Shown here: one piece after another, positions 1-64,000 of the stretch
How positions within the stretch are numbered: position 1 is the first letter of the stretch
Layout: every line of letters starts with the position of its first letter
DNA from: Mycolicibacterium tusciae JS617
GTDB lineage: Bacteria > Actinomycetota > Actinomycetes > Mycobacteriales > Mycobacteriaceae
Reading direction: 5' to 3'
DNA: 64,000 bases
Assembly: GCF_000243415.2 (NCBI RefSeq)
Contig: NZ_AGJJ02000001.1
Span: 1 to 64,000, forward strand
Program-made: the position numbers and the translations under genes
Notes under the pieces: model-generated
The model's database searches: none
What the model was told of the DNA's origin: nothing
What the model saw: the letters and a program-made list of their open reading frames with translations, nothing else

Positions 1-10
1 TGCCACACTC

Positions 11-50
11 ATTGGGTGGATTTAGCCACCCATGCAGGGGTAGGATCAGC
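11..50 (+). promoter_or_regulatory. Operator/promoter-like inverted repeat upstream of the Xre regulator
   Basis: Bases 14-31 form a short inverted repeat (GGGTGG, 6-nt centre, CCACCC). The stretch 11-32 matches one arm of the large palindrome at 2394-2455 at about 18 of 22 positions. A -10-like TAGGAT follows at 41-46, in the same relative position as TAGGCT at 2430-2435 and 5350-5355. I infer a repressor-controlled promoter for the gene at 91, possibly autoregulated. Confidence 0.5.
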
Positions 51-90
51 ACAACAGGTCTACCTCATCGACCCGAAGGAAACCACACCC

Positions 91-351
91 ATGCCCGCCA
101 CCGCGACCGGCGCCAAGTCCAGCCCCGACACCTCTGTGGCCGACCGCGTCCTTCCCATCGTGGGAGCCAACATCGTGACCCGCCGCGACAAGCTAGGCAT
201 GTCACAGCGCGCACTGGCGGACAAGGCCGGTGTCGACCGGGTGTTCCTGCGCGACGTCGAGCGGGGCAAAGGCTCGGCCACCCTCGTGTTCCTCGCCAAA
301 CTCGCCGCCGCCCTCGACACCACCATCGAAAAGCTCACCCACGGCGTCTGA
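91..351 (+). CDS. Xre-family helix-turn-helix regulator
   Basis: An 86-aa protein consisting almost entirely of an Xre/Cro helix-turn-helix domain: VTRRDKLGMSQRALADKAGV and then the recognition helix and DVERGKG region (about residues 30-65). Such proteins bind operator DNA as dimers. The ATG at 91 is preferred to an in-frame ATG at 16 because GAAGGA lies 11 bases upstream of it and the 16 start would place the operator repeat inside the gene. The upstream inverted repeat resembles two others in the block (2394-2455, 5320-5368), so this is the obvious candidate regulator of the cargo genes. That link is inference. No effector domain is present. Confidence 0.85.
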   Translation: MPATATGAKSSPDTSVADRVLPIVGANIVTRRDKLGMSQRALADKAGVDRVFLRDVERGKGSATLVFLAKLAAALDTTIEKLTHGV

Positions 352-475
352 CCGGCGGATGTGTCAGAGGCTGCTGGTAAAGATCGACTATGCACAGCAG
401 CACACCGACCCGCCGGCACGACGCGCCGCACACACCGGGGCGCGGCATCCACCGGCTGAAAGCAGCGCTGAGGCC

Positions 476-898
476 ATGAACCCGTTCGACTACAACCCAC
501 CCGAGTCCCAGCAGGCCCCCGCCAGCGACGAGGTGTACGTCGCCGCAGTCAAGCCCTACGCCGCGGTCTCCCCGTCCGACCGCCAGCCCTTAGCCCGCGT
601 CCGCTACACCAACGGCAAGACCTTCGTCGGCCACCACGTCATGCGCCACATCGACCTGCATCCCGAAACCGGCCGGCCCGTGGACTACTGGCTGGCAATC
701 GACCGCGTTGCACACGAGGTCGTCGCCCAGATCGGCACCCTGGTCAACCAGGGCACCATCCGCCAAGTCACCTGCTTCACCGAACTGCGCTCCCAGATCG
801 ACGCCGACGCCGCATGGTCCCCCAAGGTCGACGCCCTCCCCAAGGAGGACTGGGCCGCGGTGCAGTGGCGCGTCACCGACATCCTGCGCACAGGATAG
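476..898 (+). CDS. Hypothetical protein (140 aa)
   Basis: I do not recognise this family. From the ATG at 476 (GAGG just upstream) the protein starts MNPFDYNPPESQ, has a proline-rich head, then a mixed alpha/beta region with VRYTNGKTFVGHHVMRHIDL and an acidic, tryptophan-containing C-terminus (EDWAAVQWRVTDIL). No signal peptide or membrane segment is visible. An earlier in-frame ATG at 359 would add 39 residues of unconvincing composition. It follows the Xre gene on the same strand after 124 bases and may be co-transcribed with it. Confidence 0.6.
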   Translation: MNPFDYNPPESQQAPASDEVYVAAVKPYAAVSPSDRQPLARVRYTNGKTFVGHHVMRHIDLHPETGRPVDYWLAIDRVAHEVVAQIGTLVNQGTIRQVTCFTELRSQIDADAAWSPKVDALPKEDWAAVQWRVTDILRTG

Positions 899-1183
899 CT
901 CTGACCGGCCCAAACCCCGCCCCTCGCCGCCTACACACCCACTCAAGGTTTCTTCCCCGCCCCAAGCCAAAATCCTGAAGCCAAAATCCTGCCGCGCGGG
1001 CCGCGCCCTGCTGGGCGGTGATGTGAGGGGCGGTCTGCACCGAGGCCCGCCGCGCTGCGCCGCCGCGATCCACACGCTGCGCTGCGGCCCGTGCCCCAAT
1101 CGCAGAACGTGCGCCTCGACGCGAGGAATACCGCCGAAGGCAGTGATGGCCGAAGCCAGGCCGGGCGGCCGGGGTGAAAAAAG
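899..1183. other. Intergenic gap between convergent genes
   Basis: No convincing gene is visible between the + strand gene ending at 898 and the - strand gene ending at 1184. It holds a perfect tandem duplication of a 14-base unit at 964-991 and otherwise GC-rich sequence. A convergent gap like this should hold terminators, but I see no strong hairpin. Confidence 0.5.
964..991. repeat. Tandem 14-bp direct repeat (two copies)
   Basis: The unit AAGCCAAAATCCTG occurs twice back to back with no mismatch. It lies in the convergent intergenic gap and has no visible role. Confidence 0.8.
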
Positions 1184-2378
1184 TCAGAACAGGGAGTCGC
1201 CGTTGGCCTGCTCCCACAGCGTCTCGAACGAGGGACGTTGCTTGTCGTCGACCACCGCCGGAGCGACGACGAAGAGGTGCTCACAGTTCGCCGCCGCCGC
1301 AAGCCGGTGGCGCACGATGCGATCAGCACCGACATCGCGGCGGCCAGGAAGCTCGGCCAGGCGGGCATTCATCTCGGCTTGTGACCCGCACGCCAGGCGG
1401 CGCACCGACCGCGCCGTGACTCCCCTACGGCCCTCACGACCAGCCGGGGTGACCCGGCGCACCTCATACACTGCGAACTCGGTCTCATCCATCAGCCGCT
1501 GGAAGGCCACCTCGACCTCGACCAGTCCGGCCTCGGAAATCATCTGGGCGACACTGCTTCCCGCGATGAGAGTTTGGCGTTCGTTGAGTCGACACGACAC
1601 CGCCTCCATGAACATCGCCTGCGCGCCGGCCAGCGGCTCCCGGCGGTAGCGCTGCACCATATTCTCCCGACCCGCGGCCGTCGACATGGCATACACACAG
1701 AACGTGCAGCAGCTCTTGAACCAGGACGTCCCCAGTTTGGCTGGCCCGCACATACGCAGCGCACGCCTGACGATCCATCCCCAGCTCAATCAACGGATAC
1801 CAGCCTGTGCGGCGTGAATTGTTGTACAGCCGGTCCTTGTCCGCCCGTCGCTGCTCACCGGCCTCGAAACCGATGACGTGCCGGTAGGGCTGCCCACCGG
1901 TGACCATGCTGATCACCGGATCCAGCGCCCACCCCTTCGCGTGAACCGAGCACTTGCGGGCTCCGCCGAGCTGAGGAACCGTGCCAGCAGTGATCATCTC
2001 GGTCGACAGGCGGTAGGCCCCGTCGATGTGCAGACGCTGCGGGCAGCTCGAGTCGTCCAGGATCACCACCCCGTCCCCACTGGTCGTGGTGGTCCGCTCG
2101 GACCGCGCACATTGGATGTAGCGAATCCCGAGGCGGCGAAAGATCGGCAACATGTAGGTCTCGACATCCTGTGCAGTCGATGCGAATTCGTCACCGGTCA
2201 TCGCGGTCACGACCACCATGTCGGCCAGGTCGAAGTCGCGGGTCTGCGGCTCGGTCAACCACCGCAGCAACAGGCACGTGCTGTCCAACCCAAGCCCGTA
2301 GGACACCACCACCGACGGACGCCCAGCGTCGTCGCCGATCCCTGGAATCTGCAACTCCGCTGCCTGTGTGCCGGACAC
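1184..2378 (-). pseudogene. PP-loop ATPase / PAPS-reductase-like protein, frameshifted
   Basis: The N-terminal part carries a PP-loop (VSYGLGLDST, about residues 25-34 from the GTG at 2378), the ATP-pyrophosphatase signature of the PAPS reductase/DndC superfamily. This frame runs on to about 1745. The expected continuation then sits in the +1 frame: AKLGTSWFKSCCTFCVYA, with the paired cysteines typical of the family, running to a stop at 1184. Removing one base near 1742 (in GCCAGCCAAACT, read on the minus strand) restores a single protein of about 395 aa. It is therefore a disrupted gene, a sequencing error, or less likely a programmed frameshift. GTG 2378 has GGAGG five bases upstream; TTG 2390 is an alternative start. 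It is divergent from a second PP-loop gene at 2471. Confidence 0.7.
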
Positions 2379-2393
2379 CGGTACCTCCAAAAT

Positions 2394-2455
2394 CTTCCTT
2401 AGTGGGTGGCTTTAGCCTACCATTGATGGTAGGCTAAAGCCACCCACTAAGGAAG
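2394..2455. promoter_or_regulatory. 62-bp perfect palindrome, bidirectional promoter/operator
   Basis: The two arms, 2394-2423 and 2426-2455, are exact reverse complements of 30 bases around a 2-base centre. The element fills the gap between the divergent PP-loop genes and includes, symmetrically, an extended -10-like TGGTAGGCT and the Shine-Dalgarno-like AAGGAAG of each gene. Both genes would therefore share the same promoter and operator sequence. Related imperfect copies lie at 11-50 and 5320-5368. Confidence 0.8.
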
Positions 2456-2470
2456 GATCGACAGCCCGCC

Positions 2471-3343
2471 ATGACCGCCACCATCGAGGGCCACCAGGCA
2501 ACCGTCACCGCCGCTGACGCGCCCGACTTGTGTTGCTACGACATCATCTTGGTCAACTCCAGCGCCGGAAAGGACTCCCAGGCCAGCCTCGATGTGGTAG
2601 TCGCCGCGGCTCGCCAGGCCGAAGTCCTGGACCGCGTCGTAGTGGTGCACGCCGATCTGGGCGAGGCCGAGTGGGACGGTGTGCCCGACCTCGCCGCCGA
2701 GCACGCCGCCCACTACGGCCTGCGATTCGAACTGGCGCGCCGCGAACGCGACGGATCTCTGTACACGATTCTCGACCACGTTCAGCGACGCGGACTTTGG
2801 CCCAGCGCGTCCCAGCGTTGGTGCACATCGGATTTCAAGCGTGGTCCGATCCGCAAGGTGATGACCAAGCTGGTCGCCGAGCTGCGCGAGGGCGGCCAGA
2901 TCACCGGCCGCCCCGTGCACCTGCTCAACGTCATGGGCCTTCGCGCCGAGGAGAGCAGCGCCCGCGCCCGCCGACTGGCCTACTCCCCCAACACCTCGGC
3001 CTCCAACGGGCGACGCCGCGTTGATGACTGGTACCCCATCCATCACTGGTCCACCAGCCAGGTCTGGGAACGGATCCGCGCCGCGGGCACCCGTCCCCAC
3101 CGGGCCTACGTCGAAGGCATGTCGCGCCTGTCGTGCCGGTTCTGCGTCTTGGCCTCCCGCGCCGACCTGGTGTGCTCAGCGCGCCTGAACCCCACGCTGG
3201 CCCGCCGCTACGCCGACGTCGAAGCCCAGACCGGTCACCGATTCCGCGCCGACCTGTCGATGGCCGACATCATCGCCGAATCCCACGCCGGTCAACAGGG
3301 TGCCTTCATCGCACTCGCGGACCTGCATCCCATCCGGGCATGA
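2471..3343 (+). CDS. PP-loop ATPase, PAPS-reductase/DndC-like
   Basis: A 290-aa protein of the adenine-nucleotide alpha-hydrolase (PP-loop) superfamily. The PP-loop is SSAGKDSQ at residues 30-37, a WCTSDFKRGPIRK segment follows at about 117-129, and a CRFC pair lies at 222-225. PAPS reductases reduce activated sulfate, and DndC-type relatives activate substrates for sulfur insertion into DNA. The paired cysteines may bind a metal or iron-sulfur cluster, but substrate cannot be read from sequence. The gene starts 16 bases after the palindrome with AAGGAAGG at 2449-2456. It is divergent from a homologous, frameshifted gene. I infer a plasmid-borne nucleotide or DNA modification role rather than sulfate assimilation. 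Confidence 0.8.
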   Translation: MTATIEGHQATVTAADAPDLCCYDIILVNSSAGKDSQASLDVVVAAARQAEVLDRVVVVHADLGEAEWDGVPDLAAEHAAHYGLRFELARRERDGSLYTILDHVQRRGLWPSASQRWCTSDFKRGPIRKVMTKLVAELREGGQITGRPVHLLNVMGLRAEESSARARRLAYSPNTSASNGRRRVDDWYPIHHWSTSQVWERIRAAGTRPHRAYVEGMSRLSCRFCVLASRADLVCSARLNPTLARRYADVEAQTGHRFRADLSMADIIAESHAGQQGAFIALADLHPIRA

Positions 3344-3412
3344 CCGCACCCAGACAGGAGCTGCCATGCCCGCGAACATCATTCACCCACCACGAGAAGG
3401 AGACACCCAATC

Positions 3413-3820
3413 ATGAGCAACCACATCGAACACGGACACGCCCGCGGCGCCCTCTACACCCTGCGCCAAGCCGACATCCACGAAGCCGGCGACTACCACG
3501 AGCAACAGCACCGGCCCGACGAACGAACCTGCGCGCCGGTGTTCGTCCTCGACCTCACCAACGAAAGCGGCGACGGCCTATCCCTCACCGGCAGCCGCCG
3601 CGAACTCGTCGAATACCTCGAACTCGTTACCACCCACGTCAAACGTGAAACCGACCCTCTGCCCGCGCTCGACCGCGCGCTGGCGCAACTGGCTGCGCTG
3701 CGCGCACAGCGAGCCGCCGCCTTGCTCACCGCCGACGAGACAGCCCTCGACCACCTCGACGACCAGCGCGCCCGACTCCTCGAGGACGTCGCGGCTGCCG
3801 CCGAAGCCGTCAACGACTGA
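3413..3820 (+). CDS. Hypothetical protein with C-terminal coiled coil (135 aa)
   Basis: I do not recognise this family. The N-terminal half (to about residue 80) is hydrophilic and histidine-rich with a beta-like core (APVFVLDLTNESGDGLSLTG). The C-terminal half is alanine/leucine-rich and should form a coiled coil (ALDRALAQLAALRAQRAAAL onward). No signal peptide or metal-binding cysteines are seen. A good GAGAAGGAG-type ribosome site lies 10-12 bases upstream of the ATG at 3413. It belongs to a same-strand run of small genes with short gaps (3413-4847). Confidence 0.75.
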   Translation: MSNHIEHGHARGALYTLRQADIHEAGDYHEQQHRPDERTCAPVFVLDLTNESGDGLSLTGSRRELVEYLELVTTHVKRETDPLPALDRALAQLAALRAQRAAALLTADETALDHLDDQRARLLEDVAAAAEAVND

Positions 3821-3840
3821 GCCCGCCGAAGGAGCCCACC

Positions 3841-4284
3841 ATGACCACCCCCGCCCCAGTCCTGCCTGCCATCCCCGATGACACCCTGCGCGAGCTGCTC
3901 GGCGCCTACTTCGTCGCCCGCGACGACCTCTACGAAGCCGAGGCCAGAGCCGGGCACGACGATCTCAATCCCGCCATCAGTCGACAGGCCGTCATCGACC
4001 TCGCCGACGAGCTGGTCGCCCACTTCGTCCCCGACGTCGCCGCCCGCTGCGCCCTGACCGGCGAGGACCCCACCGACCTGGCCTACACCGGCCCGACGCT
4101 GCCCAGCCCTGGCGACCCCATTTCGGCCATCCAGCCCGGTGTTGGCCGCCTCGCCGGCACCGTCGAGGCCGTCACCGATCGCGGTGTCCTCGTGCAGTGG
4201 CACTACACCAACCTGCTGCCCATCACCTACCCGCGCCGCCAGGTCGTGCCCACCGCATTGGGATGGCACATTCGCCGCACCTGA
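3841..4284 (+). CDS. Hypothetical protein (147 aa)
   Basis: Not recognised. The N-terminal two thirds are predicted alpha-helical (ELLGAYFVARDDLYEAEARA; QAVIDLADELVAHFV). The C-terminus looks like a small beta-barrel of KOW/SH3-like character (GRLAGTVEAVTDRGVLVQWH then a YPRRQVV strand), but no specific ligand can be named. GAAGGAG at 3828-3834 precedes the ATG. It follows the previous gene after 20 bases, so co-transcription is likely. Confidence 0.75.
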   Translation: MTTPAPVLPAIPDDTLRELLGAYFVARDDLYEAEARAGHDDLNPAISRQAVIDLADELVAHFVPDVAARCALTGEDPTDLAYTGPTLPSPGDPISAIQPGVGRLAGTVEAVTDRGVLVQWHYTNLLPITYPRRQVVPTALGWHIRRT

Positions 4285-4340
4285 GACCACGCCGACACGC
4301 AGCAAGCCCAAACACCCAACCGCACAAAGGAACCCACACC

Positions 4341-4847
4341 ATGGCCATCTCCGACCGCTTCGCCGACAGCGTGCGCCACCACTTCAGCAACCCGCCGCAC
4401 GACTGGTCCGTCTGCAAGCTCGCCACCCGCCGGTGGGCGATCGTCAACACCGCCGACGACGTCATCAGCACCCACCCCACCCGCACCGCCGCCGAGCAGA
4501 ACCGCACCGCCGGCCCCTACGTGCGGATCTGGACCGACCGCACCGCCTGGTACCTGGGCACCAGCACCGATCCACGCTGCCGCGCACTGACACCGGACGA
4601 ACTGCGCATCATCGCCACCGTGCTCATCGACCTCGACCACCCCGACGCGCCGGCCGCCTGCCACCGCGCCTGGCCCGACGCCGAGTTCTGCGACCTGTGC
4701 GACCTGCCCCTGCGTGGGCACAACCGGCTCTGCCCCCGCTGCGATCACTGTGCCACCCGCGGCTGCGCCAACCCGCTCGACGACGGAGAAGGATTCGACG
4801 GCTACTGCGGAGACTGCGCCGACCGCCGCGACCACCTCTACACCTGA
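4341..4847 (+). CDS. Zinc-ribbon-containing hypothetical protein (168 aa)
   Basis: The N-terminal 110 residues are unrecognised (WAIVNTADDVISTHPT... YVRIWTDRTAWYLG). The C-terminus holds a cluster of paired cysteines (CDLC, CPRC, CDHC-type spacing, CGDC) at about residues 115-162, consistent with one or two zinc ribbons for nucleic-acid or protein binding. The ATG at 4341 with AAAGGA at 4326-4331 is preferred to an in-frame ATG at 4197, which overlaps the previous gene by 88 bases. Confidence 0.75.
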   Translation: MAISDRFADSVRHHFSNPPHDWSVCKLATRRWAIVNTADDVISTHPTRTAAEQNRTAGPYVRIWTDRTAWYLGTSTDPRCRALTPDELRIIATVLIDLDHPDAPAACHRAWPDAEFCDLCDLPLRGHNRLCPRCDHCATRGCANPLDDGEGFDGYCGDCADRRDHLYT

Positions 4848-5319
4848 CCTCGCCATCACCGCGCTGACACACGGCGGGACGTATACGCCGGTTCACCCAC
4901 GCCCCGCGCCCGACGTACTCGACCACGACACCGAGGCCCGTTTTGGCCAGGCCATGTCCGTTCCACCGCCAACGGGAAGGGGCGGTGCTGCACCCAGGCC
5001 CAGCCGACCGACCATCGTTTTTCCGCGCCGGGCGAACTCGCGACGCGCGATTGCGCATCGAGAGGCACCACAAGGCCGAGGTGAACACGAGGTGGTAGCG
5101 AATTGTCGCTGCCCTCCGTTCCCGAGGGGGTGACCGAAGTCGAGGCATTGAGAGCAACGGTGGCCAGGCTGACGACGGCCGTGAACCCGGACACCCCATC
5201 CGGGCCGGGAACGCGACGATTCCACGCCCTGCGCACGCGACGCACATCCACGGCAACCCTCCGTGATTCCTCCCCCGGACAATCCCAAACATTCTGGCGT
5301 ACAGACGATTTCCCCCGCT
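4848..5319. other. Gene-poor gap before the third operator
   Basis: About 470 bases with no convincing gene. A 72-codon frame at 5103-5321 (+) begins with a coiled-coil-like stretch (EVEALRATVARLTTAV) but has a TTG start, no ribosome site and an arginine/threonine-rich tail, so it may be a gene remnant. No strong hairpins or repeats were noticed. Confidence 0.45.
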
Positions 5320-5368
5320 AATGGGTGGCTAAACCCTCCCGTCCTGTGGTAGGCTATAGCCATCCACT
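5320..5368 (+). promoter_or_regulatory. Imperfect inverted repeat, third copy of the operator family
   Basis: Arms 5320-5340 and 5348-5368 pair at 17 of 21 positions and closely match the arms of the perfect palindrome at 2394-2455. TGGTAGGCT at 5347-5355 is a good extended -10. It ends 17 bases before the ATG at 5386, so it should control the run of genes from 5386 to 9077. It is probably bound by the same regulator as the other two copies. Confidence 0.65.
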
Positions 5369-5385
5369 CCGCGAGAGGAACACCG

Positions 5386-5934
5386 ATGCCCGAACCGCAA
5401 CCGCTCACCCGCACCGTGGCGGCCTACCACGACCACGGGCGCCTGCTGTGCCCGACATGTACCCAGGCGGCGATCCTGCCGATCACCGAAGGCGCGGAGT
5501 ACGACGACACCGAGCACGTCCTCGATGTCGTTGCCCAGGAGCGCCGCATCGACCGCGCCGCAGTGGCCAGTGACGTTTTCCCGACACCGATTCCGGCCGC
5601 CGAAGCCCTCAATCAGACCTGCGCCGAGTGTGAGGCGCGGCTACTGGAGGGCGACTACTGGACGCTCTACCACGCGGCCCTGGACGCCATCGCCGCCGAA
5701 GCCGACTCCGTTGAGGCGCTCATTGCCGTGCTCAACCACTTCTACCGGCCCGAGTCCGGAGCGGCGTTTCACCCCGGCGGCGCGGACCGCGATCTGTGGA
5801 ATGTCCTGCGCTGGGAGCGCAGCGACTGGACGACGGCCTGGTCCAAGGCCAGCTACTGGTACGCGATGCGCGACAGCCAGGGCAACACCTTCACCTTCAT
5901 CGAAGGCGACATCGATCGAGGGTCGCAGCCGTGA
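5386..5934 (+). CDS. Hypothetical zinc-binding protein (182 aa)
   Basis: Not recognised. Two cysteine pairs (CPTC at about residues 23-26 and CAEC at about 80-83) suggest one zinc site assembled from separated knuckles. The remainder is helical and acidic with several tryptophans (YWTLYHAALDAIAAEAD; WTTAWSKASYWYAM). The start has GAGAGGAA at 5371-5378. It is the first gene after the 5320-5368 operator and heads the unit that ends with the C5 methyltransferase. Confidence 0.75.
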   Translation: MPEPQPLTRTVAAYHDHGRLLCPTCTQAAILPITEGAEYDDTEHVLDVVAQERRIDRAAVASDVFPTPIPAAEALNQTCAECEARLLEGDYWTLYHAALDAIAAEADSVEALIAVLNHFYRPESGAAFHPGGADRDLWNVLRWERSDWTTAWSKASYWYAMRDSQGNTFTFIEGDIDRGSQP

Positions 5935-5981
5935 TCGACACCGAAATCACCCACCTCAACGAGCAAGACGGAGAAACCGCG

Positions 5982-6239
5982 ATGACCATCACCCTCTACA
6001 CCAAGCCCGGATGTGTGCAATGCCGCGCCACCGCCCGTCAGTTCGACAAAGCCGACGTGCGCATCGACACCATCGACGTCTCCGCCGACACCGCCGCCGC
6101 ACAACTGCTGGCAGACCTCGGCTACCGCAGCGTGCCCGTGGTCATCGCCGACGGGCAGTCCTGGGCCGGTCACCGGCCCGACCGCGTGGACGCGGTGATC
6201 CGCCAGATGGCACAGGCAATGTCATGCCCGCACCTCTGA
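5982..6239 (+). CDS. nrdH: NrdH-like glutaredoxin/thioredoxin
   Basis: An 85-aa protein with a complete small redoxin fold: MTITLYTKPGCVQC places the CxxC active site at residues 11-14, followed by a cis-proline VPVV segment at about 56-59 and a W-x-G-H-R-P-D tail typical of NrdH. NrdH proteins pass electrons from thioredoxin reductase to class Ib ribonucleotide reductase. Here there is no nrdE/F/I neighbour, so the partner could be host reductase or the plasmid PP-loop proteins (speculative). ATG 5982 has GACGGAG upstream; a GTG at 5931 that overlaps the previous stop would add 17 residues. Actinophages and mycobacterial plasmids often carry such genes. Confidence 0.8.
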   Translation: MTITLYTKPGCVQCRATARQFDKADVRIDTIDVSADTAAAQLLADLGYRSVPVVIADGQSWAGHRPDRVDAVIRQMAQAMSCPHL

Positions 6240-6766
6240 GCGCAGAGCAGCGCCATCTCATCGCCTTCGTTGCACGCTCCAACGGAACCATGCTGCTGGA
6301 GGCCATGATCGACGACCGCGCGATGCGGGCTCTACTCGCCAGGGCCGGAGGAGCCTCGGGACCCACCGCCCCCGACGGCGCCCCGGACTGGATGACCAGC
6401 TATTGGACCGTCGCCGACAAATTCGTCAGCCCCGGCCAAGCCAACGTTCGCGTCAAAGTCACCGCCGCCCAGGTCCGCAACCTCGGCCGCAGCCTGCCCC
6501 CCGGCCTGCACGCTGAGATTCGCCAGTGTCTCGACGCCCACAGCGCCGAGCACGCGCGCACCCACCAATGGTGCTACTGCCCCTACGCGCACACCGCCCC
6601 CAACGCCCACAGCGGGCCCTGCACCCGCCACCACCCCAGCGACGACGAGGACGCCGAGCACCGCCACCGCACCGCCGAACTGCGCACCTGGTCGCAAACA
6701 CTGCTGCGCCAAGCCCTCCACCCCGCTACCGCCGTCCAGCTCGATCTGTTCGCCAACCTCCGCTGA
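6224..6766 (+). CDS. Hypothetical protein (180 aa)
   Basis: Not recognised. The gene overlaps the redoxin stop by 16 bases, which suggests translational coupling. The protein begins with a helical region (LSAEQRHLIAFVARSNGTML), includes TVADKFVSPGQANVRVKVTA around residues 65-85, and has a Cys/His-rich stretch near residues 105-135 (WCYCPYAH, CTRHH) that could bind metal. The C-terminus LFANLR resembles peptides that dock to other proteins, but this is only an impression. Confidence 0.7.
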   Translation: MPAPLSAEQRHLIAFVARSNGTMLLEAMIDDRAMRALLARAGGASGPTAPDGAPDWMTSYWTVADKFVSPGQANVRVKVTAAQVRNLGRSLPPGLHAEIRQCLDAHSAEHARTHQWCYCPYAHTAPNAHSGPCTRHHPSDDEDAEHRHRTAELRTWSQTLLRQALHPATAVQLDLFANLR

Positions 6767-6795
6767 TAACCACTGCCACCAAAGGACACACTGCG

Positions 6796-7125
6796 ATGAC
6801 AACCACCCCTTGCCAACAGCCGCCCACCACCGTCGAAATCGACTCCGGCGCTGGCGTTCCGGTCACCGTCGACCTCGGCACCGCAAACGAATACGGCGAC
6901 TTCGACGCCGCCCCATACGAAGGCAACCTCTATCTGACCATCAACGGTCGCCTGTACGGCTCGCTCTACATCCGCCACGACGCGGCCGCCGGGCACCCCA
7001 CCATCACCCTCGGCCAGTACGACCCAGCCGCCCAGCAGTGGGAGCCCCGAAACGAGATCGGCCCGGAGGCATCCGACGATGCCACGCCGGTCGTCACCGC
7101 CACCGATGCGGCGGTGAACCGATGA
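6796..7125 (+). CDS. Hypothetical beta-rich protein (109 aa)
   Basis: Not recognised. A short, acidic protein (pI clearly low) with beta-strand-like repeats (TVEIDSGAGVPVTVDLG; LYLTINGRLYGSLYIRHD). No cysteine pairs, membrane segment or signal peptide are visible apart from one N-terminal Cys. AAAGGACA precedes the ATG, and the stop overlaps the methyltransferase start (ATGA at 7122-7125), so the two are probably co-translated. Confidence 0.7.
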   Translation: MTTTPCQQPPTTVEIDSGAGVPVTVDLGTANEYGDFDAAPYEGNLYLTINGRLYGSLYIRHDAAAGHPTITLGQYDPAAQQWEPRNEIGPEASDDATPVVTATDAAVNR

Positions 7126-9077
7126 GCGCGACCGCTGAGCACCGGCCCGCCACCCAGCGCCGCCGGTTCGCACACGACGACCTGATCGCAGTCGACCTGT
7201 TTTCCGGGTTCGGCGGTTTCACCCAAGGCGCCAAGCGGGCCGGGTTCACCACGATCATGGCCGCCAACCACAACCGCTACAAGGTCGAGGTCCACGAGGC
7301 CAACCACCCCGACGCCGAGCACTGGATCGCAGACCTCGTGGACCCCGAGTCCTCGAACTACCATTCCGCCCGGGAGTTGCCCGCTGCCGACCTCCTGCTC
7401 GCCGGCGTCAGTTGTGTCAACCACTCCCAGGCCAACACCCAAAAGGCCTACGAGCAAGGGCTGTCACTATTCGACCTCGACGACCCCGAGTTCGATGCCA
7501 GCGTCACCCGATCCGAGCGTGACCGCGCGACAGCCAACTGTGTGCTGCACTACGCCGCGCAGCACCACCCACGCCTGATCCTCGTCGAGTGCACCACCGA
7601 ACTCACGTCCTGGGGACCGGCGATCCCAGGCAAGCGCAAGATCGGCGACGGGTCCACCTACCGCTGGTGGCTCAAACAGTTCGAGAACCTGGGCTACAAG
7701 TACCGAGTCCTCTACCTCAACAGCATGTTCTTCGGTGTGCCGCAGTCGCGAGACCGCCTGTACATCGCGATGTGGGACCGACGATTGCCCACACCCGACC
7801 TCGACCACCGCCCGGCCGCGTGGTGCACGTTCTGCGACGGTGTGGTCGAGGCAGTGTGGACCTGGCGCACCGGGGTGCCTCCCACCGGCTCAGTGCGTTA
7901 CGGCAAGCAATACGACTACCGGTGCGAGCGGTGCCGCGCCGTGGTGACTCCGCCGATGACGCCGTCGCTGGCCGCGCTCGATCTGAGCGACCTTGGCACC
8001 CGTATCGGTGAACGCAAGAAGCCGTTGGCCCCGGCCACGATGGCTCGTGCCGAGCGGTGCCGCCAACGGTTCGCCGAGTTCCCGGCGGTCCTCATGCCAG
8101 CCAAGGCCGTGCACGGCTCCGAACGTCACCCGTGGCAGCCACTGGCCACCCAGACCAGCCAGCAAGAGACCGCTGTCCTGTCGACCGGTGCCCTCATGGC
8201 CGCCGCTGGCAACACCTACGAACGCCCAGGTTCAGACTGCCGCAGTCGCGATCTCAGTCAACCGTTGTGGGCGCAGACCGCGACCAACACCACCGGGCTG
8301 CTCACGCCACCGGTCGCGGTTACTGGTCAGACGCTCGCCGCGCACCGCCACAACGGCGACGGTAAGCACATCACCCAACCGATGGACACCGTCACCAGCA
8401 CCCACGAAAAAGCCGTCCTGCTAGGTGTCGCCAACTTCCAGGGCATCGCCCGCGGTGCCAACGAGCCCCTGCCCACCCAAGGCGGCTCCGAGACACTGGG
8501 CATGGTGTCCAGCGGCGTCCTGCCCTTCCGCCGCAACACCGTGCCCACCGCACACGCCGAACCGATGCCCACCATGACCTCTGACCAGATCCCAGGCGTC
8601 CTCACCGCAGCCGGTGTGATCAAGAACAACGGCTCGATCGACGAGGCTAAGTACCGTTCCCACCCGATCAGCGATCCTCTCGGTACCACCGTGGGATCGG
8701 CTGTCACGCAGGGTGTGTTGTTCTCGGGCTGGTACAAGCAGAACGGCAGCCACGGCACCGAGACCTCCCCGCACCCGGTAACCGATCCCTTCGGCACCCT
8801 CACCTCGCGCGACACCACCGCCGTGTTAACCGCCCAGTGGCGCGCAGTCCTCGCCGACCTGACGCTCGAGGACTGCTACTTCCGGATGATGGCCGCCCAC
8901 GAGATCGGACGAGGCTGCGGCTTCGACGTCGACTTCGCCGACTACCAAGGCACCTTCGTGGTCTGGGGAAGCGCCCGCAACCAGGTCGACGGCTATGGCA
9001 ACGCCGTCTCCCCACCAGTCGGAGAATGGATCGGCACACGATTGCGCGCCGCACTCCACAGTGAAGCCGCCGCCTGA
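7122..9077 (+). CDS. C5-cytosine DNA methyltransferase (orphan)
   Basis: A 651-aa DNA (cytosine-5) methyltransferase. Motif I is DLFSGFGGF (about 25-33). The motif IV region GVSCVNHS holds the likely catalytic Cys98, with VNH replacing the usual PPCQ context. Motif VI appears as VECTTE (about 155-160) instead of ENV, motif VIII as QSRDRLY, and motif X as GNAVSPPVGEW (about 626-636). A CTFC...CERC zinc-ribbon-like insertion lies at about 235-271. The 300-residue region after it contains degenerate PxxT repeats and presumably the target-recognition domain. No cognate endonuclease is adjacent, so it may protect against host restriction or modify plasmid DNA. It is larger than typical M.HhaI-type enzymes (about 330 aa). 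Divergent motifs of this kind are seen in phage methylases. Confidence 0.9.
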   Translation: MSATAEHRPATQRRRFAHDDLIAVDLFSGFGGFTQGAKRAGFTTIMAANHNRYKVEVHEANHPDAEHWIADLVDPESSNYHSARELPAADLLLAGVSCVNHSQANTQKAYEQGLSLFDLDDPEFDASVTRSERDRATANCVLHYAAQHHPRLILVECTTELTSWGPAIPGKRKIGDGSTYRWWLKQFENLGYKYRVLYLNSMFFGVPQSRDRLYIAMWDRRLPTPDLDHRPAAWCTFCDGVVEAVWTWRTGVPPTGSVRYGKQYDYRCERCRAVVTPPMTPSLAALDLSDLGTRIGERKKPLAPATMARAERCRQRFAEFPAVLMPAKAVHGSERHPWQPLATQTSQQETAVLSTGALMAAAGNTYERPGSDCRSRDLSQPLWAQTATNTTGLLTPPVAVTGQTLAAHRHNGDGKHITQPMDTVTSTHEKAVLLGVANFQGIARGANEPLPTQGGSETLGMVSSGVLPFRRNTVPTAHAEPMPTMTSDQIPGVLTAAGVIKNNGSIDEAKYRSHPISDPLGTTVGSAVTQGVLFSGWYKQNGSHGTETSPHPVTDPFGTLTSRDTTAVLTAQWRAVLADLTLEDCYFRMMAAHEIGRGCGFDVDFADYQGTFVVWGSARNQVDGYGNAVSPPVGEWIGTRLRAALHSEAAA

Positions 9078-9082
9078 AGCCA

Positions 9083-9116
9083 CCCGGGTGGGGGTCTCCC
9101 CTCACCCCCACCCGGG
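9083..9116 (+). terminator. GC-rich hairpin after the methyltransferase
   Basis: Bases 9083-9094 and 9105-9116 form a perfect 12-bp stem with a 10-base loop, 5 bases after the methyltransferase stop. There is no clear U tract, as is usual in mycobacteria. I read it as the terminator of the 5386-9077 unit. Confidence 0.7.
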
Positions 9117-9461
9117 GTTCCCACTCCCACGGTCATCGCCCACTGCAGGAACCGAAAGACCAACCGCCATGAAGTACTTCGACGTCGCAACCAGTGAGGC
9201 GACATCGCCCGGCCCTGGGCCAACGGTGCGCGGTTCATACCCCACGGCCCGTCTGGGCGCCCCGCACGCGCTTCCCGCGCGCGCTCACCGGACGGGCGCT
9301 GGACTCCCCGGCGGATTCGCCGAACTGTCGATGCACCGCCAATGGCGCACCGGCGCACGCGACGGCGGCGTCGCCCTGGCGGGCGCCGGATGCCCGCCTG
9401 GCGGCGGGCGCGTCCGTAGCCCCTCACCCCCTCACCTGTCAGCAGGGGCGCCCAGCCTAAT

Positions 9462-9480
9462 CGGTCGGGGGCCCCGACCG
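9462..9480. repeat. 19-base palindrome
   Basis: CGGTCGGGG and its exact reverse complement are separated by one base. It could form a tight hairpin or bind a dimeric protein. It lies in a gene-free region. Confidence 0.7.
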
Positions 9481-9521
9481 GTCAACCCACGCCCACACCG
9501 GGCTACGCGGGCCGAGTGACC

Positions 9522-9563
9522 TTTTCGGCCCTATCGAGCTCGCTGCCGCTCGCGGGCCGAAAA
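9522..9563. repeat. Inverted repeat, 10-bp arms with 22-base loop
   Basis: TTTTCGGCCC (9522-9531) is matched exactly by GGGCCGAAAA (9554-9563). The AT-containing outer ends and GC-rich loop differ from the flanking terminator-like hairpins. A role as a protein site or cruciform is possible. Confidence 0.7.
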
Positions 9564-9675
9564 CCCCGCTGCGCCCGGCGCGGACTCTTCGGGGTTGACC
9601 GCCCACCCTCGACCGATTGACCGCACCCCAGCGCTAACCGGCGCACTGATCACCAACCCGAACGGAGCACACATC

Positions 9676-9975
9676 ATGACCAACATCGCCACCGCGACCA
9701 CCGACCCGACCGACCATCCCGGCGACGCCGCGATCGTGCACCCGGCCGCCAACAGCACCCGCCTGTCGCTAGCCATGGCCCGCGCCGACATCCACACCGC
9801 CGTCAACGCCGACGACGGCCACCGCCGCCGCCAATACGCGCTGGCGGCCCGCGACTACGCCGCCGAGGTCCTCTGCGATCCCACCTCAACACCCGCCGAG
9901 ATGCAGTACGCCGGCTACTACTTCGCCGACGCGGAAGCGATCATCGCCCAAACCGGGGCAGATCCCGACGCCTGA
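9676..9975 (+). CDS. Hypothetical small helical protein (99 aa)
   Basis: Not recognised. After a Thr/Asp-rich, probably flexible N-terminus (about 25 residues), the protein is helical and alanine-rich (STRLSLAMARADIHTAVNAD; RQYALAARDYAAEVL). No cysteines outside one near residue 64 and no membrane segment. ACGGAG at 9662-9667 supports the ATG at 9676. A clear terminator hairpin follows 10 bases after the stop, so this is a single-gene unit or the end of one. Confidence 0.7.
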   Translation: MTNIATATTDPTDHPGDAAIVHPAANSTRLSLAMARADIHTAVNADDGHRRRQYALAARDYAAEVLCDPTSTPAEMQYAGYYFADAEAIIAQTGADPDA

Positions 9976-9985
9976 CCAACCCGCC

Positions 9986-10021
9986 GAGCTGGCCCGTCCC
10001 CACCAAGGGGCGGGCCAGCTC
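9986..10021 (+). terminator. Strong GC-rich terminator hairpin
   Basis: Bases 9986-10001 pair with 10007-10021 (GAGCTGGCCCG plus CCCC, one bulged T) around a 5-base loop, followed by ACTTCTTGT. It closes the gene at 9676-9975. Confidence 0.75.
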
Positions 10022-10119
10022 ACTTCTTGTCCGGCCACCCAGCCGTCAAGAATCGAGCCACAAAGAAGCGACGGGTGCGGATTCAAACTCCCCACCCGTC
10101 GCTGAAAAGCCGTTCGGGC

Positions 10120-10650
10120 TCACCACAACCGTGGCTGCGTCCCGAGCATCGCCGCCTCCACCGCGGCCGCATCCCACCCCGACCGCACCGCCGCCCGCAG
10201 TGCCAGAGCCCGTTCGCGTCGCGCTCTTACACCCGCGCCCCGCGCGATCACCGTCGGCCGGCCACCACCGCGGCCCCGCGCCGCCATCTGCTCCATGTTC
10301 TCCTGCTGAGTGCCCGCCATCACGTGTGCTCGCACCCCGCCACGAATCTCCTCGGCGGTCACCACCCGCACGCACAAAGTCACGTCGCACTCGTGCAGCG
10401 CACGCACATCCCCCTGTAGCGGTTCCCCCGCCTGTGCGGACGCCAGCGCATAGCGCGGTGGCCGTACCATCACCGGGTGCCGCCAGCCGCTGCGCCGCAA
10501 CGCGAAACGCCCGTATCCATCTGTTCCGATGGCCCCGGTCCACAGCCAGCAGTCCTGCCGCCCAGGACCGCGCACCACGTGTGCAAAAAACTGCGCGATC
10601 TCGCTGGCATGACGCACCGGGTCGACCACTAACTCGCGGCCCTGCCTCAT
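10120..10650 (-). CDS. HNH-nuclease-like protein, probably degenerate
   Basis: A 176-aa protein with the layout of free-standing HNH endonucleases: CWLWTGAIGTDGYGRF (about 34-49), ALHECDVTLC at about 84-93, and HVMAGTQQENMEQMAARGRG at about 108-127. In active relatives the second cysteine is followed by a V-N-P context and then HL; here CVRVV replaces it, so the asparagine of HNH is missing. The C-terminus (RRERALALRAAVRSGWDAAA) may be a DNA-binding helix. It lies 8 bases after the coiled-coil gene at 10659-11231 and is probably co-transcribed. Catalytic activity is doubtful. Confidence 0.65.
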   Translation of the reverse strand: MRQGRELVVDPVRHASEIAQFFAHVVRGPGRQDCWLWTGAIGTDGYGRFALRRSGWRHPVMVRPPRYALASAQAGEPLQGDVRALHECDVTLCVRVVTAEEIRGGVRAHVMAGTQQENMEQMAARGRGGGRPTVIARGAGVRARRERALALRAAVRSGWDAAAVEAAMLGTQPRLW

Positions 10651-10658
10651 CCGAGTCG

Positions 10659-11231
10659 TCAGGCGCTCAGTGCCTCGGTGGCTGGATCCACCGCGGCAGC
10701 CTCTTCGCTCACCGGCGACGGATCACCAACCGGCACTGCGCTATCCGCGCCGCTGCCCGCGCCTGTCGCATCCTCACCCTGCTCGCCCGGCGCTGGCTGC
10801 TCACCCTGCCCGCCGGCCTCGTCCTGTCCGCTGTCGGCCAGACGCAACAGTTCTCGCACCCGCGCTTGGGTCTGACCACTCTGCGCTGCGATACCGGCGA
10901 TCGTTTCGCCATTGGTCCGCAGCACCTTCGCCGCAGCCCCGGCCGCCCGCCGAATCGTCGTCGCCTTCTCCTGCGCGCTGCGCCGAACCCGCTCCAGCCG
11001 TTCGTTCAACTCGCGCTCGATCCGAGCGATCTGCTCGGCGGCCCTGGCCAGCGCCGCCTCTTCATCCTTGGCTGCGGACTGCTCGATGTGCTCCAGCTTG
11101 TCCAGCTCGTCCAGGAACTCCTTGAGCGACTGGACAATCGCCCGCTCACGCGCCTCCCGCTCAGCATTCGCCCGGCGCCGCGCCTCCAAAGCCCGTTGCA
11201 GATTCCCTGATTTCTTCGTTGCATTTCTCAT
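10659..11231 (-). CDS. Coiled-coil protein with C-terminal HTH-like segment, divergent from relaxase
   Basis: A 190-aa protein whose first 120 residues are a long charged coiled coil (RALEARRRANAEREARERAI onward). A short HTH-like region follows (AKVLRTNGETIAGIAAQSGQ then TQARVRELL, about 118-148). The tail is low-complexity Gly/Glu/Ala/Pro. It is transcribed divergently from the relaxase across the candidate oriT, the usual place for a relaxosome accessory or regulatory protein. I therefore suspect it binds the oriT region, but no family is recognised. Confidence 0.6.
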   Translation of the reverse strand: MRNATKKSGNLQRALEARRRANAEREARERAIVQSLKEFLDELDKLEHIEQSAAKDEEAALARAAEQIARIERELNERLERVRRSAQEKATTIRRAAGAAAKVLRTNGETIAGIAAQSGQTQARVRELLRLADSGQDEAGGQGEQPAPGEQGEDATGAGSGADSAVPVGDPSPVSEEAAAVDPATEALSA

Positions 11232-11470
11232 GCTTGCGGACTGTAACCAGCCCTGCTGACGTAATCACCCTCCCAACTCCCCCTCCCACCATCACCTTCC
11301 GTCACCGCCCAATCCCAGCCCACACCCCTTCCCACCAGCACCTCCACCCATCAGCCCTGGTTTTGTCCCACACACCTCTTGCACTGAGGTCACGAAACGG
11401 TAACGCCGGTTGGGCGGCAGGGGGTGTCGCAGGCTTGGGATCGTCATCACCGCTGCCTAGCGTCCGAGCC
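11232..11470. promoter_or_regulatory. Candidate oriT/promoter region upstream of the MobF relaxase
   Basis: A 239-base gap between divergent genes. Bases 11262 to about 11356 are strikingly C-rich and G-poor on the + strand (I count six G in about 95 bases), an asymmetry not seen in nearby intergenic DNA. MobF relaxases usually nick close to and upstream of their own gene, so oriT is likely here. The nick site itself cannot be identified by eye. Confidence 0.45.
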
Positions 11471-11473
11471 GTG

Positions 11474-14400
11474 ATGGGCATTCACAAGTTGACTGCCGGC
11501 ACCGGATACTTGTATCTGGTGCGGCAGGTGGCTGCCCATGACCGCACCCACACCGGACCCGACTCCCTCGGGGACTACTACTCCTCCAAGGGCGAGACAC
11601 CGGGCCGCTGGGCGGGGCGCGGGCTGGCCGGGTTGTCCGCTGGGATGGCGCACCGCGCTCACACCGACCAAGGCGCCCAACTATGGAACGTCGAGGCCGG
11701 GTCCGAGGTCACCGAGGATCAGATGAAGAGTCTCTTCGGTCTCGGAGTCCACCCCAACGCGACCCCGCTGGCGCGGCACCTGATGGCTCAAGGCGCGACC
11801 CGCAACGGTGCGCTGGCCGCGGTCAAACTCGGCCGCCCCTTCCACGTCAACGCCGGGGAAACCGCGCTGCAGCAACGGCTTGCTGTGGCTTTCCGCGACC
11901 ACAACATCAGTCAGGGCAAGCACTGGAACGCCCCCATTGATGAAGAACTGCGGGCCGCGATGCGTACTCGTATCGCCACCGAAATGTTCGAAGAAGAACA
12001 CGCCCGCCCCCCCGCCGACGAACGCGAGTTGACCGGATACATCGCCCGCGGCACCCGCCAGCTCACCACCTCAGTGGCCGGCTACGACATGACCTACACC
12101 CCGGTCAAAAGCGTGTCCGCGCTCTACGCGCTGGCCCCGCTGCACATCGCCGAGATTATCGAGAAGTGCCACACGCGCGCGGTCGAGGACGCGCAGAACT
12201 TTCTGCAGGACCACGCCGCCTACACGCGCATCGGCGCGCAAGGTGTTGCGCAGATCGACACAGACGGATTCATCGCCGCCCACTTCCTGCACCGTGACAC
12301 CCGCGCCGCCGACCCCGGACTGCACACCCACGTCGCAGTGTCGAACAAGGTTCGCGCACAAGGAACCGACGGAATCTGGCGCTGGTACGCCCTCGACGGG
12401 CGACCCCTCTACGCCTCCACCGTCGCCGCCTCAGAGCTGTACAACACCCGCATTGAGGCATACCTCGGCGCCGAACTGGGGATGCGGTTCGCCTCACGCG
12501 CACACACCCCTGACGGCAAGCGCGAGGTCCGCGAAGTCGTCGGCGTCACTCCCGAACTTCTCGAGCTGTGGTCCTCTCGGCGGGCCGCGATCGACGCCGA
12601 ATACGCCGTATTGGCCAAGAAGTTTCAAACCGAACACGGCCGCGAACCGACCACACCCGAGTCGATCGCGCTGTTTCAACAGGCCAACCTTTCGACCCGC
12701 GCCGCCAAGCACGAACCCCGTTCGCTGGCCGAACAGCGGCAGGAATGGCGCGCCCAAGCGATCGGACTTCTCGGTGACGAGCAGGCACTCAACGCGATGC
12801 TCGGGCGCTGTCTCAGCGGCCGCGCCCGCACCGCTGCAACCATCACCTCCGACTGGCTCACCACCCAGGCGCACCGCGTCATCGCCGTCGTTTCCCAGTC
12901 ACGTTCGACCTGGCAACGCACCCACATTCTGGCCGAAGCACTGCGTCTGACCCGGTCCACCGAGCACGCCAACACAGACGGATTAGCCGAGCAGATCGCC
13001 GACATCGCACTGTCGGAACCGTTGAGTATCCGCCACGCCAGCAGCCCCGACACCGACCTTGGCGAACCGGCAGTGCTGCGCCGCAAAGACGGCACCAGCG
13101 TCTACCGGCTGGCGGGCAGCCAGACCTACACCAGCGCCGAAATCCTGGCCGCCGAAAAGCGCATCCTGGCTGCCGCCACCCTCACCGACGGCCGGCGAGT
13201 CGATCCCATCGAGGTCGAAATGGCGCTGCTGTCCGAGGCCGCGCACCGCCGCGAACTCAACGCCGGTCAAGCCGAACTGGTCCGCCAGATGGCCAGCCGC
13301 GGTCAGCGAGTCATGCTCGCGCTGGCCCCGGCAGGGGCTGGGAAGACCACCGCGATGTCGGCGTTGGCGCGGGCATGGGAGGGCACCGGTGGCAGCGTGA
13401 TCGGGCTGTCCCCCAGCGCAAGTGCAGCCCAAATCCTGCGCGACGAAATCGACATCGACGTAGCCGACACCGTGGACAAGTTCAACTGGCTGCACAACAA
13501 CCCGTACGCCGATGCAGGCGATCCCGCCCGCGAGTGGTTCGACCGTATCGACCACACAACCCTTCTCATCATCGACGAAGCGGGCAAGGCCGGCACCCTC
13601 GCACTCGATGCGGTGATCTCAGCAGCGCTGGCCCGAGGTGCGTCGGTGCGGCTGATCGGAGACGACAAGCAGTTGGCGTCGATCAGCGCCGGTGGCGTGT
13701 TGCGCGACCTCGCCCACAGCAGTGAAGCCATCACTTTGTCGCAGGTGATGCGGTTCGCCTCCCCCGCCGAGGCCCAGGCCGGGCTGGCGATGCGCGAGGG
13801 CGACCCCTCGGGCATCGCCTTCTACATCGACCACCAGCGAGTCCATGTCGGCACCGACGCGATGGCCCTCGACATGGCGTTCGACGCCTGGCGCGAGGAC
13901 AACGAACAGGGCCACCACTCCCTGCTGTTGGCGCCCACCCACGACCTGGTGACCGAACTCAACGAGCGTGCCCGACTGCACCGACTGACCTCCCTGGGCG
14001 ACCAAGCACCCACCAGGGAAGCCGGATTGGCCGGTGGTTCGCGCGCCAGCGTGGGCGACATCGTGTTCACCAAGAAGAACGCGCGGATGCTCACCGTCGG
14101 CTCCAACGACTTCGTTCGCAACGGCTATCGGTGGGAAGTCAGCGCCGTGGAACCCGACGGATCACTGACCGTGACCCATCTGGAATCCGGAGCCCACCGC
14201 CACCTTCCTGGCGACTACGTGCGGGCTCACGTCACCCTCGGATACGCCGCCACCATCGACAGCGCACAGGGCGCCACGGCCCGCCATCGCTGCCACACCG
14301 TCGGTTCTGACCGGCTCAGCCGCCAGCAGATCTACACCGCGCTGACCCGCGGTGTGCGCGAAAACCACATCTACTTCTCCACGGCGGAAAACGATCCCCA

Positions 14401-17356
14401 CCGCATCCTGACCCCGAAGGCAACCCACCCCGACACAGCCGTGGACGTGCTCACACGTGCCCTTGGCCGCGACGCCGCCCAGGTGTCGGCCACCTCACTG
14501 CAGCGCGAAACCGCCGACCCGCGCCGCCGACTCTCAGCCGCCGCGCACATGTACAACCACGCCGTCGGGTCGGGGGCCGAGCAGCTGCTCACCCCCGCCG
14601 AGCATGCCGCGCTCGACCGCCACGCCGAGGAGATTCTGCCCGGCCTGACCACGGCCGCTGCGTGGCCGGTGCTGCGCCAGCACCTGTCGCTGATCGCCGC
14701 CAACGGCTACAACCCGCTCAAGCGGCTCACCGCTGTGGTGCGCGCCGGCGGCTTCGATGACGCCGCCGATCCCGCCGCAGTGATCGACTGGCGACTCGAC
14801 CCGTCAGGTTCGCATTCCGGGGGCACCGGGCCGCTGCCGTGGCTTCCGGCCATCCCCTCACGGCTGCGCGATGACCCCCGCTGGGGCCCGTATCTGAGCC
14901 GCCGCGCCGAACTGATCTGCGACCTCGATACCGCCGTGCGCGACGACGTGGCGGCCTGGACAGCGGCCACCGCACCCCGCTGGGCGCGACCCATCGTCGG
15001 CCCCGACGCCACGCTGGCCGCCGATCTGGCCGTCTACCGGGCCGCCACCGACGTCGATGACGCCGACACCCGCATCGCCGGAGCCGAGCAGTATCCGGCC
15101 CGTCTGCGCGCCGCCCAACACCGCCTCGAGAAGCGGGCCGCCACCGTCGTCGGCGCCCAGATCGGCCACCGCCGCTACAACGAACTGGTCGACTCCATCA
15201 ACCCCCATATCCGCAAAGACCCGTTCTGGCCACAGTTGGCCACCCACCTCGCCGAGGCCTCCCGCACCGGAGTCAACGTCCAACAACTCGTCCTCACCGC
15301 CGCTGGCGAACGCCCACTGCCCGACGACCTTCCCGCCGCGGCCCTGTGGTGGCGGCTGTGCGGAACACTGTCGCCGGCCATCGTCGAGACGGCCCACAAC
15401 GGGCTGCGCCCAGCCTGGCTGCCCGAACTGCACACCGTGTTCGGCAGCGCCCTGGCCGAGACCATCGCCGCCGACCCAGCATTCCCCGCACTGGTGTCGG
15501 CCATCGCGGCCGCAGACCCTCAGCGGTGGCAACCGCTGGATCTGCTGCAGGTCGCCGCCGAGCACCTCGCCGACGCTGACGCCGCACTGACACATCACCT
15601 TCGACCCGACGAGTACGCCCGCCTGCTCACCTACTCCATCGACCTGTTCATCACCGACACCCCCTACGACCACGACATCCCAACACCCGAGCACCCTCCG
15701 CTGAGCGACGAGGAATACGAAGAACTCCAACACCTGCACCCCGACCCCGAACGCCCCCACCCGGCCGCCGATCCCCTTGTGCTGACCGACGCGCTGTCCG
15801 ACCCAGACGTGCTTGCCGCCGCACTCGGCTTCCATGACGACCTGCCCGCCGACCCCCACCAGGACCTGTCGCTGGCCCCGCCCGACGATGAGTACGCCGC
15901 TCCCGAGGACTACATCGACTTCGATTCTCTGTCCACCACGAGACCCGCTCCGGCCGCCGCACTGGCCGCCGCACAGGTCGATGTGCGTGCCCTGCGCGAG
16001 CGGTACGAGGCGGCCCTGGCCGACTACGAGACCCTCGCCACCCAGGTGAGATCCACCACCGGAGGCCCCGCCATCGAGGCCGCAGGCAGCCGGATCACGG
16101 CGATGCGGGCGCGCGCCGACGCCGACCGGCCGTACCTGGCAGAGATTGAATCCGTCCTCGACCGCTGGCACGACGACGACGAGACCTACACCAGCCACCT
16201 AGCGTTGATCGACGCCGCCCAACACGACTACGACACACTGCGCACCGACCCCGACAGCGACCCGCTCGACGTCGCCTCGGCCGCCCAGCACCTCAACTGG
16301 CTCAAAGGGGCAGTGCTGCCCAAGCACACACCCGCCCAACGTTGGTACCCGGCCCTGCGGGAAGCCACCGAACGCCGCGAGGCCGCCGCAGGCGGCGCAG
16401 ACAACATCATCACCCACGCCGACGTGGATGCGCTGCTGGCACAATACCGCGACGAAGACGACAGACTCCTCAGCACCCGACGTGCCGAACTGCGCCGCCA
16501 GCTCGACCAACTACTGACCGCCGAATCCGCAGCTTCGCGCGCCTTCGCCGAGGCCCAGATGCGCACCGCCGACCACATCGTCGAACAACTACCCCGCATC
16601 ACCACCGAACTGCGGGTGCTCGCCGCCGCCGGCCACAACACCTTCCACCCCCCCCTGCGCCTCGACCCCGAAGCACTGGCCAAGCTGTCGGCCGGCCCCG
16701 CGTTAGCGTCCGTAGCGGCCACCCCCTTCGCCGTCACCCCCGTCACCGCCACCGACCGCGCCGAACTCATCCCCCAGATGGCCGTCCTAGCCGACGCTGC
16801 CGCGGCCAACAACCGCCACATCATCTGGTCGGCTCCCCACGACGTCCTCAACGACCCGCACACCGCAGCGCTGCACCCCGAGATGGTCGACGCCGCCACA
16901 CTTCGCTTCGATCCCGCCACCACAACACCGGGCACCATCGCCGTCGTCGACCACGCCCAACGGTTGACGCCCACCGAGATTGCCGACCTCGCCGAGAGTG
17001 CAGTGAGCGCAGACGTCCGCCTGGTGCTCATCGACACCGACACCCGCCAATGGTCGGCCGCACCGTCGGCGCCGCTGCTGCGCCTGCTCAACAAAGACCT
17101 GCCCTGGTCGCGCACTCTCAGCGCCGACCACACCATCCGCAACCACCCCCTCCCCTCCCAGTCCCCCGACCTGCAAGCCGCCCTCACCCAGGCCAGCGAC
17201 CTGGACCCACAGCAACACACCCCCGAGATCACCGCCGCCCTAGCCGAATACGAAAGCCTCATACAGAACCACCGCAGCGCCCACGGAGTACACGACCGAC
17301 TGCAAAGCATGAGCGGCCACCCCGACCGCGCACTCGGCCGCAGCCGTGCCCAGTGA
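11474..17356 (+). CDS. MobF (TrwC/TraI-type) conjugative relaxase-helicase
   Basis: A 1,960-aa relaxase of the MobF class. Near the N-terminus DYYSSKGE supplies candidate catalytic tyrosines (Y35, Y36), and LHTHVAVSNK at about 283-292 is the metal-binding histidine motif. A RecD/TraI-type helicase follows: Walker A APAGAGKTT at about 617-625, Walker B LLIIDEAG at about 696-703, GDDKQLASI, and the UvrD-like TIDSAQGAT near 925. It would nick oriT, bind the 5' end covalently and unwind the strand for transfer. The C-terminal 1,000 residues are alanine-rich, helical and unrecognised. The ATG at 11474 is chosen because MGIHKLTAGTGYLY is the usual MobF opening; GTG 11471 is equally possible. Confidence 0.93.
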   Translation: MGIHKLTAGTGYLYLVRQVAAHDRTHTGPDSLGDYYSSKGETPGRWAGRGLAGLSAGMAHRAHTDQGAQLWNVEAGSEVTEDQMKSLFGLGVHPNATPLARHLMAQGATRNGALAAVKLGRPFHVNAGETALQQRLAVAFRDHNISQGKHWNAPIDEELRAAMRTRIATEMFEEEHARPPADERELTGYIARGTRQLTTSVAGYDMTYTPVKSVSALYALAPLHIAEIIEKCHTRAVEDAQNFLQDHAAYTRIGAQGVAQIDTDGFIAAHFLHRDTRAADPGLHTHVAVSNKVRAQGTDGIWRWYALDGRPLYASTVAASELYNTRIEAYLGAELGMRFASRAHTPDGKREVREVVGVTPELLELWSSRRAAIDAEYAVLAKKFQTEHGREPTTPESIALFQQANLSTRAAKHEPRSLAEQRQEWRAQAIGLLGDEQALNAMLGRCLSGRARTAATITSDWLTTQAHRVIAVVSQSRSTWQRTHILAEALRLTRSTEHANTDGLAEQIADIALSEPLSIRHASSPDTDLGEPAVLRRKDGTSVYRLAGSQTYTSAEILAAEKRILAAATLTDGRRVDPIEVEMALLSEAAHRRELNAGQAELVRQMASRGQRVMLALAPAGAGKTTAMSALARAWEGTGGSVIGLSPSASAAQILRDEIDIDVADTVDKFNWLHNNPYADAGDPAREWFDRIDHTTLLIIDEAGKAGTLALDAVISAALARGASVRLIGDDKQLASISAGGVLRDLAHSSEAITLSQVMRFASPAEAQAGLAMREGDPSGIAFYIDHQRVHVGTDAMALDMAFDAWREDNEQGHHSLLLAPTHDLVTELNERARLHRLTSLGDQAPTREAGLAGGSRASVGDIVFTKKNARMLTVGSNDFVRNGYRWEVSAVEPDGSLTVTHLESGAHRHLPGDYVRAHVTLGYAATIDSAQGATARHRCHTVGSDRLSRQQIYTALTRGVRENHIYFSTAENDPHRILTPKATHPDTAVDVLTRALGRDAAQVSATSLQRETADPRRRLSAAAHMYNHAVGSGAEQLLTPAEHAALDRHAEEILPGLTTAAAWPVLRQHLSLIAANGYNPLKRLTAVVRAGGFDDAADPAAVIDWRLDPSGSHSGGTGPLPWLPAIPSRLRDDPRWGPYLSRRAELICDLDTAVRDDVAAWTAATAPRWARPIVGPDATLAADLAVYRAATDVDDADTRIAGAEQYPARLRAAQHRLEKRAATVVGAQIGHRRYNELVDSINPHIRKDPFWPQLATHLAEASRTGVNVQQLVLTAAGERPLPDDLPAAALWWRLCGTLSPAIVETAHNGLRPAWLPELHTVFGSALAETIAADPAFPALVSAIAAADPQRWQPLDLLQVAAEHLADADAALTHHLRPDEYARLLTYSIDLFITDTPYDHDIPTPEHPPLSDEEYEELQHLHPDPERPHPAADPLVLTDALSDPDVLAAALGFHDDLPADPHQDLSLAPPDDEYAAPEDYIDFDSLSTTRPAPAAALAAAQVDVRALRERYEAALADYETLATQVRSTTGGPAIEAAGSRITAMRARADADRPYLAEIESVLDRWHDDDETYTSHLALIDAAQHDYDTLRTDPDSDPLDVASAAQHLNWLKGAVLPKHTPAQRWYPALREATERREAAAGGADNIITHADVDALLAQYRDEDDRLLSTRRAELRRQLDQLLTAESAASRAFAEAQMRTADHIVEQLPRITTELRVLAAAGHNTFHPPLRLDPEALAKLSAGPALASVAATPFAVTPVTATDRAELIPQMAVLADAAAANNRHIIWSAPHDVLNDPHTAALHPEMVDAATLRFDPATTTPGTIAVVDHAQRLTPTEIADLAESAVSADVRLVLIDTDTRQWSAAPSAPLLRLLNKDLPWSRTLSADHTIRNHPLPSQSPDLQAALTQASDLDPQQHTPEITAALAEYESLIQNHRSAHGVHDRLQSMSGHPDRALGRSRAQ

Positions 17357-17466
17357 CACGCACGGTCATTTCCTTTGCGGGGGCTGAGCTGCGTAAACAT
17401 GGCGAAAGCGGGCAGCGGCGTCGGGCGCGCCTGCCGGGTGGTGTGGGTAGGGCTAGATCGTCCGTT

Positions 17467-18312
17467 CTAACCCGTGATAAGTCCGCGCAGACGGGCGGCG
17501 TTCTCCAGGTCGTTGCGGAACTGGTTGAGCGCAGAGACGGTGTAGAGGCCGTCGATGTCGTTGGTGGTCCAGAGGTCGTGGATGCGGCGTAGGTCGGCCC
17601 TGCGTGACTTCCAGCCGATGCCATCGACGACGGCCATGACGAACTGCGTTGGTTTGCGTACGGCGGCCATCTTGGCGATCTCTTCGTAGGCCGCGGTGAG
17701 CTTGCTTCCCGTCGAGTCGAAGCCCTTGGCGGCCACCATGATGACCGCGTTGGCCGAATCGGGGATGACGAGATCTGCGGGGCCAGTTTGGTCGCCGCGG
17801 CCGACGAAACGTGTTCTCGTCGCGTACGGCAGCCGCAGTTCCTTGGCGATATCTTCGATCATGTCCTCGATCGAGCGGCCGGCGGCGGTGGCTCTGGTGG
17901 CGGTCACCCGGGTTCCTGCACGGGCGATGAGCACGTCGGCCAAGCCGTACTTGCGACCGGCCTGCTTATTGACCATTTCGATGACATCAAATCGATCGGT
18001 AAGGAACGTGATCAGCTCCTCGGGCCGATCTCGGGCCAGCGTGATTGCCCCGCTGGTGCCCAGCCCATCTTTGAGCGCCATAAGTAGCTTTTCCTGTGAC
18101 AGCCCGACGACCAGGCCCAGCACATGCGCCCACCGCGGATGCTCATTCGCCCACTGCGCCAAGGACTGACCGGTGACGGGGAGGATGGCCTGGAGGCTGT
18201 CGACTGCGGCGCGAATACTCTGCGTCTGGGGTGTGGTCGTGGTCGGGTCGACGTGCGGGGTCATCGCACCCAGCGCAGCGAGATACTGCTCGAAAGAGAC
18301 TGGTGTGCTCAC
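17467..18312 (-). CDS. Type II restriction endonuclease (PD-(D/E)xK-like)
   Basis: A 281-aa protein overlapping the stop of a D12 adenine methylase (ATGA at 18309-18312), the usual arrangement of a restriction-modification pair. A plausible nuclease core is GPADLVIPD followed by VIMVAAKG at about residues 170-195. This gives Asp and Lys of a PD-(D/E)xK site but with Ala where the acidic residue normally stands. Helical N-terminal and C-terminal parts are compatible with DpnII-like enzymes. It should cut unmodified DNA at the site protected by its partner; the site is unknown. On a plasmid it could stabilise maintenance or exclude competing DNA. The function call rests partly on context. Confidence 0.7.
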   Translation of the reverse strand: MSTPVSFEQYLAALGAMTPHVDPTTTTPQTQSIRAAVDSLQAILPVTGQSLAQWANEHPRWAHVLGLVVGLSQEKLLMALKDGLGTSGAITLARDRPEELITFLTDRFDVIEMVNKQAGRKYGLADVLIARAGTRVTATRATAAGRSIEDMIEDIAKELRLPYATRTRFVGRGDQTGPADLVIPDSANAVIMVAAKGFDSTGSKLTAAYEEIAKMAAVRKPTQFVMAVVDGIGWKSRRADLRRIHDLWTTNDIDGLYTVSALNQFRNDLENAARLRGLITG

Positions 18313-19454
18313 TCGTCTCGCCCGATGAACAGGTACTCGCTCACGTCGCGCCGGGTAGCGGCGGCATGCGTACCAAAGCTGTATTTGTGGTCGATGGCGA
18401 TGGTTTCCACGTGGGGCTTGACCTTGCCGAGCAGATCGAGGATCCGGGTGGCGTCGGGAATCGCATTCGACGAATACGACAGCACGATCGCCCCCGCGTC
18501 GCTGAAATGCTCGAACGTACGGCTCAGCGCATCCTCGATGGTCCGCTTGTAGGCGAACGGCGTGAAACGCTTCTCAAGCTTCTTGGTCTTGGTGTTCTCC
18601 ATGATGGTGACCCCACGCCAGTACACGCTGAGTCCCTCCAGGAAGTGGTACCGCTTGATGTAGTCGTTGTCATCGCGAGGCGGCGCGTATGGCGGATCCA
18701 GATACACCAGGTCTGGTGCCGTCTCGGGGATATCGAAGACATCCCCGCAGCGCGCGGTGCTGCGCAGTCCATTGCTAAATACAACGCGGTTGTAGTCGGC
18801 TACCCGCTCCCGAAAGTGCTCCCGCAGGGAGATTCGCAAGTCGCGTCGACCATCGGCATAAAGCGTCGAGTCAGTGAAGGTGAACACGCCGCGGGGTTGC
18901 TTACGCGCTGCCGATAACACCAACGCGGCGATCGCCAGGTCACGCCGGTAGCCACTCAATCGGTCGATGTGCGACCACGCCGAATCGAGGAACTGACGGT
19001 CCTCAGCAGTGAAGTACAGCCCGTCGAACCTCCGTTGAATGAAGTCGCGGTCATCAGCCGCGGGCCCACAGATCTCATCGATCAGCTCAGGCTCTAGGCG
19101 AACCGAAGAGTTCGCCACCGACGCCCGGGCAATCACGGTAGGAAAGTTCAAAAAGTCGTTGGAAGTGACCTGGTAGCCCTGCGCCTTGAGCAGATACGAC
19201 ACCACCCCCGAGCCGGAGAACGCATCGACTGCAGTGGTACCGCCGAGCTCGGCGAAGACGCGCTCCAGGTGCGGCAGGAGACGGTACTTCGATCCCATGT
19301 ATCGAATTCGCGGAAACGTCTGCGCGCGCTCCACGATTGCTACCGACGTAGCCTCCCTAACCACACCGTAAGACTCCCACACCAACCCCGAACACCTCGG
19401 AAGCTCCTGCAGGTGAGCCGCCCAGGCGGGAGGCCCCTCCCGGGGATTGGGCAT
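18309..19454 (-). CDS. N6-adenine DNA methyltransferase, D12 class (modification subunit)
   Basis: A 381-aa alpha-type (D12/Dam) adenine methylase. The S-adenosylmethionine loops are RYMGSKYRLLPHL (motif X, about 47-59) and AVDAFSGSGVVS (motif I, about 73-84). The catalytic motif IV is DLVYLDPPY at about 244-252, and YHFLEGLSVYWRG follows. It methylates adenine in the partner endonuclease's site. The ATG at 19454 (GAGG upstream, spacing 7) is chosen over an ATG at 19484. About 45 residues precede motif X, so a later start at GTG 19364 is also possible. It is translationally coupled to the endonuclease. Confidence 0.9.
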   Translation of the reverse strand: MPNPREGPPAWAAHLQELPRCSGLVWESYGVVREATSVAIVERAQTFPRIRYMGSKYRLLPHLERVFAELGGTTAVDAFSGSGVVSYLLKAQGYQVTSNDFLNFPTVIARASVANSSVRLEPELIDEICGPAADDRDFIQRRFDGLYFTAEDRQFLDSAWSHIDRLSGYRRDLAIAALVLSAARKQPRGVFTFTDSTLYADGRRDLRISLREHFRERVADYNRVVFSNGLRSTARCGDVFDIPETAPDLVYLDPPYAPPRDDNDYIKRYHFLEGLSVYWRGVTIMENTKTKKLEKRFTPFAYKRTIEDALSRTFEHFSDAGAIVLSYSSNAIPDATRILDLLGKVKPHVETIAIDHKYSFGTHAAATRRDVSEYLFIGRDE

Positions 19455-19639
19455 GAAAAAGCCTCGCGCGTCGAATCGGCGCAACTGGCTAGGGGTGTCT
19501 TACCGCGTGACTTCTCGGCCGCTGGAAGCGACCGGCTTCTTTTACGCCGCGGTTGCGGTGTGTAGGGCCAGCTGACCCCACACTTAAAGGCACCGTCTGA
19601 CCTTCGAACATCGGTGTTCGGTGTGTGTCCCACCCGAAC

Positions 19640-20365
19640 TCACGACGCGTGCACCACCGGAACGGTCGCGCCGACGAGGCTTCCTTTGCTGATCGCTTCC
19701 GCCAATAGTGCCGCCGCGCCCTGCGAAGCGTCGTCCTGGAGGCCGACGTCGCCCGCGAAGATCCACACCGCACCGACATCGAAGGCCGCCTGTGTCCAGT
19801 CGGGCAAGTTGTCGGGCAGATGGTCGAGCAGCACCAACTGTTGGCCAGGATGGGCCTTGTCGTTGAGCAGTACCCGGCCCCGGCCGGCGGTGTCGAGTTC
19901 GATCGCGCACGTATTCACGACAGGGCAGGGCTGGCCCGTTTCCAACAGGAGGTCGAAGCCCTGCTCAAGAAGCATTTGCGTCCAGAGGTCTTCGACGTCA
20001 CCGGTACGGTGCAAAGCGGTCACACCGCTAGAGCGGTCGATCACCAGCCCCGCGCTGTAGCCGGATGGGGTCGGCCACAACAGCTGCAGGCTGGTGACGT
20101 CCTCGCCGCGCTCCCAGTCGGTGCGCGCGGAAATCGGCAGGGTCGTCGAAATGACCTGCGACTGCATGCAACGGCCGTGGGCAAACTTGATCACCGGCGG
20201 TCCGTCGCCGGTCACCACGACGACGTTGGTGCGCTCCCGCGTCGCCTTTCCCGGTTGACCACAGCTGAAACAGTTGTAGTCCTTGGACGTACGGCTCACC
20301 GTGATGAGCGCGTCGCGGCCGAGGAAGTCCGCGACGTCGCGCGACCACTTGACGAACGTGCTCAC
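19640..20365 (-). CDS. Hypothetical protein with Cys pair (241 aa)
   Basis: Not recognised. Starts with GTG 20365. CFSC at about residues 32-35 and a later HGRC at about 63-66 may form a zinc site. Several hydrophobic strands follow (TNVVVVTGDGPPVIKFAHG; VNTCAIELD; GQQLVLLDHL), and the C-terminal AGDVGLQDDASQG region is alpha/beta. No signal or membrane segment. It lies between the RM pair and the five-gene operon in the same orientation, with about 150-185 bases of gap on each side, so it may have its own promoter. Confidence 0.65.
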   Translation of the reverse strand: MSTFVKWSRDVADFLGRDALITVSRTSKDYNCFSCGQPGKATRERTNVVVVTGDGPPVIKFAHGRCMQSQVISTTLPISARTDWERGEDVTSLQLLWPTPSGYSAGLVIDRSSGVTALHRTGDVEDLWTQMLLEQGFDLLLETGQPCPVVNTCAIELDTAGRGRVLLNDKAHPGQQLVLLDHLPDNLPDWTQAAFDVGAVWIFAGDVGLQDDASQGAAALLAEAISKGSLVGATVPVVHAS

Positions 20366-20517
20366 GGCAGCGCGCCGCGCGGCCCGCGTCGACCCGCCCC
20401 TGTCTCTTCTCGCTCACGCTGCTGTTCTCCCACCACGACAACCACTGAAGCAGACCGGCCCGACAAAATCCCGCTCAACTTCGCCCGCCTCCCCATACGC
20501 ACCACACAATTCGGCCC

Positions 20518-20859
20518 TTAGCGAGGTCGGATGTACTCCCACTCCACCCGACGTGGCCCCAGGCTGATGGCTCGCACCACGCCCTCGCCGGCGAGGCTTC
20601 TCAGATGCCGGTAGATGCCTGCTCCGGAGTCCTGGGAGGAGCGCGGGCGCCGCACCACGTGCCAGGTGCCGTGGCACTCAACCACTTCCAACGTTCTTGT
20701 GCGGCGTGGGGCCAGGCAGACCAGTTCGCAGCCGAGGTCCAATCGCTCGGTGTGCCACGGCAGCATTCTGGCCAGCGTCGCGCTGCTGATCGGTTGGCCG
20801 GCCTCCCGCAGCAGTTCGAGCAGCTGAGCCCGCAGTTGGTAGGTCTCGGCCCGCGTCAC
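20518..20859 (-). CDS. Small winged-helix-like protein, last gene of a coupled operon
   Basis: A 113-aa protein from GTG 20859, whose start overlaps the stop of the preceding gene. The N-terminus (YQLRAQLLELLREAGQPISS then ATLARML) and the late segment (AGIYRHLRSLAGEGVVRAIS) look like two halves of winged-helix DNA-binding folds of the kind used in restriction-linked or replication regulators. An RRVEWEYIRPR tail follows. No catalytic motif is visible. As the fifth gene of the overlapping set 23903-20518 it may be the DNA-binding partner of the methylase-like protein before it. Confidence 0.65.
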   Translation of the reverse strand: MTRAETYQLRAQLLELLREAGQPISSATLARMLPWHTERLDLGCELVCLAPRRTRTLEVVECHGTWHVVRRPRSSQDSGAGIYRHLRSLAGEGVVRAISLGPRRVEWEYIRPR

Positions 20860-21668
20860 GACGTCTCCTTGCCAACCGTGGCGTCCGCGACGTCGAACAG
20901 CGGCTGCTGGATCGGTGGCGGCCTGTTCGACCACAGCAGCACCGGATGCCCGGACTGGACGGTCAGCGTGGCCTGTGCCCAGCCGGGCGGTGCCGTCATC
21001 TCGACTTCGGTGTGGTCCACTCGGACCACCGCTGCCGCTTTGGTTTTGGACAGCGCCGACAGCACAACGTCGGGTCCGGGGCGAAAGGCCGCACCGGGGT
21101 CGGCGCCTTGGGCGTCGTACAGGTTCGCCCGCAGATCGGCGTAGAAGCACACACCGCGGTGGCCGCCGAGTGCTTCAACGACCTTGACCGCAGGCAGGCA
21201 TTCCAACGTGACTTCCTTCATGCGCTGCGCCAGCGCCTCGATGTCAGTGTGCTGTCGACCGCGTCGTATCCCTCGCCATTGTGGGCGCATTCGTGCAGGC
21301 CCGTCGGCGCTTTGGCTCAGCCGCACCCACACCCGGCGGGCTTTCTCAAGGTCGTCGATGCCAAGTTGGGAACCGCTACCGCGGGCGGTGTCGAACTCGA
21401 TGCGGCTGACCGGCGTCAATGCGCACGCGCGATGCAGATCGTCGGGGCGGTCGCGCAACAGCCTCCAAAACGTCACGATGTCCAGGCTGGTGTCGTTGAT
21501 GGTTTCGGCAGGGCTGGGGGGTTTGTGCAGCAGCACCTCCAATCCCCCGGACTGCAGCTGCACGTAGTGGGTGTGGGTGGGCAGCATCGCGGCGATCCGG
21601 GCGGCGGCCTCCTGAGCGCCCGCGCTCCGTTCGGCCAGCGGGGAGACCACTGCGGTGTCTGCTCTCAT
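20856..21668 (-). CDS. D12-methylase-like protein lacking the catalytic motif
   Basis: A 270-aa protein that follows the plan of phage/plasmid D12 (Dam-like) adenine methylases. Residues 35-100 read YVQLQSGGLEVLLHKPPSP and then ETINDTSLDIVTFWRLLRD and ACALTPVSRIEFDTAR, where active enzymes have the FxGxG loop, END and a similar LTP(Y/V)SR segment. The matching DLEKARRVWVRLSQS region follows at about 106-120. In place of the DPPY catalytic box the sequence is FYADLRANLY (about 175-184), and the SAM loop GG is also atypical. It is therefore probably inactive as a methylase but could still bind DNA. It is coupled (4-base overlaps) to the genes on both sides. Confidence 0.65.
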   Translation of the reverse strand: MRADTAVVSPLAERSAGAQEAAARIAAMLPTHTHYVQLQSGGLEVLLHKPPSPAETINDTSLDIVTFWRLLRDRPDDLHRACALTPVSRIEFDTARGSGSQLGIDDLEKARRVWVRLSQSADGPARMRPQWRGIRRGRQHTDIEALAQRMKEVTLECLPAVKVVEALGGHRGVCFYADLRANLYDAQGADPGAAFRPGPDVVLSALSKTKAAAVVRVDHTEVEMTAPPGWAQATLTVQSGHPVLLWSNRPPPIQQPLFDVADATVGKETS

Positions 21669-22441
21669 TGGGCGACGGCGCTGTCGACGGTGGTCTCAGC
21701 ACAGTCCAGTGCTACTCCGGGTCGGGGCTGACGTCGTTCGTCGGTGTTCTGCCGCATCGGAATCAGCAGTGCAAGACCACGCCGAATGCTGCCTTCCTTA
21801 CGCTTGCCGGTGGGGGTGCTCAGCGCTCGCAGCCACCCTCCCGGGCTGGGTTTCTCGTCGTCGATGAGCGCTGCGAGCGCGACCACCAGTGCCATGAGTT
21901 CGTAGCGGTCGGTCTGCTGCAGGCTGTGCCACAGCTCGTCAGGACTCAGATCATGAACATCCCCCACGACCCCCAAGGCTTTGCGGTACAGCCGGTGGCA
22001 CTGGTTGATCCGCGCATCGCTGAGTGAGTACACCAGCGGCACCGTCCCCTGCCCCAGCAGGTGGCGTAGTTGGTCGGCAACAGTAGACCGATCCAGCAGC
22101 AGCCCCGCACGCACCACTGCCTCGTCGGGCCAGTAGTCGAAGCGGCGGCGGTGCGGATCGCTTTGGAGCCAGCCGTCGGATTCGAACTCCTCACGGTGTT
22201 GGCGAAGCACTGTCAGTACCGCCCGGGGGTGCACACCGTAGAAGCTGGCGACATCAGCCAAGTGGTGTGGACGGGGGCGGTGTTGTGGGGCAACGTCATC
22301 GAGTACGTCTACGATCCGGCTCAATGTGTTGCGCTTGTTTCGGTCGCGTTCCTTCTGGTGGTACTTGGCCTGCAGTAGGCGGTCGGCTTCGGTGCGCAGC
22401 GGCCCGCCACGGTCGCAGCCGTAGTCGTGGTCGTCGTCCAT
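21665..22441 (-). CDS. Hypothetical HTH-containing protein (258 aa)
   Basis: Not assigned to a family. After a charged N-terminus there is a helix-turn-helix-like stretch (HHLADVASFYGVHPRAVLTV, about 70-90), then RRRFDYWPDEAVVRAGLLLD and STVADQLRHLL, an arrangement seen in phage antirepressor-like and plasmid DNA-binding proteins. The middle (LSPDELWHSLQQTDRYELMA) is helical and the C-terminus is basic and disordered. ATG 22441 with GGAGAAGG upstream is preferred to a 59-codon longer frame. It overlaps its neighbours by 1 and 4 bases. Confidence 0.65.
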   Translation of the reverse strand: MDDDHDYGCDRGGPLRTEADRLLQAKYHQKERDRNKRNTLSRIVDVLDDVAPQHRPRPHHLADVASFYGVHPRAVLTVLRQHREEFESDGWLQSDPHRRRFDYWPDEAVVRAGLLLDRSTVADQLRHLLGQGTVPLVYSLSDARINQCHRLYRKALGVVGDVHDLSPDELWHSLQQTDRYELMALVVALAALIDDEKPSPGGWLRALSTPTGKRKEGSIRRGLALLIPMRQNTDERRQPRPGVALDCAETTVDSAVAQ

Positions 22442-23235
22442 CACACCTTCTCCTCTCGTGTGCTGCGATACACCTTCGGATTGATCAGTGCCGACCAGGA
22501 AACCGGTTGCAGGCCGACGAACCCGCGTGCCCCATCGCGCCACGGCCGGCGGGCCAACCGGACCGGTGATTCGAACACCCAGTGGTACAACTGCCGGGTC
22601 TTGCGGGTGTTGCCCCACGGGGCGCAGCAGCCACGGGCGCGGTGAACGTCAACGAGCACCGCGGCGCCCAGCCAGCCCTGCTGGGAGGCGTGGAAGTCCA
22701 TACACTGCAAGCCGTGTCGCCCTCCCAGCTCGACCCCGGCGTGATCGAGGCGAGCCCCTGCGTAGATCAGAACCGGGCCTCGGTAGGAGGTGGTGTCGGT
22801 GCGGTTCTCGACGTTCTTGCCGCCGGCCGGCGGGGGGACCATCAGCATCGACGCCCACGGTCGGCGCAGCGTCAACCCCATCGCATGACCCGGCTGACCC
22901 ACCGGGTCCTCGGGGGCCTGTGCGTAATCACAGAGCACGTTGCCGATGCCGCCGGAATCAGCCATCCCGCAGGAGCATCCGGGGCCGTGACCCCCGCAGC
23001 GGTCACGAAGGGTCAGCAATTCCTCGCTGCGACCGGCCAGACGCACCGCAAAGTGCACGGCGGCAGCCCAGCGCTGCCCGGCGGTGCGGCGGTGGTCCTG
23101 CCCCGTCCCGGCCAACAAGTCGCCAGCGTCGAGGGCGCGGGCGATCTGGCGAAACGTCGCAGCGTGGTCCTCAGCCCAGGGGCTGTCATCGCAGGCCAGA
23201 CTGATCGGCCCGCGCGCCATGTTCATGATGGTCAT
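22441..23235 (-). CDS. ASCH/PUA-like domain protein (264 aa)
   Basis: The C-terminal half (about residues 118-250) reads as an ASCH domain: GLTLRRPWASMLM, then GGKNVENRT, YRGPVLIYAGARLD, GWLGAAVLVDVHRA, and YHWVFESPVRLARRPW. ASCH domains are PUA-fold RNA- or nucleotide-binding modules often found in phages and defence islands. The N-terminal half is unrecognised but has cysteines (HGPGCSCGM at about 84-92). It begins at ATG 23235 overlapping the previous stop, and its own stop overlaps the next start by one base. The substrate is unknown; modified-nucleotide recognition is a possibility. Confidence 0.75.
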   Translation of the reverse strand: MTIMNMARGPISLACDDSPWAEDHAATFRQIARALDAGDLLAGTGQDHRRTAGQRWAAAVHFAVRLAGRSEELLTLRDRCGGHGPGCSCGMADSGGIGNVLCDYAQAPEDPVGQPGHAMGLTLRRPWASMLMVPPPAGGKNVENRTDTTSYRGPVLIYAGARLDHAGVELGGRHGLQCMDFHASQQGWLGAAVLVDVHRARGCCAPWGNTRKTRQLYHWVFESPVRLARRPWRDGARGFVGLQPVSWSALINPKVYRSTREEKV

Positions 23236-23903
23236 CGCGGTCCCCCGAGCGGCAGGCGGATCGTGCGCGTCGTAGCCTGATGCGCCGAGATCAGAGCAGC
23301 CAGTTGGGCGACGTGTCCGCTCATCACAGTCAGCAGATGCGCCAGTGTGTCCGCGGTCGTCCCCATGCCCCGCCGCCGGCGAAACGCCGTCGGGCTGGTA
23401 GCGCCGGGCGTGACGGCGTCAAAGCCCTCGGCGTGGACATCGGTGATCTGCCATCCGTAATCGTCGGTCAGGGTCACCGCCGACCAGTACGCCCGCCGCA
23501 CCTCGGCGCAGGGCTGCTCACCCACCACCGACGGCAGATGCCAGGGCTGGATCGCATCGTCGGGGTGCGCTCTGCCAGCGGGCATGTGCAGCCGCAGGCT
23601 CGCATCGACCTGACGAAGGACGGCGGCACGGTCGTCGGGCGGCAGGTTGACCAGCTCGGCCAACAGCCCGCCGACGTGGACCTCCAGGACGGGTTGTCTG
23701 CCACCGCCGTCACGCTCGGCTCGCACTGTGTGCAGTCGGCCCCGCTCATCGCGGACAGACCATCCGTCTGGGCCGAACTGTTCGACCAGCCATCCGTGAT
23801 TGACCAGCCTCGACATCGCCCAGTAAAGGCGATCCGTGAGACGGTTCGATTCTCCCGTCGCAGCGCGGCAGTCGCCGTCGATCAGTTGCGCGGTGTGCGT
23901 CAC
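23232..23903 (-). CDS. Hypothetical protein, first gene of a five-gene coupled operon
   Basis: Not recognised. A 223-aa soluble protein starting at GTG 23903 with GAGAGGGG 6-8 bases upstream. The N-terminus could be a winged-helix (LTDRLYWAMSRLVNHGWLVE), the middle is alpha/beta, and the C-terminus is a helical stretch (TADTLAHLLTVMSGHVAQLA). It overlaps the ASCH gene start by four bases. It heads the set 23903-20518, in which all five genes overlap by 1-4 bases, strong evidence of one polycistronic unit. Confidence 0.65.
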   Translation of the reverse strand: MTHTAQLIDGDCRAATGESNRLTDRLYWAMSRLVNHGWLVEQFGPDGWSVRDERGRLHTVRAERDGGGRQPVLEVHVGGLLAELVNLPPDDRAAVLRQVDASLRLHMPAGRAHPDDAIQPWHLPSVVGEQPCAEVRRAYWSAVTLTDDYGWQITDVHAEGFDAVTPGATSPTAFRRRRGMGTTADTLAHLLTVMSGHVAQLAALISAHQATTRTIRLPLGGPR

Positions 23904-23934
23904 GGTGGTCCCCTCTCTGTCTAGCTGCGGTTTC

Positions 23935-25137
23935 TCAGGACGTTGGTGAGGGCAGATCCGGCATGTCTTCGTCGGTACGCCAGTTCCACACCGGCAGTCC
24001 GGCTATCGCCGCCGTATCACCATCGGCTTGTCCGGCAGGACGGTCGATGAATGCGGCTATCGCGGGAGTGGTGTCGGTGAAAATCAGGGACGCCATCGCT
24101 ACCGTGCCGCCGTTATACGACAGCACTTTTCGGAACGATCGGTCCTCGTCGATGGCGGTATTGAGCAGGGTGCGGTCGGCGTCGCCGGTGAACGGTAGCC
24201 AGTTGCGATCGGTCGTCATCAGTGAAAGGTGTTCGACGTTCGCGTATCCGGCCCGCGAAACCGAGAAGGTGCAGATCGCTAGTAGCCGCACCTCGCCCGC
24301 TTCGGCCATGCGCCACATTTCGAGTTCGGTGGCGAACCGCTTGGTGAGCTTGCGGTACAGGTCCTCCTCAAGGAACCAGGGGTGCCCCGGCTGGTGGCGC
24401 ACCTGCACTTTGAAGCCATGAACGGCTGGCTCGATTGCCTTGATTTCACCCACCCCGATCAACAACTTGGTGGTCTTCCCTGGCTGACGCCGCGCCGGCG
24501 CCCATGCTCTAATCCGACGTTGCTCGATCTCGGTCTTGCGGTCGGCCGAGAACGGCTCGGGCACGAACAGCGACGTGGCCAGTGGGCTCTTGCGGACGAG
24601 TTTGCCGTCCACGGCTGCTCGCAGACGCCGGTAGACGACCGCCCAGGAACGGTGCCCGGCGTAAGCCGCGTGCCAACTAGTCAGTTCCGCCTCGTCCCAC
24701 AGGTAGTGCAGCACAGCACGCAGCGATAGCTTGCTGCCGTCTGCCTGGACCGTGTTTGACAGGGAATCGGAAGGCTCAGGGGCGGCCCGATTCCCGGCCT
24801 TCGACAGTGAAAACCCGAGCCGCAGCGCCGTTGTGCCGTCCGCAGGGTTGTCGACGATTGACCGCTCAGCAACAGCTCCGTAACCCGAAAGCTCACCGGG
24901 AGGCAGCCAGGAGCGACACCGATGGTCATGCCAGCCCGCCGTTCCGGGCATCCGTTTGACGATGAGGTCGTGTCCAGCGGCGGCGATGTACATTTCCACC
25001 CCTGGCGACTGGCACAAGCACAGCGGTCGCAGCCGCGCGGCTTTCGCTCGACTCAGTACCTGTTGGGCCGTCGCAGCGTGCACATCGTCAACTAGGCTGC
25101 CGGCGACGTCAAACGTAGGTGGTATCGGCATGGTCAT
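23935..25137 (-). CDS. DUF1173 family protein
   Basis: A 400-aa member of DUF1173, a family of unknown function found mainly on conjugative elements. The signature is the N-terminal RPLCLCQSPGVEMYIA (about 37-52), then IVKRMPGTAGWHDHRCRSWLPP (given here as two parts, IVKRMPGTAGWHD and HRCRSW, about 59-77), in which the Cys and His residues probably bind metal. The C-terminal half includes a conserved FLEEDLYRKLTKRF and a final mixed alpha/beta region. It lies between the five-gene operon and the VirB6-like gene in the same orientation, which fits a conjugation-linked role. Confidence 0.85.
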   Translation of the reverse strand: MTMPIPPTFDVAGSLVDDVHAATAQQVLSRAKAARLRPLCLCQSPGVEMYIAAAGHDLIVKRMPGTAGWHDHRCRSWLPPGELSGYGAVAERSIVDNPADGTTALRLGFSLSKAGNRAAPEPSDSLSNTVQADGSKLSLRAVLHYLWDEAELTSWHAAYAGHRSWAVVYRRLRAAVDGKLVRKSPLATSLFVPEPFSADRKTEIEQRRIRAWAPARRQPGKTTKLLIGVGEIKAIEPAVHGFKVQVRHQPGHPWFLEEDLYRKLTKRFATELEMWRMAEAGEVRLLAICTFSVSRAGYANVEHLSLMTTDRNWLPFTGDADRTLLNTAIDEDRSFRKVLSYNGGTVAMASLIFTDTTPAIAAFIDRPAGQADGDTAAIAGLPVWNWRTDEDMPDLPSPTS

Positions 25138-25197
25138 CGCCCATCGCCTCCTAGTCGAATGCTTTGCTGGGTAACCACTTTCATGAGATTGCGCCTT

Positions 25198-27321
25198 CTA
25201 ACCTTGTGGTGGCGTCCCGCGGCGCCCGGCAGACGGGGGCGGCTCATCGGAGCTGCCCCGCCCCTTGTCCGAGACTGAGTTGCGTGAGGTGTCACGCCCC
25301 GTTGGGGGCGCGCTGGCACCCGACCGTCCTGAGGTCGATGACGCAGGACCTGTACCTGCTCCCTTACCCGCCGCCGTGGATGCTGGCGGCGGTGATGACC
25401 GGCGTCCTGACGCACTGTCGTCGCCCTTGTTCCGTTGGCTGGCAACCGCTTTGGAGGCCACCACGGCTCCAGCGACAAGCGGGGCAGCTGGCCCGGCGGC
25501 GACCGAAGCCCCGGCGGTGCCCGCGGCCGTAGCGGCACCCCCGCCCGCTGCTGCGCCGGCGCCAGCGCTCGCGGCCGGGGCCGTTGCCGCCGCCCGTGCC
25601 CCGGCCGCACCCGCGCTGCTCGCCGTGCTGGTCGCGGCGGCAGGGGCAGCACTGCTGGTCGGGGTCGCTGTTGGTGCGTGGGCGGTTCGTGCCGGCCCGG
25701 AACCTGGCCCGCGTGATCCGCCGCCACCACCGGACGGTGCTGGCGGGTGCGGGCGTCGACCCGGACCGGCCTGCGGTCCGCGGCTTCCCGCATCGCTGTT
25801 CTGTTGGGAACTGGGCCAACGGGAGTCGTCGCGGCCCATCCGGCGTAGGTCGCGGGAGGTCGCCCGCATCGCGGCGGCCTGCCCGATCGGTCCCATTCCC
25901 ATCTGCATGGTGCGTTTGGCCATCGTCATCGGACCGGGAAGCCCCTGGTCGCCGAAGCCGCGCATCATCGCCCGGAACCCGAACACCGCGGCCGCGGCCA
26001 TCAGCAGCATCACGATCATCTTCATGATCGGGTGCTCGATGTTCATGCCCGGCAACGTGTTTCCGGTGACATGGGACATGATCACGAGCACCACGCCGAA
26101 CCCTGCGGTGGCAAACATCATCTCCACGGCGTGCACGAGAAGCTTGATCGCGGTCCGCTTGGCGTACTGCCGCTGCGGTCCGGGAGCCACCGCGACCGCC
26201 GCGGCCGGGATCAGCACCAAAATGTGCCAGAAGGTCAGGAACCCGATCCGAATGACCTCCAAGCCGATGTAGCACAACAACATCAGCAGCGCGAGCACGA
26301 TGCAGTTCATGAAGAACATCAGCCCGATCGTCTCGCCGCTGAGCTGGCGCGCGTGTGCGACCGCCGCCGGGTTGCTGCACTGCTCCATCGCATCCACCGG
26401 GCCGCTGGCTGCGCCCGCGATCGCGCCCGCCTGCCCTGTGGCCTGGGCCAGACCGCTGCCCCGATTCAGCGCGGCGTTCCAGGCCTCGGCGCATCCGGAG
26501 TAGTTGTCGATCACCTCGCCGAAGTTGGCGATCTGGACTGGATGGCGCACCAACACCGTGGCCATCCATTGCGCCAAAGCCGTGGTCTGGGCGTCAACGT
26601 TGCCGCCGGCCAGCGACCCGTTGTTACCGACGCCCAGCGAAAACTCAAATCCCACCGACCGCGCCACCGCGAGCAGGCCGTGATCGCCCACCAACTCATC
26701 AACCGGGTCGCGCAGGAACACCCAAATCAGCAGCAGCACGAGATATGCGCTGACCATCACTGCAGCGCCGGTGGCGAAACCCCGCCAGTAGCAGAGGATT
26801 CCACCGACGGCCAGGCAAACGACGATGGCCAGCGGGAAGACGTTGTAGGTCTGCACGAAATGTGCCAGGGATACCGCAATCGGTGCGGCGAGGGCGCCCA
26901 GCCAGCCCAGCCACACCGACCCCAACGCGAACTTGATGAACCAGATGCCCAATGCGGCCACCACAACCAGAAAGCCACAGCACAGCCCGAGCAGGGTCGC
27001 CAGTTGGCTGTAGGTCAGTGCGATCTGCACTCGGTCGGCCAGGCCCGGAACCCACGAGGACGGGTCCAACATGCTCATGTCGCTGCCCTGTTCCCTGACC
27101 GCTTCGAGCATCGAGACAGTGCCGATGAAGTACGAGCCGATGGGCTGGCCGGTGGTGTCGGTGATCCCGGTCCAGCCCACGGCGTTGGTGAAGCCCGCCG
27201 CGGTGGCGTGCGGCGCGGTGACCAGCGCGGTCAGTGCTCCACCCCAGAGCAGTTGCACCATCAGCCATGCACGGCGCAGGCCGGGACGGGTGTAGCGCCA
27301 GGCGCAGTAGGCGCTCAGCAT
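25198..27321 (-). CDS. VirB6/TrbL-like polytopic membrane protein
   Basis: A 707-aa inner-membrane protein. A signal-like first helix is followed by several strong membrane segments (LATLLGLCCGFLVVVAALGI; WLGWLGALAAPIAVSLAHFV; VMVSAYLVLLLIWVFL; TIGLMFFMNCIVLALLMLLC; MIVMLLMAAAAVFGF). A large, cysteine-containing extracytoplasmic loop lies at about 195-330. From about residue 510 the C-terminus is Ala/Gly/Pro/Ser-rich low complexity and probably cytoplasmic. This is the plan of VirB6/TrbL channel components. It overlaps the virB4 stop by seven bases, so both are made from one message. I expect it to form the transfer pore with VirB4 and TcpC. Confidence 0.8.
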   Translation of the reverse strand: MLSAYCAWRYTRPGLRRAWLMVQLLWGGALTALVTAPHATAAGFTNAVGWTGITDTTGQPIGSYFIGTVSMLEAVREQGSDMSMLDPSSWVPGLADRVQIALTYSQLATLLGLCCGFLVVVAALGIWFIKFALGSVWLGWLGALAAPIAVSLAHFVQTYNVFPLAIVVCLAVGGILCYWRGFATGAAVMVSAYLVLLLIWVFLRDPVDELVGDHGLLAVARSVGFEFSLGVGNNGSLAGGNVDAQTTALAQWMATVLVRHPVQIANFGEVIDNYSGCAEAWNAALNRGSGLAQATGQAGAIAGAASGPVDAMEQCSNPAAVAHARQLSGETIGLMFFMNCIVLALLMLLCYIGLEVIRIGFLTFWHILVLIPAAAVAVAPGPQRQYAKRTAIKLLVHAVEMMFATAGFGVVLVIMSHVTGNTLPGMNIEHPIMKMIVMLLMAAAAVFGFRAMMRGFGDQGLPGPMTMAKRTMQMGMGPIGQAAAMRATSRDLRRMGRDDSRWPSSQQNSDAGSRGPQAGPGRRPHPPAPSGGGGGSRGPGSGPARTAHAPTATPTSSAAPAAATSTASSAGAAGARAAATAPAASAGAGAAAGGGAATAAGTAGASVAAGPAAPLVAGAVVASKAVASQRNKGDDSASGRRSSPPPASTAAGKGAGTGPASSTSGRSGASAPPTGRDTSRNSVSDKGRGSSDEPPPSAGRRGTPPQG

Positions 27322-30149
27322 GGCTGCCGGTCTCCGGCATTGATTCCTCGGGTGTCGAACGCTTCCACCCGCTCCTGCTGCACCGGGGGCAGCATGTCCA
27401 CCAGGCCGGCCCGTCCGAACTCATCGATCATGTACGCATACCCGTGGCCCTCGACCGTGCGCAGATCGAGCACCTCGGGGTACTCCTCGGGGTCGATGCC
27501 GATGGCCTTGAACTCTGCGCGGGCCTGGTCTCGTTCGATGGGTTTGAACGGGGTGATGATCCGTGTCGGCAGGTCTTTGGTGGGGATGCCCGCGAAGTGC
27601 TCCACATGCTGTGAGATCGCGATCAGCCCGTAGCGTTCTTTGCGGCCCTGAGTAATCAGTCGCACCGCGTCTTCCTGCCCGACCGGGGACGAGAAGTAGG
27701 TCCGGGCCTCCTCCGCGACGAACCAGCCGAACCCCCCTGGCCTACGGGTGTGCCCGGTGTAGGCCTCGCGGGTGATTGCAGCGATCATGCCGTAGATTGC
27801 GAACCCTGCTCTGGCACGCGCGCTTTGGCGGCGGTACTGATGCAGGTCCTCGGTCTGGGCGGTGGTCGGTAGCTCCAGCTCGGAGGTCAGCCACACCACA
27901 GCGTCTTTCTCCGCGATCGGCGGCACAGGAAGGGACTCGTCGAACATCGACCGCAAATAGTCGATGTTGGCCCACATGTCGAGCTTGGCGGTCAGCTCCG
28001 CGTACTCGCGAGCCTGTTCGCCGCGCAGGCTGTTGAGGTAGCGCACCAGCGCGCCCATGCTTTCGGCCACCCGCTGGTCGGGGCGCAGCAGATACCTCAA
28101 CTGGCGGGCGACCTCGGCATCCGGTTCGACGCCCATCATCGGCAGCAGGTGATCCAACGTCCGCTCGACAGCGATCTCCCGACGGAAGATGCGCAGACCG
28201 TCCATCGACACATCGCCGCGGGTCGGGTTGATGTAGATCACCCGATCCCCCAGATGCGCCAGGGCCGGCTCCCACTCCCGATTGGTGCCGGGGTCAACGA
28301 TCGAGCACTGGCTGTTGCGGGCGATCAACTCGGTGACGACCCGCTTGGCGCCCTGTGACTTTCCGCCACCGGGCGGGCCGAAAAACAGCACCCCCGGCGC
28401 ACCGCGGCGCTGCGCAGCGCCTTCGGGGTCTAGCAGGACCGGACTCGGCCGACGGGTCGCCATGTTGCGGGCGAACAGGATTCCGGTCTCGTTGCCCAGC
28501 TCGTTGGACACCAGCGGAGAGAACCGAGCCCACTCGGTGGTGGTGGTGGGCTGGTCGAATTGATTGCGGGGGCTGCGTTCCTCACTGCCGGGCAGACCGG
28601 TCTGCCACAGCCCGATCTGGGCACTGCCACCCCAGCGGCTCAAGGTGCTGTCGAGTTCCTCGGCGAAGTGCGTCTGCATCTGCTGGGTGGCTTGATCGAC
28701 AGCAGCCCGGTTGTTGGCACCCACGGCGACGACGGTCGAGGCGCAGACCTCGCGTTCCAGCTTGCTGGCCCGCAGTTTCGCGTTGTACTCCTCGCCGGCG
28801 GCGTACCGCTCGGCCAGGTCGCTGTTGCTGGCCCGCACCGACCCTCGCTGGAAGGCCTGGTCATCGAGATTGCGCTGGGCACGGTCGATTCGGTTGAGCG
28901 CCCGTTCGGCAGAGCGGGTGCTGATGTGCTGAAACCAGTCGACCTCGACGTCACTGTCAACATCGACGTCGTAGAGCGACAGCAGATACTCCGCACGCGG
29001 ATACACCAGGCCCGCGCGAGGAAGCTGGGCGACAGCGAGCATGCTCTGATAGCTCGCGGGTTGCTGCTGGCGCCGGATGACCACCACCGCGGCCACTGAC
29101 GGCACGATGCGTCGCCACCAAGACCGATGCCCGCGACGGGCAAGTTGGTCGCCGCAATCGAACTCAGCGGGCATCAACGCCGCAAAGTCGTCGCGAGACA
29201 ACCGATCCGGACCGCCCGGTTCGTGCGGGAAAGGTTCCGACACCGCACCCAACGACCAGCGGCGCCGATACCACCAGTGAATCTGGCGGGGCGTGGCAGG
29301 ACGGGCGTTGAACTGTCGCGGGATCTTCGTCAGCAGCTTGTCGACCATCTCGCGGTAGCCGGCCAGGGACTGCGGGTCGTCGGGGTCACGCCCGGCGACC
29401 ACGGTCGCTACCTTGGCCAGCCCACCGGCCCCGCTGCGGCCCTCCATCCCTGCGTCGACCGGGATTCGCAGTCCAAAGATCTGCTCGTAGAACGGTTCGA
29501 TCTGGATGAACTGCTCCCAGTCGCGGACCTCCTGAATCCAGGCAGTATGGTGTCCGTAGCCAGAGAGCATGCGCCGCAACAGTTGTCGCGGATTGATGCG
29601 CACATTGGCGCACCACAGCAGCATGCCCGACGGTAGTTGTCGCACCAGGGGACGATGACCTCGCGCGACGGCGTCCTTGCGGTCGTAGGACATCATGCCG
29701 CCCGGTTGGCCGTCCACCAGGAACTCGGCATACACGCCACCAGCGGTGAAGACCAGGTTGTCGATCACCTCATCCGGTGGAGACAGCCACGCATCGCGGC
29801 GACCGTCGACATCAGCGGTACGCCGGGTGTGCACCAGTCCCTCCAGCATCCACAGGATGCGGTAGAGCGGGCTGGGCCGCGACACTGGCATCTGCCGGGC
29901 CAGGAAGGTCAGCCCGGCGGTCAGGGCCGCGCCGAACAGGAAGATTGTGACCGCGTGCCCTGAATCGAGCCAGTGCCGGGTGGCCCACACTGTGGCTGCG
30001 GCCCCGAGCAGGAACGTCGCCCCATCCCAGATGCGCCACGGCGCGAACCACAGACGGGTGTTGTCGTCGATGTGCGACAAGTAGATGGGAAAGTCGCGGA
30101 CATCGGCATAGACCCGCGCTCGGCGCGGCCGGTCTGGGTCGTCGGACAC
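27315..30149 (-). CDS. virB4: VirB4-like conjugation ATPase
   Basis: A 944-aa ATPase that powers the conjugation channel. The N-terminus has membrane segments at about 42-80 (a VirB3-like fusion is possible), then a soluble domain, Walker A FFGPPGGGKSQG at about 587-598, and a C-terminal RecA-like core with FGWFVAEEARTYF as the Walker B region and LIAISQH as a late motif. GTG 30149 has GAGGAG upstream with good spacing. It lies between a small membrane protein and the VirB6-like gene, the core of the type IV-like module described for mycobacterial conjugative plasmids. Confidence 0.9.
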   Translation of the reverse strand: MSDDPDRPRRARVYADVRDFPIYLSHIDDNTRLWFAPWRIWDGATFLLGAAATVWATRHWLDSGHAVTIFLFGAALTAGLTFLARQMPVSRPSPLYRILWMLEGLVHTRRTADVDGRRDAWLSPPDEVIDNLVFTAGGVYAEFLVDGQPGGMMSYDRKDAVARGHRPLVRQLPSGMLLWCANVRINPRQLLRRMLSGYGHHTAWIQEVRDWEQFIQIEPFYEQIFGLRIPVDAGMEGRSGAGGLAKVATVVAGRDPDDPQSLAGYREMVDKLLTKIPRQFNARPATPRQIHWWYRRRWSLGAVSEPFPHEPGGPDRLSRDDFAALMPAEFDCGDQLARRGHRSWWRRIVPSVAAVVVIRRQQQPASYQSMLAVAQLPRAGLVYPRAEYLLSLYDVDVDSDVEVDWFQHISTRSAERALNRIDRAQRNLDDQAFQRGSVRASNSDLAERYAAGEEYNAKLRASKLEREVCASTVVAVGANNRAAVDQATQQMQTHFAEELDSTLSRWGGSAQIGLWQTGLPGSEERSPRNQFDQPTTTTEWARFSPLVSNELGNETGILFARNMATRRPSPVLLDPEGAAQRRGAPGVLFFGPPGGGKSQGAKRVVTELIARNSQCSIVDPGTNREWEPALAHLGDRVIYINPTRGDVSMDGLRIFRREIAVERTLDHLLPMMGVEPDAEVARQLRYLLRPDQRVAESMGALVRYLNSLRGEQAREYAELTAKLDMWANIDYLRSMFDESLPVPPIAEKDAVVWLTSELELPTTAQTEDLHQYRRQSARARAGFAIYGMIAAITREAYTGHTRRPGGFGWFVAEEARTYFSSPVGQEDAVRLITQGRKERYGLIAISQHVEHFAGIPTKDLPTRIITPFKPIERDQARAEFKAIGIDPEEYPEVLDLRTVEGHGYAYMIDEFGRAGLVDMLPPVQQERVEAFDTRGINAGDRQPC

Positions 30150-30192
30150 CTGGGGACTCCTCGAGGATTCCTGCGTTCAAAGGGCGGTTTCG

Positions 30193-30465
30193 TCAGCCGA
30201 ACTGGCCGGAAGTGATTCCGCCGCCGTGCTTGTCGACGGTGCCTTTCAAGCTCACCGCCAGACCGACACCGCCGAGGATGATGGCCGCGATGGCGATTCC
30301 GCCCAGCACCTTGCCGGCCGCCGCGCCGAAGCCACGGACCAGGGAGAACGCTCCCGCTATGCCCCCGACAGCGATGGCGATGATCGCCAACGGAATCTGT
30401 AGGGACTGCCACAGCGAGGGAATCGCGGTGATGAGGTCACCGGCTGCCAGTGCCGTCTCGGTCAT
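30193..30465 (-). CDS. Small two-helix membrane protein (VirB2/PrgI-like position)
   Basis: A 90-aa protein with two hydrophobic helices (IPLAIIAIAVGGIAGAFSLV and IAIAAIILGGVGLAVSL) separated by a glycine/alanine loop, and a short polar tail. The size and topology match pilin-like VirB2/TrbC or PrgI-type proteins encoded upstream of virB4, but no signature allows a firm choice. GGAAGGA lies 8 bases upstream of ATG 30465. It sits 29 bases after tcpC and 43 bases before virB4, consistent with one operon. Confidence 0.7.
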   Translation of the reverse strand: MTETALAAGDLITAIPSLWQSLQIPLAIIAIAVGGIAGAFSLVRGFGAAAGKVLGGIAIAAIILGGVGLAVSLKGTVDKHGGGITSGQFG

Positions 30466-30494
30466 GATGTGTTCCTTCCAGTTGTGTGGATGTT

Positions 30495-31445
30495 TCAGTT
30501 CGGGGTCTGGGCGCTACGCCAGTCGGTGTCCACCGTTGCCGGAACCAGCGCGTCGTCGGTGGACACCGCCGGAGCGAAGTCGATGGCCGCGACCAGCCAG
30601 CGTCCACCCACCCCGGTCAGCGTCAGCGGATAGCTCAATTCCGTTGGGGCGTACTGTGAGTTGACCGCCGTGACGGTGGCCAGGACGCGCACGGTCTGCC
30701 CGTCGCCCGGTGTCGTCGGGGGCGGTGAGATAGCGGTGATCCCTGACACGGTGATGCTCTGGTAGGCCCCCGCAACACCGAGGAGCTTCGACTCGGCGGT
30801 CACGTACCGCTCCACCAGCCCGTCGCCGGTCAGGTAGGCGGTAAGAAACCCGGAGGCCACCGAGTAGGCCGGGTCGGATTCACTCAATGTGGTCGGATAG
30901 CTCAGCGGAAGGTCCGCGCCGGCGCCGGGCCCACTGATCCGTGCAGGCAGCGACGCTGCCCGCGGGCCGTACCGCGACCACAGCACCGGGACCCGATACA
31001 GCGCCCGCTGCGGGCTGGCCGACTCGTAAGGCCGCTGCGTGACGCCGACCACCACGGAGAACACCTCGGCGTCACCGTCCTTGCCCGCCACGCCCGCGTA
31101 GGTGACCGCCACCACTGTGGGGGTGTTGATGACCACCGCCGGTGTGGAAGGAAGCGCCAGATTGGCGTTATCGACCGTGACGAACTGGCTGAGGCTGGCC
31201 ACGTCGGACTGGCTGGCCGTCAGCCACACCGATACGTAGTCCTGGGCGAATGCGCTGACCACAGCCGACTTGTTCACCACTTCGCGTGACGGGGTGATGA
31301 GATCCGGTGGCGACCCGAACAGGAACTGCCACACCAGGTTCAGGCCCGCCAGTGCTGCCAAGCCCAGCACCAGCGGCTTACCGGCTGCAGTGGCAGCCCG
31401 CTTGCCGCGCTGCACTCGCCGCTGCCACGTCTTGCTCATCTGCAT
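30495..31445 (-). CDS. tcpC: TcpC-like conjugal transfer protein
   Basis: A 316-aa bitopic protein: a basic cytoplasmic tail, one membrane helix at about 26-43 (PLVLGLAALAGLNLVWQFLF), and two tandem NTF2-like beta domains outside (about 60-185 and 200-310). The SAFAQDYVSVWLTA and FLTAYLTGDGLVERYV segments are the starts of the two repeats. This is the TcpC/VirB8-like scaffold of Gram-positive type IV systems, which recruits the ATPase and channel. It sits immediately upstream of the small membrane protein and virB4. Confidence 0.85.
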   Translation of the reverse strand: MQMSKTWQRRVQRGKRAATAAGKPLVLGLAALAGLNLVWQFLFGSPPDLITPSREVVNKSAVVSAFAQDYVSVWLTASQSDVASLSQFVTVDNANLALPSTPAVVINTPTVVAVTYAGVAGKDGDAEVFSVVVGVTQRPYESASPQRALYRVPVLWSRYGPRAASLPARISGPGAGADLPLSYPTTLSESDPAYSVASGFLTAYLTGDGLVERYVTAESKLLGVAGAYQSITVSGITAISPPPTTPGDGQTVRVLATVTAVNSQYAPTELSYPLTLTGVGGRWLVAAIDFAPAVSTDDALVPATVDTDWRSAQTPN

Positions 31446-31464
31446 TCGAGGGTGTCCCTTCGAT

Positions 31465-32520
31465 TCACAGCGGCTCGTGGCCGATGATCTTCAAGCTCTT
31501 GATCGCGAACGCGGCATCGACCGGATCGGATTCGGGGTGCCCGCCCATCGGGGAACCCGGCAGCGGCGCCAGCGTCAGCGGGGGCGCCGGAAGGGTGAAG
31601 CCGCCAGGCGTCGGCGTGGGAGTCGTGCCGGGCTCGGGCTGGGCCGGTGGCCGTGAGGTCTGTCGGATCAGGATCGTGACCTTGGAGGCCAACACCCGCT
31701 TGATCGGTTGCACGGCCTCGCCGTGGACGTTCTTGGTTTCCTGCGTCACCAGTGTCGAGTCGGTGTCGTTGAACAGGTACTGCACAGTGGTCACCACCCG
31801 GTACTGCCCCCACTGCGACGCCCCGCTGGCGTCCTTGCCGACCCAGCCTGGGGTGAGGGAGATCGCGGTGATCATGTAGGTCTTAGACAGATCGATCTCG
31901 ATCACCTGACCGTCGGCCCCGCCCCGCACGCACACGAACGCGCTGTGGGGATCAGCCCCGGCCATCGTCTGCGCCGACGTCGAACCCGCCGCACACGATC
32001 CCGCCGCATCGGCGCTGTAGGGCAACGGACGATCAGCCGCCTCCGCGGCCGCCGGCTTCGGCGCCGCGGTGCGCGGGGGCGGCACTGCGCCCGGTTCGGT
32101 GACCGAGGCGGCGGCCGTGGGCCGGGCCGGTTCATCCGAGCTATAGACGGCCACCGCGCCGACGATCGCCACCAGGACCGCCACCAGCCCGGCCGCGGCG
32201 AAGCCCATCGCGATCTTGCCGTCGAACCGGCGTGGACGCGCCGGCTCGTCGTGCTCGCCGCTGTCGAGCGGAATCTCTACCAGGTCCTGCGGTACGCCCG
32301 GATCGCCGTCCTGTCCGGGATTGCCGTCCTCGTCGGGATCGGCGTAGTCATCGAAAGGCTCCCCATCGCCGTCGTCGTCGTCGTACTGGTCGTCGTCGTC
32401 GACCTCGTAGTCGGTCTGCGCGCCCTCGGGTAGGTCGTACTTGGGAGCATCCGGGTACAGGCTGTCGGGGTCCTCGGATGCCTGCAACTGCTCAGTCCAC
32501 TGCTCATCGGTCAACGTCAT
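31465..32520 (-). CDS. Membrane-anchored protein with acidic cytoplasmic tail and extracellular beta domain
   Basis: A 351-aa protein with an extremely acidic N-terminal cytoplasmic region (about residues 35-75, runs of D), one membrane helix at about 108-130 (IAMGFAAAGLVAVLVAIVGA), a Pro/Ala linker, and a beta-rich extracellular domain at about 185-300. The core strands are FVCVRGGADGQVIEIDL and YMITAISLTPGWVG, reminiscent of discoidin/carbohydrate-binding folds. Two cysteines (SCAAGS and FVCVRG) may form a disulfide. ATG 32520 is chosen because the upstream gene stops there (ATGA overlap). It lies just before tcpC, so it is probably a conjugation accessory factor, perhaps for wall or recipient contact (inference). 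Confidence 0.7.
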   Translation of the reverse strand: MTLTDEQWTEQLQASEDPDSLYPDAPKYDLPEGAQTDYEVDDDDQYDDDDGDGEPFDDYADPDEDGNPGQDGDPGVPQDLVEIPLDSGEHDEPARPRRFDGKIAMGFAAAGLVAVLVAIVGAVAVYSSDEPARPTAAASVTEPGAVPPPRTAAPKPAAAEAADRPLPYSADAAGSCAAGSTSAQTMAGADPHSAFVCVRGGADGQVIEIDLSKTYMITAISLTPGWVGKDASGASQWGQYRVVTTVQYLFNDTDSTLVTQETKNVHGEAVQPIKRVLASKVTILIRQTSRPPAQPEPGTTPTPTPGGFTLPAPPLTLAPLPGSPMGGHPESDPVDAAFAIKSLKIIGHEPL

Positions 32521-32930
32521 GACTGGCCTCGATGAGGATCGACGCGATCGCGATGATGCAGCACCGCCGCACCACGGGAGCTGATCCGGCGGCGCTGCCC
32601 CCGACCCGACAACCAGCCCCGCCCGCGACGCGACGTGCCACCGCCGGGGGCCGTCGGCGGTCCCACCAGCGTCGCCGGCCACAGCGCCGAACCCCCGGCC
32701 AAGCTGAACCCGGCCGGTGTCGAAGTGTTCACGAGTGACTCACCTGAGCGCGAACGACCTCGGCAACCCGACATCGCCGCGACCGCGTGGCCGCCGCGGC
32801 GCCCACCCCTGTCCACCAGTGCGCGAATCGCCCTGCTTAAGAGCAGAAAACCGGCGACAGCGAGTGCGGCACCCGCCAACAGCGAGACATTCGCCAGGCC
32901 CAGAGCTACGCTGTCCAACATGCTTATCAT
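32517..32930 (-). CDS. Small membrane protein with basic tail
   Basis: A 137-aa protein from ATG 32930 (ATG 32921 is also possible). One strong membrane segment (VSLLAGAALAVAGFLLLSRA) is followed by a long basic, serine/glycine-rich tail with no recognised fold. Its stop overlaps the next start by four bases. It is the first gene of the conjugation operon that runs to 25198 and lies directly downstream of the motif at 32952-32968. Confidence 0.6.
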   Translation of the reverse strand: MISMLDSVALGLANVSLLAGAALAVAGFLLLSRAIRALVDRGGRRGGHAVAAMSGCRGRSRSGESLVNTSTPAGFSLAGGSALWPATLVGPPTAPGGGTSRRGRGWLSGRGQRRRISSRGAAVLHHRDRVDPHRGQS

Positions 32931-32951
32931 GCTGACAGACAAGACAGCGAA

Positions 32952-32968
32952 AGGCAATGCGTAAACAA
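32952..32968 (-). promoter_or_regulatory. Putative conjugation-regulon promoter motif (copy 1)
   Basis: On the minus strand this reads TTGTTTACGCATTGCCT, matching the shared GTGTTYACGYAYTG motif. It precedes the minus-strand transfer operon that begins at 32930 and also covers the start of the divergent gene at 32957. Confidence 0.5.
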
Positions 32969-33790
32969 ATGTTGTTCAAGCCGAGTGTGGACCGATACGA
33001 CGAGTTGCGCCGCGAGTGGATCGCCGAGCACTCCGCAATCTTCACGATGCAGATACGCCGCGCCGAACTGCTCAACCGGCGCATCCGCCGCCGGCACCGC
33101 GAGACCGCGGGCGCCCGCCCCAACCCTTACGACGACCACGCCACCCACCCGTTGCTGAGCCGGGGCGCCAAGACCGTGGAGGCCAAACTCGAGCTGGCCA
33201 TCGTCACCTTTGCCGCACTCGCGGCACCACTGGGCTGGCCTGCGGGACGCTTCATCTACCAGCGCATCGAGGCGTTGATCCCCGACCGGCTGCGCTCCTA
33301 CCCCATCCCGGCGCTGTTGTTGGTCGCAGCGGTACTGGGCGCGGTGACAACTCTGCTGTATGACCCCGGGCAGGGGTTCACAAGCGCGATCCTGGCGCCC
33401 TGGCTGATGGCGCAGTTCCCAGCCGCCGCCCTGACCGCCGCTGTCTACGGCATCCTCAACGGTTGGTTGGCCATCGACGGCTCGACCGAGTGGTGGCCAC
33501 TGACCCCACCAGCGCCGTCGGTGGAGCTGCCCACCACACTGCTGCCCGACGACCTGACCGCACCCTCAGTGTTCGACACCGCACCAGTGGCCGACACCTT
33601 CGACCGCACCCCGCCCGGCGCCGGATCAATCCGCTCGCTGCCACGATCCTCCCGGCTGCTCACCGCTGCGCTGGTGGTCAATGTCCTCGGGATCATCTGG
33701 ACGCTAGCCGCCGTGGGTGTCGGCGTGAAAACTGTTGTCGTGGAATCGCTTACACCATCGAGCACCATCGGAGCCACCCACACACGCTGA
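32957..33790 (+). CDS. Hypothetical multi-pass membrane protein (277 aa)
   Basis: Not recognised. A basic N-terminal helix (RREWIAEHSAIFTMQIRRAE) precedes three or four membrane segments (AIVTFAALAAPLGWPAGRF; IPALLLVAAVLGAVTTLLY; LMAQFPAAALTAAVYGIL; and a late LLTAALVVNVLGIIWTLAAV). A soluble loop rich in Pro/Asp/Thr lies between the third and last. It is divergent from the conjugation operon, with the shared regulatory motif overlapping its start. An ATG at 32969 is an alternative. It may be an entry-exclusion or conjugation accessory protein, but this is a guess from position. Confidence 0.7.
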   Translation: MRKQMLFKPSVDRYDELRREWIAEHSAIFTMQIRRAELLNRRIRRRHRETAGARPNPYDDHATHPLLSRGAKTVEAKLELAIVTFAALAAPLGWPAGRFIYQRIEALIPDRLRSYPIPALLLVAAVLGAVTTLLYDPGQGFTSAILAPWLMAQFPAAALTAAVYGILNGWLAIDGSTEWWPLTPPAPSVELPTTLLPDDLTAPSVFDTAPVADTFDRTPPGAGSIRSLPRSSRLLTAALVVNVLGIIWTLAAVGVGVKTVVVESLTPSSTIGATHTR

Positions 33791-34099
33791 AGCACCGCGC
33801 ATTGACCCTGACTTCTCTGCTGGAGAAGCGGTGTCATCGACGTGGTCGACAGGCACCACAGACCGTGTGGAGCGCTGTCGTGTGGATTGGTTATCTCTAT
33901 GTCGTCCACGACAAGTCACTTCCACCGAGGAGTCGTCCAGGGCCGATCGGCGTTGTGATTGCTGAGCGTGCCATCGCAGAGAACCGCGAAGTCGTCCCGG
34001 CAGAAGGGACAGACGCCGCGCGGCTTGACGGACGGCGGATAATCGAGGCAGATTGCCTCGGGCGGATTGCGGCTACCTCTGCATCGCTTCACGCTTTGA
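33791..34099. other. Gap with no recognised gene
   Basis: About 310 bases between the membrane-protein gene and the decayed DUF4326 gene. Frames here are short and without ribosome sites. A minus-strand frame through 33916-34227 partly overlaps the decayed gene and is not a gene by itself. I see no repeat or strong hairpin. Confidence 0.5.
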
Positions 34100-34432
34100 T
34101 CAGGCATTGGCCAACTCCAGCAACACATCTGCATGACAAGGGGAATCCAGCGGGCACCAGCACACGAGGTCATGGCCGCGAAGTTCACGACGTACATCTT
34201 CGGTGCTGAATCTGCAGGAAACCGCAACGCAGATCGACCTCAAAGAACGAAACGGCATCGTCCGCAGTCATTCGGCGTGACCATGAGCGCCCCGCAGATT
34301 CGCAATGCACCACACTGCCCACAACGAACCGGGTTCCCCCACTTGCTCGGCCGTCCGACATAGATCCGCACCTTCCGGCATGCGCCAGCCCTTCGTTCTT
34401 CGGCGTTGGATGCGCTCAGGCGTTGGTTTCAT
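34100..34432 (-). pseudogene. Decayed DUF4326 gene with three frameshifts
   Basis: Read on the minus strand, fragments in successive frames join into a recognisable DUF4326 protein of about 110 aa: IQRRRTKGWRMPEGA, then IYVGRPSKWGNP, then FVVGSVVHCESAGRSWS and TADDAVSFFEVDLR, then RRELRGHDLVCWCPLD and SPCHADVLLELANA with a stop at 34100. Removing one base at each of three points (the A in GCGGATC, one G in CCCGG, one A in CGAAGA) restores a continuous frame. DUF4326 proteins are small cysteine-containing proteins of unknown function common in phages and plasmids. It lies just downstream of the coupling-protein gene. Confidence 0.8.
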
Positions 34433-34476
34433 GTCAGCCCGCATCCCATGTGGTAGCAACTGGTGCTGGACGACGA

Positions 34477-35934
34477 TCACAGCTCTGCGTCGTTGCGGGT
34501 GTCCGACCACAACCGGCGAAGCAGCCCCGCAGCACGCGAATACTGTGTGTCGCCAGCTTTCTCCTGCCGAGCGGTGCGCGAGAGTATCTCGCTGATCGCT
34601 GTGTCGTAGCGACGCAGGAACTCTGACCAATCCGGGATCTCCGCGCACACCCCAACCCCGCCGCGCACCAAGACTCGGGCGTGCTCACGCGTTGGCGGCA
34701 GTAACTCCTCCCACCGCAGTGACGGTCCTAGCTCGCTGCTGAGGCTCTTGTGCCCGTCGGCTTGCCCAAATTGCTGGTTCCTTCGATTGGTCAGCGGTGA
34801 CCAGGTTTGTGCATCCTCAAGAATCTGATCCTCGCGAGCGCCGAACATGATGACCGCTGCGCCAAAGATGTGACGAAGTTCCTCGGCAATGTCCTGCCCG
34901 TACACCCTGGCCAGGGACGACGATGCCTGGACTGCCGCAACGAGGTTGATACCCAATCCGCGGCCCTCACCCACGATCTTGGGCAGATTTGGTATCGGCG
35001 CGGTGTTGGGCAGCTCGTCGATGATCATGAGCAGTCGGTGCATCTGTTCGCGCGCTGATGTTTTCTCCCGCCACCGTCGTACGAGGGAGTCCAGGAGGGT
35101 GACCGCGGCCCCGGCCACGGTGCCGTCGGCCGGGGCCAGCACGTACAGCGTCGCCTGGGGGTCATCGAGGAACTCCAGCGTGAACGGCAGTGCGGCACCC
35201 CGATCTACCAGCGAGGTCCGCAGCCACGGCGTAATCGCTTTGCGCATGGTGATGGCCACCGAATCCCGTTGGCGCGGATCCATTTCCATGATCCGCATCA
35301 TGCCCACCGACAGCGTCGGGTACTGATGGCAGATCGCGGCGGCCTGTGCCCAGCCCGGTTCACTGGTGCTCTCCGGGTCAATGTTGTCCACGCCGGTCAA
35401 AACCCAGTTCATGCCCTTGCTGTTGCCCTGCGGACTGGCCGCGAACAAAAACGCCGCCAGTGGGCCGGCGGCCTGGGACTCCCACACCCCGCCGTCGGAG
35501 ACCTGATCGGCTCCCGAGCCCAACCCGACGGTGGCCATCTGCATGATCGTTTCGGCCACCGTCAACGCCTCGTAGGGGCTGTCGATGGTCACCGTCGGGT
35601 CGTAGACGTTGGCGACGATGCCGTCGGGGTACACCGGGGACGTTAAGGGGCGCAGGTCCAGCAGTGCCCGCGGCCCCCACCGGCGCTGCATGACGTTCTG
35701 CATCAGGTCGTCCTTGGACGACACCACCACCGCCGGGCCGCCCCACAGCACCGCCGCCGGCGCCAAGATGCGCCGCGACTTACCGGTGTCCGACGGTGCG
35801 GACACCAACACCATTGGGGCGCTGCGAGGCACATACAACTGCTCACGCTTGCCGACCACCCGGCGGCTGAAGCCGCAGTAGGTGGTAGGGGTGGGTGTGA
35901 ACGTCGGCGCCTCGCCCACCACAGGACTAGCCAC
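34477..35934 (-). CDS. Type IV coupling protein (TraG/VirD4-like ATPase)
   Basis: A 485-aa protein with Walker A VSAPSDTGKS at about 44-53, Walker B LLMIIDELPN at about 300-309, and the coupling-protein segments VVVSSKDDL and NLVAAVQASSSLARVYG. Coupling proteins bring the relaxase-DNA complex to the channel. It has no obvious N-terminal membrane helices, so anchoring may depend on a partner. GTG 35934 overlaps the TAG of the preceding gene; a longer frame to 36000 would overlap that gene by 74 bases. The neighbour upstream resembles part of this protein (about residues 100-220), which suggests a two-chain assembly. Confidence 0.88.
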   Translation of the reverse strand: MASPVVGEAPTFTPTPTTYCGFSRRVVGKREQLYVPRSAPMVLVSAPSDTGKSRRILAPAAVLWGGPAVVVSSKDDLMQNVMQRRWGPRALLDLRPLTSPVYPDGIVANVYDPTVTIDSPYEALTVAETIMQMATVGLGSGADQVSDGGVWESQAAGPLAAFLFAASPQGNSKGMNWVLTGVDNIDPESTSEPGWAQAAAICHQYPTLSVGMMRIMEMDPRQRDSVAITMRKAITPWLRTSLVDRGAALPFTLEFLDDPQATLYVLAPADGTVAGAAVTLLDSLVRRWREKTSAREQMHRLLMIIDELPNTAPIPNLPKIVGEGRGLGINLVAAVQASSSLARVYGQDIAEELRHIFGAAVIMFGAREDQILEDAQTWSPLTNRRNQQFGQADGHKSLSSELGPSLRWEELLPPTREHARVLVRGGVGVCAEIPDWSEFLRRYDTAISEILSRTARQEKAGDTQYSRAAGLLRRLWSDTRNDAEL

Positions 35935-36337
35935 AGCGCCGCTGCCCGAGCGGCCCGTCGGTGTCGATCGCCGCGCGAACCGCCGCCACGATCGAATCAC
36001 GCTGCCGGCATTCGCAGGTCAGTGTGCGCACGACCGACTGGCCCAGCACCGGTGCTGACACCGAACACCACAGAGCCGCATACGCCCAGCCCGGACTGCG
36101 CACATCCTCGGGGTCGACGTTGGCCAGTGCCGCCCGCACCCAGTCCATGCCCTGCCCGTTGCCGACTGGAGACGCCGCGAACAGCAGCGCCGCCAGCGGT
36201 TGGACCGCCTGCACCTCCCAGACGTCGGCGGGCCGACTGCGGCCCAGCCCGGCTCGTCCCACGCTGAGCAGGGTTTCCGCCTGGACTATCGCCGCGTGTG
36301 CGCTGTCCACATCAACGGTCGGGTCATCTGAACGCAT
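35927..36337 (-). CDS. Partial paralogue of the coupling protein, without Walker motifs
   Basis: A 136-aa protein that aligns along its length with the all-alpha region of the adjacent coupling protein. For example VWEVQAVQPLAALLFAASP here matches VWESQAAGPLAAFLFAASP there, and GNGQGMDWVRAALANVDPED matches GNSKGMNWVLTGVDNIDPES. It starts at the point corresponding to the DPTV segment and lacks Walker A and B. Its TAG stop overlaps the GTG start of the coupling protein, so both are translated together. It could be a regulatory or structural subunit that joins the coupling-protein ring, or it may recognise the relaxase. The start at ATG 36337 is chosen over a longer frame to 36391 that runs into the promoter motif. 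Confidence 0.75.
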   Translation of the reverse strand: MRSDDPTVDVDSAHAAIVQAETLLSVGRAGLGRSRPADVWEVQAVQPLAALLFAASPVGNGQGMDWVRAALANVDPEDVRSPGWAYAALWCSVSAPVLGQSVVRTLTCECRQRDSIVAAVRAAIDTDGPLGQRRCG

Positions 36338-36366
36338 GTCTAAATCCTGGCAGACAAATACAGAGT

Positions 36367-36384
36367 CAGTCAATACGTGAACAC
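36367..36384 (-). promoter_or_regulatory. Putative conjugation-regulon promoter motif (copy 2)
   Basis: On the minus strand this reads GTGTTCACGTATTGACTG, the best match to the shared motif. It ends about 30 bases upstream of the ATG at 36337, which opens the coupling-protein unit. Confidence 0.6.
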
Positions 36385-36398
36385 CGAACACACAGGGA

Positions 36399-38285
36399 TT
36401 AGGTCTGTGCTTGAGCCCTGCGCCGTTCCTGCGACTCGCGCAGCCAGTCCGCCGCCCGCGCGGAGTTGGTCCGCATCTCTGGAGGCAGCGCCTGCTGATG
36501 CCCGTAGTGCACGTCCTGCGCAGTGAGCAGGGTCAGCGTGTCCGCGTCGAGGTCGGTGCCCAGCTCGGGATCGGACAGATCGGCGCCGCTGAGGCCCAGG
36601 GAGCTCACGATGCGGCTGTTGCGGTTCAGCTGCGCCTTCTCCACCACCGTGCGCACGAAACGCCCGTTGCCCAGGCCGTCGATCACACGGATGACATCAC
36701 CTTCGCTGCTGGTGATTTGAGCGTTGTAATACTGCGCGAAACTCTCCCGCAGCGACAGCAGCGCATCCGGCGCGAAGGTGTCACCGTCCTTGGCCGCGAT
36801 CCCCTCCATGATCGCTATCAACTGATCCGGGTCGTATGAGGCGTACTCGATGAGGGTGGCGAAACGCGATCGAAGCCCGTCGTTGGAGGCCAACACGCGC
36901 TGACTGGCCATCGGATAACCGGCGGCGATGACCACCATGTCGTCGCGGTGGTTCTCCATGAACGGCACCAGGGTGCTGATGATGGCTTGGCCGTACGGGT
37001 CACCCGATCCGTAGCCGGTGTGGATGAGATCGCCGAACTCGTCGATGAACACCGTGGCACCCAAACCCGCTTCGAGTTGCTCGCGCGTGTTGTTCTCGGT
37101 GTCACCGACGTGACGGCCGAACAGCTTGTCGCGGCGGGTCTCATAGACGTCGGGCCGGCGTAGCAGCCCCAGTCCGCAGAAGATGTGGGCGATGACCCGC
37201 GCCGAGACGGTCTTGCCGACTCCGGGGGGACCCACCATCAGCAGATGCCGCGACACCGGCGACGTCGGCAACCCCTTGCGTTGCCGCAGGACTCGCGCGA
37301 TCGAGTCGTGGCGCAGTTCGGCGATGCGGGCCTTGACTTCATCCAGGCCGACCATCGCCTCCAACTCCGCTTCGGCATCAGCAAGCAGCGTCTGCGCCGA
37401 GCGTGCCGACTCCTGCGCTGCCCGCTCCTCGGCGCTGGTCTCGGTGGAGGCATCCCAGCGGTCCGTGCGCGTCTCGATCGTCTGCGGATCAGTGATCTGC
37501 AGACCAAAGGTCGGATCCGACAGCGCGGTCTGGGCGCGCTCGAAACCGGGCCACTGCACCCGGATGTTGGTCAGGACCGTCCGCGCCTCCTCAGCCTCGC
37601 CCCGGTGGCGCAGCACCAGCGCCCGACAAAACAGCGCGTCGCGGGTCAGCTCGTCGCTGCCCTGCTGGGCGCTGGGCTTCCATCCCGACGCCGTATCCTC
37701 GGCGGGCGGATTGACCACCAGCTCGACAGCTTCCAAAGCCCGGTCACTGAGCCCCAACGAGGCTGCCGCCCATGCCTCCTGCAGGCTCGCAGCCCTGCGC
37801 AGATGCGGATCGCTATGCCACTGCCGGCAGTTGCTCACCGCGACCAGGACATCCGGCCAGCGTTTGGTGGCCGTGGCTAGAACCGACCGCACATAGCCCA
37901 CCGCCGGAGTCGTCGGCAGCTCGAACAGGGCGCTGTCGGCGCCCTGCCAGTTCTGCTCCCGAATCAACGCCGCAGCATAGGCCAGCCGTGCGGTGGTCGC
38001 GTCCACAATCGGCATCCGCACATAGTCGATGTCGAAGTGCGCTCCCAGATCGGCGGGCCGGTGCTGGATACGGCGCAGACCCTCGCCGAGCCGGTCGGCG
38101 TGGCTGGCCAGCCGCTCGAGCACCTGCACGGACCGCTCCCCTGTCGCATACCGGCCCAACCAGGCGTCGGCCAGCTCCGGGTTGTCCCCGGTGGCCAGGA
38201 CGAATACCTGCGCAGCCCGATCCGGCGAACTGTGCAGCACCTTCATCGCCGCACGCAGCGCCTGTAATGAACGCTCATCAATCAC
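36399..38285 (-). CDS. eccA: EccA, AAA+ ATPase of the ESX system
   Basis: A 628-aa protein with the two-part EccA plan: a TPR-like helical N-terminal domain to about residue 290, and a CbxX/CfqX AAA+ ATPase domain. Walker A is GPPGVGKT at about 352-359, Walker B TVFIDEFGD at about 410-418, and sensor-2-like arginines follow near the end. EccA is cytosolic and is thought to help release EspG-PE/PPE complexes for secretion. Its ATG overlaps... the eccE stop (ATGA at 38282-38285), so the pair is coupled. As the last ecc gene it closes the ESX run before the coupling-protein unit. Confidence 0.95.
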   Translation of the reverse strand: MIDERSLQALRAAMKVLHSSPDRAAQVFVLATGDNPELADAWLGRYATGERSVQVLERLASHADRLGEGLRRIQHRPADLGAHFDIDYVRMPIVDATTARLAYAAALIREQNWQGADSALFELPTTPAVGYVRSVLATATKRWPDVLVAVSNCRQWHSDPHLRRAASLQEAWAAASLGLSDRALEAVELVVNPPAEDTASGWKPSAQQGSDELTRDALFCRALVLRHRGEAEEARTVLTNIRVQWPGFERAQTALSDPTFGLQITDPQTIETRTDRWDASTETSAEERAAQESARSAQTLLADAEAELEAMVGLDEVKARIAELRHDSIARVLRQRKGLPTSPVSRHLLMVGPPGVGKTVSARVIAHIFCGLGLLRRPDVYETRRDKLFGRHVGDTENNTREQLEAGLGATVFIDEFGDLIHTGYGSGDPYGQAIISTLVPFMENHRDDMVVIAAGYPMASQRVLASNDGLRSRFATLIEYASYDPDQLIAIMEGIAAKDGDTFAPDALLSLRESFAQYYNAQITSSEGDVIRVIDGLGNGRFVRTVVEKAQLNRNSRIVSSLGLSGADLSDPELGTDLDADTLTLLTAQDVHYGHQQALPPEMRTNSARAADWLRESQERRRAQAQT

Positions 38286-39928
38286 GGCCGCAGCGCTCCC
38301 GTGCGCAGATGAGTCAGGAACTGCGCTTCATTACGGGGACGCATCACCGACAACCGCACCCCACGCACCGCCGGGGTGCCGATCACCAGCTCATCCGGGG
38401 ACTCCTGCACGATCGTTAGATCAGCATCGGAGTCCACCGACCCCACGGTTACCAGACTGTGTCCCCGCTCGCCGGCCGTCAGCGCCAGCCCCTCGCCGTC
38501 GGCCACGATCACCGTCGGCTGCCGCACCGGGTCGCGGTCACCGGCCAGGCTGATCCGATAATGGTTGTCGCACAACGGTCGCCACACATCGGGACGATCA
38601 CTGTGGATCAGGATCACCGCCCCGGCGGCACTAGTCCGCAGCAGCAGCGGGATCACGACCGACAGGTCGGCGCTGATCGAAACCCGCGTCGCCCGAAGCG
38701 GATCGGTCAGCGGCATCAGGAACGGGACCCCGGTCACGGTCATGCCGAACATCGGCCCCGATGGACCCACCGCAATCTTGAGGTCGCCGCCGTCGCCCAG
38801 CAGACGTGGCGACAATTGCAAACGCAAAGCCCTGTCCCCCAACGGCAACGATGCCAGCAGAGAGTCGAAGGCCTGACCGGAGACCGGCTGCAGTGCCAGC
38901 AGCGGAGGGTGGGGCAACGGGGCGTCGGTGTGGAACCGCACCAGAGCGGCCACGCGGCAGCTGCCAGCCCGGTCACCGACCAACCTCACTGTGGTGACGG
39001 TGCGGTGTGCCCGCACCGTCCACAGGTCGTTGAGCATCTTGGTGTTCAGGTCACGCCCGGCGATGCGGTAGGTGGTCACGTAGTCGGCGTCGGCGTCCAG
39101 GTTAGACCAATTCTCCTGCACTCGACTGAGATCGGTGTCGTTGAGCAGGGCCGCGAAGGCTGCGCTGATCTGCGGTGCGGTGCAGGTCACCGCTCGGCAG
39201 CCCGCCCGCAGCACCGCTTGGCGCACCCGCTCAGTGGCCGCCGCGGCAGCCGCGGCGGCATCGCCGCGATACAGCATCGCCGCCAGACACGCCTGCGGGC
39301 ACAGCCGCAACACCAGCCAGGAGCGGCGGTCGCCGACGGCAGCACGGTCGCCGACGATCTCGGCGTACTTAGGGGTGTAGCTGCCGTCGGCGGCCACCCG
39401 GCTGCCCGCCTGCACCACGTCCACCGAGTGCAGCTCCAGACCAGCGAACTGGGTCAACCGCGACCGGATCGCCTCCAATGGGATCGTGTCGATGGTCTCT
39501 GCCCCCGCCGGCACCAGCACGGTAGGTGAGAACGCACGTCCGTGCAGGGCGATCAGCGTGACCGCGTACTGGCCGTCCCAGATCATCCCCACCGGCCCCG
39601 CACCGGGCATGTCCACGGTGAACGGCTCGGGGATACGGGTGCGGGCCCGGCGGGCACTTTCGCGGCGCCCGAAGTACACGAACCGCACCCACCGGGCCAG
39701 CCAGCCGGCCGCCGTCGCACCGTTGTAGCTGGCGGTCACCACCAGCAGCACCACAAGCACGACCAGCGGAATCAGCCACCACGGCACCGGTGAGGCCGCG
39801 ACCAGGATCGCCGCGGCGATCAGTTCGGCGATCACCACCAGCTTCAGCCGCACATCCAGTCGCCAGCGTCGTATCTGCTCCCCGAACCCTGCGTGTGGGC
39901 CGGGGATTTGCTCATCGAGCACGGTCAC
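38282..39928 (-). CDS. eccE: EccE, ESX membrane component
   Basis: A 548-aa protein with two adjacent N-terminal membrane helices (about 28-46 and 48-66), a basic cytoplasmic stretch (RFVYFGRRESARRARTR), and a long soluble domain of the EccE type. EccE sits at the periphery of the hexameric ESX membrane complex with EccB, EccC and EccD. Together with mycP upstream (9 bases away) and eccA downstream (4-base overlap) it gives the eccD-mycP-eccE-eccA order usual in ESX loci. It is somewhat longer than many chromosomal EccE proteins (about 400-460 aa). Confidence 0.9.
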   Translation of the reverse strand: MTVLDEQIPGPHAGFGEQIRRWRLDVRLKLVVIAELIAAAILVAASPVPWWLIPLVVLVVLLVVTASYNGATAAGWLARWVRFVYFGRRESARRARTRIPEPFTVDMPGAGPVGMIWDGQYAVTLIALHGRAFSPTVLVPAGAETIDTIPLEAIRSRLTQFAGLELHSVDVVQAGSRVAADGSYTPKYAEIVGDRAAVGDRRSWLVLRLCPQACLAAMLYRGDAAAAAAAATERVRQAVLRAGCRAVTCTAPQISAAFAALLNDTDLSRVQENWSNLDADADYVTTYRIAGRDLNTKMLNDLWTVRAHRTVTTVRLVGDRAGSCRVAALVRFHTDAPLPHPPLLALQPVSGQAFDSLLASLPLGDRALRLQLSPRLLGDGGDLKIAVGPSGPMFGMTVTGVPFLMPLTDPLRATRVSISADLSVVIPLLLRTSAAGAVILIHSDRPDVWRPLCDNHYRISLAGDRDPVRQPTVIVADGEGLALTAGERGHSLVTVGSVDSDADLTIVQESPDELVIGTPAVRGVRLSVMRPRNEAQFLTHLRTGALRP

Positions 39929-39937
39929 GGTCGCCCC

Positions 39938-41359
39938 CTACTGTCCTCGTCGCGATTTCGACATCGACGTCACCAGCAGCACCACACCCAGCGCCAGCAG
40001 CAGCGTGGTGGTTCCCGCCACTGCCATGATCATCGGCCGATGATCCGGCGGGGGTGGGGGCGCCGGAGGTCCCAGCGGTCGTGTCAGGTTCTCCCGAGGT
40101 GGTGGGATTTCGGGGACGTCGAAGTTCAGCGCCGCCAGCGGGTCGATCACCCCGTAGCCGACCCTGTTGTCCACCACCGAGGCCGGGGAGTGGGCGGTCT
40201 GCTTGATCCGGTTGATCACCTGTGCGGCAGGCAGATCGGGATACTTGGCGCGGATTAGCGCCGCCAGTCCCGACACATACGCCGTAGCAAAGCTTGTGCC
40301 GCTCATCGGCTTCAACTCCGAGGTCTGCGGATCGACGGTGGCGTTGATGATGCCCCCGGCAGGGTTGACGCCCTCCACGAACAGACCCGGAGCGCCCACC
40401 CCGACCCACGGCCCGGCCAGGCTGATGTCGGCGCCCTCCTGGGTCTGCGCGGGCTGCCCCCGGTCATCGGTCGCACTCACCGACAGCACATAGTTGGAGA
40501 ACCACGACGGCGTACTGATCGTCACCACCCCACCCCAGTTACGCGGATCATCAACATTGGTGGCGTCGATGTTCGGGTTCTGGGAACACCCTGTGCCCAT
40601 GGGCATTCCGGCGCTGGCGGCATTGGCGTTCCCGGCCGCAGCCACCAGCACGACATCCTTTTCCATCACCGCATATCGCACCGCGGCACCGAGGGTGGTC
40701 TGGTCGACCGGCTTGGTCACCGGCACACAGGACACGATCGACATGTTGATCACCCGCGCACCGGAGTTGGCGGCGTGCACGATCGCGCGGGCCAGCGTGC
40801 TCACCGTGCCCGCGCGTGCGTCATCATCGTTGCCCCCGCGTTCGCGCACGAACATGCCCGAGGACTGGCGGATCGAGATGATCTCGGCCTCCGGGGCGAC
40901 CCCGACCAGGCCGTCGCCCTCGGCCGGGCTGGCGCCGATGATGCTGGCGACCACGCTGCCGTGGGTGTCGCAGTCCGACAGCCCGTCGCCGGCCATCACG
41001 TAGTCCCCGCCGCCGCGCAGGTGGGGCAGACGCGGAGAGGGCCACACGCCCGTGTCGATCACCGCGACCGTCACGCCGGCGCCACGCCCGGCAGACTCCC
41101 ACAGCTCTGGCAGATTCATGAACGTCTGCGCTGCCGGCGGCACGGCCACGTCGGTGCCCGGCATCAGCGCGTTTCCAGGGCATTCGTAGCGTTGCTTCAT
41201 CGGCTCGTCCGGGCCGGGTTCGCCATCGGCGGGAACAGCGGTCGGATCGATCGCCGGAGGTGTGATCGCCGCGGCGGTACCCGACGGCCACATCAGTGCC
41301 AGCACCGCGGCCATTGCCGCGACCGCCAGACGACGCCCGATCCCCACGAAGGCGGTCAT
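39938..41359 (-). CDS. mycP: MycP, mycosin (subtilisin-like serine protease)
   Basis: A 473-aa mycosin. A signal peptide (about residues 1-31, RRLAVAAMAAVLALMWPSG), then a subtilisin domain with Asp in AVIDTGVW (about 101), His in CDTHGSVV (about 132) and Ser in SGTSFATAY (about 353). A proline-rich linker and a single C-terminal membrane helix (AVAGTTTLLLALGVVLLVTS) complete it. MycP is anchored on the outer side of the cytoplasmic membrane and stabilises the ESX complex. ATG 41359 with AAGGAAC upstream overlaps the eccD stop by one base and is preferred to a longer frame. Confidence 0.95.
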   Translation of the reverse strand: MTAFVGIGRRLAVAAMAAVLALMWPSGTAAAITPPAIDPTAVPADGEPGPDEPMKQRYECPGNALMPGTDVAVPPAAQTFMNLPELWESAGRGAGVTVAVIDTGVWPSPRLPHLRGGGDYVMAGDGLSDCDTHGSVVASIIGASPAEGDGLVGVAPEAEIISIRQSSGMFVRERGGNDDDARAGTVSTLARAIVHAANSGARVINMSIVSCVPVTKPVDQTTLGAAVRYAVMEKDVVLVAAAGNANAASAGMPMGTGCSQNPNIDATNVDDPRNWGGVVTISTPSWFSNYVLSVSATDDRGQPAQTQEGADISLAGPWVGVGAPGLFVEGVNPAGGIINATVDPQTSELKPMSGTSFATAYVSGLAALIRAKYPDLPAAQVINRIKQTAHSPASVVDNRVGYGVIDPLAALNFDVPEIPPPRENLTRPLGPPAPPPPPDHRPMIMAVAGTTTLLLALGVVLLVTSMSKSRRGQ

Positions 41360-42891
41360 CACATGTTCCTTGCCAGGGCCAGCAGGTTCAGCAGCCATAC
41401 CGCGACCGGCGGGACCGCCACGATCAGCAGGTACTCACACCATTCCACGATCTTGCGGAACACCGGGGAGAACACCTTCGCCGGGACGACGGCCGCGGCC
41501 CCCATTCCCGCGATGCCCAGCCCAATGATCACCGCCGCTGCCGCGTAGGCAGCCACCGGGGTAGGCCAGGTCAGCGCGTACTTCACGGTCGTGACCATGA
41601 CCATCAGCACCGAAGCAGCCACCACGGTGATCGCTTGGCTCCGAGCGGCGAACGCCCTGCCGCGCAACAGAAGTACTGCTGACAGCAGCCCGATGAACAC
41701 CGTCGCCAGCCACCAGCGCCCCTGCCCCGGTTCCACCACGAACGCCGACGCGCCCACGAAGAAGATCGCCACCGCGACCAGCAACGCACCCAAGTAGACG
41801 TTGGCCGCCTCGGCGCCCCGGCGCAGGTCCTCCACACTGGGCGTGCCCTGGTGCTCTGCGGCCACCAGCGCCTCCTTGGCGATGGCGTCGGCGTTATCGA
41901 AGGTGTCCTTGCCGGTGATGGTGGGAAACGGCGGCACCGGGATACCGGCCATGCGGGCGGCGATCTTCGGCGCCCCGGTCAACACGAACAGCGCCAGCAC
42001 CATCACCACTACCGACAGGTTCTGCAATGTCGCCCCGGTCAGCGCATGGACGACAGCCAGCGCCGCCAGTCCGGTGCCGACGATGACAACGGTGGCCACC
42101 AGACCGCGAGGGGCTGGACTCAGCCTCCACAACAGCGCCGCCAAAACCACCGCCACCATCACCGCGAAGGTGATGTGCCAGGGTCCGACGATTCCCGGCG
42201 CAGCCATGAACGCCGCCGCCGGGCAGGCGATCAACGCCCCCGGAAGCCATAACGCGTTGGCGGTCACCGTATCTCGCTGCTGCCTCCACACCAGCGCCCC
42301 AGCGATGATCAGCAGCAGCCCCAGCCCCGCCGCGGCGGCGGTCGGGATCAGATCCCACTCCTCGCCTGCACTGCGGCTGCGCGACCACGCCAGCATCAGC
42401 AGCCCCGTCGTCACCGCCACCGCCACCGCCACGATGATCCCGGCCACCAGCCGGGCCGTGGCAGCGGTCACCACAGGGGTCCGGGACCTGTTCAGCACAC
42501 CCACCGCCGACGACGGTGACTCGATCACCGGGGTGAACTCAACGTCGGCGTCGATCACCTCCAGCACCAGCAGATCGCCGTCGACCACCCCCTGCTGGGC
42601 CAGTGTCTGCGTCCGGTTCAGCGGCCGTCCGTCGATGTGGGTCAGGTTCACCAGCCCGGGGCTGACCATGCCGTTCTCGTCAGGGCTGCGCAGCCCCTCC
42701 TCACCGCCGTCGTCGGCGGTCTGCAACCGGCGCACCAGGGAGTCGACTACCGCCGCCACCGATGAGCTGGCCGGAAGCGTCACGTCGTGCTGGCGGCCCG
42801 CGAACAGCACCGCCACATTGACCTGCTCGGCCAGGCGGACCTGACGCGCCGGGACCGCCCCCTGCGCGCCCCTCTCCGTCGCTGTCGTCAT
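41359..42891 (-). CDS. eccD: EccD, polytopic ESX channel component
   Basis: A 510-aa protein with an N-terminal ubiquitin-like domain (about residues 20-105, VAVLFAGRQHDVTLPASSS onward) followed by about eleven membrane helices starting near residue 130. EccD forms the large membrane vestibule of the ESX complex. ATG 42891 overlaps the stop of the EspI-like gene (ATGA), and the stop overlaps mycP by one base, so translation of the three is coupled. Confidence 0.94.
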   Translation of the reverse strand: MTTATERGAQGAVPARQVRLAEQVNVAVLFAGRQHDVTLPASSSVAAVVDSLVRRLQTADDGGEEGLRSPDENGMVSPGLVNLTHIDGRPLNRTQTLAQQGVVDGDLLVLEVIDADVEFTPVIESPSSAVGVLNRSRTPVVTAATARLVAGIIVAVAVAVTTGLLMLAWSRSRSAGEEWDLIPTAAAAGLGLLLIIAGALVWRQQRDTVTANALWLPGALIACPAAAFMAAPGIVGPWHITFAVMVAVVLAALLWRLSPAPRGLVATVVIVGTGLAALAVVHALTGATLQNLSVVVMVLALFVLTGAPKIAARMAGIPVPPFPTITGKDTFDNADAIAKEALVAAEHQGTPSVEDLRRGAEAANVYLGALLVAVAIFFVGASAFVVEPGQGRWWLATVFIGLLSAVLLLRGRAFAARSQAITVVAASVLMVMVTTVKYALTWPTPVAAYAAAAVIIGLGIAGMGAAAVVPAKVFSPVFRKIVEWCEYLLIVAVPPVAVWLLNLLALARNM

Positions 42892-44318
42892 CGCCACCCC
42901 TCACCTTGCTCGGGCCACTGCGTCCGATACCCCGGGTCCTTGTCAGCGGCCCTGACGAAGCCGTCGGCTACCGACGCGGCAGCCTCGATGAACGCTCGCC
43001 TCGTCGCTGGTGCCAGACGGTTGAAATCAATGGCGGTGGCATCGCTGAGGTGCGGGTCGTAGGGGATGTCGTGTACCGCGCGCACCACCCGTTCGAACCC
43101 TTCATGCAGATTGCGGACCGCCTTCGTCGGCGTGATCTTGTTGATGTTGCTGATCACCATCACCGCCTCCCGTACCAGGCCCGGATAGCCGTGGGAGATC
43201 AGCCAATTCAATGTCTGCTGGGCGGCCTCGGCGCCGTCGTAGCGGGTCGTCGAGGCCACCACCACCGCATCGGCCATCGACAACACCGCCGCGGTGATGT
43301 CGTCGCGCATCTGATTGCCGCAGTCCAGCAGCACCACCGGATAGACCCGCGCCATCCGCTGCCAGGCCATGACCAACTCACGACCGGTCAGCACCGCATC
43401 GCCAGGATCACCGGCGAGCGCCTCCAGCCCTGACGAGGTGTCGATGCCCAGATGGTGCCGAAAATCGCTGTAGGAGTGAAGATTCGGATCAGTCAGCAGC
43501 GTGCGCCACGTGCCCGTGCTCGGTTCGTTGATCCGCTTGGCCAGGTTGCCCGACGCCGGGTTGGCGTCCATGGCCGCCACCTTGTCACTGCGGTACTTGG
43601 CCAGCGCCGCACCGATGCCCAACGTGGTCGTGGTCTTGGAGACCCCACCTTTTTGCTGCAGTACCGCAATGACGTACGTGCCGCGAAGGTTTACCTTCAG
43701 CCGCCGATGCAGGTCATTCCACTCACGCTCACCGGCGCCCGGCCCCAGATTGATCCGCGTGGTCTTGTACAACCGCTTGCGCCAACCCGATTCCGCCGAC
43801 GGCTTGTAGGGCCGGACCAGGTCGGCTTGTCGCACCTGAGCCTGCATCGGCCCCACCGATTCCCCACCCCGGGCAGGCCAGGCCGGAGGCTGGGGCGGTC
43901 GCGGCGCCCACCCAGCTGGGGGCCGCGGTGCGCCCGCCGGGGGTGGTGGCTGATCTGTGCCCGACGGTGGATACCCGCCAGAGTGACCCGGCGGTGCAGG
44001 AACCCCGCCCGGTTCGCCCGGCGCGCCTAGTGCGTGCCGACCCGCACCCGGAGGGGCGGGTGCAGGATTCGGCGGCGCAGCAGGGGGATAGTCCACGGGT
44101 GGCCGCGCCGGCGGCGGTGCTTGTGGTGGCGGCGCCAGCGCGTACGGGTCGGCCACCGGCATCCGGGGATCGGTGTGCGCGTCACTGGGCTCAACTCCGT
44201 TGTGGGGATGGCCGACCGTGCCGGTCGGCTCCGGGGCCACCGCAGCAGGGTCCGGCGGGCCGGGCTCCCCCGCCTGCTCCGGCTTGAGGTACTGGCTGTA
44301 GAAGTCTTGTTCGCTCAC
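42888..44318 (-). CDS. espI: EspI-like P-loop ATPase with proline-rich N-terminus
   Basis: A 476-aa protein. About 160 residues of Pro/Ala/Gly-rich low complexity are followed by a MinD/ParA-type ATPase domain with a deviant Walker A LQQKGGVSKTTTT at about 217-229 (S replaces the G of GGVGKT), a VVLLDCGNQM Walker B-like segment near 323, and a C-terminal helical part. This is the EspI plan known from ESX-1, where the protein responds to ATP status and can restrain secretion. Starts with GTG 44318. It heads the espI-eccD-mycP-eccE-eccA set and follows the motif at 44393-44410. Confidence 0.85.
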   Translation of the reverse strand: MSEQDFYSQYLKPEQAGEPGPPDPAAVAPEPTGTVGHPHNGVEPSDAHTDPRMPVADPYALAPPPQAPPPARPPVDYPPAAPPNPAPAPPGAGRHALGAPGEPGGVPAPPGHSGGYPPSGTDQPPPPAGAPRPPAGWAPRPPQPPAWPARGGESVGPMQAQVRQADLVRPYKPSAESGWRKRLYKTTRINLGPGAGEREWNDLHRRLKVNLRGTYVIAVLQQKGGVSKTTTTLGIGAALAKYRSDKVAAMDANPASGNLAKRINEPSTGTWRTLLTDPNLHSYSDFRHHLGIDTSSGLEALAGDPGDAVLTGRELVMAWQRMARVYPVVLLDCGNQMRDDITAAVLSMADAVVVASTTRYDGAEAAQQTLNWLISHGYPGLVREAVMVISNINKITPTKAVRNLHEGFERVVRAVHDIPYDPHLSDATAIDFNRLAPATRRAFIEAAASVADGFVRAADKDPGYRTQWPEQGEGWR

Positions 44319-44392
44319 AGTGACTCGATCCTGTTGCGCCTCACGGGCCTGCCTCCTAGCACTGCCTCAGTATTGCACATAACAGACATATT

Positions 44393-44410
44393 CAGACAGT
44401 ACGTAAACAC
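44393..44410 (-). promoter_or_regulatory. Putative conjugation-regulon promoter motif (copy 3)
   Basis: On the minus strand this reads GTGTTTACGTACTGTCTG, followed by an AATATGTC stretch shared with copy 5. It lies about 75 bases upstream of the GTG at 44318 and should drive the espI-eccD-mycP-eccE-eccA set. Confidence 0.6.
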
Positions 44411-44479
44411 AATTTTTGTTTGATTTTGGTGGTTGGGTGGACGGGGGTGCTCTGCCCACTCTGCGCTGCTGTGACGTCC

Positions 44480-45361
44480 CTACCGCCGATGAGGGGTCCC
44501 GTCGTTCCACTCGCGGATGCCGACCATCCCCAGCACCGCCGACACCGACGACTTGATCGCCGCCGTGGTGCCCGGCGTGATCAGCGTCCACCACGAACCG
44601 TTGTCACTGCGGATCGGCCCCGTCAGCACCCGCCCCAGCGCCGTGTCGGTCACGGTGGCAGCGGTCCTGCTCACCTCGATTCGACCCGCCTCGTCGGGAG
44701 TCATCGCGGTCATCGACAGCTCCATGATCGGGTGGTCGGCGGCCATGGTGACCACCCGGTACTGGTCGCTGTCCATCCCCAGACTGCTGAACACTGTCGC
44801 CGCGCTGTGCTCGCCCCTGGCCACCTGCCCCAGCGCTTCGAGCAGATTCGCCGTCGGCACCGACACCGCGTCGAACTGTGCGGGCTGCACCTGCGGCCCA
44901 CACACCGGAAGCAGTCGGTCAACCAGACTTGACACCGTCGCCGAATGACCCAGGTACTCCACCGTCAGATCATCCTCATGTTGTATCGCCGACACGGTGA
45001 CCTCACCGCGGCGGGCGATGGCCAGCCGAAGATGCTGCCCGCCGCGACGAATCATGGCCGCCAACACCACATCCGGAGCGCCCAGGCTCTCCATCCACAG
45101 GCGCACCTGCGGGTGCACCTGATCGCCGAACACCAGCCCCTTCTCGCGCAGCACCTCCACACCGGGATGCCCCCACGGACGCTCGGCCGGATCGCCGGTG
45201 TCGGTGAAGGGGCGAGTCACCAGCACCGCCGGCATCCGCTCCACCCCGCACAGCGCCTGCAGCAGCCACAGCGCCTCTCGGGTCACCTCCATGGAGGTGA
45301 CCGGCTGAGGTCCGGTCGCCGTCGGCGCCGGCCGATTCACGAATGTCGGTCGCCCCGCCAC
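44480..45361 (-). CDS. espG: EspG, PE/PPE-specific secretion chaperone
   Basis: A 293-aa soluble protein of the EspG family: LTREALWLL-like opening (EVTREALWLLQALCG), a central mixed sheet (LRLAIARRGEVTVSAIQHED), and a C-terminal half with helical repeats (TANLLEALGQVARGEHSAAT). EspG binds the tip of PPE proteins in PE-PPE pairs and delivers them to the ESX machine. GTG 45361 is chosen for its AAGGAG seven bases upstream; a longer frame to 45412 would run into the hairpin at 45412-45447. It lies downstream of the PE, PPE and two Esx-like genes. Confidence 0.88.
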   Translation of the reverse strand: MAGRPTFVNRPAPTATGPQPVTSMEVTREALWLLQALCGVERMPAVLVTRPFTDTGDPAERPWGHPGVEVLREKGLVFGDQVHPQVRLWMESLGAPDVVLAAMIRRGGQHLRLAIARRGEVTVSAIQHEDDLTVEYLGHSATVSSLVDRLLPVCGPQVQPAQFDAVSVPTANLLEALGQVARGEHSAATVFSSLGMDSDQYRVVTMAADHPIMELSMTAMTPDEAGRIEVSRTAATVTDTALGRVLTGPIRSDNGSWWTLITPGTTAAIKSSVSAVLGMVGIREWNDGTPHRR

Positions 45362-45411
45362 CGTTGGACTCCTTTGTTGCTCAATTGGCCACCACCTGTT
45401 CGCCCACGACA

Positions 45412-45447
45412 ACGGCCCGGCCTGCCTTGGGTGCAGGGCCGGGCCGT
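45412..45447 (-). terminator. GC-rich hairpin between the esx genes and espG
   Basis: Bases 45412-45425 pair with 45433-45447 (ACGGCCCGGCC type stem, one bulge, 7-base loop). It lies 42 bases downstream of the esx stop on the minus strand. There is no U tract. It could reduce read-through from the abundant PE/PPE/Esx message into espG or stabilise that message. Confidence 0.6.
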
Positions 45448-45488
45448 GTCATGCTCAGAGCTTTCCTGGCGCACGCGCCACGCGAGCC

Positions 45489-45776
45489 CTAAGCGCCGTA
45501 CTGCGCCTTGATAGCCGCGTCCTTCTGGACCACCCCGTCCAGGCCCATCCCCAGCGCCGCCTTCGCCGAGTTGAGCTTCTCGCGCAGCCCCTCAACGTAG
45601 GTCAGCACCCGGGTGTAGTCCTCCTGGAATCCCTCACCGCCGCCACCTCTGAAGTGTGTCTCGGTGCGGACCTTCATCGACATGGCGTCGCTGTGCACTT
45701 CGGCCGTCAGAACCTCGCAGGCACCGATCATTTCCGTGCATTCCTGGATGATCGGCACGTTGTACTGAATCGTCAT
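45489..45776 (-). CDS. WXG100-like (Esx) protein, second of the pair
   Basis: A 95-aa helical protein in the EsxA position. The predicted helix-turn-helix hairpin is centred on THFRGGGGEGFQEDYTRVLT (about 42-61), where WXG100 proteins have W-x-G; here no Trp is present and the turn is a run of four glycines. The second helix is YVEGLREKLNSAKAALG. No clear C-terminal YxxxD/E signal was found. Esx pairs are secreted as heterodimers by ESX systems. It is 39 bases downstream of its likely partner. Confidence 0.8.
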   Translation of the reverse strand: MTIQYNVPIIQECTEMIGACEVLTAEVHSDAMSMKVRTETHFRGGGGEGFQEDYTRVLTYVEGLREKLNSAKAALGMGLDGVVQKDAAIKAQYGA

Positions 45777-45815
45777 CTTCTGCTCGCTTTCTCAGTTCTC
45801 AGTTGGTCTCGGTGA

Positions 45816-46121
45816 TCACACCGACATGGAGTCGATGGCGCTGAGATAGGTCGCCGCGTCATCGTCGCCGGTGGTCAGATGCGCCGCGGAGGTGTTCATC
45901 TTGTCGGCGTGGTCGGCCTGCATCGTGGCCTGCTGGGTGCCGTAGGACTGCAGGTCCTCCCCGGCACGCTGCAACGCCACCTGTCCCTTGCCCTGCATGC
46001 CTGTGGCCGCGTGCTGCAGCATTGAGCCGAGCTGCTGGACCATCGACTGCAGCCGGTCCTCTTTCTCCGACATCGCCGAAGAGTCGCCATGCATGGCTTC
46101 GATGTCGCCATAGATGTCCAT
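45816..46121 (-). CDS. WXG100-like (Esx) protein, first of the pair
   Basis: A 101-aa helical protein in the EsxB position. Helix one is EKEDRLQSMVQQLGSMLQHA, the turn MQGKGQ replaces WxG (G-K-G, no Trp), and helix two is QRAGEDLQSYGTQQATMQAD. The C-terminal tail (DDDAATYLSAIDSMSV) resembles an EsxB export tail, but the tyrosine spacing does not give a clean YxxxD/E. It follows the PPE gene by 90 bases. PE-PPE-EsxB-EsxA-EspG is the usual order of the ESX substrate and chaperone genes. Confidence 0.8.
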   Translation of the reverse strand: MDIYGDIEAMHGDSSAMSEKEDRLQSMVQQLGSMLQHAATGMQGKGQVALQRAGEDLQSYGTQQATMQADHADKMNTSAAHLTTGDDDAATYLSAIDSMSV

Positions 46122-46211
46122 TCGTGATTCCTTCCCTGAATTTGTTTGCCCCCCAGCCGGATCGCCGGTGTGGGATTACTGCCTACGCGTTGGCGGTTGC
46201 CCGCGCACCTG

Positions 46212-47435
46212 TCAGACCGGCGCCTCCTTGCCTCCAGGTTCACTGGCCCGCGTCAGGCCCCCTCCCCCGGTGATCACCGGCATGGCCTCAGATGACCGGA
46301 ACAGATCGGCCGCCGAGACCAGCACCTGGCCTGGTTCGGTCTGTTCCTTCTTTTCGTCGGTGTTGCTCTGTGCCCCCGCCGCTGCACCGTGGGCCAAGGG
46401 CGCCATCGCCCCGCCCATGCCGCCACCCGCTGAGGCCGGAACCGTGGTGGTTTGAGGCCGCATTTCGCTGAACCGTGAGGTGGTCTCGCCGGTGGCTGGG
46501 GCCGCGCTGACCGCCGACGCCCAGGAGCCGGGACTGCGCAGCGCCGAAGCCGCCGAGACCGTGCCCGCCCCGCCGAAACCACCCGCGCCGCCGCCGGCCA
46601 GCGACGCGTTGACCGCGCCCCCGGCCAGGGGGGTCGCCGTCACCCAGTCCGAGGTGGCGGCGCCATCGAGCGCCGCTTCCGGACTCAGGTTCGCCGCTGA
46701 GGCCAGCGATCCCATCTGACCGAGGAACTGCTGCGGCACTTCGGTCAGGCTCTTGAGCGGGCCACCGCTTCCCACCGACTGCATCAACGACATCGGCATC
46801 TGCCCGATCGCGGGCAGCATGCCGGTCAACTGCTGGAAGAAGCTGTCCATCGGGGCCTCAGCAGAGCCCTGATCCAGCCCCGGTGCTCCCGAGCCGGAAG
46901 CGCCAGCGGTCGACGGCGGTGGCGGTGGCACCGGGGGCACCGTGTGCAGCGGCACCGACCCCGTTTCATAGGCGTACTTGTTGGTCACGCCCTGCATCCA
47001 CATGCGGCCGTAGTCGATGCGGTTGGCGATGATCAGCGGTGTCAGGAACCCGAAGGCGTTGGCGTTGTTCAACGCCACATGCTCGGACTGATTCGTCGCC
47101 ACCTCGCCGGGGTGAGGAGTGGCGAACTTCGATGTCTCAAACGACGCTGCAGTGGCGTCGATCGCCATCCCGGCCTCAGCGACCATCGCGCCCGCCGTGG
47201 CCAGCCACCCTAGATGAGGGGTGTGCGCCAGGCGGGCGATCTCCCCACTGAGCGACGGCCAACTGGCCGCCATCGCAGCCTCGGTCGAGACGTGCCCGCC
47301 CAGCATGCCGATGATCGCCGCAGCCAACGCCTTGAGGTTGGCCGCCGAGGCGAAGAATGACCCCGCCCCAGGGCCCAGCCAGAACTGCGCCGAGGTCGCC
47401 TCGGGCGGTTCGGCCTGGTAAGCCCCGGGTGGCAT
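46212..47435 (-). CDS. PPE family protein
   Basis: A 407-aa protein with a PPE N-terminal domain of about 180 residues (AEPPEATSAQFWLGPGAGSF at about 8-27; AASWPSLSGEIARL at about 56-69 in the WxG position). After that comes a proline-rich linker and a Gly/Ala/Ser-rich C-terminal region without pentapeptide repeats. It pairs with the PE protein encoded 15 bases upstream, and EspG should bind its helix tip. It is a secreted or surface substrate of the plasmid ESX system. The last 40 residues include EKKEQTEPGQVLVSAADLFRS. Confidence 0.9.
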   Translation of the reverse strand: MPPGAYQAEPPEATSAQFWLGPGAGSFFASAANLKALAAAIIGMLGGHVSTEAAMAASWPSLSGEIARLAHTPHLGWLATAGAMVAEAGMAIDATAASFETSKFATPHPGEVATNQSEHVALNNANAFGFLTPLIIANRIDYGRMWMQGVTNKYAYETGSVPLHTVPPVPPPPPSTAGASGSGAPGLDQGSAEAPMDSFFQQLTGMLPAIGQMPMSLMQSVGSGGPLKSLTEVPQQFLGQMGSLASAANLSPEAALDGAATSDWVTATPLAGGAVNASLAGGGAGGFGGAGTVSAASALRSPGSWASAVSAAPATGETTSRFSEMRPQTTTVPASAGGGMGGAMAPLAHGAAAGAQSNTDEKKEQTEPGQVLVSAADLFRSSEAMPVITGGGGLTRASEPGGKEAPV

Positions 47436-47450
47436 GACTCCTGCAGCTCC

Positions 47451-47762
47451 TTAGATCACCGCGTTGATCACCGCACCCGCCGCCTCGTCAGCGACGGTGG
47501 TGACCACGCTCGCAGCGCCATTAGCCAGGCCATACAGCGACTGCTGGCCCGCTGCCGCCGCCAGGACCGCGGCGATATCAGCCGAGATAGAGCCGATCTT
47601 GGCGACATTGGCCGCCGAGATCTCATCCAGCCCAGGCGGCACAACCGCGGCTGCGGCTGCGGCCTGAGCGGTGTGACCAGCGGCCTCGGCCGACAGCGCA
47701 GCGGTCGCCGCCGCAGCCGCCGCGACCCCGCCGGGTTCCATGAAAACTGACAGTGCCGACAT
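47451..47762 (-). CDS. PE family protein
   Basis: A 103-aa, PE-domain-only protein: MSALSVFMEPGGVAAAAAAT leads into a long alanine-rich helix, a short turn at VVPPGLDEIS, and a second helix (AKIGSISADIAAVLAAAAGQ). PE proteins form a four-helix bundle with PPE partners. ATG 47762 has AAGGAG with good spacing; an upstream in-frame start at 47795 is rejected. The usual C-terminal YxxxD/E signal was not found. It is the first gene of the PE-PPE-esx unit and follows the regulatory motif at 47811-47826. Confidence 0.85.
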   Translation of the reverse strand: MSALSVFMEPGGVAAAAAATAALSAEAAGHTAQAAAAAAVVPPGLDEISAANVAKIGSISADIAAVLAAAAGQQSLYGLANGAASVVTTVADEAAGAVINAVI

Positions 47763-47795
47763 GAATGTGCTCCTTACTGCTTCCCGTAGATGCAA

Positions 47796-47826
47796 CCTAA
47801 CACATTGTTAGGCACTTCGTACACAC
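47796..47826 (-). promoter_or_regulatory. PE-operon promoter: inverted repeat plus regulon motif (copy 4)
   Basis: Bases 47796-47812 are a perfect inverted repeat (CCTAACA, 3-base centre, TGTTAGG). The adjoining 47811-47826 reads GTGTGTACGAAGTGCC on the minus strand, a weaker match to the shared motif. The gap from 47763 to 47917 should hold the promoter of the PE-PPE-esx-espG unit. Confidence 0.5.
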
Positions 47827-47917
47827 TTCATACACACGCACCGGTCCTGTTCCGGGACCAACTGTCGTGTGTTTGCTCCGTTACTCCACCACGACGTGCT
47901 GACGTTGTCACTACAGT

Positions 47918-50914
47918 TCACCACGAATCAGCCGACTGCTCATGCGGAGATTTCCCGGCCGGCGGCAGCGCCACCTGCATGAGCTGGCGTCCCAGCTTGC
48001 GATACACCAGTTCACCTCGCCCTGGTGCCCGTGGAGCTGCACGTACCCCGTCCACAATGACGCCGTCGGAGCGGGTGCCGTCGAGGATGAGCACCCCCGC
48101 CCCGGCGCGATCCAACGCGGTCACCACCTTGTTGTGGGCGCTCGTCGCCTGCCATCCGGTGCCGTTGAGGCTCGCCAGCACATGCACCCCCATTTGCCGG
48201 CCGCGTTCGATCACCGGCTCCAAAGCCGGCATCAACCGCGATGACATCGACGAGCCCGGTGCGTTGAACAGGTGCAGATCATCGATCACGATGAAGAACC
48301 GCGGACCGCTGAACCGCCACTGCGCACGCTCATGGGCCGTGGCGCTCTCCGGTGGCCGACGTTCGCTGGTGAACCTCTTGGCTAGATGCGCCGCGATCGC
48401 GCTGACGTCCACCGACGGGTTGTCGATGTGTACCGCCAGATACTCCGGTTCGATGTAGGCAGCCAGCTTCAGGTCCGGGTCGAACGCCACGATCTGGGCT
48501 TGTGCCGGGGAGAACGTGTCCTGAATGGCGCTGACCAGCGTGCGTATCACTGTCGTGCGGCCCGACCCGCTGCTGCCCACCACGTAGAAGTTGGTGGCCG
48601 CGGTCAGATCCACACCCACGGTGTCGAGGGCGACCTCGCCCACCCCCAGCTTGAGGGTGCCCGCAGGAACCGGCCCCAGCTCATCCCAGTGCAGCTCGGT
48701 GGGCAGTTCAGGCAGCGGGGGCGCCGCGCCCACTCCCCGCCGCTGCCAGGACTGCGCGATCAGCTGACACGTCGCCTCCACCGAGGACTGGTCATACGTC
48801 ACCGCGCCGTGGGCGCCCGTCACCGCCGCAGTGGCCACCGGAGCGCCCATCAGGAAGTGCATGCCGCCGCGCTTGAGCCCACGGCCCGGCTGGTCCGGGA
48901 CGGTCTTGGCGCGTTCCCGATCCCCCATCTCCGATTCGCGGTAATCGGCCATCCGCAGCTCGATGCGGGTACCGAACTTGCTGTTGAGGTTGTAGGGCAG
49001 GCTGACCCACTGGTCGTTGCTGACCACGAGGTGGATGCCGTAATTCAGCGCCGACGACGACCCCAGTTCCGTGATCCGGGTGTAGAGCTCCTGGTCCCTG
49101 ATCTTCAACGCCGCCATGTTGTCGACGAACAGGAACACATCGCCATAGCCGTCCTCGGGCACCTCACCGGGCTTGCCGGCGAACTTGCGGGCCCGGAACT
49201 CCGTCAGGTCGATCCCGGCCAACTCCCAATTGCGCACCCGGCTGGCCAGCAGGCGCTCGACCTCGCTGAGGATTCGGATGAGCCGCTCCTCGTTGCCCTG
49301 CCCGGCGACCCCGCTGACATGGGGCAGAACCGACATGTTCTGCAACTTGCCGCCACCGAGGTCGATGCAGTAGAACTGCACCCGCTGCGGGCTGTGTGAC
49401 ACCGCGAGATTTGTCATGATCGACTGCAGCGCAGTAGATTTCCCGCTCTGCGTGGCGCCGATGATGGCCGCATTGCCCATGCTTCCCGACAGATCGAGGC
49501 TCAGCAGCTTCTGACTGTGGTCGAACGGGTCATCTTCACGGGCATAGGGAATCGTCAGACCCGAGTCGGTGCTGACATCGAGCCAGTCGCGCCCCCAGAA
49601 CTCCTGCGCCACCTCATCGACGGCCACCACCGGAGTCTCATCCAGCGGCGGCAAGTACAGCTTGTGCATAGCACGGCAGGTGCGGCCCGCCTCGGCCAGG
49701 CGCTGCACCAACACCGACACCACTGTGTCGGCGTCCACACTCATCTGCTCGATCGAAATCTCATCGGCCAGATCGTCGTCGTCCTCCTCCTGGCCGACCT
49801 CGATGTCCAACGGCAGCGGCGCCACCGCGGCACCGAAACGGCGCGGATCGATGTACTGGCCCTCCTGGCGGCGCCGCTGCTGGCGGCCCGCCACAGGAGC
49901 GGTGAACGGCGCCGAGACGTAATAGGACCGAAACAAGGTGTGTTCGTCGTCGAAGACCAGGAACCCTGTGCCCTGCGGGGCGCCCTTGAGGTCCTCGTAG
50001 GCTCGCGTGGAGCCAATCGCCTGCCGCGACTGGCTGGCATCCTTGACCTTCAACCCGATCGAGTACGTCTGCTGGGCAATCATGCCGGCCATGCGACCGG
50101 ACTCCACGCGCTGTGAGGCATTGAGGATGTGCATCCACAGGCCGCGTCCCTTTCGGGCCACCACGTCAAAGGTCTCGGCCAGCCGAGGCCGAATCCGCAA
50201 CAGCTCGCTGAACTCGTCGAGCACGATGAACAACGTCCCCAACGGCTCCAAATCCGGGCGGGTCGTGGCCCGCGCCCGCTCATAGTCGCGGACGTCCTTG
50301 TACCCCGAGGCTTTCAGGATCGCCTCGCGCCGCCCGGTCTCGCCGTTGATCATGTCCTCGAAACGATCCAGCCGCGCCGCAGACTCAGCCAGGTTCGACA
50401 CCACACCCTGACAGTGCGGAATGTCGGCCAGCTTCATCATCGCCGTCTCACCCTTGAAATCGCCCAGAATCATCTGCAGCACCTCCGGCGGGTGCAGCAT
50501 CGCCATCGCCAAGCAAAACGACACCAGAGTTTCGGACTTACCCGAACCGATCTGACCGGTCAGCATGCCGTGCGGACCCATCCCGCCCTCGGCGCCCTCC
50601 TTGAGGTCCAACCACACCGTCTTACCGGTGGCCGGATTCTTACCCACCGGGGCACGCAGACGCGTAGTGGTGGTCAGTTGCGACCACAGCGTGCTCGGAT
50701 CCCACACCCGGGCGTCCTCGATCTGGAACAGGTCAAGGAAATCCTGGCCCGCCCGCGCGTCGGCAGCCCGCTCGGCCACAAACCGGGTCGCCGCATCCTG
50801 CGGCTCCCACGCTGCCACCGCGCGGGCCAACACCTCAGCCTCCACCAGCGGCATCACGTCCGGCGTCGCCGCGAAGGCAAGCCCCTCCTCAGCCAAAGGC
50901 GAAACCCGCACCAT
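47918..50914 (-). CDS. eccCb: EccCb, ESX motor ATPase, three FtsK/SpoIIIE domains
   Basis: A 998-aa protein with all three ATPase domains of EccC: Walker A motifs GQIGSGKSE (about 121), GATQSGKST (about 485) and GSSGSGRTT (about 776). The third has Arg in place of the invariant Lys, so it is probably weak or inactive. The opening MVRVSPLAEEGLAFAATPDV and LVEAEVLARAVAAW corresponds to the linker just before ATPase 1 of single-chain EccC. EccC hexamers drive substrate export and recognise the signal at the third domain. ATG 50914 has GGGAGG upstream and starts 2 bases after the eccCa stop. Together the two chains total 1,381 aa, the normal size of EccC. Confidence 0.93.
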   Translation of the reverse strand: MVRVSPLAEEGLAFAATPDVMPLVEAEVLARAVAAWEPQDAATRFVAERAADARAGQDFLDLFQIEDARVWDPSTLWSQLTTTTRLRAPVGKNPATGKTVWLDLKEGAEGGMGPHGMLTGQIGSGKSETLVSFCLAMAMLHPPEVLQMILGDFKGETAMMKLADIPHCQGVVSNLAESAARLDRFEDMINGETGRREAILKASGYKDVRDYERARATTRPDLEPLGTLFIVLDEFSELLRIRPRLAETFDVVARKGRGLWMHILNASQRVESGRMAGMIAQQTYSIGLKVKDASQSRQAIGSTRAYEDLKGAPQGTGFLVFDDEHTLFRSYYVSAPFTAPVAGRQQRRRQEGQYIDPRRFGAAVAPLPLDIEVGQEEDDDDLADEISIEQMSVDADTVVSVLVQRLAEAGRTCRAMHKLYLPPLDETPVVAVDEVAQEFWGRDWLDVSTDSGLTIPYAREDDPFDHSQKLLSLDLSGSMGNAAIIGATQSGKSTALQSIMTNLAVSHSPQRVQFYCIDLGGGKLQNMSVLPHVSGVAGQGNEERLIRILSEVERLLASRVRNWELAGIDLTEFRARKFAGKPGEVPEDGYGDVFLFVDNMAALKIRDQELYTRITELGSSSALNYGIHLVVSNDQWVSLPYNLNSKFGTRIELRMADYRESEMGDRERAKTVPDQPGRGLKRGGMHFLMGAPVATAAVTGAHGAVTYDQSSVEATCQLIAQSWQRRGVGAAPPLPELPTELHWDELGPVPAGTLKLGVGEVALDTVGVDLTAATNFYVVGSSGSGRTTVIRTLVSAIQDTFSPAQAQIVAFDPDLKLAAYIEPEYLAVHIDNPSVDVSAIAAHLAKRFTSERRPPESATAHERAQWRFSGPRFFIVIDDLHLFNAPGSSMSSRLMPALEPVIERGRQMGVHVLASLNGTGWQATSAHNKVVTALDRAGAGVLILDGTRSDGVIVDGVRAAPRAPGRGELVYRKLGRQLMQVALPPAGKSPHEQSADSW

Positions 50915-50916
50915 GT

Positions 50917-52068
50917 CTAGACAACCTCCCTGGCCCGCAACAGATTTCCCACCGCATCGAACTTCATCGCCGTCGCCGACGTCGCCAGCGACGAAAAGTA
51001 GTCGTTGGTGGCCTCCACCACCGCCACCCCGGCGTAGCCGGTAGTGCCCAACAACGGTGAACAGTTCGCGCCGGGCATGTCCACCACAATCACCCAATGG
51101 TCCTCCGCGCGGGGCTGTCCCTCCATCGGTGGTGACCACGCTGGCCGACTTGTCCACTGGTCCCCGAAGCGCTCCATGAACTCCCCCACATCGTTGTAGA
51201 TCATCCGCACCGGCCCACAGGCGTCGACCAGCTCAGGATCAGCGACATGGGGCCACCACTTCGCCCACTCCCACGCCTGCGGGTCGTCGCTGATGATCGC
51301 CAGCCGCACCACGTCGGGACCATGGAACACACACAACTGGCACACCAGCGCCCGCAATGTCCCCTGCAGCAGCGCGCGCTGGGCCTCATCGGCGAAGAAC
51401 GCCCACCCCATCTGGTCGAACAGGTGCAGTGGCCGTGCCACGTCGTGCACCACGTTTTGCGCCAACAGGAAATCGCGCGCCGCGATAGCCGTCGAAGTCT
51501 CCCGGTACTCCGGGGGCGGCACCTTCTGCGGCGGGTTGATGATCGTGCGCAACCGGGTCACCCCCAGCCCCAGCCGCACATGCCCGAAATTGCGGTCAGT
51601 GGGTCGACGCTCCCACATTCGGCCCGTGCCGACCATGGTCAGCAGCGAACCGTTGCAGGGATTGGGATGGTGATAGGCGATCTCGGCGGCCTGCTCCTGA
51701 GCGCCGACGGTCACGTCCTCGCGCAGTTCATCCAGACTGCGCATGTAGTCCAGCCTGGTCTGGGCCAGCGCCGCAGGCTTGGTTTTCTCGTTGGTGCCCC
51801 CGCCACGGTTGCGCAGCATCATCAACATCGACACCAACATGATCGGCATGATGAACATGCCGCCCAGGCCGATCGAGCGGGCGCCGGTTCGGATCATGAT
51901 CACCAGCAACACGATCACCGCGACCACGAAGATCAGCACCCACACCCACACGGGGGGCCGCTGCTGCGGCGGCCGCGTGATCTCGCCGATCTCGGGCATC
52001 GTGGCGGTGCGTTCCGGCAGGATCGGCGCCGCCGGCTTCTCCTTGTCGTAACCCTTCTTCGTCGTCAT
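50917..52068 (-). CDS. eccCa: EccCa, membrane-anchoring part of the ESX motor
   Basis: A 383-aa protein equal to the N-terminal third of EccC. After a polar N-terminus come two membrane helices (VWVWVLIFVVAVIVLLVIMI at about 38-57 and MFIMPIMLVSMLMML at about 68-82), then the stalk and the degenerate ATPase-like DUF domain (PEYRETSTAIAARDFLLAQN; HVRLGLGVTRLRT). It contains no Walker A. It anchors the motor in the membrane complex. The start ATG 52068 overlaps the eccB stop (ATGA). The split to eccCb falls before ATPase 1, unlike ESX-1, where EccCa1 includes ATPase 1. Confidence 0.9.
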   Translation of the reverse strand: MTTKKGYDKEKPAAPILPERTATMPEIGEITRPPQQRPPVWVWVLIFVVAVIVLLVIMIRTGARSIGLGGMFIMPIMLVSMLMMLRNRGGGTNEKTKPAALAQTRLDYMRSLDELREDVTVGAQEQAAEIAYHHPNPCNGSLLTMVGTGRMWERRPTDRNFGHVRLGLGVTRLRTIINPPQKVPPPEYRETSTAIAARDFLLAQNVVHDVARPLHLFDQMGWAFFADEAQRALLQGTLRALVCQLCVFHGPDVVRLAIISDDPQAWEWAKWWPHVADPELVDACGPVRMIYNDVGEFMERFGDQWTSRPAWSPPMEGQPRAEDHWVIVVDMPGANCSPLLGTTGYAGVAVVEATNDYFSSLATSATAMKFDAVGNLLRAREVV

Positions 52069-53609
52069 CGTGTGCCTTTCTCGTTCATCGGCGCGGCCGC
52101 CGGGTTGGCGCCCAAGGTGTCGTGCTCGACCATCGCCGACTGCCGCGACAACGCCGGGCCGGCCGGAAGCCAACGCACCACCGCCCACGGCGCCGGGGTC
52201 GGCGTCACCTCCGACAATCCCAGTGCGCGCAGCGGATCATGTTGTCTGTCAGAGGTTTCGATGCCGAAGCGCACACCGCTGTGGCCGATCCACCACACCG
52301 ACTCGCTACGCCCGGAATCAGGTTCGACACCGGTCACCTGGACAAAGTTCGCGCTGCCCGGCCCTAGATACACCTCGTCGGCTGACTGCTGGCCCGCCTG
52401 CGCCGACACCATCCTGATGACCCGCGACTCCTCGCCTTGGGCGATCGGCAGCCGCCGACCCGACACCGTGGTCACGGTCGCCTGCGGTGCACCCGAATCC
52501 TTGCGCCACATCACGCAGGTGACCGGTTCGGCGGCCTTGTCCAGCAGCTTCACCGGCCCGTTGGGATAGGCCGACACATCGAAGCCGACGGCCTGCGGAG
52601 CGGCCGCAACCATCGGAGCCTCCACGTCGAGCACCCGACCCTGCCGAGACACATTGGCGTTGTGCAGCATCAGCGCCACCGTCTCCGGAATCATCTGCAG
52701 CCCTGCCGGCAGTGCCACAAAGAACTGGTCGTCGCCGGCAGCACTGCGCGACTTGACCACCGACCCCGACACCACCGCCAGCCCAGGCCCGGCATACCCG
52801 ACCGGGCCTCCCGGGGAGGGCACGTCGGGCACCCGCAGCGGTGCGGTCGGAATCAACGCCTCATACAGTGCCCGCGACATCGGAGTGGGCCGAAGATTGC
52901 CCGCCTGCAGCCCCAGCGCCAGCATCACCGGCTTGTCGGCCAGATCGAGCTGCGAGCGGTGCCCATCGGTGACCAAAAAGACGCTACCGCCGTAGGTCAT
53001 CAACACCGCATCCGGTGAGGCCATCTCGTGCGCCCAATCCCCCAACTCGGACTGTCCGGTCAGCGCGGTCACCCGAGGAGTCGCCAAAGTGCCCGCAGTG
53101 CCGGCCTTATCGCACAACCCCCACCCGGTGTCGGCGGGAGTACGCGCAGTCAAATCATTCGGAGCCCCGACGATGCCGACGGCCGGACCGATCGGCCGCT
53201 CCTCGATCTGCGCCATTGGCACCAGCGTCGGGGAAGCGTCCTGGCCGAGGATCAGCCGGGCAGACGCCAGATTCAACACCGGGTGCATCGTGTTGTTGAC
53301 ATCGACGAACAGTGCCCCACTGCCGCGGTCAGCCACCAGCTTGGAATTACCGATCTGGCCCACCGGCTTCAGCCACGACAGCACAAAGCACACCCCGAGT
53401 GCCAACGCGGCGATGACCACCCCGACTGTGGCCGCCGCCCCGTAATTCTTCGACGGATCATGCACCAGTCGCACTGAATGGCGAGCGACCGCCACCGCCA
53501 TGCGGTGCCACAGAAACCGCCACGCCGCAACCTGTTCCAAAGAGGCGTAGGTCAATCCGGTCCCGCCGCGGCGCCGCTCGGCCCGATGGGTGCGCTTCGG
53601 TTCCTGCAT
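52065..53609 (-). CDS. eccB: EccB, ESX periplasmic/membrane component
   Basis: A 514-aa protein with a cytoplasmic N-terminus (YASLEQVAAWRFLWHRMAVA), one membrane helix at about 57-80 (TVGVVIAALALGVCFVLSWL), and a large extracytoplasmic domain with the EccB repeats. Cys residues in WGLCDKAG and PVTCVMWRKD fit the conserved disulfide. The C-terminus is extended (RQSAMVEHDTLGANPAAAP). EccB forms the periplasmic ring of ESX complexes. It is coupled to eccCa by a 4-base overlap and starts 3 bases after the secreted-protein gene before it. Confidence 0.93.
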   Translation of the reverse strand: MQEPKRTHRAERRRGGTGLTYASLEQVAAWRFLWHRMAVAVARHSVRLVHDPSKNYGAAATVGVVIAALALGVCFVLSWLKPVGQIGNSKLVADRGSGALFVDVNNTMHPVLNLASARLILGQDASPTLVPMAQIEERPIGPAVGIVGAPNDLTARTPADTGWGLCDKAGTAGTLATPRVTALTGQSELGDWAHEMASPDAVLMTYGGSVFLVTDGHRSQLDLADKPVMLALGLQAGNLRPTPMSRALYEALIPTAPLRVPDVPSPGGPVGYAGPGLAVVSGSVVKSRSAAGDDQFFVALPAGLQMIPETVALMLHNANVSRQGRVLDVEAPMVAAAPQAVGFDVSAYPNGPVKLLDKAAEPVTCVMWRKDSGAPQATVTTVSGRRLPIAQGEESRVIRMVSAQAGQQSADEVYLGPGSANFVQVTGVEPDSGRSESVWWIGHSGVRFGIETSDRQHDPLRALGLSEVTPTPAPWAVVRWLPAGPALSRQSAMVEHDTLGANPAAAPMNEKGTR

Positions 53610-53612
53610 ACT

Positions 53613-54680
53613 TCAGTACCCCCCGCCCAATGACGCCACATGAACGTGGTCGTAGTGATTCTGTGTGGCGTTGCCCTGATCGTCCATCCTCGAGGAGCTA
53701 CCGTCCGGTTGGATCATCTGCTGTCGCCAGATGATGTGGTCCAGGCCCAGCGGCTTTTGGTTGCGGATCAAGAAGTTGACCACCCGATCACCCAAGGCAC
53801 GCCCCTCGGCGGTGTCCCAGTTCGGGATCATCACATCCAGCGCCAGCCCGTCGGGGTGCCATTTCAGCGCGTCTTGCCGCCAACCGCCGATTTCCTCGAT
53901 CTCCGGGAACGCGTTCGAGATCGCCCGGTTCATCAACTTCGTGTACTGCTGCAGACCGCGCTCGCTGGCCTTCCCGGGCCCGCTGGTGTCCAGACCAGGA
54001 ATTGCCGCCGAAGCCAGCTTCGCGGCGGGGCTGCCGTTGCTGCCGGTCAGTTTGGCTGCTTGGGTGAAAGGGGCGGTCAGCCCGCTCAACCCGGATAGCG
54101 GTGCACCGAAACCGGGCATCCCACCGCCACCCATCGGCATTCCGCCGCTCATCGGCATGGCGCCCAACGGATTTGCGCCCATCCCCGCAGGGCGGGTCAG
54201 ACCCGCGACGTCACCGTAACCGGCGGCGTTAGCGTTGGCTGAGGCCGCGTGCGTGCCCGCCTCAGCAGCACCGGTCTGCACCGTGCCGCGAGTCTCCTCC
54301 AACCGAGTCTTAATCGCGGCGATCAACGCCCGCTTGCCCTCCGGAGTGTTGGTACTCAACCCCAGCGCCTGCACGTCGGCCACCGCCGCAGCGATGATCG
54401 ACTCCATGTTCCCCCGGCCCCCCGACGCCGAGGCCCCCGCCGCATCCAACTCGGCGCGGCCGGTGGCATCCAGGGCATCCAGCGCAGCCGTCGAGTTGTG
54501 GTGCTCGACGGCCGAATCCTGCTGACCATCAGCGGCCTGACCCTCACCGGGAGTGATCGACGGCGGCGGAGCCGGACCCAACGGCGCCACCGGCAACAAC
54601 ACCCCAACCCCGGTACCGAAACCATCCCGCGCCTGACCCATCACCCCACCAGCAGCACGCACAAACCCCTCCACCGACAT
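53613..54680 (-). CDS. Secreted-type protein: shared N-terminal module plus peptidase-like C-terminal domain
   Basis: A 355-aa protein. Residues 1 to about 220 are a helical module (NMESIIAAAVADVQALGLST and LIAAIKTRLEETRGTVQ, resembling DUF4226 proteins) and a Gly/Met/Pro-rich linker. The C-terminal domain (about 235-352) looks like the ARB_07466-like/LAS-type fold: GWRQDALKWHPDGLALDVMI then HIIWRQQM and NHYDHVHVA, with His and Asp residues suited to bind zinc. Such domains act on peptidoglycan. The first 220 residues are encoded by DNA almost identical to the next gene. Its ATG overlaps that gene's stop. A role in wall remodelling for the ESX or conjugation channel is inferred. Confidence 0.75.
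   Translation of the reverse strand: MSVEGFVRAAGGVMGQARDGFGTGVGVLLPVAPLGPAPPPSITPGEGQAADGQQDSAVEHHNSTAALDALDATGRAELDAAGASASGGRGNMESIIAAAVADVQALGLSTNTPEGKRALIAAIKTRLEETRGTVQTGAAEAGTHAASANANAAGYGDVAGLTRPAGMGANPLGAMPMSGGMPMGGGGMPGFGAPLSGLSGLTAPFTQAAKLTGSNGSPAAKLASAAIPGLDTSGPGKASERGLQQYTKLMNRAISNAFPEIEEIGGWRQDALKWHPDGLALDVMIPNWDTAEGRALGDRVVNFLIRNQKPLGLDHIIWRQQMIQPDGSSSRMDDQGNATQNHYDHVHVASLGGGY
54021..54668 (-). repeat. 648-bp direct repeat, copy A
   Basis: This segment, encoding the shared N-terminal module, is repeated at 55172-55819 (offset 1,151). I noticed only one difference (A at about 54570 against C in the other copy). Identity breaks off sharply at the junction with the different C-terminal domains. 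Confidence 0.85.
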
Positions 54681-55858
54681 CAGTAACCACCGCCTGCAGA
54701 GTTCGGGTTGAACTGCGCAACCTTCGACAGATTCGACCCGCTGGGATCAACCCCGTAGCGGCTCATCACATAGTTCATCGACGCACACAGGTTGGCCACC
54801 GGCTCATAGATGTTCGTCGCCGTACCAGGCTGGTGAAAGCTCGCGAACGTCTCCGGAATCGTCTGCACACCGCCGCGTGACGAACCCGCCGGGAACCCGT
54901 CCGCCGCCGAGCCGGCCAACCGCGTGGCGTTCATGTCGGAGGTGTTGACCGCCAACGGATTGAAGCTGGACTCCCGCGCTGCAGCGGTCATCAACCCGGT
55001 CATCCATCGTGCCCGAGCCCTCGGGTCGTCAACGCCCATCACGTCAAGCGCTTCGCTGATGTATCCCCGATAGGCATCCCTGCCCGCCGGGAACTTCTGC
55101 CGGTCGTACCGCACAGCACTGAGCGGGATCTTCGCTGCCTGCGACACCGCTGACTTCGACCCGCCCGTGCCCGCGGCGGGGCTGCCGTTGCTGCCGGTCA
55201 GTTTGGCTGCTTGGGTGAAAGGGGCGGTCAGCCCGCTCAACCCGGATAGCGGTGCACCGAAACCGGGCATCCCACCGCCACCCATCGGCATTCCGCCGCT
55301 CATCGGCATGGCGCCCAACGGATTTGCGCCCATCCCCGCAGGGCGGGTCAGACCCGCGACGTCACCGTAACCGGCGGCGTTAGCGTTGGCTGAGGCCGCG
55401 TGCGTGCCCGCCTCAGCAGCACCGGTCTGCACCGTGCCGCGAGTCTCCTCCAACCGAGTCTTAATCGCGGCGATCAACGCCCGCTTGCCCTCCGGAGTGT
55501 TGGTACTCAACCCCAGCGCCTGCACGTCGGCCACCGCCGCAGCGATGATCGACTCCATGTTCCCCCGGCCCCCCGACGCCGAGGCCCCCGCCGCATCCAA
55601 CTCGGCGCGGCCGGTGGCATCCAGGGCATCCAGCGCAGCCGTCGAGTTGTGGTGCTCGACGGCCGAATCCTGCTGACCATCAGCGGCCTGACCCTCACCG
55701 GGAGTGATCGACGGCGGCGGCGCCGGACCCAACGGCGCCACCGGCAACAACACCCCAACCCCGGTACCGAAACCATCCCGCGCCTGACCCATCACCCCAC
55801 CAGCAGCACGCACAAACCCGTCTACCGACACTCCTACCGCGCACCCGTTCCCACACAT
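54680..55858 (-). CDS. Secreted-type protein: shared N-terminal module plus lysozyme/transglycosylase-like domain
   Basis: A 392-aa protein whose N-terminal module (to about residue 229) is identical to that of the following gene, but with a different C-terminal domain. About residues 240-390 read AYRGYISEALDVMGVDDPRA, then LMTAAARESSFNPLAVNTSD with a candidate catalytic Glu, SRGGVQTIPETFASFHQPGT, and YEPVANLCASMNYVMSRYGV. This is a lytic-transglycosylase/lysozyme-like (SLT or phage tape-measure type) fold. It probably cuts peptidoglycan glycan strands. The homologous start would be GTG 55831; ATG 55858 adds nine residues. It overlaps the next gene by one base. Confidence 0.75.
   Translation of the reverse strand: MCGNGCAVGVSVDGFVRAAGGVMGQARDGFGTGVGVLLPVAPLGPAPPPSITPGEGQAADGQQDSAVEHHNSTAALDALDATGRAELDAAGASASGGRGNMESIIAAAVADVQALGLSTNTPEGKRALIAAIKTRLEETRGTVQTGAAEAGTHAASANANAAGYGDVAGLTRPAGMGANPLGAMPMSGGMPMGGGGMPGFGAPLSGLSGLTAPFTQAAKLTGSNGSPAAGTGGSKSAVSQAAKIPLSAVRYDRQKFPAGRDAYRGYISEALDVMGVDDPRARARWMTGLMTAAARESSFNPLAVNTSDMNATRLAGSAADGFPAGSSRGGVQTIPETFASFHQPGTATNIYEPVANLCASMNYVMSRYGVDPSGSNLSKVAQFNPNSAGGGY
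55172..55819 (-). repeat. 648-bp direct repeat, copy B
   Basis: Second copy of the module at 54021-54668. The near-perfect identity at DNA level over a GC-rich coding region implies recent duplication or ongoing gene conversion. Confidence 0.85.
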
Positions 55859-55904
55859 CTCAGTGCGTCTTCGGCGGGGTCATCATGGTCATGTCTCTCG
55901 TCAA

Positions 55905-57320
55905 TCAGTCAGCGGCCGGTGCCGGGGCCGGTGAGCCCGCCTTTGCCGCAGTCGGATCGAACCAGCCCAAAAAGTCCGGGCCCGAACTCACACTCTCCAG
56001 CGGCTGCACCTGCCCGGACACCAGCACCTTGCCGTCGCCCAACGCCATCACCAAATGGTCCTTCCACATGCCCACATCCCCCGCCTTGAGCTGCGTCGGG
56101 GGCACCGGATCGGTCACCGGAGTGCCCGCCGGCGGCAGCGTCACACCCGCAGCCTGCTGCCACGCCTCGGCCACCGGAGTGCCCCCCAGCGCCGAGCGCA
56201 CGGCCTCCGCGCCCTGCGGCGTCCGCGCCTCAGTCACCGAGTTGTCGGGCAACTGCACATCAGTCGACTTCGTCGCCGGTTCCACCGTCTCGGCCTGCTG
56301 CCCCTCCTGGTCCGCGCCAGCGGCCTGAGTCTGCGCCGACTCCTCCTCGGAATCACTGTCGCTCTCGCTCTCGGATGCCGACTCGGTCGCGGCCTCGTCC
56401 TCGGCGAAGTCCGGGCCAGCTTCCTCGGCAGGGCTCGCCTCGTCGTCGGTGAAGTCCGGGCCAGCTTCCTCAGCAGGCTGCTGATCGCTGAACCCTGCCA
56501 GCGTCGAGGCCAGCGGGTCCATAAACCCAGTGGGTAGCCCCCCGCCGCCGCCGAAGCCCGGCAATCCGCCGCCACCACCGCCGAACCCAGGAATGCCCCC
56601 CATCGGCATCCCGCCCCCCATCGGCATGCCCATGCCCAAACCCGGCTGACCCAACATCCCAGCCGGGGCGGTCTGAGCCTCCTCCTGCGCCGAATCAGCT
56701 TCCACAGCAGCGCCATTGGCGCCGCCGCCGTCTGCACTGTCGGGTGCAGTGCCCACGTCGCTGTACCGGGTGGCGTTGTCCTGCGACACCGCCGCCTTGT
56801 CCTCGGAGTCGGCCGCGGCCTTCTCGATGACCGTTCGAGCCTCCTCCAGACGGGTCTTGACGAAATCCATCAACGCCTTCTGACCCTCAACGGTGTACAG
56901 CGCCCCGTCAGCCTTCATCTGCTCGATCTTGGCCATCACATCGGCGCGGATGTTCTCCAGCTCCTGGCGGCCGACCTCACCCGCAGCCGCCACCTCCTCA
57001 GCGCTGATCCCCGCACTGTCGAGCTCCACGAGCTGCTCCAGCATCTCGCCCACACGTCGAGCCTCCTCTTTGGCCGCCTCAGCAGCAGGCCCCTCAGCCT
57101 CCTCCGGCGGCACCGGAGGCGCCGGAGGAGGAGGCGTCGGCGACGGCTGACCGGGCACCTCAGGCGCAGTCGGGGCGTCGCCCCCGCCCCCGTTCTCTGG
57201 CCCGTCACCCTCAGTGTCGGGGCCAGGCGACAACGGCAGCAGCGGCGCCAGCTTGGTGATCCCAATGATCGCGTTGGTGATCACCGTCTCGGCAGCTTTG
57301 CTAACAATGTCCCACGACAT
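55905..57320 (-). CDS. DUF4226-like acidic ESX accessory protein
   Basis: A 471-aa protein with a helical N-terminal module (EEARRVGEMLEQLVELDSAG; GQKALMDFVKTRLEEARTVI), similar in plan to the N-terminal modules of the next two genes. The centre is Gly/Met-rich (MGGGMPMGG repeats). An acidic tract has a near repeat (PAEEAGPDFTDDEAS then PAEEAGPDFAEDEAA) and a Ser/Glu/Asp run. A C-terminal domain of about 110 residues (LKAGDVGMWKDHLVMALGDG) faintly resembles NlpC/P60-like cores but without the catalytic Cys-His pair being evident. ATG 57320 has GGGAG upstream. Probably secreted or involved in secretion; function unknown. Confidence 0.65.
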   Translation of the reverse strand: MSWDIVSKAAETVITNAIIGITKLAPLLPLSPGPDTEGDGPENGGGGDAPTAPEVPGQPSPTPPPPAPPVPPEEAEGPAAEAAKEEARRVGEMLEQLVELDSAGISAEEVAAAGEVGRQELENIRADVMAKIEQMKADGALYTVEGQKALMDFVKTRLEEARTVIEKAAADSEDKAAVSQDNATRYSDVGTAPDSADGGGANGAAVEADSAQEEAQTAPAGMLGQPGLGMGMPMGGGMPMGGIPGFGGGGGGLPGFGGGGGLPTGFMDPLASTLAGFSDQQPAEEAGPDFTDDEASPAEEAGPDFAEDEAATESASESESDSDSEEESAQTQAAGADQEGQQAETVEPATKSTDVQLPDNSVTEARTPQGAEAVRSALGGTPVAEAWQQAAGVTLPPAGTPVTDPVPPTQLKAGDVGMWKDHLVMALGDGKVLVSGQVQPLESVSSGPDFLGWFDPTAAKAGSPAPAPAAD

Positions 57321-57337
57321 GCAACTCTCCCTAGTAA

Positions 57338-57625
57338 CTAGAAGTTCAATGCACGCTCGTCGGCAGCCACCGCGTCAAGCGTCGGACACGTCCCAACAAT
57401 GCCAAGATTGGCCAAATACCGGTCATGAGCGACGGCGGCGACCTTGCGGACACGATTGTTCAACGTCACCGAATCCCAGTTCCGAGCGTCGGGCTTCAAC
57501 ACCACCCCACACACAAAACCCAGGCCATTGACCTGCACAAACACCGTGCGCTTCGCGGAGATAGCCGTCGCCGCAACCTGCTCGCCAAGATCACCGGCCG
57601 TCTCAGCAGCCTCCTGCTCCGTCAC
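57338..57625 (-). CDS. Small ESX-locus protein (95 aa), unknown function
   Basis: A short soluble protein (RTVFVQVNGLGFVCGVVLKP, NNRVRKVAAVAHDRYLANL). The strand-strand-helix layout resembles small DUF2694/DUF2710-type proteins encoded in ESX-1-related loci, but I cannot confirm the family. GTG 57625 has AGGGGA just upstream and is preferred to GTG 57643. It is the first gene after the regulatory motif at 57691-57709 and heads the unit that runs through eccB and eccC. Confidence 0.65.
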   Translation of the reverse strand: MTEQEAAETAGDLGEQVAATAISAKRTVFVQVNGLGFVCGVVLKPDARNWDSVTLNNRVRKVAAVAHDRYLANLGIVGTCPTLDAVAADERALNF

Positions 57626-57690
57626 GGTTCCCCTTCCGGCCACACACCCACGTCACCTGACCCGCATACTGCTGGACATATTACACATAT

Positions 57691-57709
57691 TCATGCAACG
57701 GGTGAACAC
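57691..57709 (-). promoter_or_regulatory. Putative conjugation-regulon promoter motif (copy 5)
   Basis: On the minus strand this reads GTGTTCACCCGTTGCATGA followed by ATATGTGTAATATGTC, which contains a -10-like TAATAT. It precedes the unit 57625 to 47918 (accessory proteins, eccB, eccCa, eccCb). Confidence 0.55.
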
Positions 57710-57740
57710 ATCAGGCACAATTCTGTTGGGGGATGGTCGG

Positions 57741-60146
57741 TCAGCTGGGCGTCCCCGCGGTCTTCGGCCGCGGCGCCAGCACCGCATCGACGACATGGCC
57801 AAACCCGCCGATCTTGGCGCAGTAGACCAGATCAGGCAGAGACGGCGGCTGAACACGCCAACACCTCAGCAGCTCGATCACCAGGCCCGCCCTGTAGAAG
57901 TGCACATACACCTGCTGCGAAGCCCGCGACACCTCGGAATCGTCAGCGTCGAGCACCGCTCCGGCCATGCTCGGATGCAGCACCGCAGAATTATGCCGCT
58001 CAATCACGTTGCGGTAGTGAGCGTCCCAGTCCACGGCGGTACGGCTGCGCAACGGCTCCAACACATGATCCACGTCGTATTGCTCGATCAGCCGTGACTC
58101 CTGGCCGTCCATCCCGGCCAACGGACTCGGCGTCTGCGCAGCCGCGGCCAGCACCGCCTCAGTGATCGCCCCAGCGGCCTGCAGCCCCAGACCCTGTTGC
58201 AAGATGGTCTGCACCTTCGCCCAAGCCGGACGATCCACCGTCATCAACCGGTGAACGTATCCCCCGCCCACACTCGGAGCCTCACCAGGACTGTGCAGGA
58301 TCTCGACCGCGCGGATCGACTCGAAATCAGGCCACCCCACCGGCCGAGCAACACCCAACTCCGTGGTCACCAACGCCGACCGTCGAGCCCCCGCAACATG
58401 CTCAGACAACTCTTCGGCATGAGCCGCGAGCAACGACGTCGGCTGCTCAACGCCCATGAACCGAGTGGCCCAATTCAAAGGGAGCAGCTCATCGAACACC
58501 GCCAGGTGCGCCGAGTTCGGAATAAAGACCCCAGGAGGCACATAGGCGCCCCCGCCTACGCTGGACGCAATCGACACCGACGGACCCGAAGGCAACTGCA
58601 CCACCGACACCGCCCACTGCACGAACCCGCCATTGAGCAGGTCCTCCCGGACCTCTGTCCCGCGAACCAATCCATCCAGAACCCGCCGCGCCAACAGTAG
58701 ATCCGCGCTCGGCTCCGAATCCGTCAGTGCCGCACCAGTACCGGCACCCCCGCTGCCAGCCACCAGCGGAGCCCCCGCACCGCCGCCCTGCTGCGGCGCC
58801 GCGCCGACAGGAGCCGCAGGCTGAGCCGACGCCGGCATCGTTCCCGCACCAGGCGGCGGCAAAGGACCACCACCACCACCAGGCGGCACATACGGCGCCA
58901 AACCACCACCACCACTTCCGACCGGCGGCACCATACCCCCGCCACCACCGCCAACAGGAGCCGGAGCACTCGGTGCAGCCGCCGCAGCCGCCCCCTGAGC
59001 GGGAACCACCGGCGCCTGCTGCCCAGGAGCAGCGACCGAAGTCACCGAAGGATGCTGCGCCGCAAACTTTTCCAACGCCGGCGACGGCGTCGCGGGCACC
59101 GCACCCGAAGCCCCCATCCCCGACGCCAAACCCGACTGGAAATTACTCGCCGCACTCGACAACGGATTACTCGACAACGGGCTACTGCTCAACGCATCCG
59201 ACATCGACGAGGCAGGAGCCGTCGCCGCCTCCTTCAACGGACTCCCACTCAACGGACTCCCACTCAACGAACTCAAACCCGACGGCATCTGCGGCGGACG
59301 CAAACCGCCCATACCGCTACCCGCATTGCCTACTGCTGAACCTGTTGTAGGCATCCCCGTAGTCGGAAGACCGACGCCAGACGGAGTGGACACGGGCGTC
59401 GGCAGTTCTGTCAATGGATTCTCGGGACTCCGAACCACATCGGCACCGTTGGCAGGCATGTCGGTCGGTACCTCGCTGGCGAGGTCCTCTGCCCCAGTCC
59501 CCGGAATTCGTTCTTCGTCGGGCGTCGCCGCATCTGCGGCCGTTTTCTCTACGGTGTCGTCCGGTTCCTCAGAAGGAACCCTTGGCTTGTCGCCCGTTTC
59601 ATTGCTTGCTGGCGTCACCCCGTTGTCGGTATTCGCGTCCTCTCCTGGGGTGGGGAGAGGAGGTGGCGCAGCCGCGATTTCCCCCAGCGCGTTACTCACA
59701 GCCGTGGCTGCCTCACCCTTATACGTCGCGGCCGAGAAGGACACCTTCGCCGCTTGCGCATTCTCCCATTCCCGTTGCGCTGCATCGCCTATCGCCGTGA
59801 GCGTCATCTTCAAACCGACGACTGTACTTTTATACGATTCGGCAGTCGTGGCCTTAGAGACGAGGTGTTCCGCGGAGTCCCAGGCCTGGTTCCGCATCTC
59901 CGTCAAGCGTGAGACACGCGCATTACCAGCCTGCCCCTGAAGAACGTTCAGGCTATTCGCAGCCTCCTGGTGGATGTTGTCACCGTGAGTTGAGAACGCG
60001 GCCCCCGCAGATCGCTGAGAATCTGCGACTGACTGTATTGCGGTCTCACTGATAGACGGCCAGTACTCGCCAATCGCCATAGCCGCACCGACACCTGGGG
60101 GACGTGGAATATCCCCCGAGCTACCTACCGATCCTGCAGACGGCAT
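57741..60146 (-). CDS. Large ESX-associated protein, DUF5631/DUF5632-like
   Basis: An 801-aa protein in three parts. The N-terminal 150 residues are helical (ESX substrate-like: SEHL... motif-free, with TAIQSVADSQRSAGAAFSTH and AAQREWENAQAAKVSF). The middle, about 170-480, is Pro/Gly/Ser/Ala-rich low complexity with LSGSPLSGSPL repeats. The C-terminal 320 residues form a folded domain (LLLARRVLDGLVRGTEVRED; VGGGAYVPPGVFIPNSAHLA; RLIEQYDVDHVLEPL) like the DUF5632/DUF5631 pair of chromosomal ESX-linked proteins. ATG 60146 has GAGAGGG upstream. The biochemical role is unknown in all relatives I know of. Confidence 0.7.
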   Translation of the reverse strand: MPSAGSVGSSGDIPRPPGVGAAMAIGEYWPSISETAIQSVADSQRSAGAAFSTHGDNIHQEAANSLNVLQGQAGNARVSRLTEMRNQAWDSAEHLVSKATTAESYKSTVVGLKMTLTAIGDAAQREWENAQAAKVSFSAATYKGEAATAVSNALGEIAAAPPPLPTPGEDANTDNGVTPASNETGDKPRVPSEEPDDTVEKTAADAATPDEERIPGTGAEDLASEVPTDMPANGADVVRSPENPLTELPTPVSTPSGVGLPTTGMPTTGSAVGNAGSGMGGLRPPQMPSGLSSLSGSPLSGSPLKEAATAPASSMSDALSSSPLSSNPLSSAASNFQSGLASGMGASGAVPATPSPALEKFAAQHPSVTSVAAPGQQAPVVPAQGAAAAAAPSAPAPVGGGGGGMVPPVGSGGGGLAPYVPPGGGGGPLPPPGAGTMPASAQPAAPVGAAPQQGGGAGAPLVAGSGGAGTGAALTDSEPSADLLLARRVLDGLVRGTEVREDLLNGGFVQWAVSVVQLPSGPSVSIASSVGGGAYVPPGVFIPNSAHLAVFDELLPLNWATRFMGVEQPTSLLAAHAEELSEHVAGARRSALVTTELGVARPVGWPDFESIRAVEILHSPGEAPSVGGGYVHRLMTVDRPAWAKVQTILQQGLGLQAAGAITEAVLAAAAQTPSPLAGMDGQESRLIEQYDVDHVLEPLRSRTAVDWDAHYRNVIERHNSAVLHPSMAGAVLDADDSEVSRASQQVYVHFYRAGLVIELLRCWRVQPPSLPDLVYCAKIGGFGHVVDAVLAPRPKTAGTPS

Positions 60147-60167
60147 GTGGACCCTCTCGTAACCCAC

Positions 60168-60866
60168 CTACTCCTGGTCAAGGCCGCAGGCTGTCCAGGC
60201 GCGATTGTAGGCTTGACCAGCACCTTCAGCGGTGTACCGCGGCGGCATCTCCGCCAGTCCCCGAGATCTCACTTTGCCGTAGCCCGCCATTGCGGAGTAG
60301 AAAGTGTCGACCACTTCCTGGACTGCCTGCCGAACAGGCTCGCTTGCGTTAGGATTTTCGGCTAGCGCAATCTCAAGTGCGGCAGCCGCGGGCATGAGGT
60401 CCATCCCCTTGGTGTCAGGGTTCGGAATGGTCGCATTGACGATCGCGTACTTCGTGCACAACACCACATCTTGACCATGGTCATCGCCAGATGAGGGCGG
60501 AACCTGCTGCGTCACAACGGTGTTCGTCCCGGCCGCTTTCGTAGCGGCGATGGTGCCCACAGCAGCCCCTAAGCCTGCTGCAATCAGGGCAGTTGCTGCG
60601 ATAGCGCCAATGAGACCTTTGCGGAGTGCGTGTCGAGCGCCGGGTGCAGGGGCGCCAACGTATCCGGGATCAGGTGCAGGCTGGTAGGCGGTAGCTCGAG
60701 GCGCTGGTTGGTAACCATTGCCGCCAGCAGCAGCTCCCTGCGGAGCAACCGGATGATAGCCCCATCCTTCGGGGGCGGGTTGATACCCTGCCCCTTCGGG
60801 AGGTGGCTGATAGCCGGCGTCGTGTGGGCGTCCTGTGCCAGGCCCGGTTGTGATGGGGTGGCTCAT
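60168..60866 (-). CDS. Membrane-anchored protein with YQPAP repeats
   Basis: A 232-aa protein. Residues 1 to about 75 are proline/tyrosine-rich with repeats of GYQPAPE/AYQPAPD type. One membrane helix follows at about 83-108 (LIGAIAATALIAAGLGAAVG). The outer domain (about 125-232) is helical with two cysteines (VLCTKYA and WTACGL) that probably form a disulfide. Similar anchored proteins occur in ESX-1-type loci. GGGAGA lies 6-8 bases upstream of ATG 60866. It starts a compact minus-strand pair with the next gene. Confidence 0.7.
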   Translation of the reverse strand: MSHPITTGPGTGRPHDAGYQPPPEGAGYQPAPEGWGYHPVAPQGAAAGGNGYQPAPRATAYQPAPDPGYVGAPAPGARHALRKGLIGAIAATALIAAGLGAAVGTIAATKAAGTNTVVTQQVPPSSGDDHGQDVVLCTKYAIVNATIPNPDTKGMDLMPAAAALEIALAENPNASEPVRQAVQEVVDTFYSAMAGYGKVRSRGLAEMPPRYTAEGAGQAYNRAWTACGLDQE

Positions 60867-60940
60867 GTTGTCTCCCTGCGTATCGTCTGGATGCCTAGAG
60901 TCTACCGCTCGTCACCGCCGCCGTGGCATGTAAAAGCTGG

Positions 60941-61309
60941 TCAGACGGTATAGAACGGGGATCCAGGGATGGCCGCTTTGATGGTGGCGGCGGACTTCTG
61001 GTCTTCGGCCTCCAACGTGCTGACACACGTTGCGCCCGTTGCTGTTATCTCCTCGCTGATGGCCGCGTCCATGGATTGGAGTGCTGCCAGCTCGGTCGGC
61101 CACGTGCTCATAGCTGCAGTGATCGCTGCGCTCACAGGATCGGGAGCGGACCCGGCAGCGGTGTCTGCTGCAGTTTCGCTGGCGTCTCCAGCAGTGACCG
61201 CACTCAACGATGCCGTAGATGCTGCGGTATTGGCGTCAGACTTCCGCAACGCGAAGGATTCGAGCTGGATGTTGTCGGCTGACTGTCCCGATGGTGTGAC
61301 TGCGGGCAT
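60941..61309 (-). CDS. Small helical EspC/Esx-like protein (122 aa)
   Basis: A 122-aa Ala/Ser/Thr-rich helical protein with a single Trp in AAMSTWPTELAALQSMDAAI, which could mark a WXG-like hairpin turn. Size and composition resemble EspC/Esx-like substrates, but no clear export signal was found. ATG 61309 lies 2 bases after the stop of the EspL-like gene, with GGAGG upstream, so the two are co-translated. Confidence 0.6.
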   Translation of the reverse strand: MPAVTPSGQSADNIQLESFALRKSDANTAASTASLSAVTAGDASETAADTAAGSAPDPVSAAITAAMSTWPTELAALQSMDAAISEEITATGATCVSTLEAEDQKSAATIKAAIPGSPFYTV

Positions 61310-61311
61310 TT

Positions 61312-61710
61312 CTATTGCCTCCGTAGGGTGTTCGGGCTGTGCACTGCTTGAGCTAGCTGGTTAGCCACCGGATGCTGGAGCAGTTCGGGTGAAGCGATCT
61401 TGGCGCACTCGTCGAACAGCTTTTGTGAGATGGCATCAAGGCCCTCGGCGGCGCTGCGGGCGTTCTGCGCCAATGCGTCGCTGATGCGGTCGTTGAGTTC
61501 GCCGATCGTCAACTCCTGCTGCAGGCCCTCGCGAACGTCGAGGTCAAGCAGCCGTCCCCGCGAGTCGTGGACGACGATAATGTCCTCGTCGTCGCTGGTG
61601 CTCGACAGGAATGCGTCGGTCTCCTCATCCCAGGCGTAGATCGCATCCAGCATCGTGTTCAGCGGTGCCAACGCCGCCTCGGCGGCCGGGTTAATCGGTG
61701 TTGTCGCCAT
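61312..61710 (-). CDS. EspL/YbaB-like protein
   Basis: A 132-aa protein in the YbaB/EbfC fold group: DIIVVHDSRGRLLDLDVREG forms the central strands and LNDRISDALAQNARSAAEGL the following helix. ESX-1 loci encode such a protein as EspL, which stabilises partner Esp substrates. ATG 61710 overlaps the stop of a tiny upstream frame by one base. It is the last intact gene of the accessory set before the insertion element. Confidence 0.75.
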   Translation of the reverse strand: MATTPINPAAEAALAPLNTMLDAIYAWDEETDAFLSSTSDDEDIIVVHDSRGRLLDLDVREGLQQELTIGELNDRISDALAQNARSAAEGLDAISQKLFDECAKIASPELLQHPVANQLAQAVHSPNTLRRQ

Positions 61711-61817
61711 CAGTTGGCTCCGAGGGGAACGGTGGCGTTAGTCGTTGGGGGAATCGGAGCACGTGACCAGCGCGAGTTGGTGGGCTTTGTCGGTCTCGTT
61801 GCATATGGTGCGGTCAT
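61710..61817 (-). CDS. Tiny ORF (35 aa) next to the insertion element
   Basis: A 35-codon frame from ATG 61817 (GAGGGG five bases upstream), reading MTAPYATRPTKPTNSRWSRA and on to PTTNATVPLGAN. Its stop overlaps the EspL-like start (TGATG), so it could be a leader that couples translation, or the remnant of a gene cut by the insertion. No family can be named from so short a peptide. Confidence 0.4.
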   Translation of the reverse strand: MTAPYATRPTKPTNSRWSRAPIPPTTNATVPLGAN

Positions 61818-61829
61818 GGTGACCCCTCG

Positions 61830-63048
61830 CTTTCCTCGGTGCGGTGTGTTGTGAGGCGGGCGTATGTGTTCCGGCTGCGGCCGACCTCCCGTCAACATGT
61901 GGCATTGACGGCGTGTCTGGATGGGCATCGGGAGTTGTACAACGCTGCCCTGCAGGAGCGTCGGGATGCTTGGTCGCACAGCAAGACCCGGATCAACTAC
62001 GGGGATCAGTCGGCGCAGCTGACTGAGATCCGCAGTGCTCGCCCGGATCAGGCGGTGTGGTCGTTCTCCAGCCAGCAGGCCACGTTGCGGCGGCTGAACA
62101 CTGCGTTCTCCGGGTTCTTCCGACGGGTCAAGGCCGGGCAGACGCCCGGCTACCCCCGCTTCAAAGGGTCGGCGCGGTTCGATTCGGTGGAGTGGCCCAA
62201 GGACGGCGACGGGGCGCGCTGGCACCCCGAGCAGAACCGGGTGTATCTGCAGGGCGTCGGCACGGTGAAAGTCAGTGTGCACCGCCGCGTCGAGGGCCGC
62301 GTCAAGACGATCCAGATCAAACGCCAGGGACGGCGCTGGATGCTCGTGCTCTCCTGTGATGACGTGCCTGCGAATCCGCTGCCGGCCACCGGCTCCCAAG
62401 CCGGTGTCGATGTCGGCATTGTGACGTATGCGACGGTGTCCGACGGGACCAGCGTGCCCAATCCTCGGTGGGCGCACGCGGCGGCCGACCGGTTGGAGAC
62501 CGCCCAGCAGCGCCTGGCGAGGGCCAAGCGCGGATCGAACAACCGGCGCCGTAAACGGGAAACTGTTGGGGCGCGGCACCGCAAGATCAGCAACCGGCGC
62601 AAAGACTTTCACCACAAACAAGCGCGTGCACTGGTGGCACGCTATGACCTGCTCGTGGTGGAGGACCTCAAGATCACCAACATGTTGCGCCGGCCGAAGC
62701 CGAAACCTGACCCGGACAATCCGGGGCAGTTTCTGCCGAATGGTGCCCGGGCGAAGACCGGGCTCAACCGATCGATCAGTGACGCTGGCTGGGGCCAGTT
62801 CGTCTCGATACTGCGCGCCAAAGCGGAAGACGCTGGACGCACATGGATTGAGGTCGACCCCCGGCACACCTCCGACCGCTGCGAGGCCTGTGGGCATGCA
62901 GCGCGCGAGAACCGCGTCACCCAAGCCGTGTTCGTCTGCCAACGCTGCGGTCACACCGCGCCGGCCGACCAACACGCCGCACGTAACATCCTGCGGGCTG
63001 GACTGGCCCATCACGCGCACGCCGCGTGAAAAGAAGCTGGCGGCTTCA
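61830..63048 (+). mobile_element. TnpB-only insertion element (IS200/IS605/IS607 type)
   Basis: A single tnpB gene on the + strand inserted among minus-strand ESX accessory genes. No tnpA is present on either side. Ends cannot be fixed by eye: the left end lies between 61817 and 61851, the right end just after the stop at 63029. A small hairpin (GAAGC, 5-base loop, GCTTC) at 63033-63047 is a candidate right-end/guide-RNA structure. Terminal inverted repeats are not expected in this group. Confidence 0.7.
61839..63029 (+). CDS. tnpB: TnpB RNA-guided nuclease (OrfB)
   Basis: A 396-aa complete TnpB. The N-terminal wedge region begins YVFRLRPTSRQHVALTACL. The RuvC residues are visible as Asp in GVDVGIVTYA (about 189), Glu in VVEDLKITNM (about 272) and Asp in APADQHAARNIL (about 378). 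The zinc ribbon CEACGH...CQRCGH lies between the last two. TnpB proteins cut DNA guided by an RNA from the element's right end and promote element retention. Start GTG 61839; GTG 61851 is equally possible. Codon use and GC are similar to the plasmid. Without TnpA it relies on a helper for movement. Confidence 0.92.
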   Translation: MRCVVRRAYVFRLRPTSRQHVALTACLDGHRELYNAALQERRDAWSHSKTRINYGDQSAQLTEIRSARPDQAVWSFSSQQATLRRLNTAFSGFFRRVKAGQTPGYPRFKGSARFDSVEWPKDGDGARWHPEQNRVYLQGVGTVKVSVHRRVEGRVKTIQIKRQGRRWMLVLSCDDVPANPLPATGSQAGVDVGIVTYATVSDGTSVPNPRWAHAAADRLETAQQRLARAKRGSNNRRRKRETVGARHRKISNRRKDFHHKQARALVARYDLLVVEDLKITNMLRRPKPKPDPDNPGQFLPNGARAKTGLNRSISDAGWGQFVSILRAKAEDAGRTWIEVDPRHTSDRCEACGHAARENRVTQAVFVCQRCGHTAPADQHAARNILRAGLAHHAHAA

Positions 63049-64000
63049 TCCGTCAGAGAAGTCACCGGTCTCCTCCTGAGTCGTGGACGACTTACGCCGG
63101 CCAGGACGCTTCCTCACTTGTTCCAACTCCCCGAACACCGGCTCGGTGTTGGCGTGGTCGCGATGCACGACCCGCTTATCGGGGTGTAGGTCTTGGTCCC
63201 TCTCCGGGGTGTTGTTGCCCCCCATGCCGCCCATCATCGGCGGATACATGCCACCCATCATCGGCCTACCGGTCGCGGCGCCTGCGGGGGTCGACGCCGC
63301 CGGCGCAGTACCGGCCGCTGGAGCGATCGCAGCACCGGGTGCGGCCGCCGACACCGAACTCGACGGGCCACCAGCAGGTAAACCGCCACCGCCCCCGCTG
63401 CCGCCGCCGCCGCCACTGCTGGCCGGGGTGGTGCCCAGCTCGCTTGGGCTCACGTCGTCGAAGCCCGTGTCCTCCGGGGACGGCAAGCCCTCACCGCCGG
63501 TGCTGGGCAGGCCACCCAGACTGGGCATCCCCGACAGCGCCGACAGCGGAGAAGCTCCCCCACCGGGCATCATCGGCGAACCGCCGCCCGCCGATTGGCT
63601 CACCGCACCCAGAATCGAGCCCAGGACAGTGCCCGCAGTGTTGGCGGTCGCATCGGTAGCCGGAGTCAGCGCAGAATCAGCGGCCGTCGGCTCACTGGGA
63701 AGATCCCCATGCTCGGCGGCCGCGATGTCGCCCGTCTGCTGTGCTGTCGGATCGGGCGCGTGGTTGGTTTGCGCATCACCCTCGGTGCCCGGATTGCCAG
63801 CCCCGGGTCCGTCCTCGACCTCCTCGGTGGTGGGCTCGGGCTTGTCCTTCTTTTTGTCAGCCTCGGTGGTCGACTCGTTGTGCTCAGGATTGGCGGTGCC
63901 GGGTGTGCCCCCCACGATCGGCGGGGGCACCGACGGTGGCGGCGGCACGGTCACCGTGTCGGTGTTGGCGGCCGCCGCATAGGTGGTCTGTGCCGTCACG
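63046..64000 (-). CDS. ESX-associated Esp-like protein, partial at the window edge
   Basis: At least 317 aa; the frame is open to the window end, so the true start probably lies beyond 64000. A GTG at 63999 is the only start inside the window. The visible part is disordered and Pro/Glu/Gly/Ala-rich, with poly-Gly, GGMYPPMMGGMGG and MMPGGG tracts. The C-terminal motif VVHRDHANTEPVFGELEQVR, followed by a basic KRPGRRK tail, resembles ends of mycobacterial ESX-linked proteins. It lies upstream of the accessory genes on the same strand, separated from them by the TnpB element, whose right end abuts its stop codon. Confidence 0.65.
   Translation of the reverse strand, partial: VTAQTTYAAAANTDTVTVPPPPSVPPPIVGGTPGTANPEHNESTTEADKKKDKPEPTTEEVEDGPGAGNPGTEGDAQTNHAPDPTAQQTGDIAAAEHGDLPSEPTAADSALTPATDATANTAGTVLGSILGAVSQSAGGGSPMMPGGGASPLSALSGMPSLGGLPSTGGEGLPSPEDTGFDDVSPSELGTTPASSGGGGGSGGGGGLPAGGPSSSVSAAAPGAAIAPAAGTAPAASTPAGAATGRPMMGGMYPPMMGGMGGNNTPERDQDLHPDKRVVHRDHANTEPVFGELEQVRKRPGRRKSSTTQEETGDFSDG

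Follow-up and report, generated by a model that had tools for sequence, protein, structure and literature searches.

Do the type IV-like and ESX modules that lie together on a plasmid of Mycolicibacterium tusciae JS617 answer to one control element? The initial annotation of the window, the stretch of 64,000 nucleotides of the plasmid contig (C1) analysed here, had described one promoter motif upstream of five transcription units of both modules, in intergenic gaps and 25 to 80 bases before a start codon. By direct look-up, the five sequences are found on the minus strand exactly where they had been placed, and both the spacing and, by our own gene calls, the intergenic position were borne out (Table 1). 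With the start of the divergent gene placed at ATG 32969, as annotated in NZ_CP020810, the VirB4 site takes up the 47 bp between that gene and its own operon.

TABLE 1 Coordinates of the predicted promoter sites and of the genes around them (distances run from the 3' end of the site to the start codon)
Feature	Position in window	Strand	Description
Site 1	32952..32968	-	Box TGTTTACG (32967-32960), -35 TTGCCT (32957-32952); predicted promoter of VirB4/TcpC operon; 31 bases to ATG 32921
-10-like CAGCAT of site 1	32929..32934	-	Predicted, with predicted leaderless start at ATG 32921; best pick of the scoring script itself is CATGAT, three bases further on
Type IV-like transfer operon	20518..32921	-	Downstream of site 1; Pfam, ORFs, conservation; extent inferred from gene direction
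First genes of the operon	from ATG 32921; 31465-32682; 30495-31445; 30193-30465	-	Small protein; gene; TcpC-like; gene
Later genes of the operon	27315-30149; 25198-27321; 23935-25137	-	VirB4-like AAA_10; gene; DUF1173; further same-strand genes follow
Divergent conserved gene	32969..33790	+	ATG 32969 adjoins box of site 1
Site 2	36367..36384	-	Box TGTTCACG (36383-36376), -35 TTGACT (36373-36368); predicted promoter of coupling-protein (T4CP) unit; 30 bases to ATG 36337
-10-like CAGGAT of site 2		-	Predicted leaderless start at ATG 36337
Coupling-protein unit	34477..36337	-	T4SS coupling protein 34477-36000 (Pfam T4SS-DNA_transf)
Small protein of coupling unit	35927-36337	-	Annotated VirD4 in NZ_CP020810
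Site 3	44393..44410	-	Box TGTTTACG (44409-44402), -35 CTGTCT (44399-44394); predicted promoter of espI-eccD-mycP-eccE-eccA; 75 bases to GTG 44318
espI unit	36399..44318	-	espI/MinD-like 42888-44318, eccD, mycosin, eccE, eccA (Pfam)
Site 4	47811..47826	-	Box TGTGTACG (47825-47818); predicted promoter of PE-PPE-esx-espG; 49 bases to ATG 47762
PE unit	44480..47762	-	PE, PPE 46212-47435, small genes 45816-46121 and 45489-45776, EspG 44480-45412 (Pfam)
Small gene of PE unit	45489-45776	-	Annotated WXG100 in relatives
Site 5	57691..57709	-	Box TGTTCACC (57708-57701), -35 TTGCAT (57698-57693); predicted promoter of accessory-eccB-eccC unit; 48 bases to GTG 57643
Accessory genes of site 5 unit	57338-57643; 55905-57320; 54680-55858; 53613-54680	-	Pfam, ortholog annotation
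ecc genes of site 5 unit (47918..57643)	52065-53609; 47918-51157	-	eccB; eccC (Pfam)
Gene of site 5 unit	50917-52188	-	Annotated FtsK in a relative
Small XRE regulator (HTH_3)	16..351	+	Start probably ATG 91, as in annotated NZ_CP020810 ortholog

A matrix built from the five sites scored them at 17.3 to 22.5 bits on C1, values that are circular for these five, with the next match at 14.1 bits. Third-order Markov simulations (n = 20, 111,842 bp each) gave a mean of 0.15 matches above 17 bits, and in 3 of 20 the maximum exceeded that value (17.6, 18.3, and 18.5), so the weakest site (57709, 17.3 bits) would not stand on its own. The unit list proved incomplete: outside the window, C1 carries two more sites, before an RHH/rep unit and a nuclease/hydrolase unit, placing the same putative operator before several unlinked units (seven sites in all). 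With the five-site matrix, the site at 107485 reached 18.0 bits and that at 65223 only 14.4, the latter resting on its orthologs (14.4 in NZ_CP020810 and 17.5 in NZ_CP118918); the same scan found no site before the mobF relaxase gene (11219-17356).

When the plasmid and its relatives were scanned with the matrix from the window's five sites alone, counterparts appeared before orthologous genes, down to ca. 44% EccC identity. Chance similarity picked out by eye, which the simulation maxima would allow for the weakest single sites, is contradicted by these orthologous sites and is hardly credible for the set. With a seven-site matrix, the four best matches on the Mycobacterium chelonae plasmid NZ_CP118918 were intergenic promoter sites (17.1 to 23.0 bits, next 15.1). 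The M. aubagnense ESX plasmid has six sites, and all eight matches of at least 16.3 bits were intergenic, two of them in one low-complexity stretch facing no listed gene; on both plasmids, intergenic position was judged against incomplete gene tables. Two distant ESX plasmids (neither of them pRAW or pCBMA213_2), scanned over 99,999 bp out of 112,641 and 50,000 bp out of 91,789, gave no full-motif match above 14.2 bits. Given this recovery in diverged plasmids and the absence from the scanned parts of the distant ones, the co-ordination of both secretion machines through a shared cis-element, as initially proposed, is well supported, while the single regulator postulated with it is a candidate only.

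The motif is present at all five units, but its conservation among relatives is unequal: broad at the espI, PE, and VirB4 promoters, seen in several relatives at the RHH/rep and hydrolase promoters, and restricted to close relatives at the accessory promoter. Redundant and training loci included, the site precedes espI in 20 of 22 loci with this gene in view and reaches at least 16.0 bits in 19 of 26 PE regions. Site 1 has orthologs in NZ_CP020810 (L001 12480), NZ_CP118918 (L002 38215), and NZ_CP122995 (L052 44543), and a weaker one of 15.6 bits in NZ_CP023152 (L093 4212). For site 2, NZ_CP020810, which is 91% identical, is the only relative with the full motif (L001 15428), and the T4CP place on the M. 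chelonae plasmid holds a bare TGTTYAC at 61376. Full-motif orthologs of site 5 were found at L001 39551, L027 3326, and L028 3317; on the M. chelonae and M. aubagnense plasmids, its place holds only a bare TGTTYAC (at 39628 and 115647, respectively). Later loci outside the training set gave sites of 20.3 and 18.5 bits (G237) and 26.2 bits (G241). In the matrix scan, the box was absent at espI and PE of L034, at espI of L044, and from the whole of locus L036; the PE leaders of G059, a genome with two EccCs and two candidate regulators, were the only ones in view there and had no box, and L029 had one match of 16.9 bits inside eccC.

The element is composite, with TGTTYACG directly upstream of a SigA-like -35 (nTGnCT) and a -10-like element at a preferred distance. 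In a logo of 34 hand-collected sites, selected by similarity, G3, T4, C8, and T13 occur in 34/34 and A7 in 33/34. Scores from a -10 matrix that we wrote ourselves peaked at starts 35/36 from the box (paired mean of 2.60 over 28 partly related sites, the highest of all offsets), the place expected for a class-II layout with 17 to 18 bp between -35 and -10; the -10 hexamers at PE and RHH are weak, and secondary peaks occur at 24/25 (1.78) and 27/28 (1.49). An ATG lies at position 48 from the box before VirB4 in three plasmids and before T4CP in two, coinciding with annotated gene starts at L002 38262 and L001 15381, and this identical distance suggests that the predicted VirB4 and T4CP mRNAs are leaderless. 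Boxes recur as direct or inverted repeats, and site 4 has a direct near-copy, TGTGTAT, 11 bp upstream.

This architecture bears on what kind of protein is involved. An alternative sigma factor reading the element would suit the near-fixed spacing over ca. 40 bp and the secondary -10-like peaks, but SigA-like -35 and -10 elements are recognizable downstream of the box, and no sigma gene was seen on inspection of the list of genes shared by the plasmids; we regard it as very improbable. The M. chelonae plasmid has an annotated sigma-70 family gene that is absent from the shared-gene list. Of the two kinds of regulator initially put forward, a transcription factor is thus favored over a sigma factor, since the most conserved box lies upstream of recognizable -35 and -10 elements and no sigma gene was seen among the shared genes.

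The element also proved specific to the plasmid. The pattern TGTTYACGNANTGNC with at most one mismatch has 52 matches in the genome versus 41 for the reversed control; 6 of the 52 fall on C1, which makes up 1.5% of the DNA (binomial P of 1.4e-4, for a pattern written from these sites and hence not independent), and 46 fall outside it versus 41 in the whole-genome control. A strict pattern, likewise written from these sites, has 4 of its 11 genome matches on C1, and its seven chromosomal matches, against three in the whole-genome control, are too few to decide finely. The box is in no clear excess outside C1 or on the chromosome. This speaks, as do the repeats, against the sites being nothing but SigA promoters of common descent, with the box as context flanking the -35 and no dedicated factor. 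Their -35 and -10 elements do look SigA-like and common descent accounts for the likeness of sites between near-identical plasmids, but the box is common to different promoters of one plasmid and kept to ca. 44% EccC identity, so that we consider this explanation improbable.

Which protein might read the box? The best candidate is a tandem-HTH protein encoded at C1:73474-74355, distantly similar to EspM. The HTH_3 model matches 13/13 members of its family at an E value of ≤0.1 (best 3.3e-6), and the EspM model matches 7/13 at ≤1 (best 7.5e-6). Pairwise profile comparison (hhalign) identified its first HTH as homologous to that of EspM (92.6% probability, E value of 4.6e-7, 26% identity over 76 columns). 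The link to EspM is weak: the plasmid's own protein is not filed as EspM, scoring 12.1 bits against the equivalog NF052403 with its cutoff of 550 in a scan where an unrelated model matched at an E value of 0.24, and the EspM matches include neither of the family's two best relatives on chromosomes. Among 297 genomes, 22 have an EccC of this type, 24 have the tandem-HTH protein, and 21 have both, i.e., 21/22 EccC-bearing genomes (P of 5e-28, not corrected for relatedness). It was found in 19/19 searched genomes behind 20 EccC loci, one of which was not searchable, and in one case it is in two pieces; among 72,556 plasmid records it occurs on five, which are also the top-ranking records for this EccC. 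Any core gene of the plasmid could show such co-occurrence. In three plasmids, the 600 bp upstream of the candidate's own gene contain no box (best forward/reverse scores of 2.8/1.0, 3.5/6.6, and 1.0/5.8), and in G241, whose EccC ends at a contig edge, the site is present and no close candidate was found.

A doubtful alternative keeps the regulon but assigns the box to a different reader, namely the RHH protein (C1:65323-65838), the small XRE regulator, Rep, or the product of one of several conserved genes without a family match. The gene for the RHH protein, our first choice, is itself preceded by the box on this plasmid and on NZ_CP020810 and NZ_CP118918, but no homolog was found on the box-bearing M. 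aubagnense ESX plasmid (E limit of 1e-4) and the box is missing upstream of 7/7 relatives inspected on other plasmids, for which reasons the protein was demoted; a relative on a second plasmid of the same M. aubagnense strain (NZ_CP122998) makes action in trans possible. XRE matches at E values of ≤1e-10 occur in 17/19 genomes behind EccC loci, yet its own promoter has a different palindrome, GGGTGG-ATTTAG-CCACCC, and it is also found on Gordonia plasmids (8/15 records), while Rep occurs on 126 records. A ParA partner was rejected for want of a TGTTYAC array upstream of the par genes of this plasmid, and WhiB for want of any WhiB match on C1. A search of three relatives against Rfam gave no match at the gathering threshold.

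The reading that we prefer, to which we assign a probability of about one-half (0.48), is that a transfer regulon spans the plasmid and has this motif as its operator-promoter, with the tandem-HTH protein as the best candidate factor. Each copy would join a factor box TGTTYACG (ca. -46 to -39 from the predicted start) to a SigA-type promoter, with its -35 nTGnCT at ca. -36 to -31 and its -10 at ca. -13 to -7. The plasmid-encoded factor, if it binds the box, would touch RNA polymerase at the -35 as a class-II activator or, with lower likelihood, block it; whether it activates or represses does not follow from where the box lies. Switched together would be the VirB4 operon, coupling protein, espI-ecc, PE-PPE-esx, accessory-eccBC, RHH/rep, and nuclease/hydrolase units.

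Plasmid-encoded control of transfer has known forms. In the conjugative IncP plasmids, KorA and KorB are repressors that control their own operon, and one operator is common to promoters for replication and for transfer. The arrangement described here is similar in having one operator at both kinds of promoter and differs in that the box lies at a near-fixed place upstream of the -35 and not before the candidate gene. TraJ and TraY of the F plasmid likewise form a plasmid-encoded switch for transfer genes but act on one long tra operon. ESX plasmids are thought to need both the type IV-like and the type VII systems for transfer.

EspM, the ESX-1 regulator, is a reported repressor (PMC11005418); the M. 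marinum protein, which acts at whiB6, carries an FHA domain at its N terminus that is missing in M. smegmatis (PMC7002343, PMC11005418). The plasmid protein resembles it as an HTH factor tied to an ESX locus that aligns with its first HTH, but has two HTH-like repeats, presumed targets in structural operons and rep, and no neighboring whiB. Like C1, the ESX-P conjugative plasmids, pRAW and pCBMA213_2 among them, carry a type IV-like and an ESX module together, and pCBMA213_2 is reported to carry whiB6 (PMC4791881, PMC5452490), unlike the plasmid described here. In the literature searched, mostly open access, no such element for the timing of both machines seems to be described. A broader and rather unlikely proposal is that a single conjugative ESX plasmid clade has a dedicated master regulator of its own, related to EspM and reading one box through which type IV-like channel, type VII machine, and replication unit are switched together; this circuit would then have an origin in common with the control of chromosomal ESX systems by EspM. 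Because the same box stands before most transfer gene groups and the replication genes and is kept in plasmids of other species, one plasmid-borne switch probably controls the transfer program. Now that the box is defined and a candidate factor named, the question can be put to a direct test in environmental mycobacteria, and the EspM link, if real, would tie the control of plasmid transfer to that of chromosomal ESX systems.

The element shared by the five minus-strand promoters of the window, a TGTTYACG box directly upstream of a SigA-like -35, is genuine; it is specific to the plasmid and has been conserved at several promoters. Contig C1, on which it lies, measures 111,842 bp within a mycobacterial host genome of 7.3 Mb (4 contigs) and is a plasmid, judged from its gene content; the window EccC is 100% identical to those of the M. 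novocastrense and M. rhodesiae JS60 loci. Pfam assignments on the minus strand (VirB4-like AAA_10, TcpC, T4CP, EccA, EccE, subtilase [mycosin], EccD, a MinD-like protein read initially as espI, EspG, PPE, EccC and EccB) agree with the type IV-like and ESX content of the initial annotation, whose five quoted sequences were all recovered where it had placed them. They were the top five matches in the window, with 17.3 to 22.5 bits against 14.1 for the next, in a 16-bp matrix that is circular, being built from the same five. Matches above 17 bits arose by chance at a mean of 0.15 per simulation in 20 third-order Markov simulations, with maxima above 17 in 3 of them and a top value of 18.5. Two extra sites were found elsewhere on C1, and pattern counts in the host genome outside C1 gave no clear excess of the motif.

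Motif sites and genes on C1 beyond the window
Feature	Coordinates	Strand	Details
Extra site	C1:65223	+	14.4 bits; before RHH-like gene, then rep-like gene
Extra site	C1:107485	+	18.0 bits; before SNase-like lipoprotein gene and alpha/beta-hydrolase-like gene
RHH gene, then rep-like gene	C1:65223-68199 (L009 2223-5199)		
Tandem-HTH protein	C1:73474-74355		293 residues, two HTH-like repeats; HTH_3 0.00091, HTH_26 0.074

With the window-only matrix, the best matches in five related plasmids fell mostly at orthologous promoters. A matrix trained on the seven C1 sites alone placed its top four matches in the M. chelonae plasmid (NZ_CP118918) all at intergenic promoters (VirB4, RHH, PE and espI), and all eight matches of at least 16.3 in the M. 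aubagnense plasmid (NZ_CP122995) were intergenic (espI, VirB4, a hypothetical gene, the rep region, PE, hydrolase and two overlapping in a low-complexity stretch). The matrix scores three TTTACGTA copies on the latter plasmid (31800-31840), about 12 to 13 bases apart and lying in the interval that separates a phd-family gene from a PPE gene, but they face no listed gene. The rep gene region of an M. chimaera plasmid is preceded by a tandem series of two good boxes and a weak one (L004 5887, 5983 and 6080, minus strand). With the seven-site matrix, the highest scores over the parts scanned of two distant ESX plasmids were 13.8 and 14.2; one of the two has a WhiB gene near its accessory/ESX genes (L092 20392-20937) and may use different control.

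In a set of plasmids and 20 public-genome loci, the espI promoter scored at least 16 on the coding strand in 19 of 24 regions (best on the opposite strand, 9.6), and two of the five misses, L036 and L040, have no MinD-like match. A refined matrix of 26 sites of our own choosing gave a site of at least 17 in 20 of the 22 loci with espI in view (all but L034 and L044), and PE promoters reached at least 16.0 in 19/26 regions, both counts including near-identical loci (e.g., L030 to L032; L025, L026 and the window) as well as training loci. Outside training, later loci had sites at 20.3 and 18.5 (G237) and 26.2 (G241), and two G059 loci, with the PE leader in view and espI out of it, had none (11.8 and 8.1). 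The PE leaders of G059 (L111, L112) and L034 lack the box and carry GTTCA and TGTGT stretches, which may be a diverged version of it. One 16.9 match falls within eccC of L029. Conservation is uneven between promoters: the T4CP site has a full-motif counterpart in NZ_CP020810 only and the accessory site in close relatives only; elsewhere a bare TGTTYAC occupies the corresponding gap (M. chelonae 61376 and 39628, M. aubagnense 115647).

In 34 hand-collected sites, chosen by similarity, G3, T4, C8 and T13 were invariant, followed by A7 (33/34), T5 and G14 (31/34) and T2 (30/34). Our own TANNNT-type -10 score, averaged over 28 partly related sites, peaked at a start 35/36 from the first motif base (2.60), with lesser peaks at 24/25 (1.78) and 27/28 (1.49). 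An ATG occupies position 48, the predicted transcription start, at VirB4 in three plasmids and at T4CP in two, and two of these are annotated starts (M. chelonae 38262, NZ_CP020810 15381), which suggests that these mRNAs are leaderless; at the NZ_CP122995 VirB4 site the next annotated gene begins 458 bases further on. Counted from such a start, the box would span about -46 to -39 and the -35 element -36 to -31, the geometry of a factor touching polymerase at -35, though a repressor might bind the same bases. The initial annotation had proposed a transcription factor or a sigma factor; the former is likely, the latter less so. A second box accompanies some sites, either as a direct copy at 11 bp or in inverted orientation. 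The PE promoter spacer (47796-47812, minus strand) holds an inverted repeat, CCTAACA-ATG-TGTTAGG, with one arm base changed in NZ_CP020810 and absent from the M. chelonae plasmid.

Among the products of genes common to four plasmids, three have DNA-binding features or probably bind DNA: a small XRE, a rep-like protein and a tandem-HTH protein, the last being the most clade-specific. It occurs in 5 of 72,556 plasmid records, the same five that rank first for window EccC, compared with 126 records for Rep and, at the threshold used for it, 15 for XRE. It was found in 19/19 searched genomes behind EccC loci and, among 297 genomes, in 24, with EccC in 22 and both in 21 (P = 5e-28, ignoring relatedness); G133, G285 and G312 have the protein only, and G241 has EccC and a site without a close tandem-HTH protein. 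HTH_3 was matched in 13/13 relatives (E ≤ 0.1) and HTH_26 in 7. The gene has no box of its own in the three plasmids examined. We regard this protein as a candidate regulator with putative box binding; its identity as the regulator is an inference, as is any choice between activation and repression.

The model of EspM, the ESX-1 regulator, matched 7/13 family members (E ≤ 1, best 7.5e-6), the C1 member giving 12.1 bits, near noise; pairwise profile comparison of EspM and the family gave a probability of 92.6%, with E 4.6e-7, across the first HTH. On the chromosome, neither of the two best family-profile matches is matched by the EspM model; two weaker ones each adjoin a different WhiB gene, and one of them is an EspM match. 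The XRE promoter, which immediately precedes window 16-351 and runs over the C1 ends, holds a perfect palindrome, GGGTGG-ATTTAG-CCACCC, also present in NZ_CP020810 and possibly XRE's own operator. An arrangement that may control copy number, an RHH relative ahead of rep with a leader of the type GCGTGTCGTTATCAGGTAAC, is found on several small plasmids of mycobacteria.

The conserved element links both secretion machines, and the rep unit with them.
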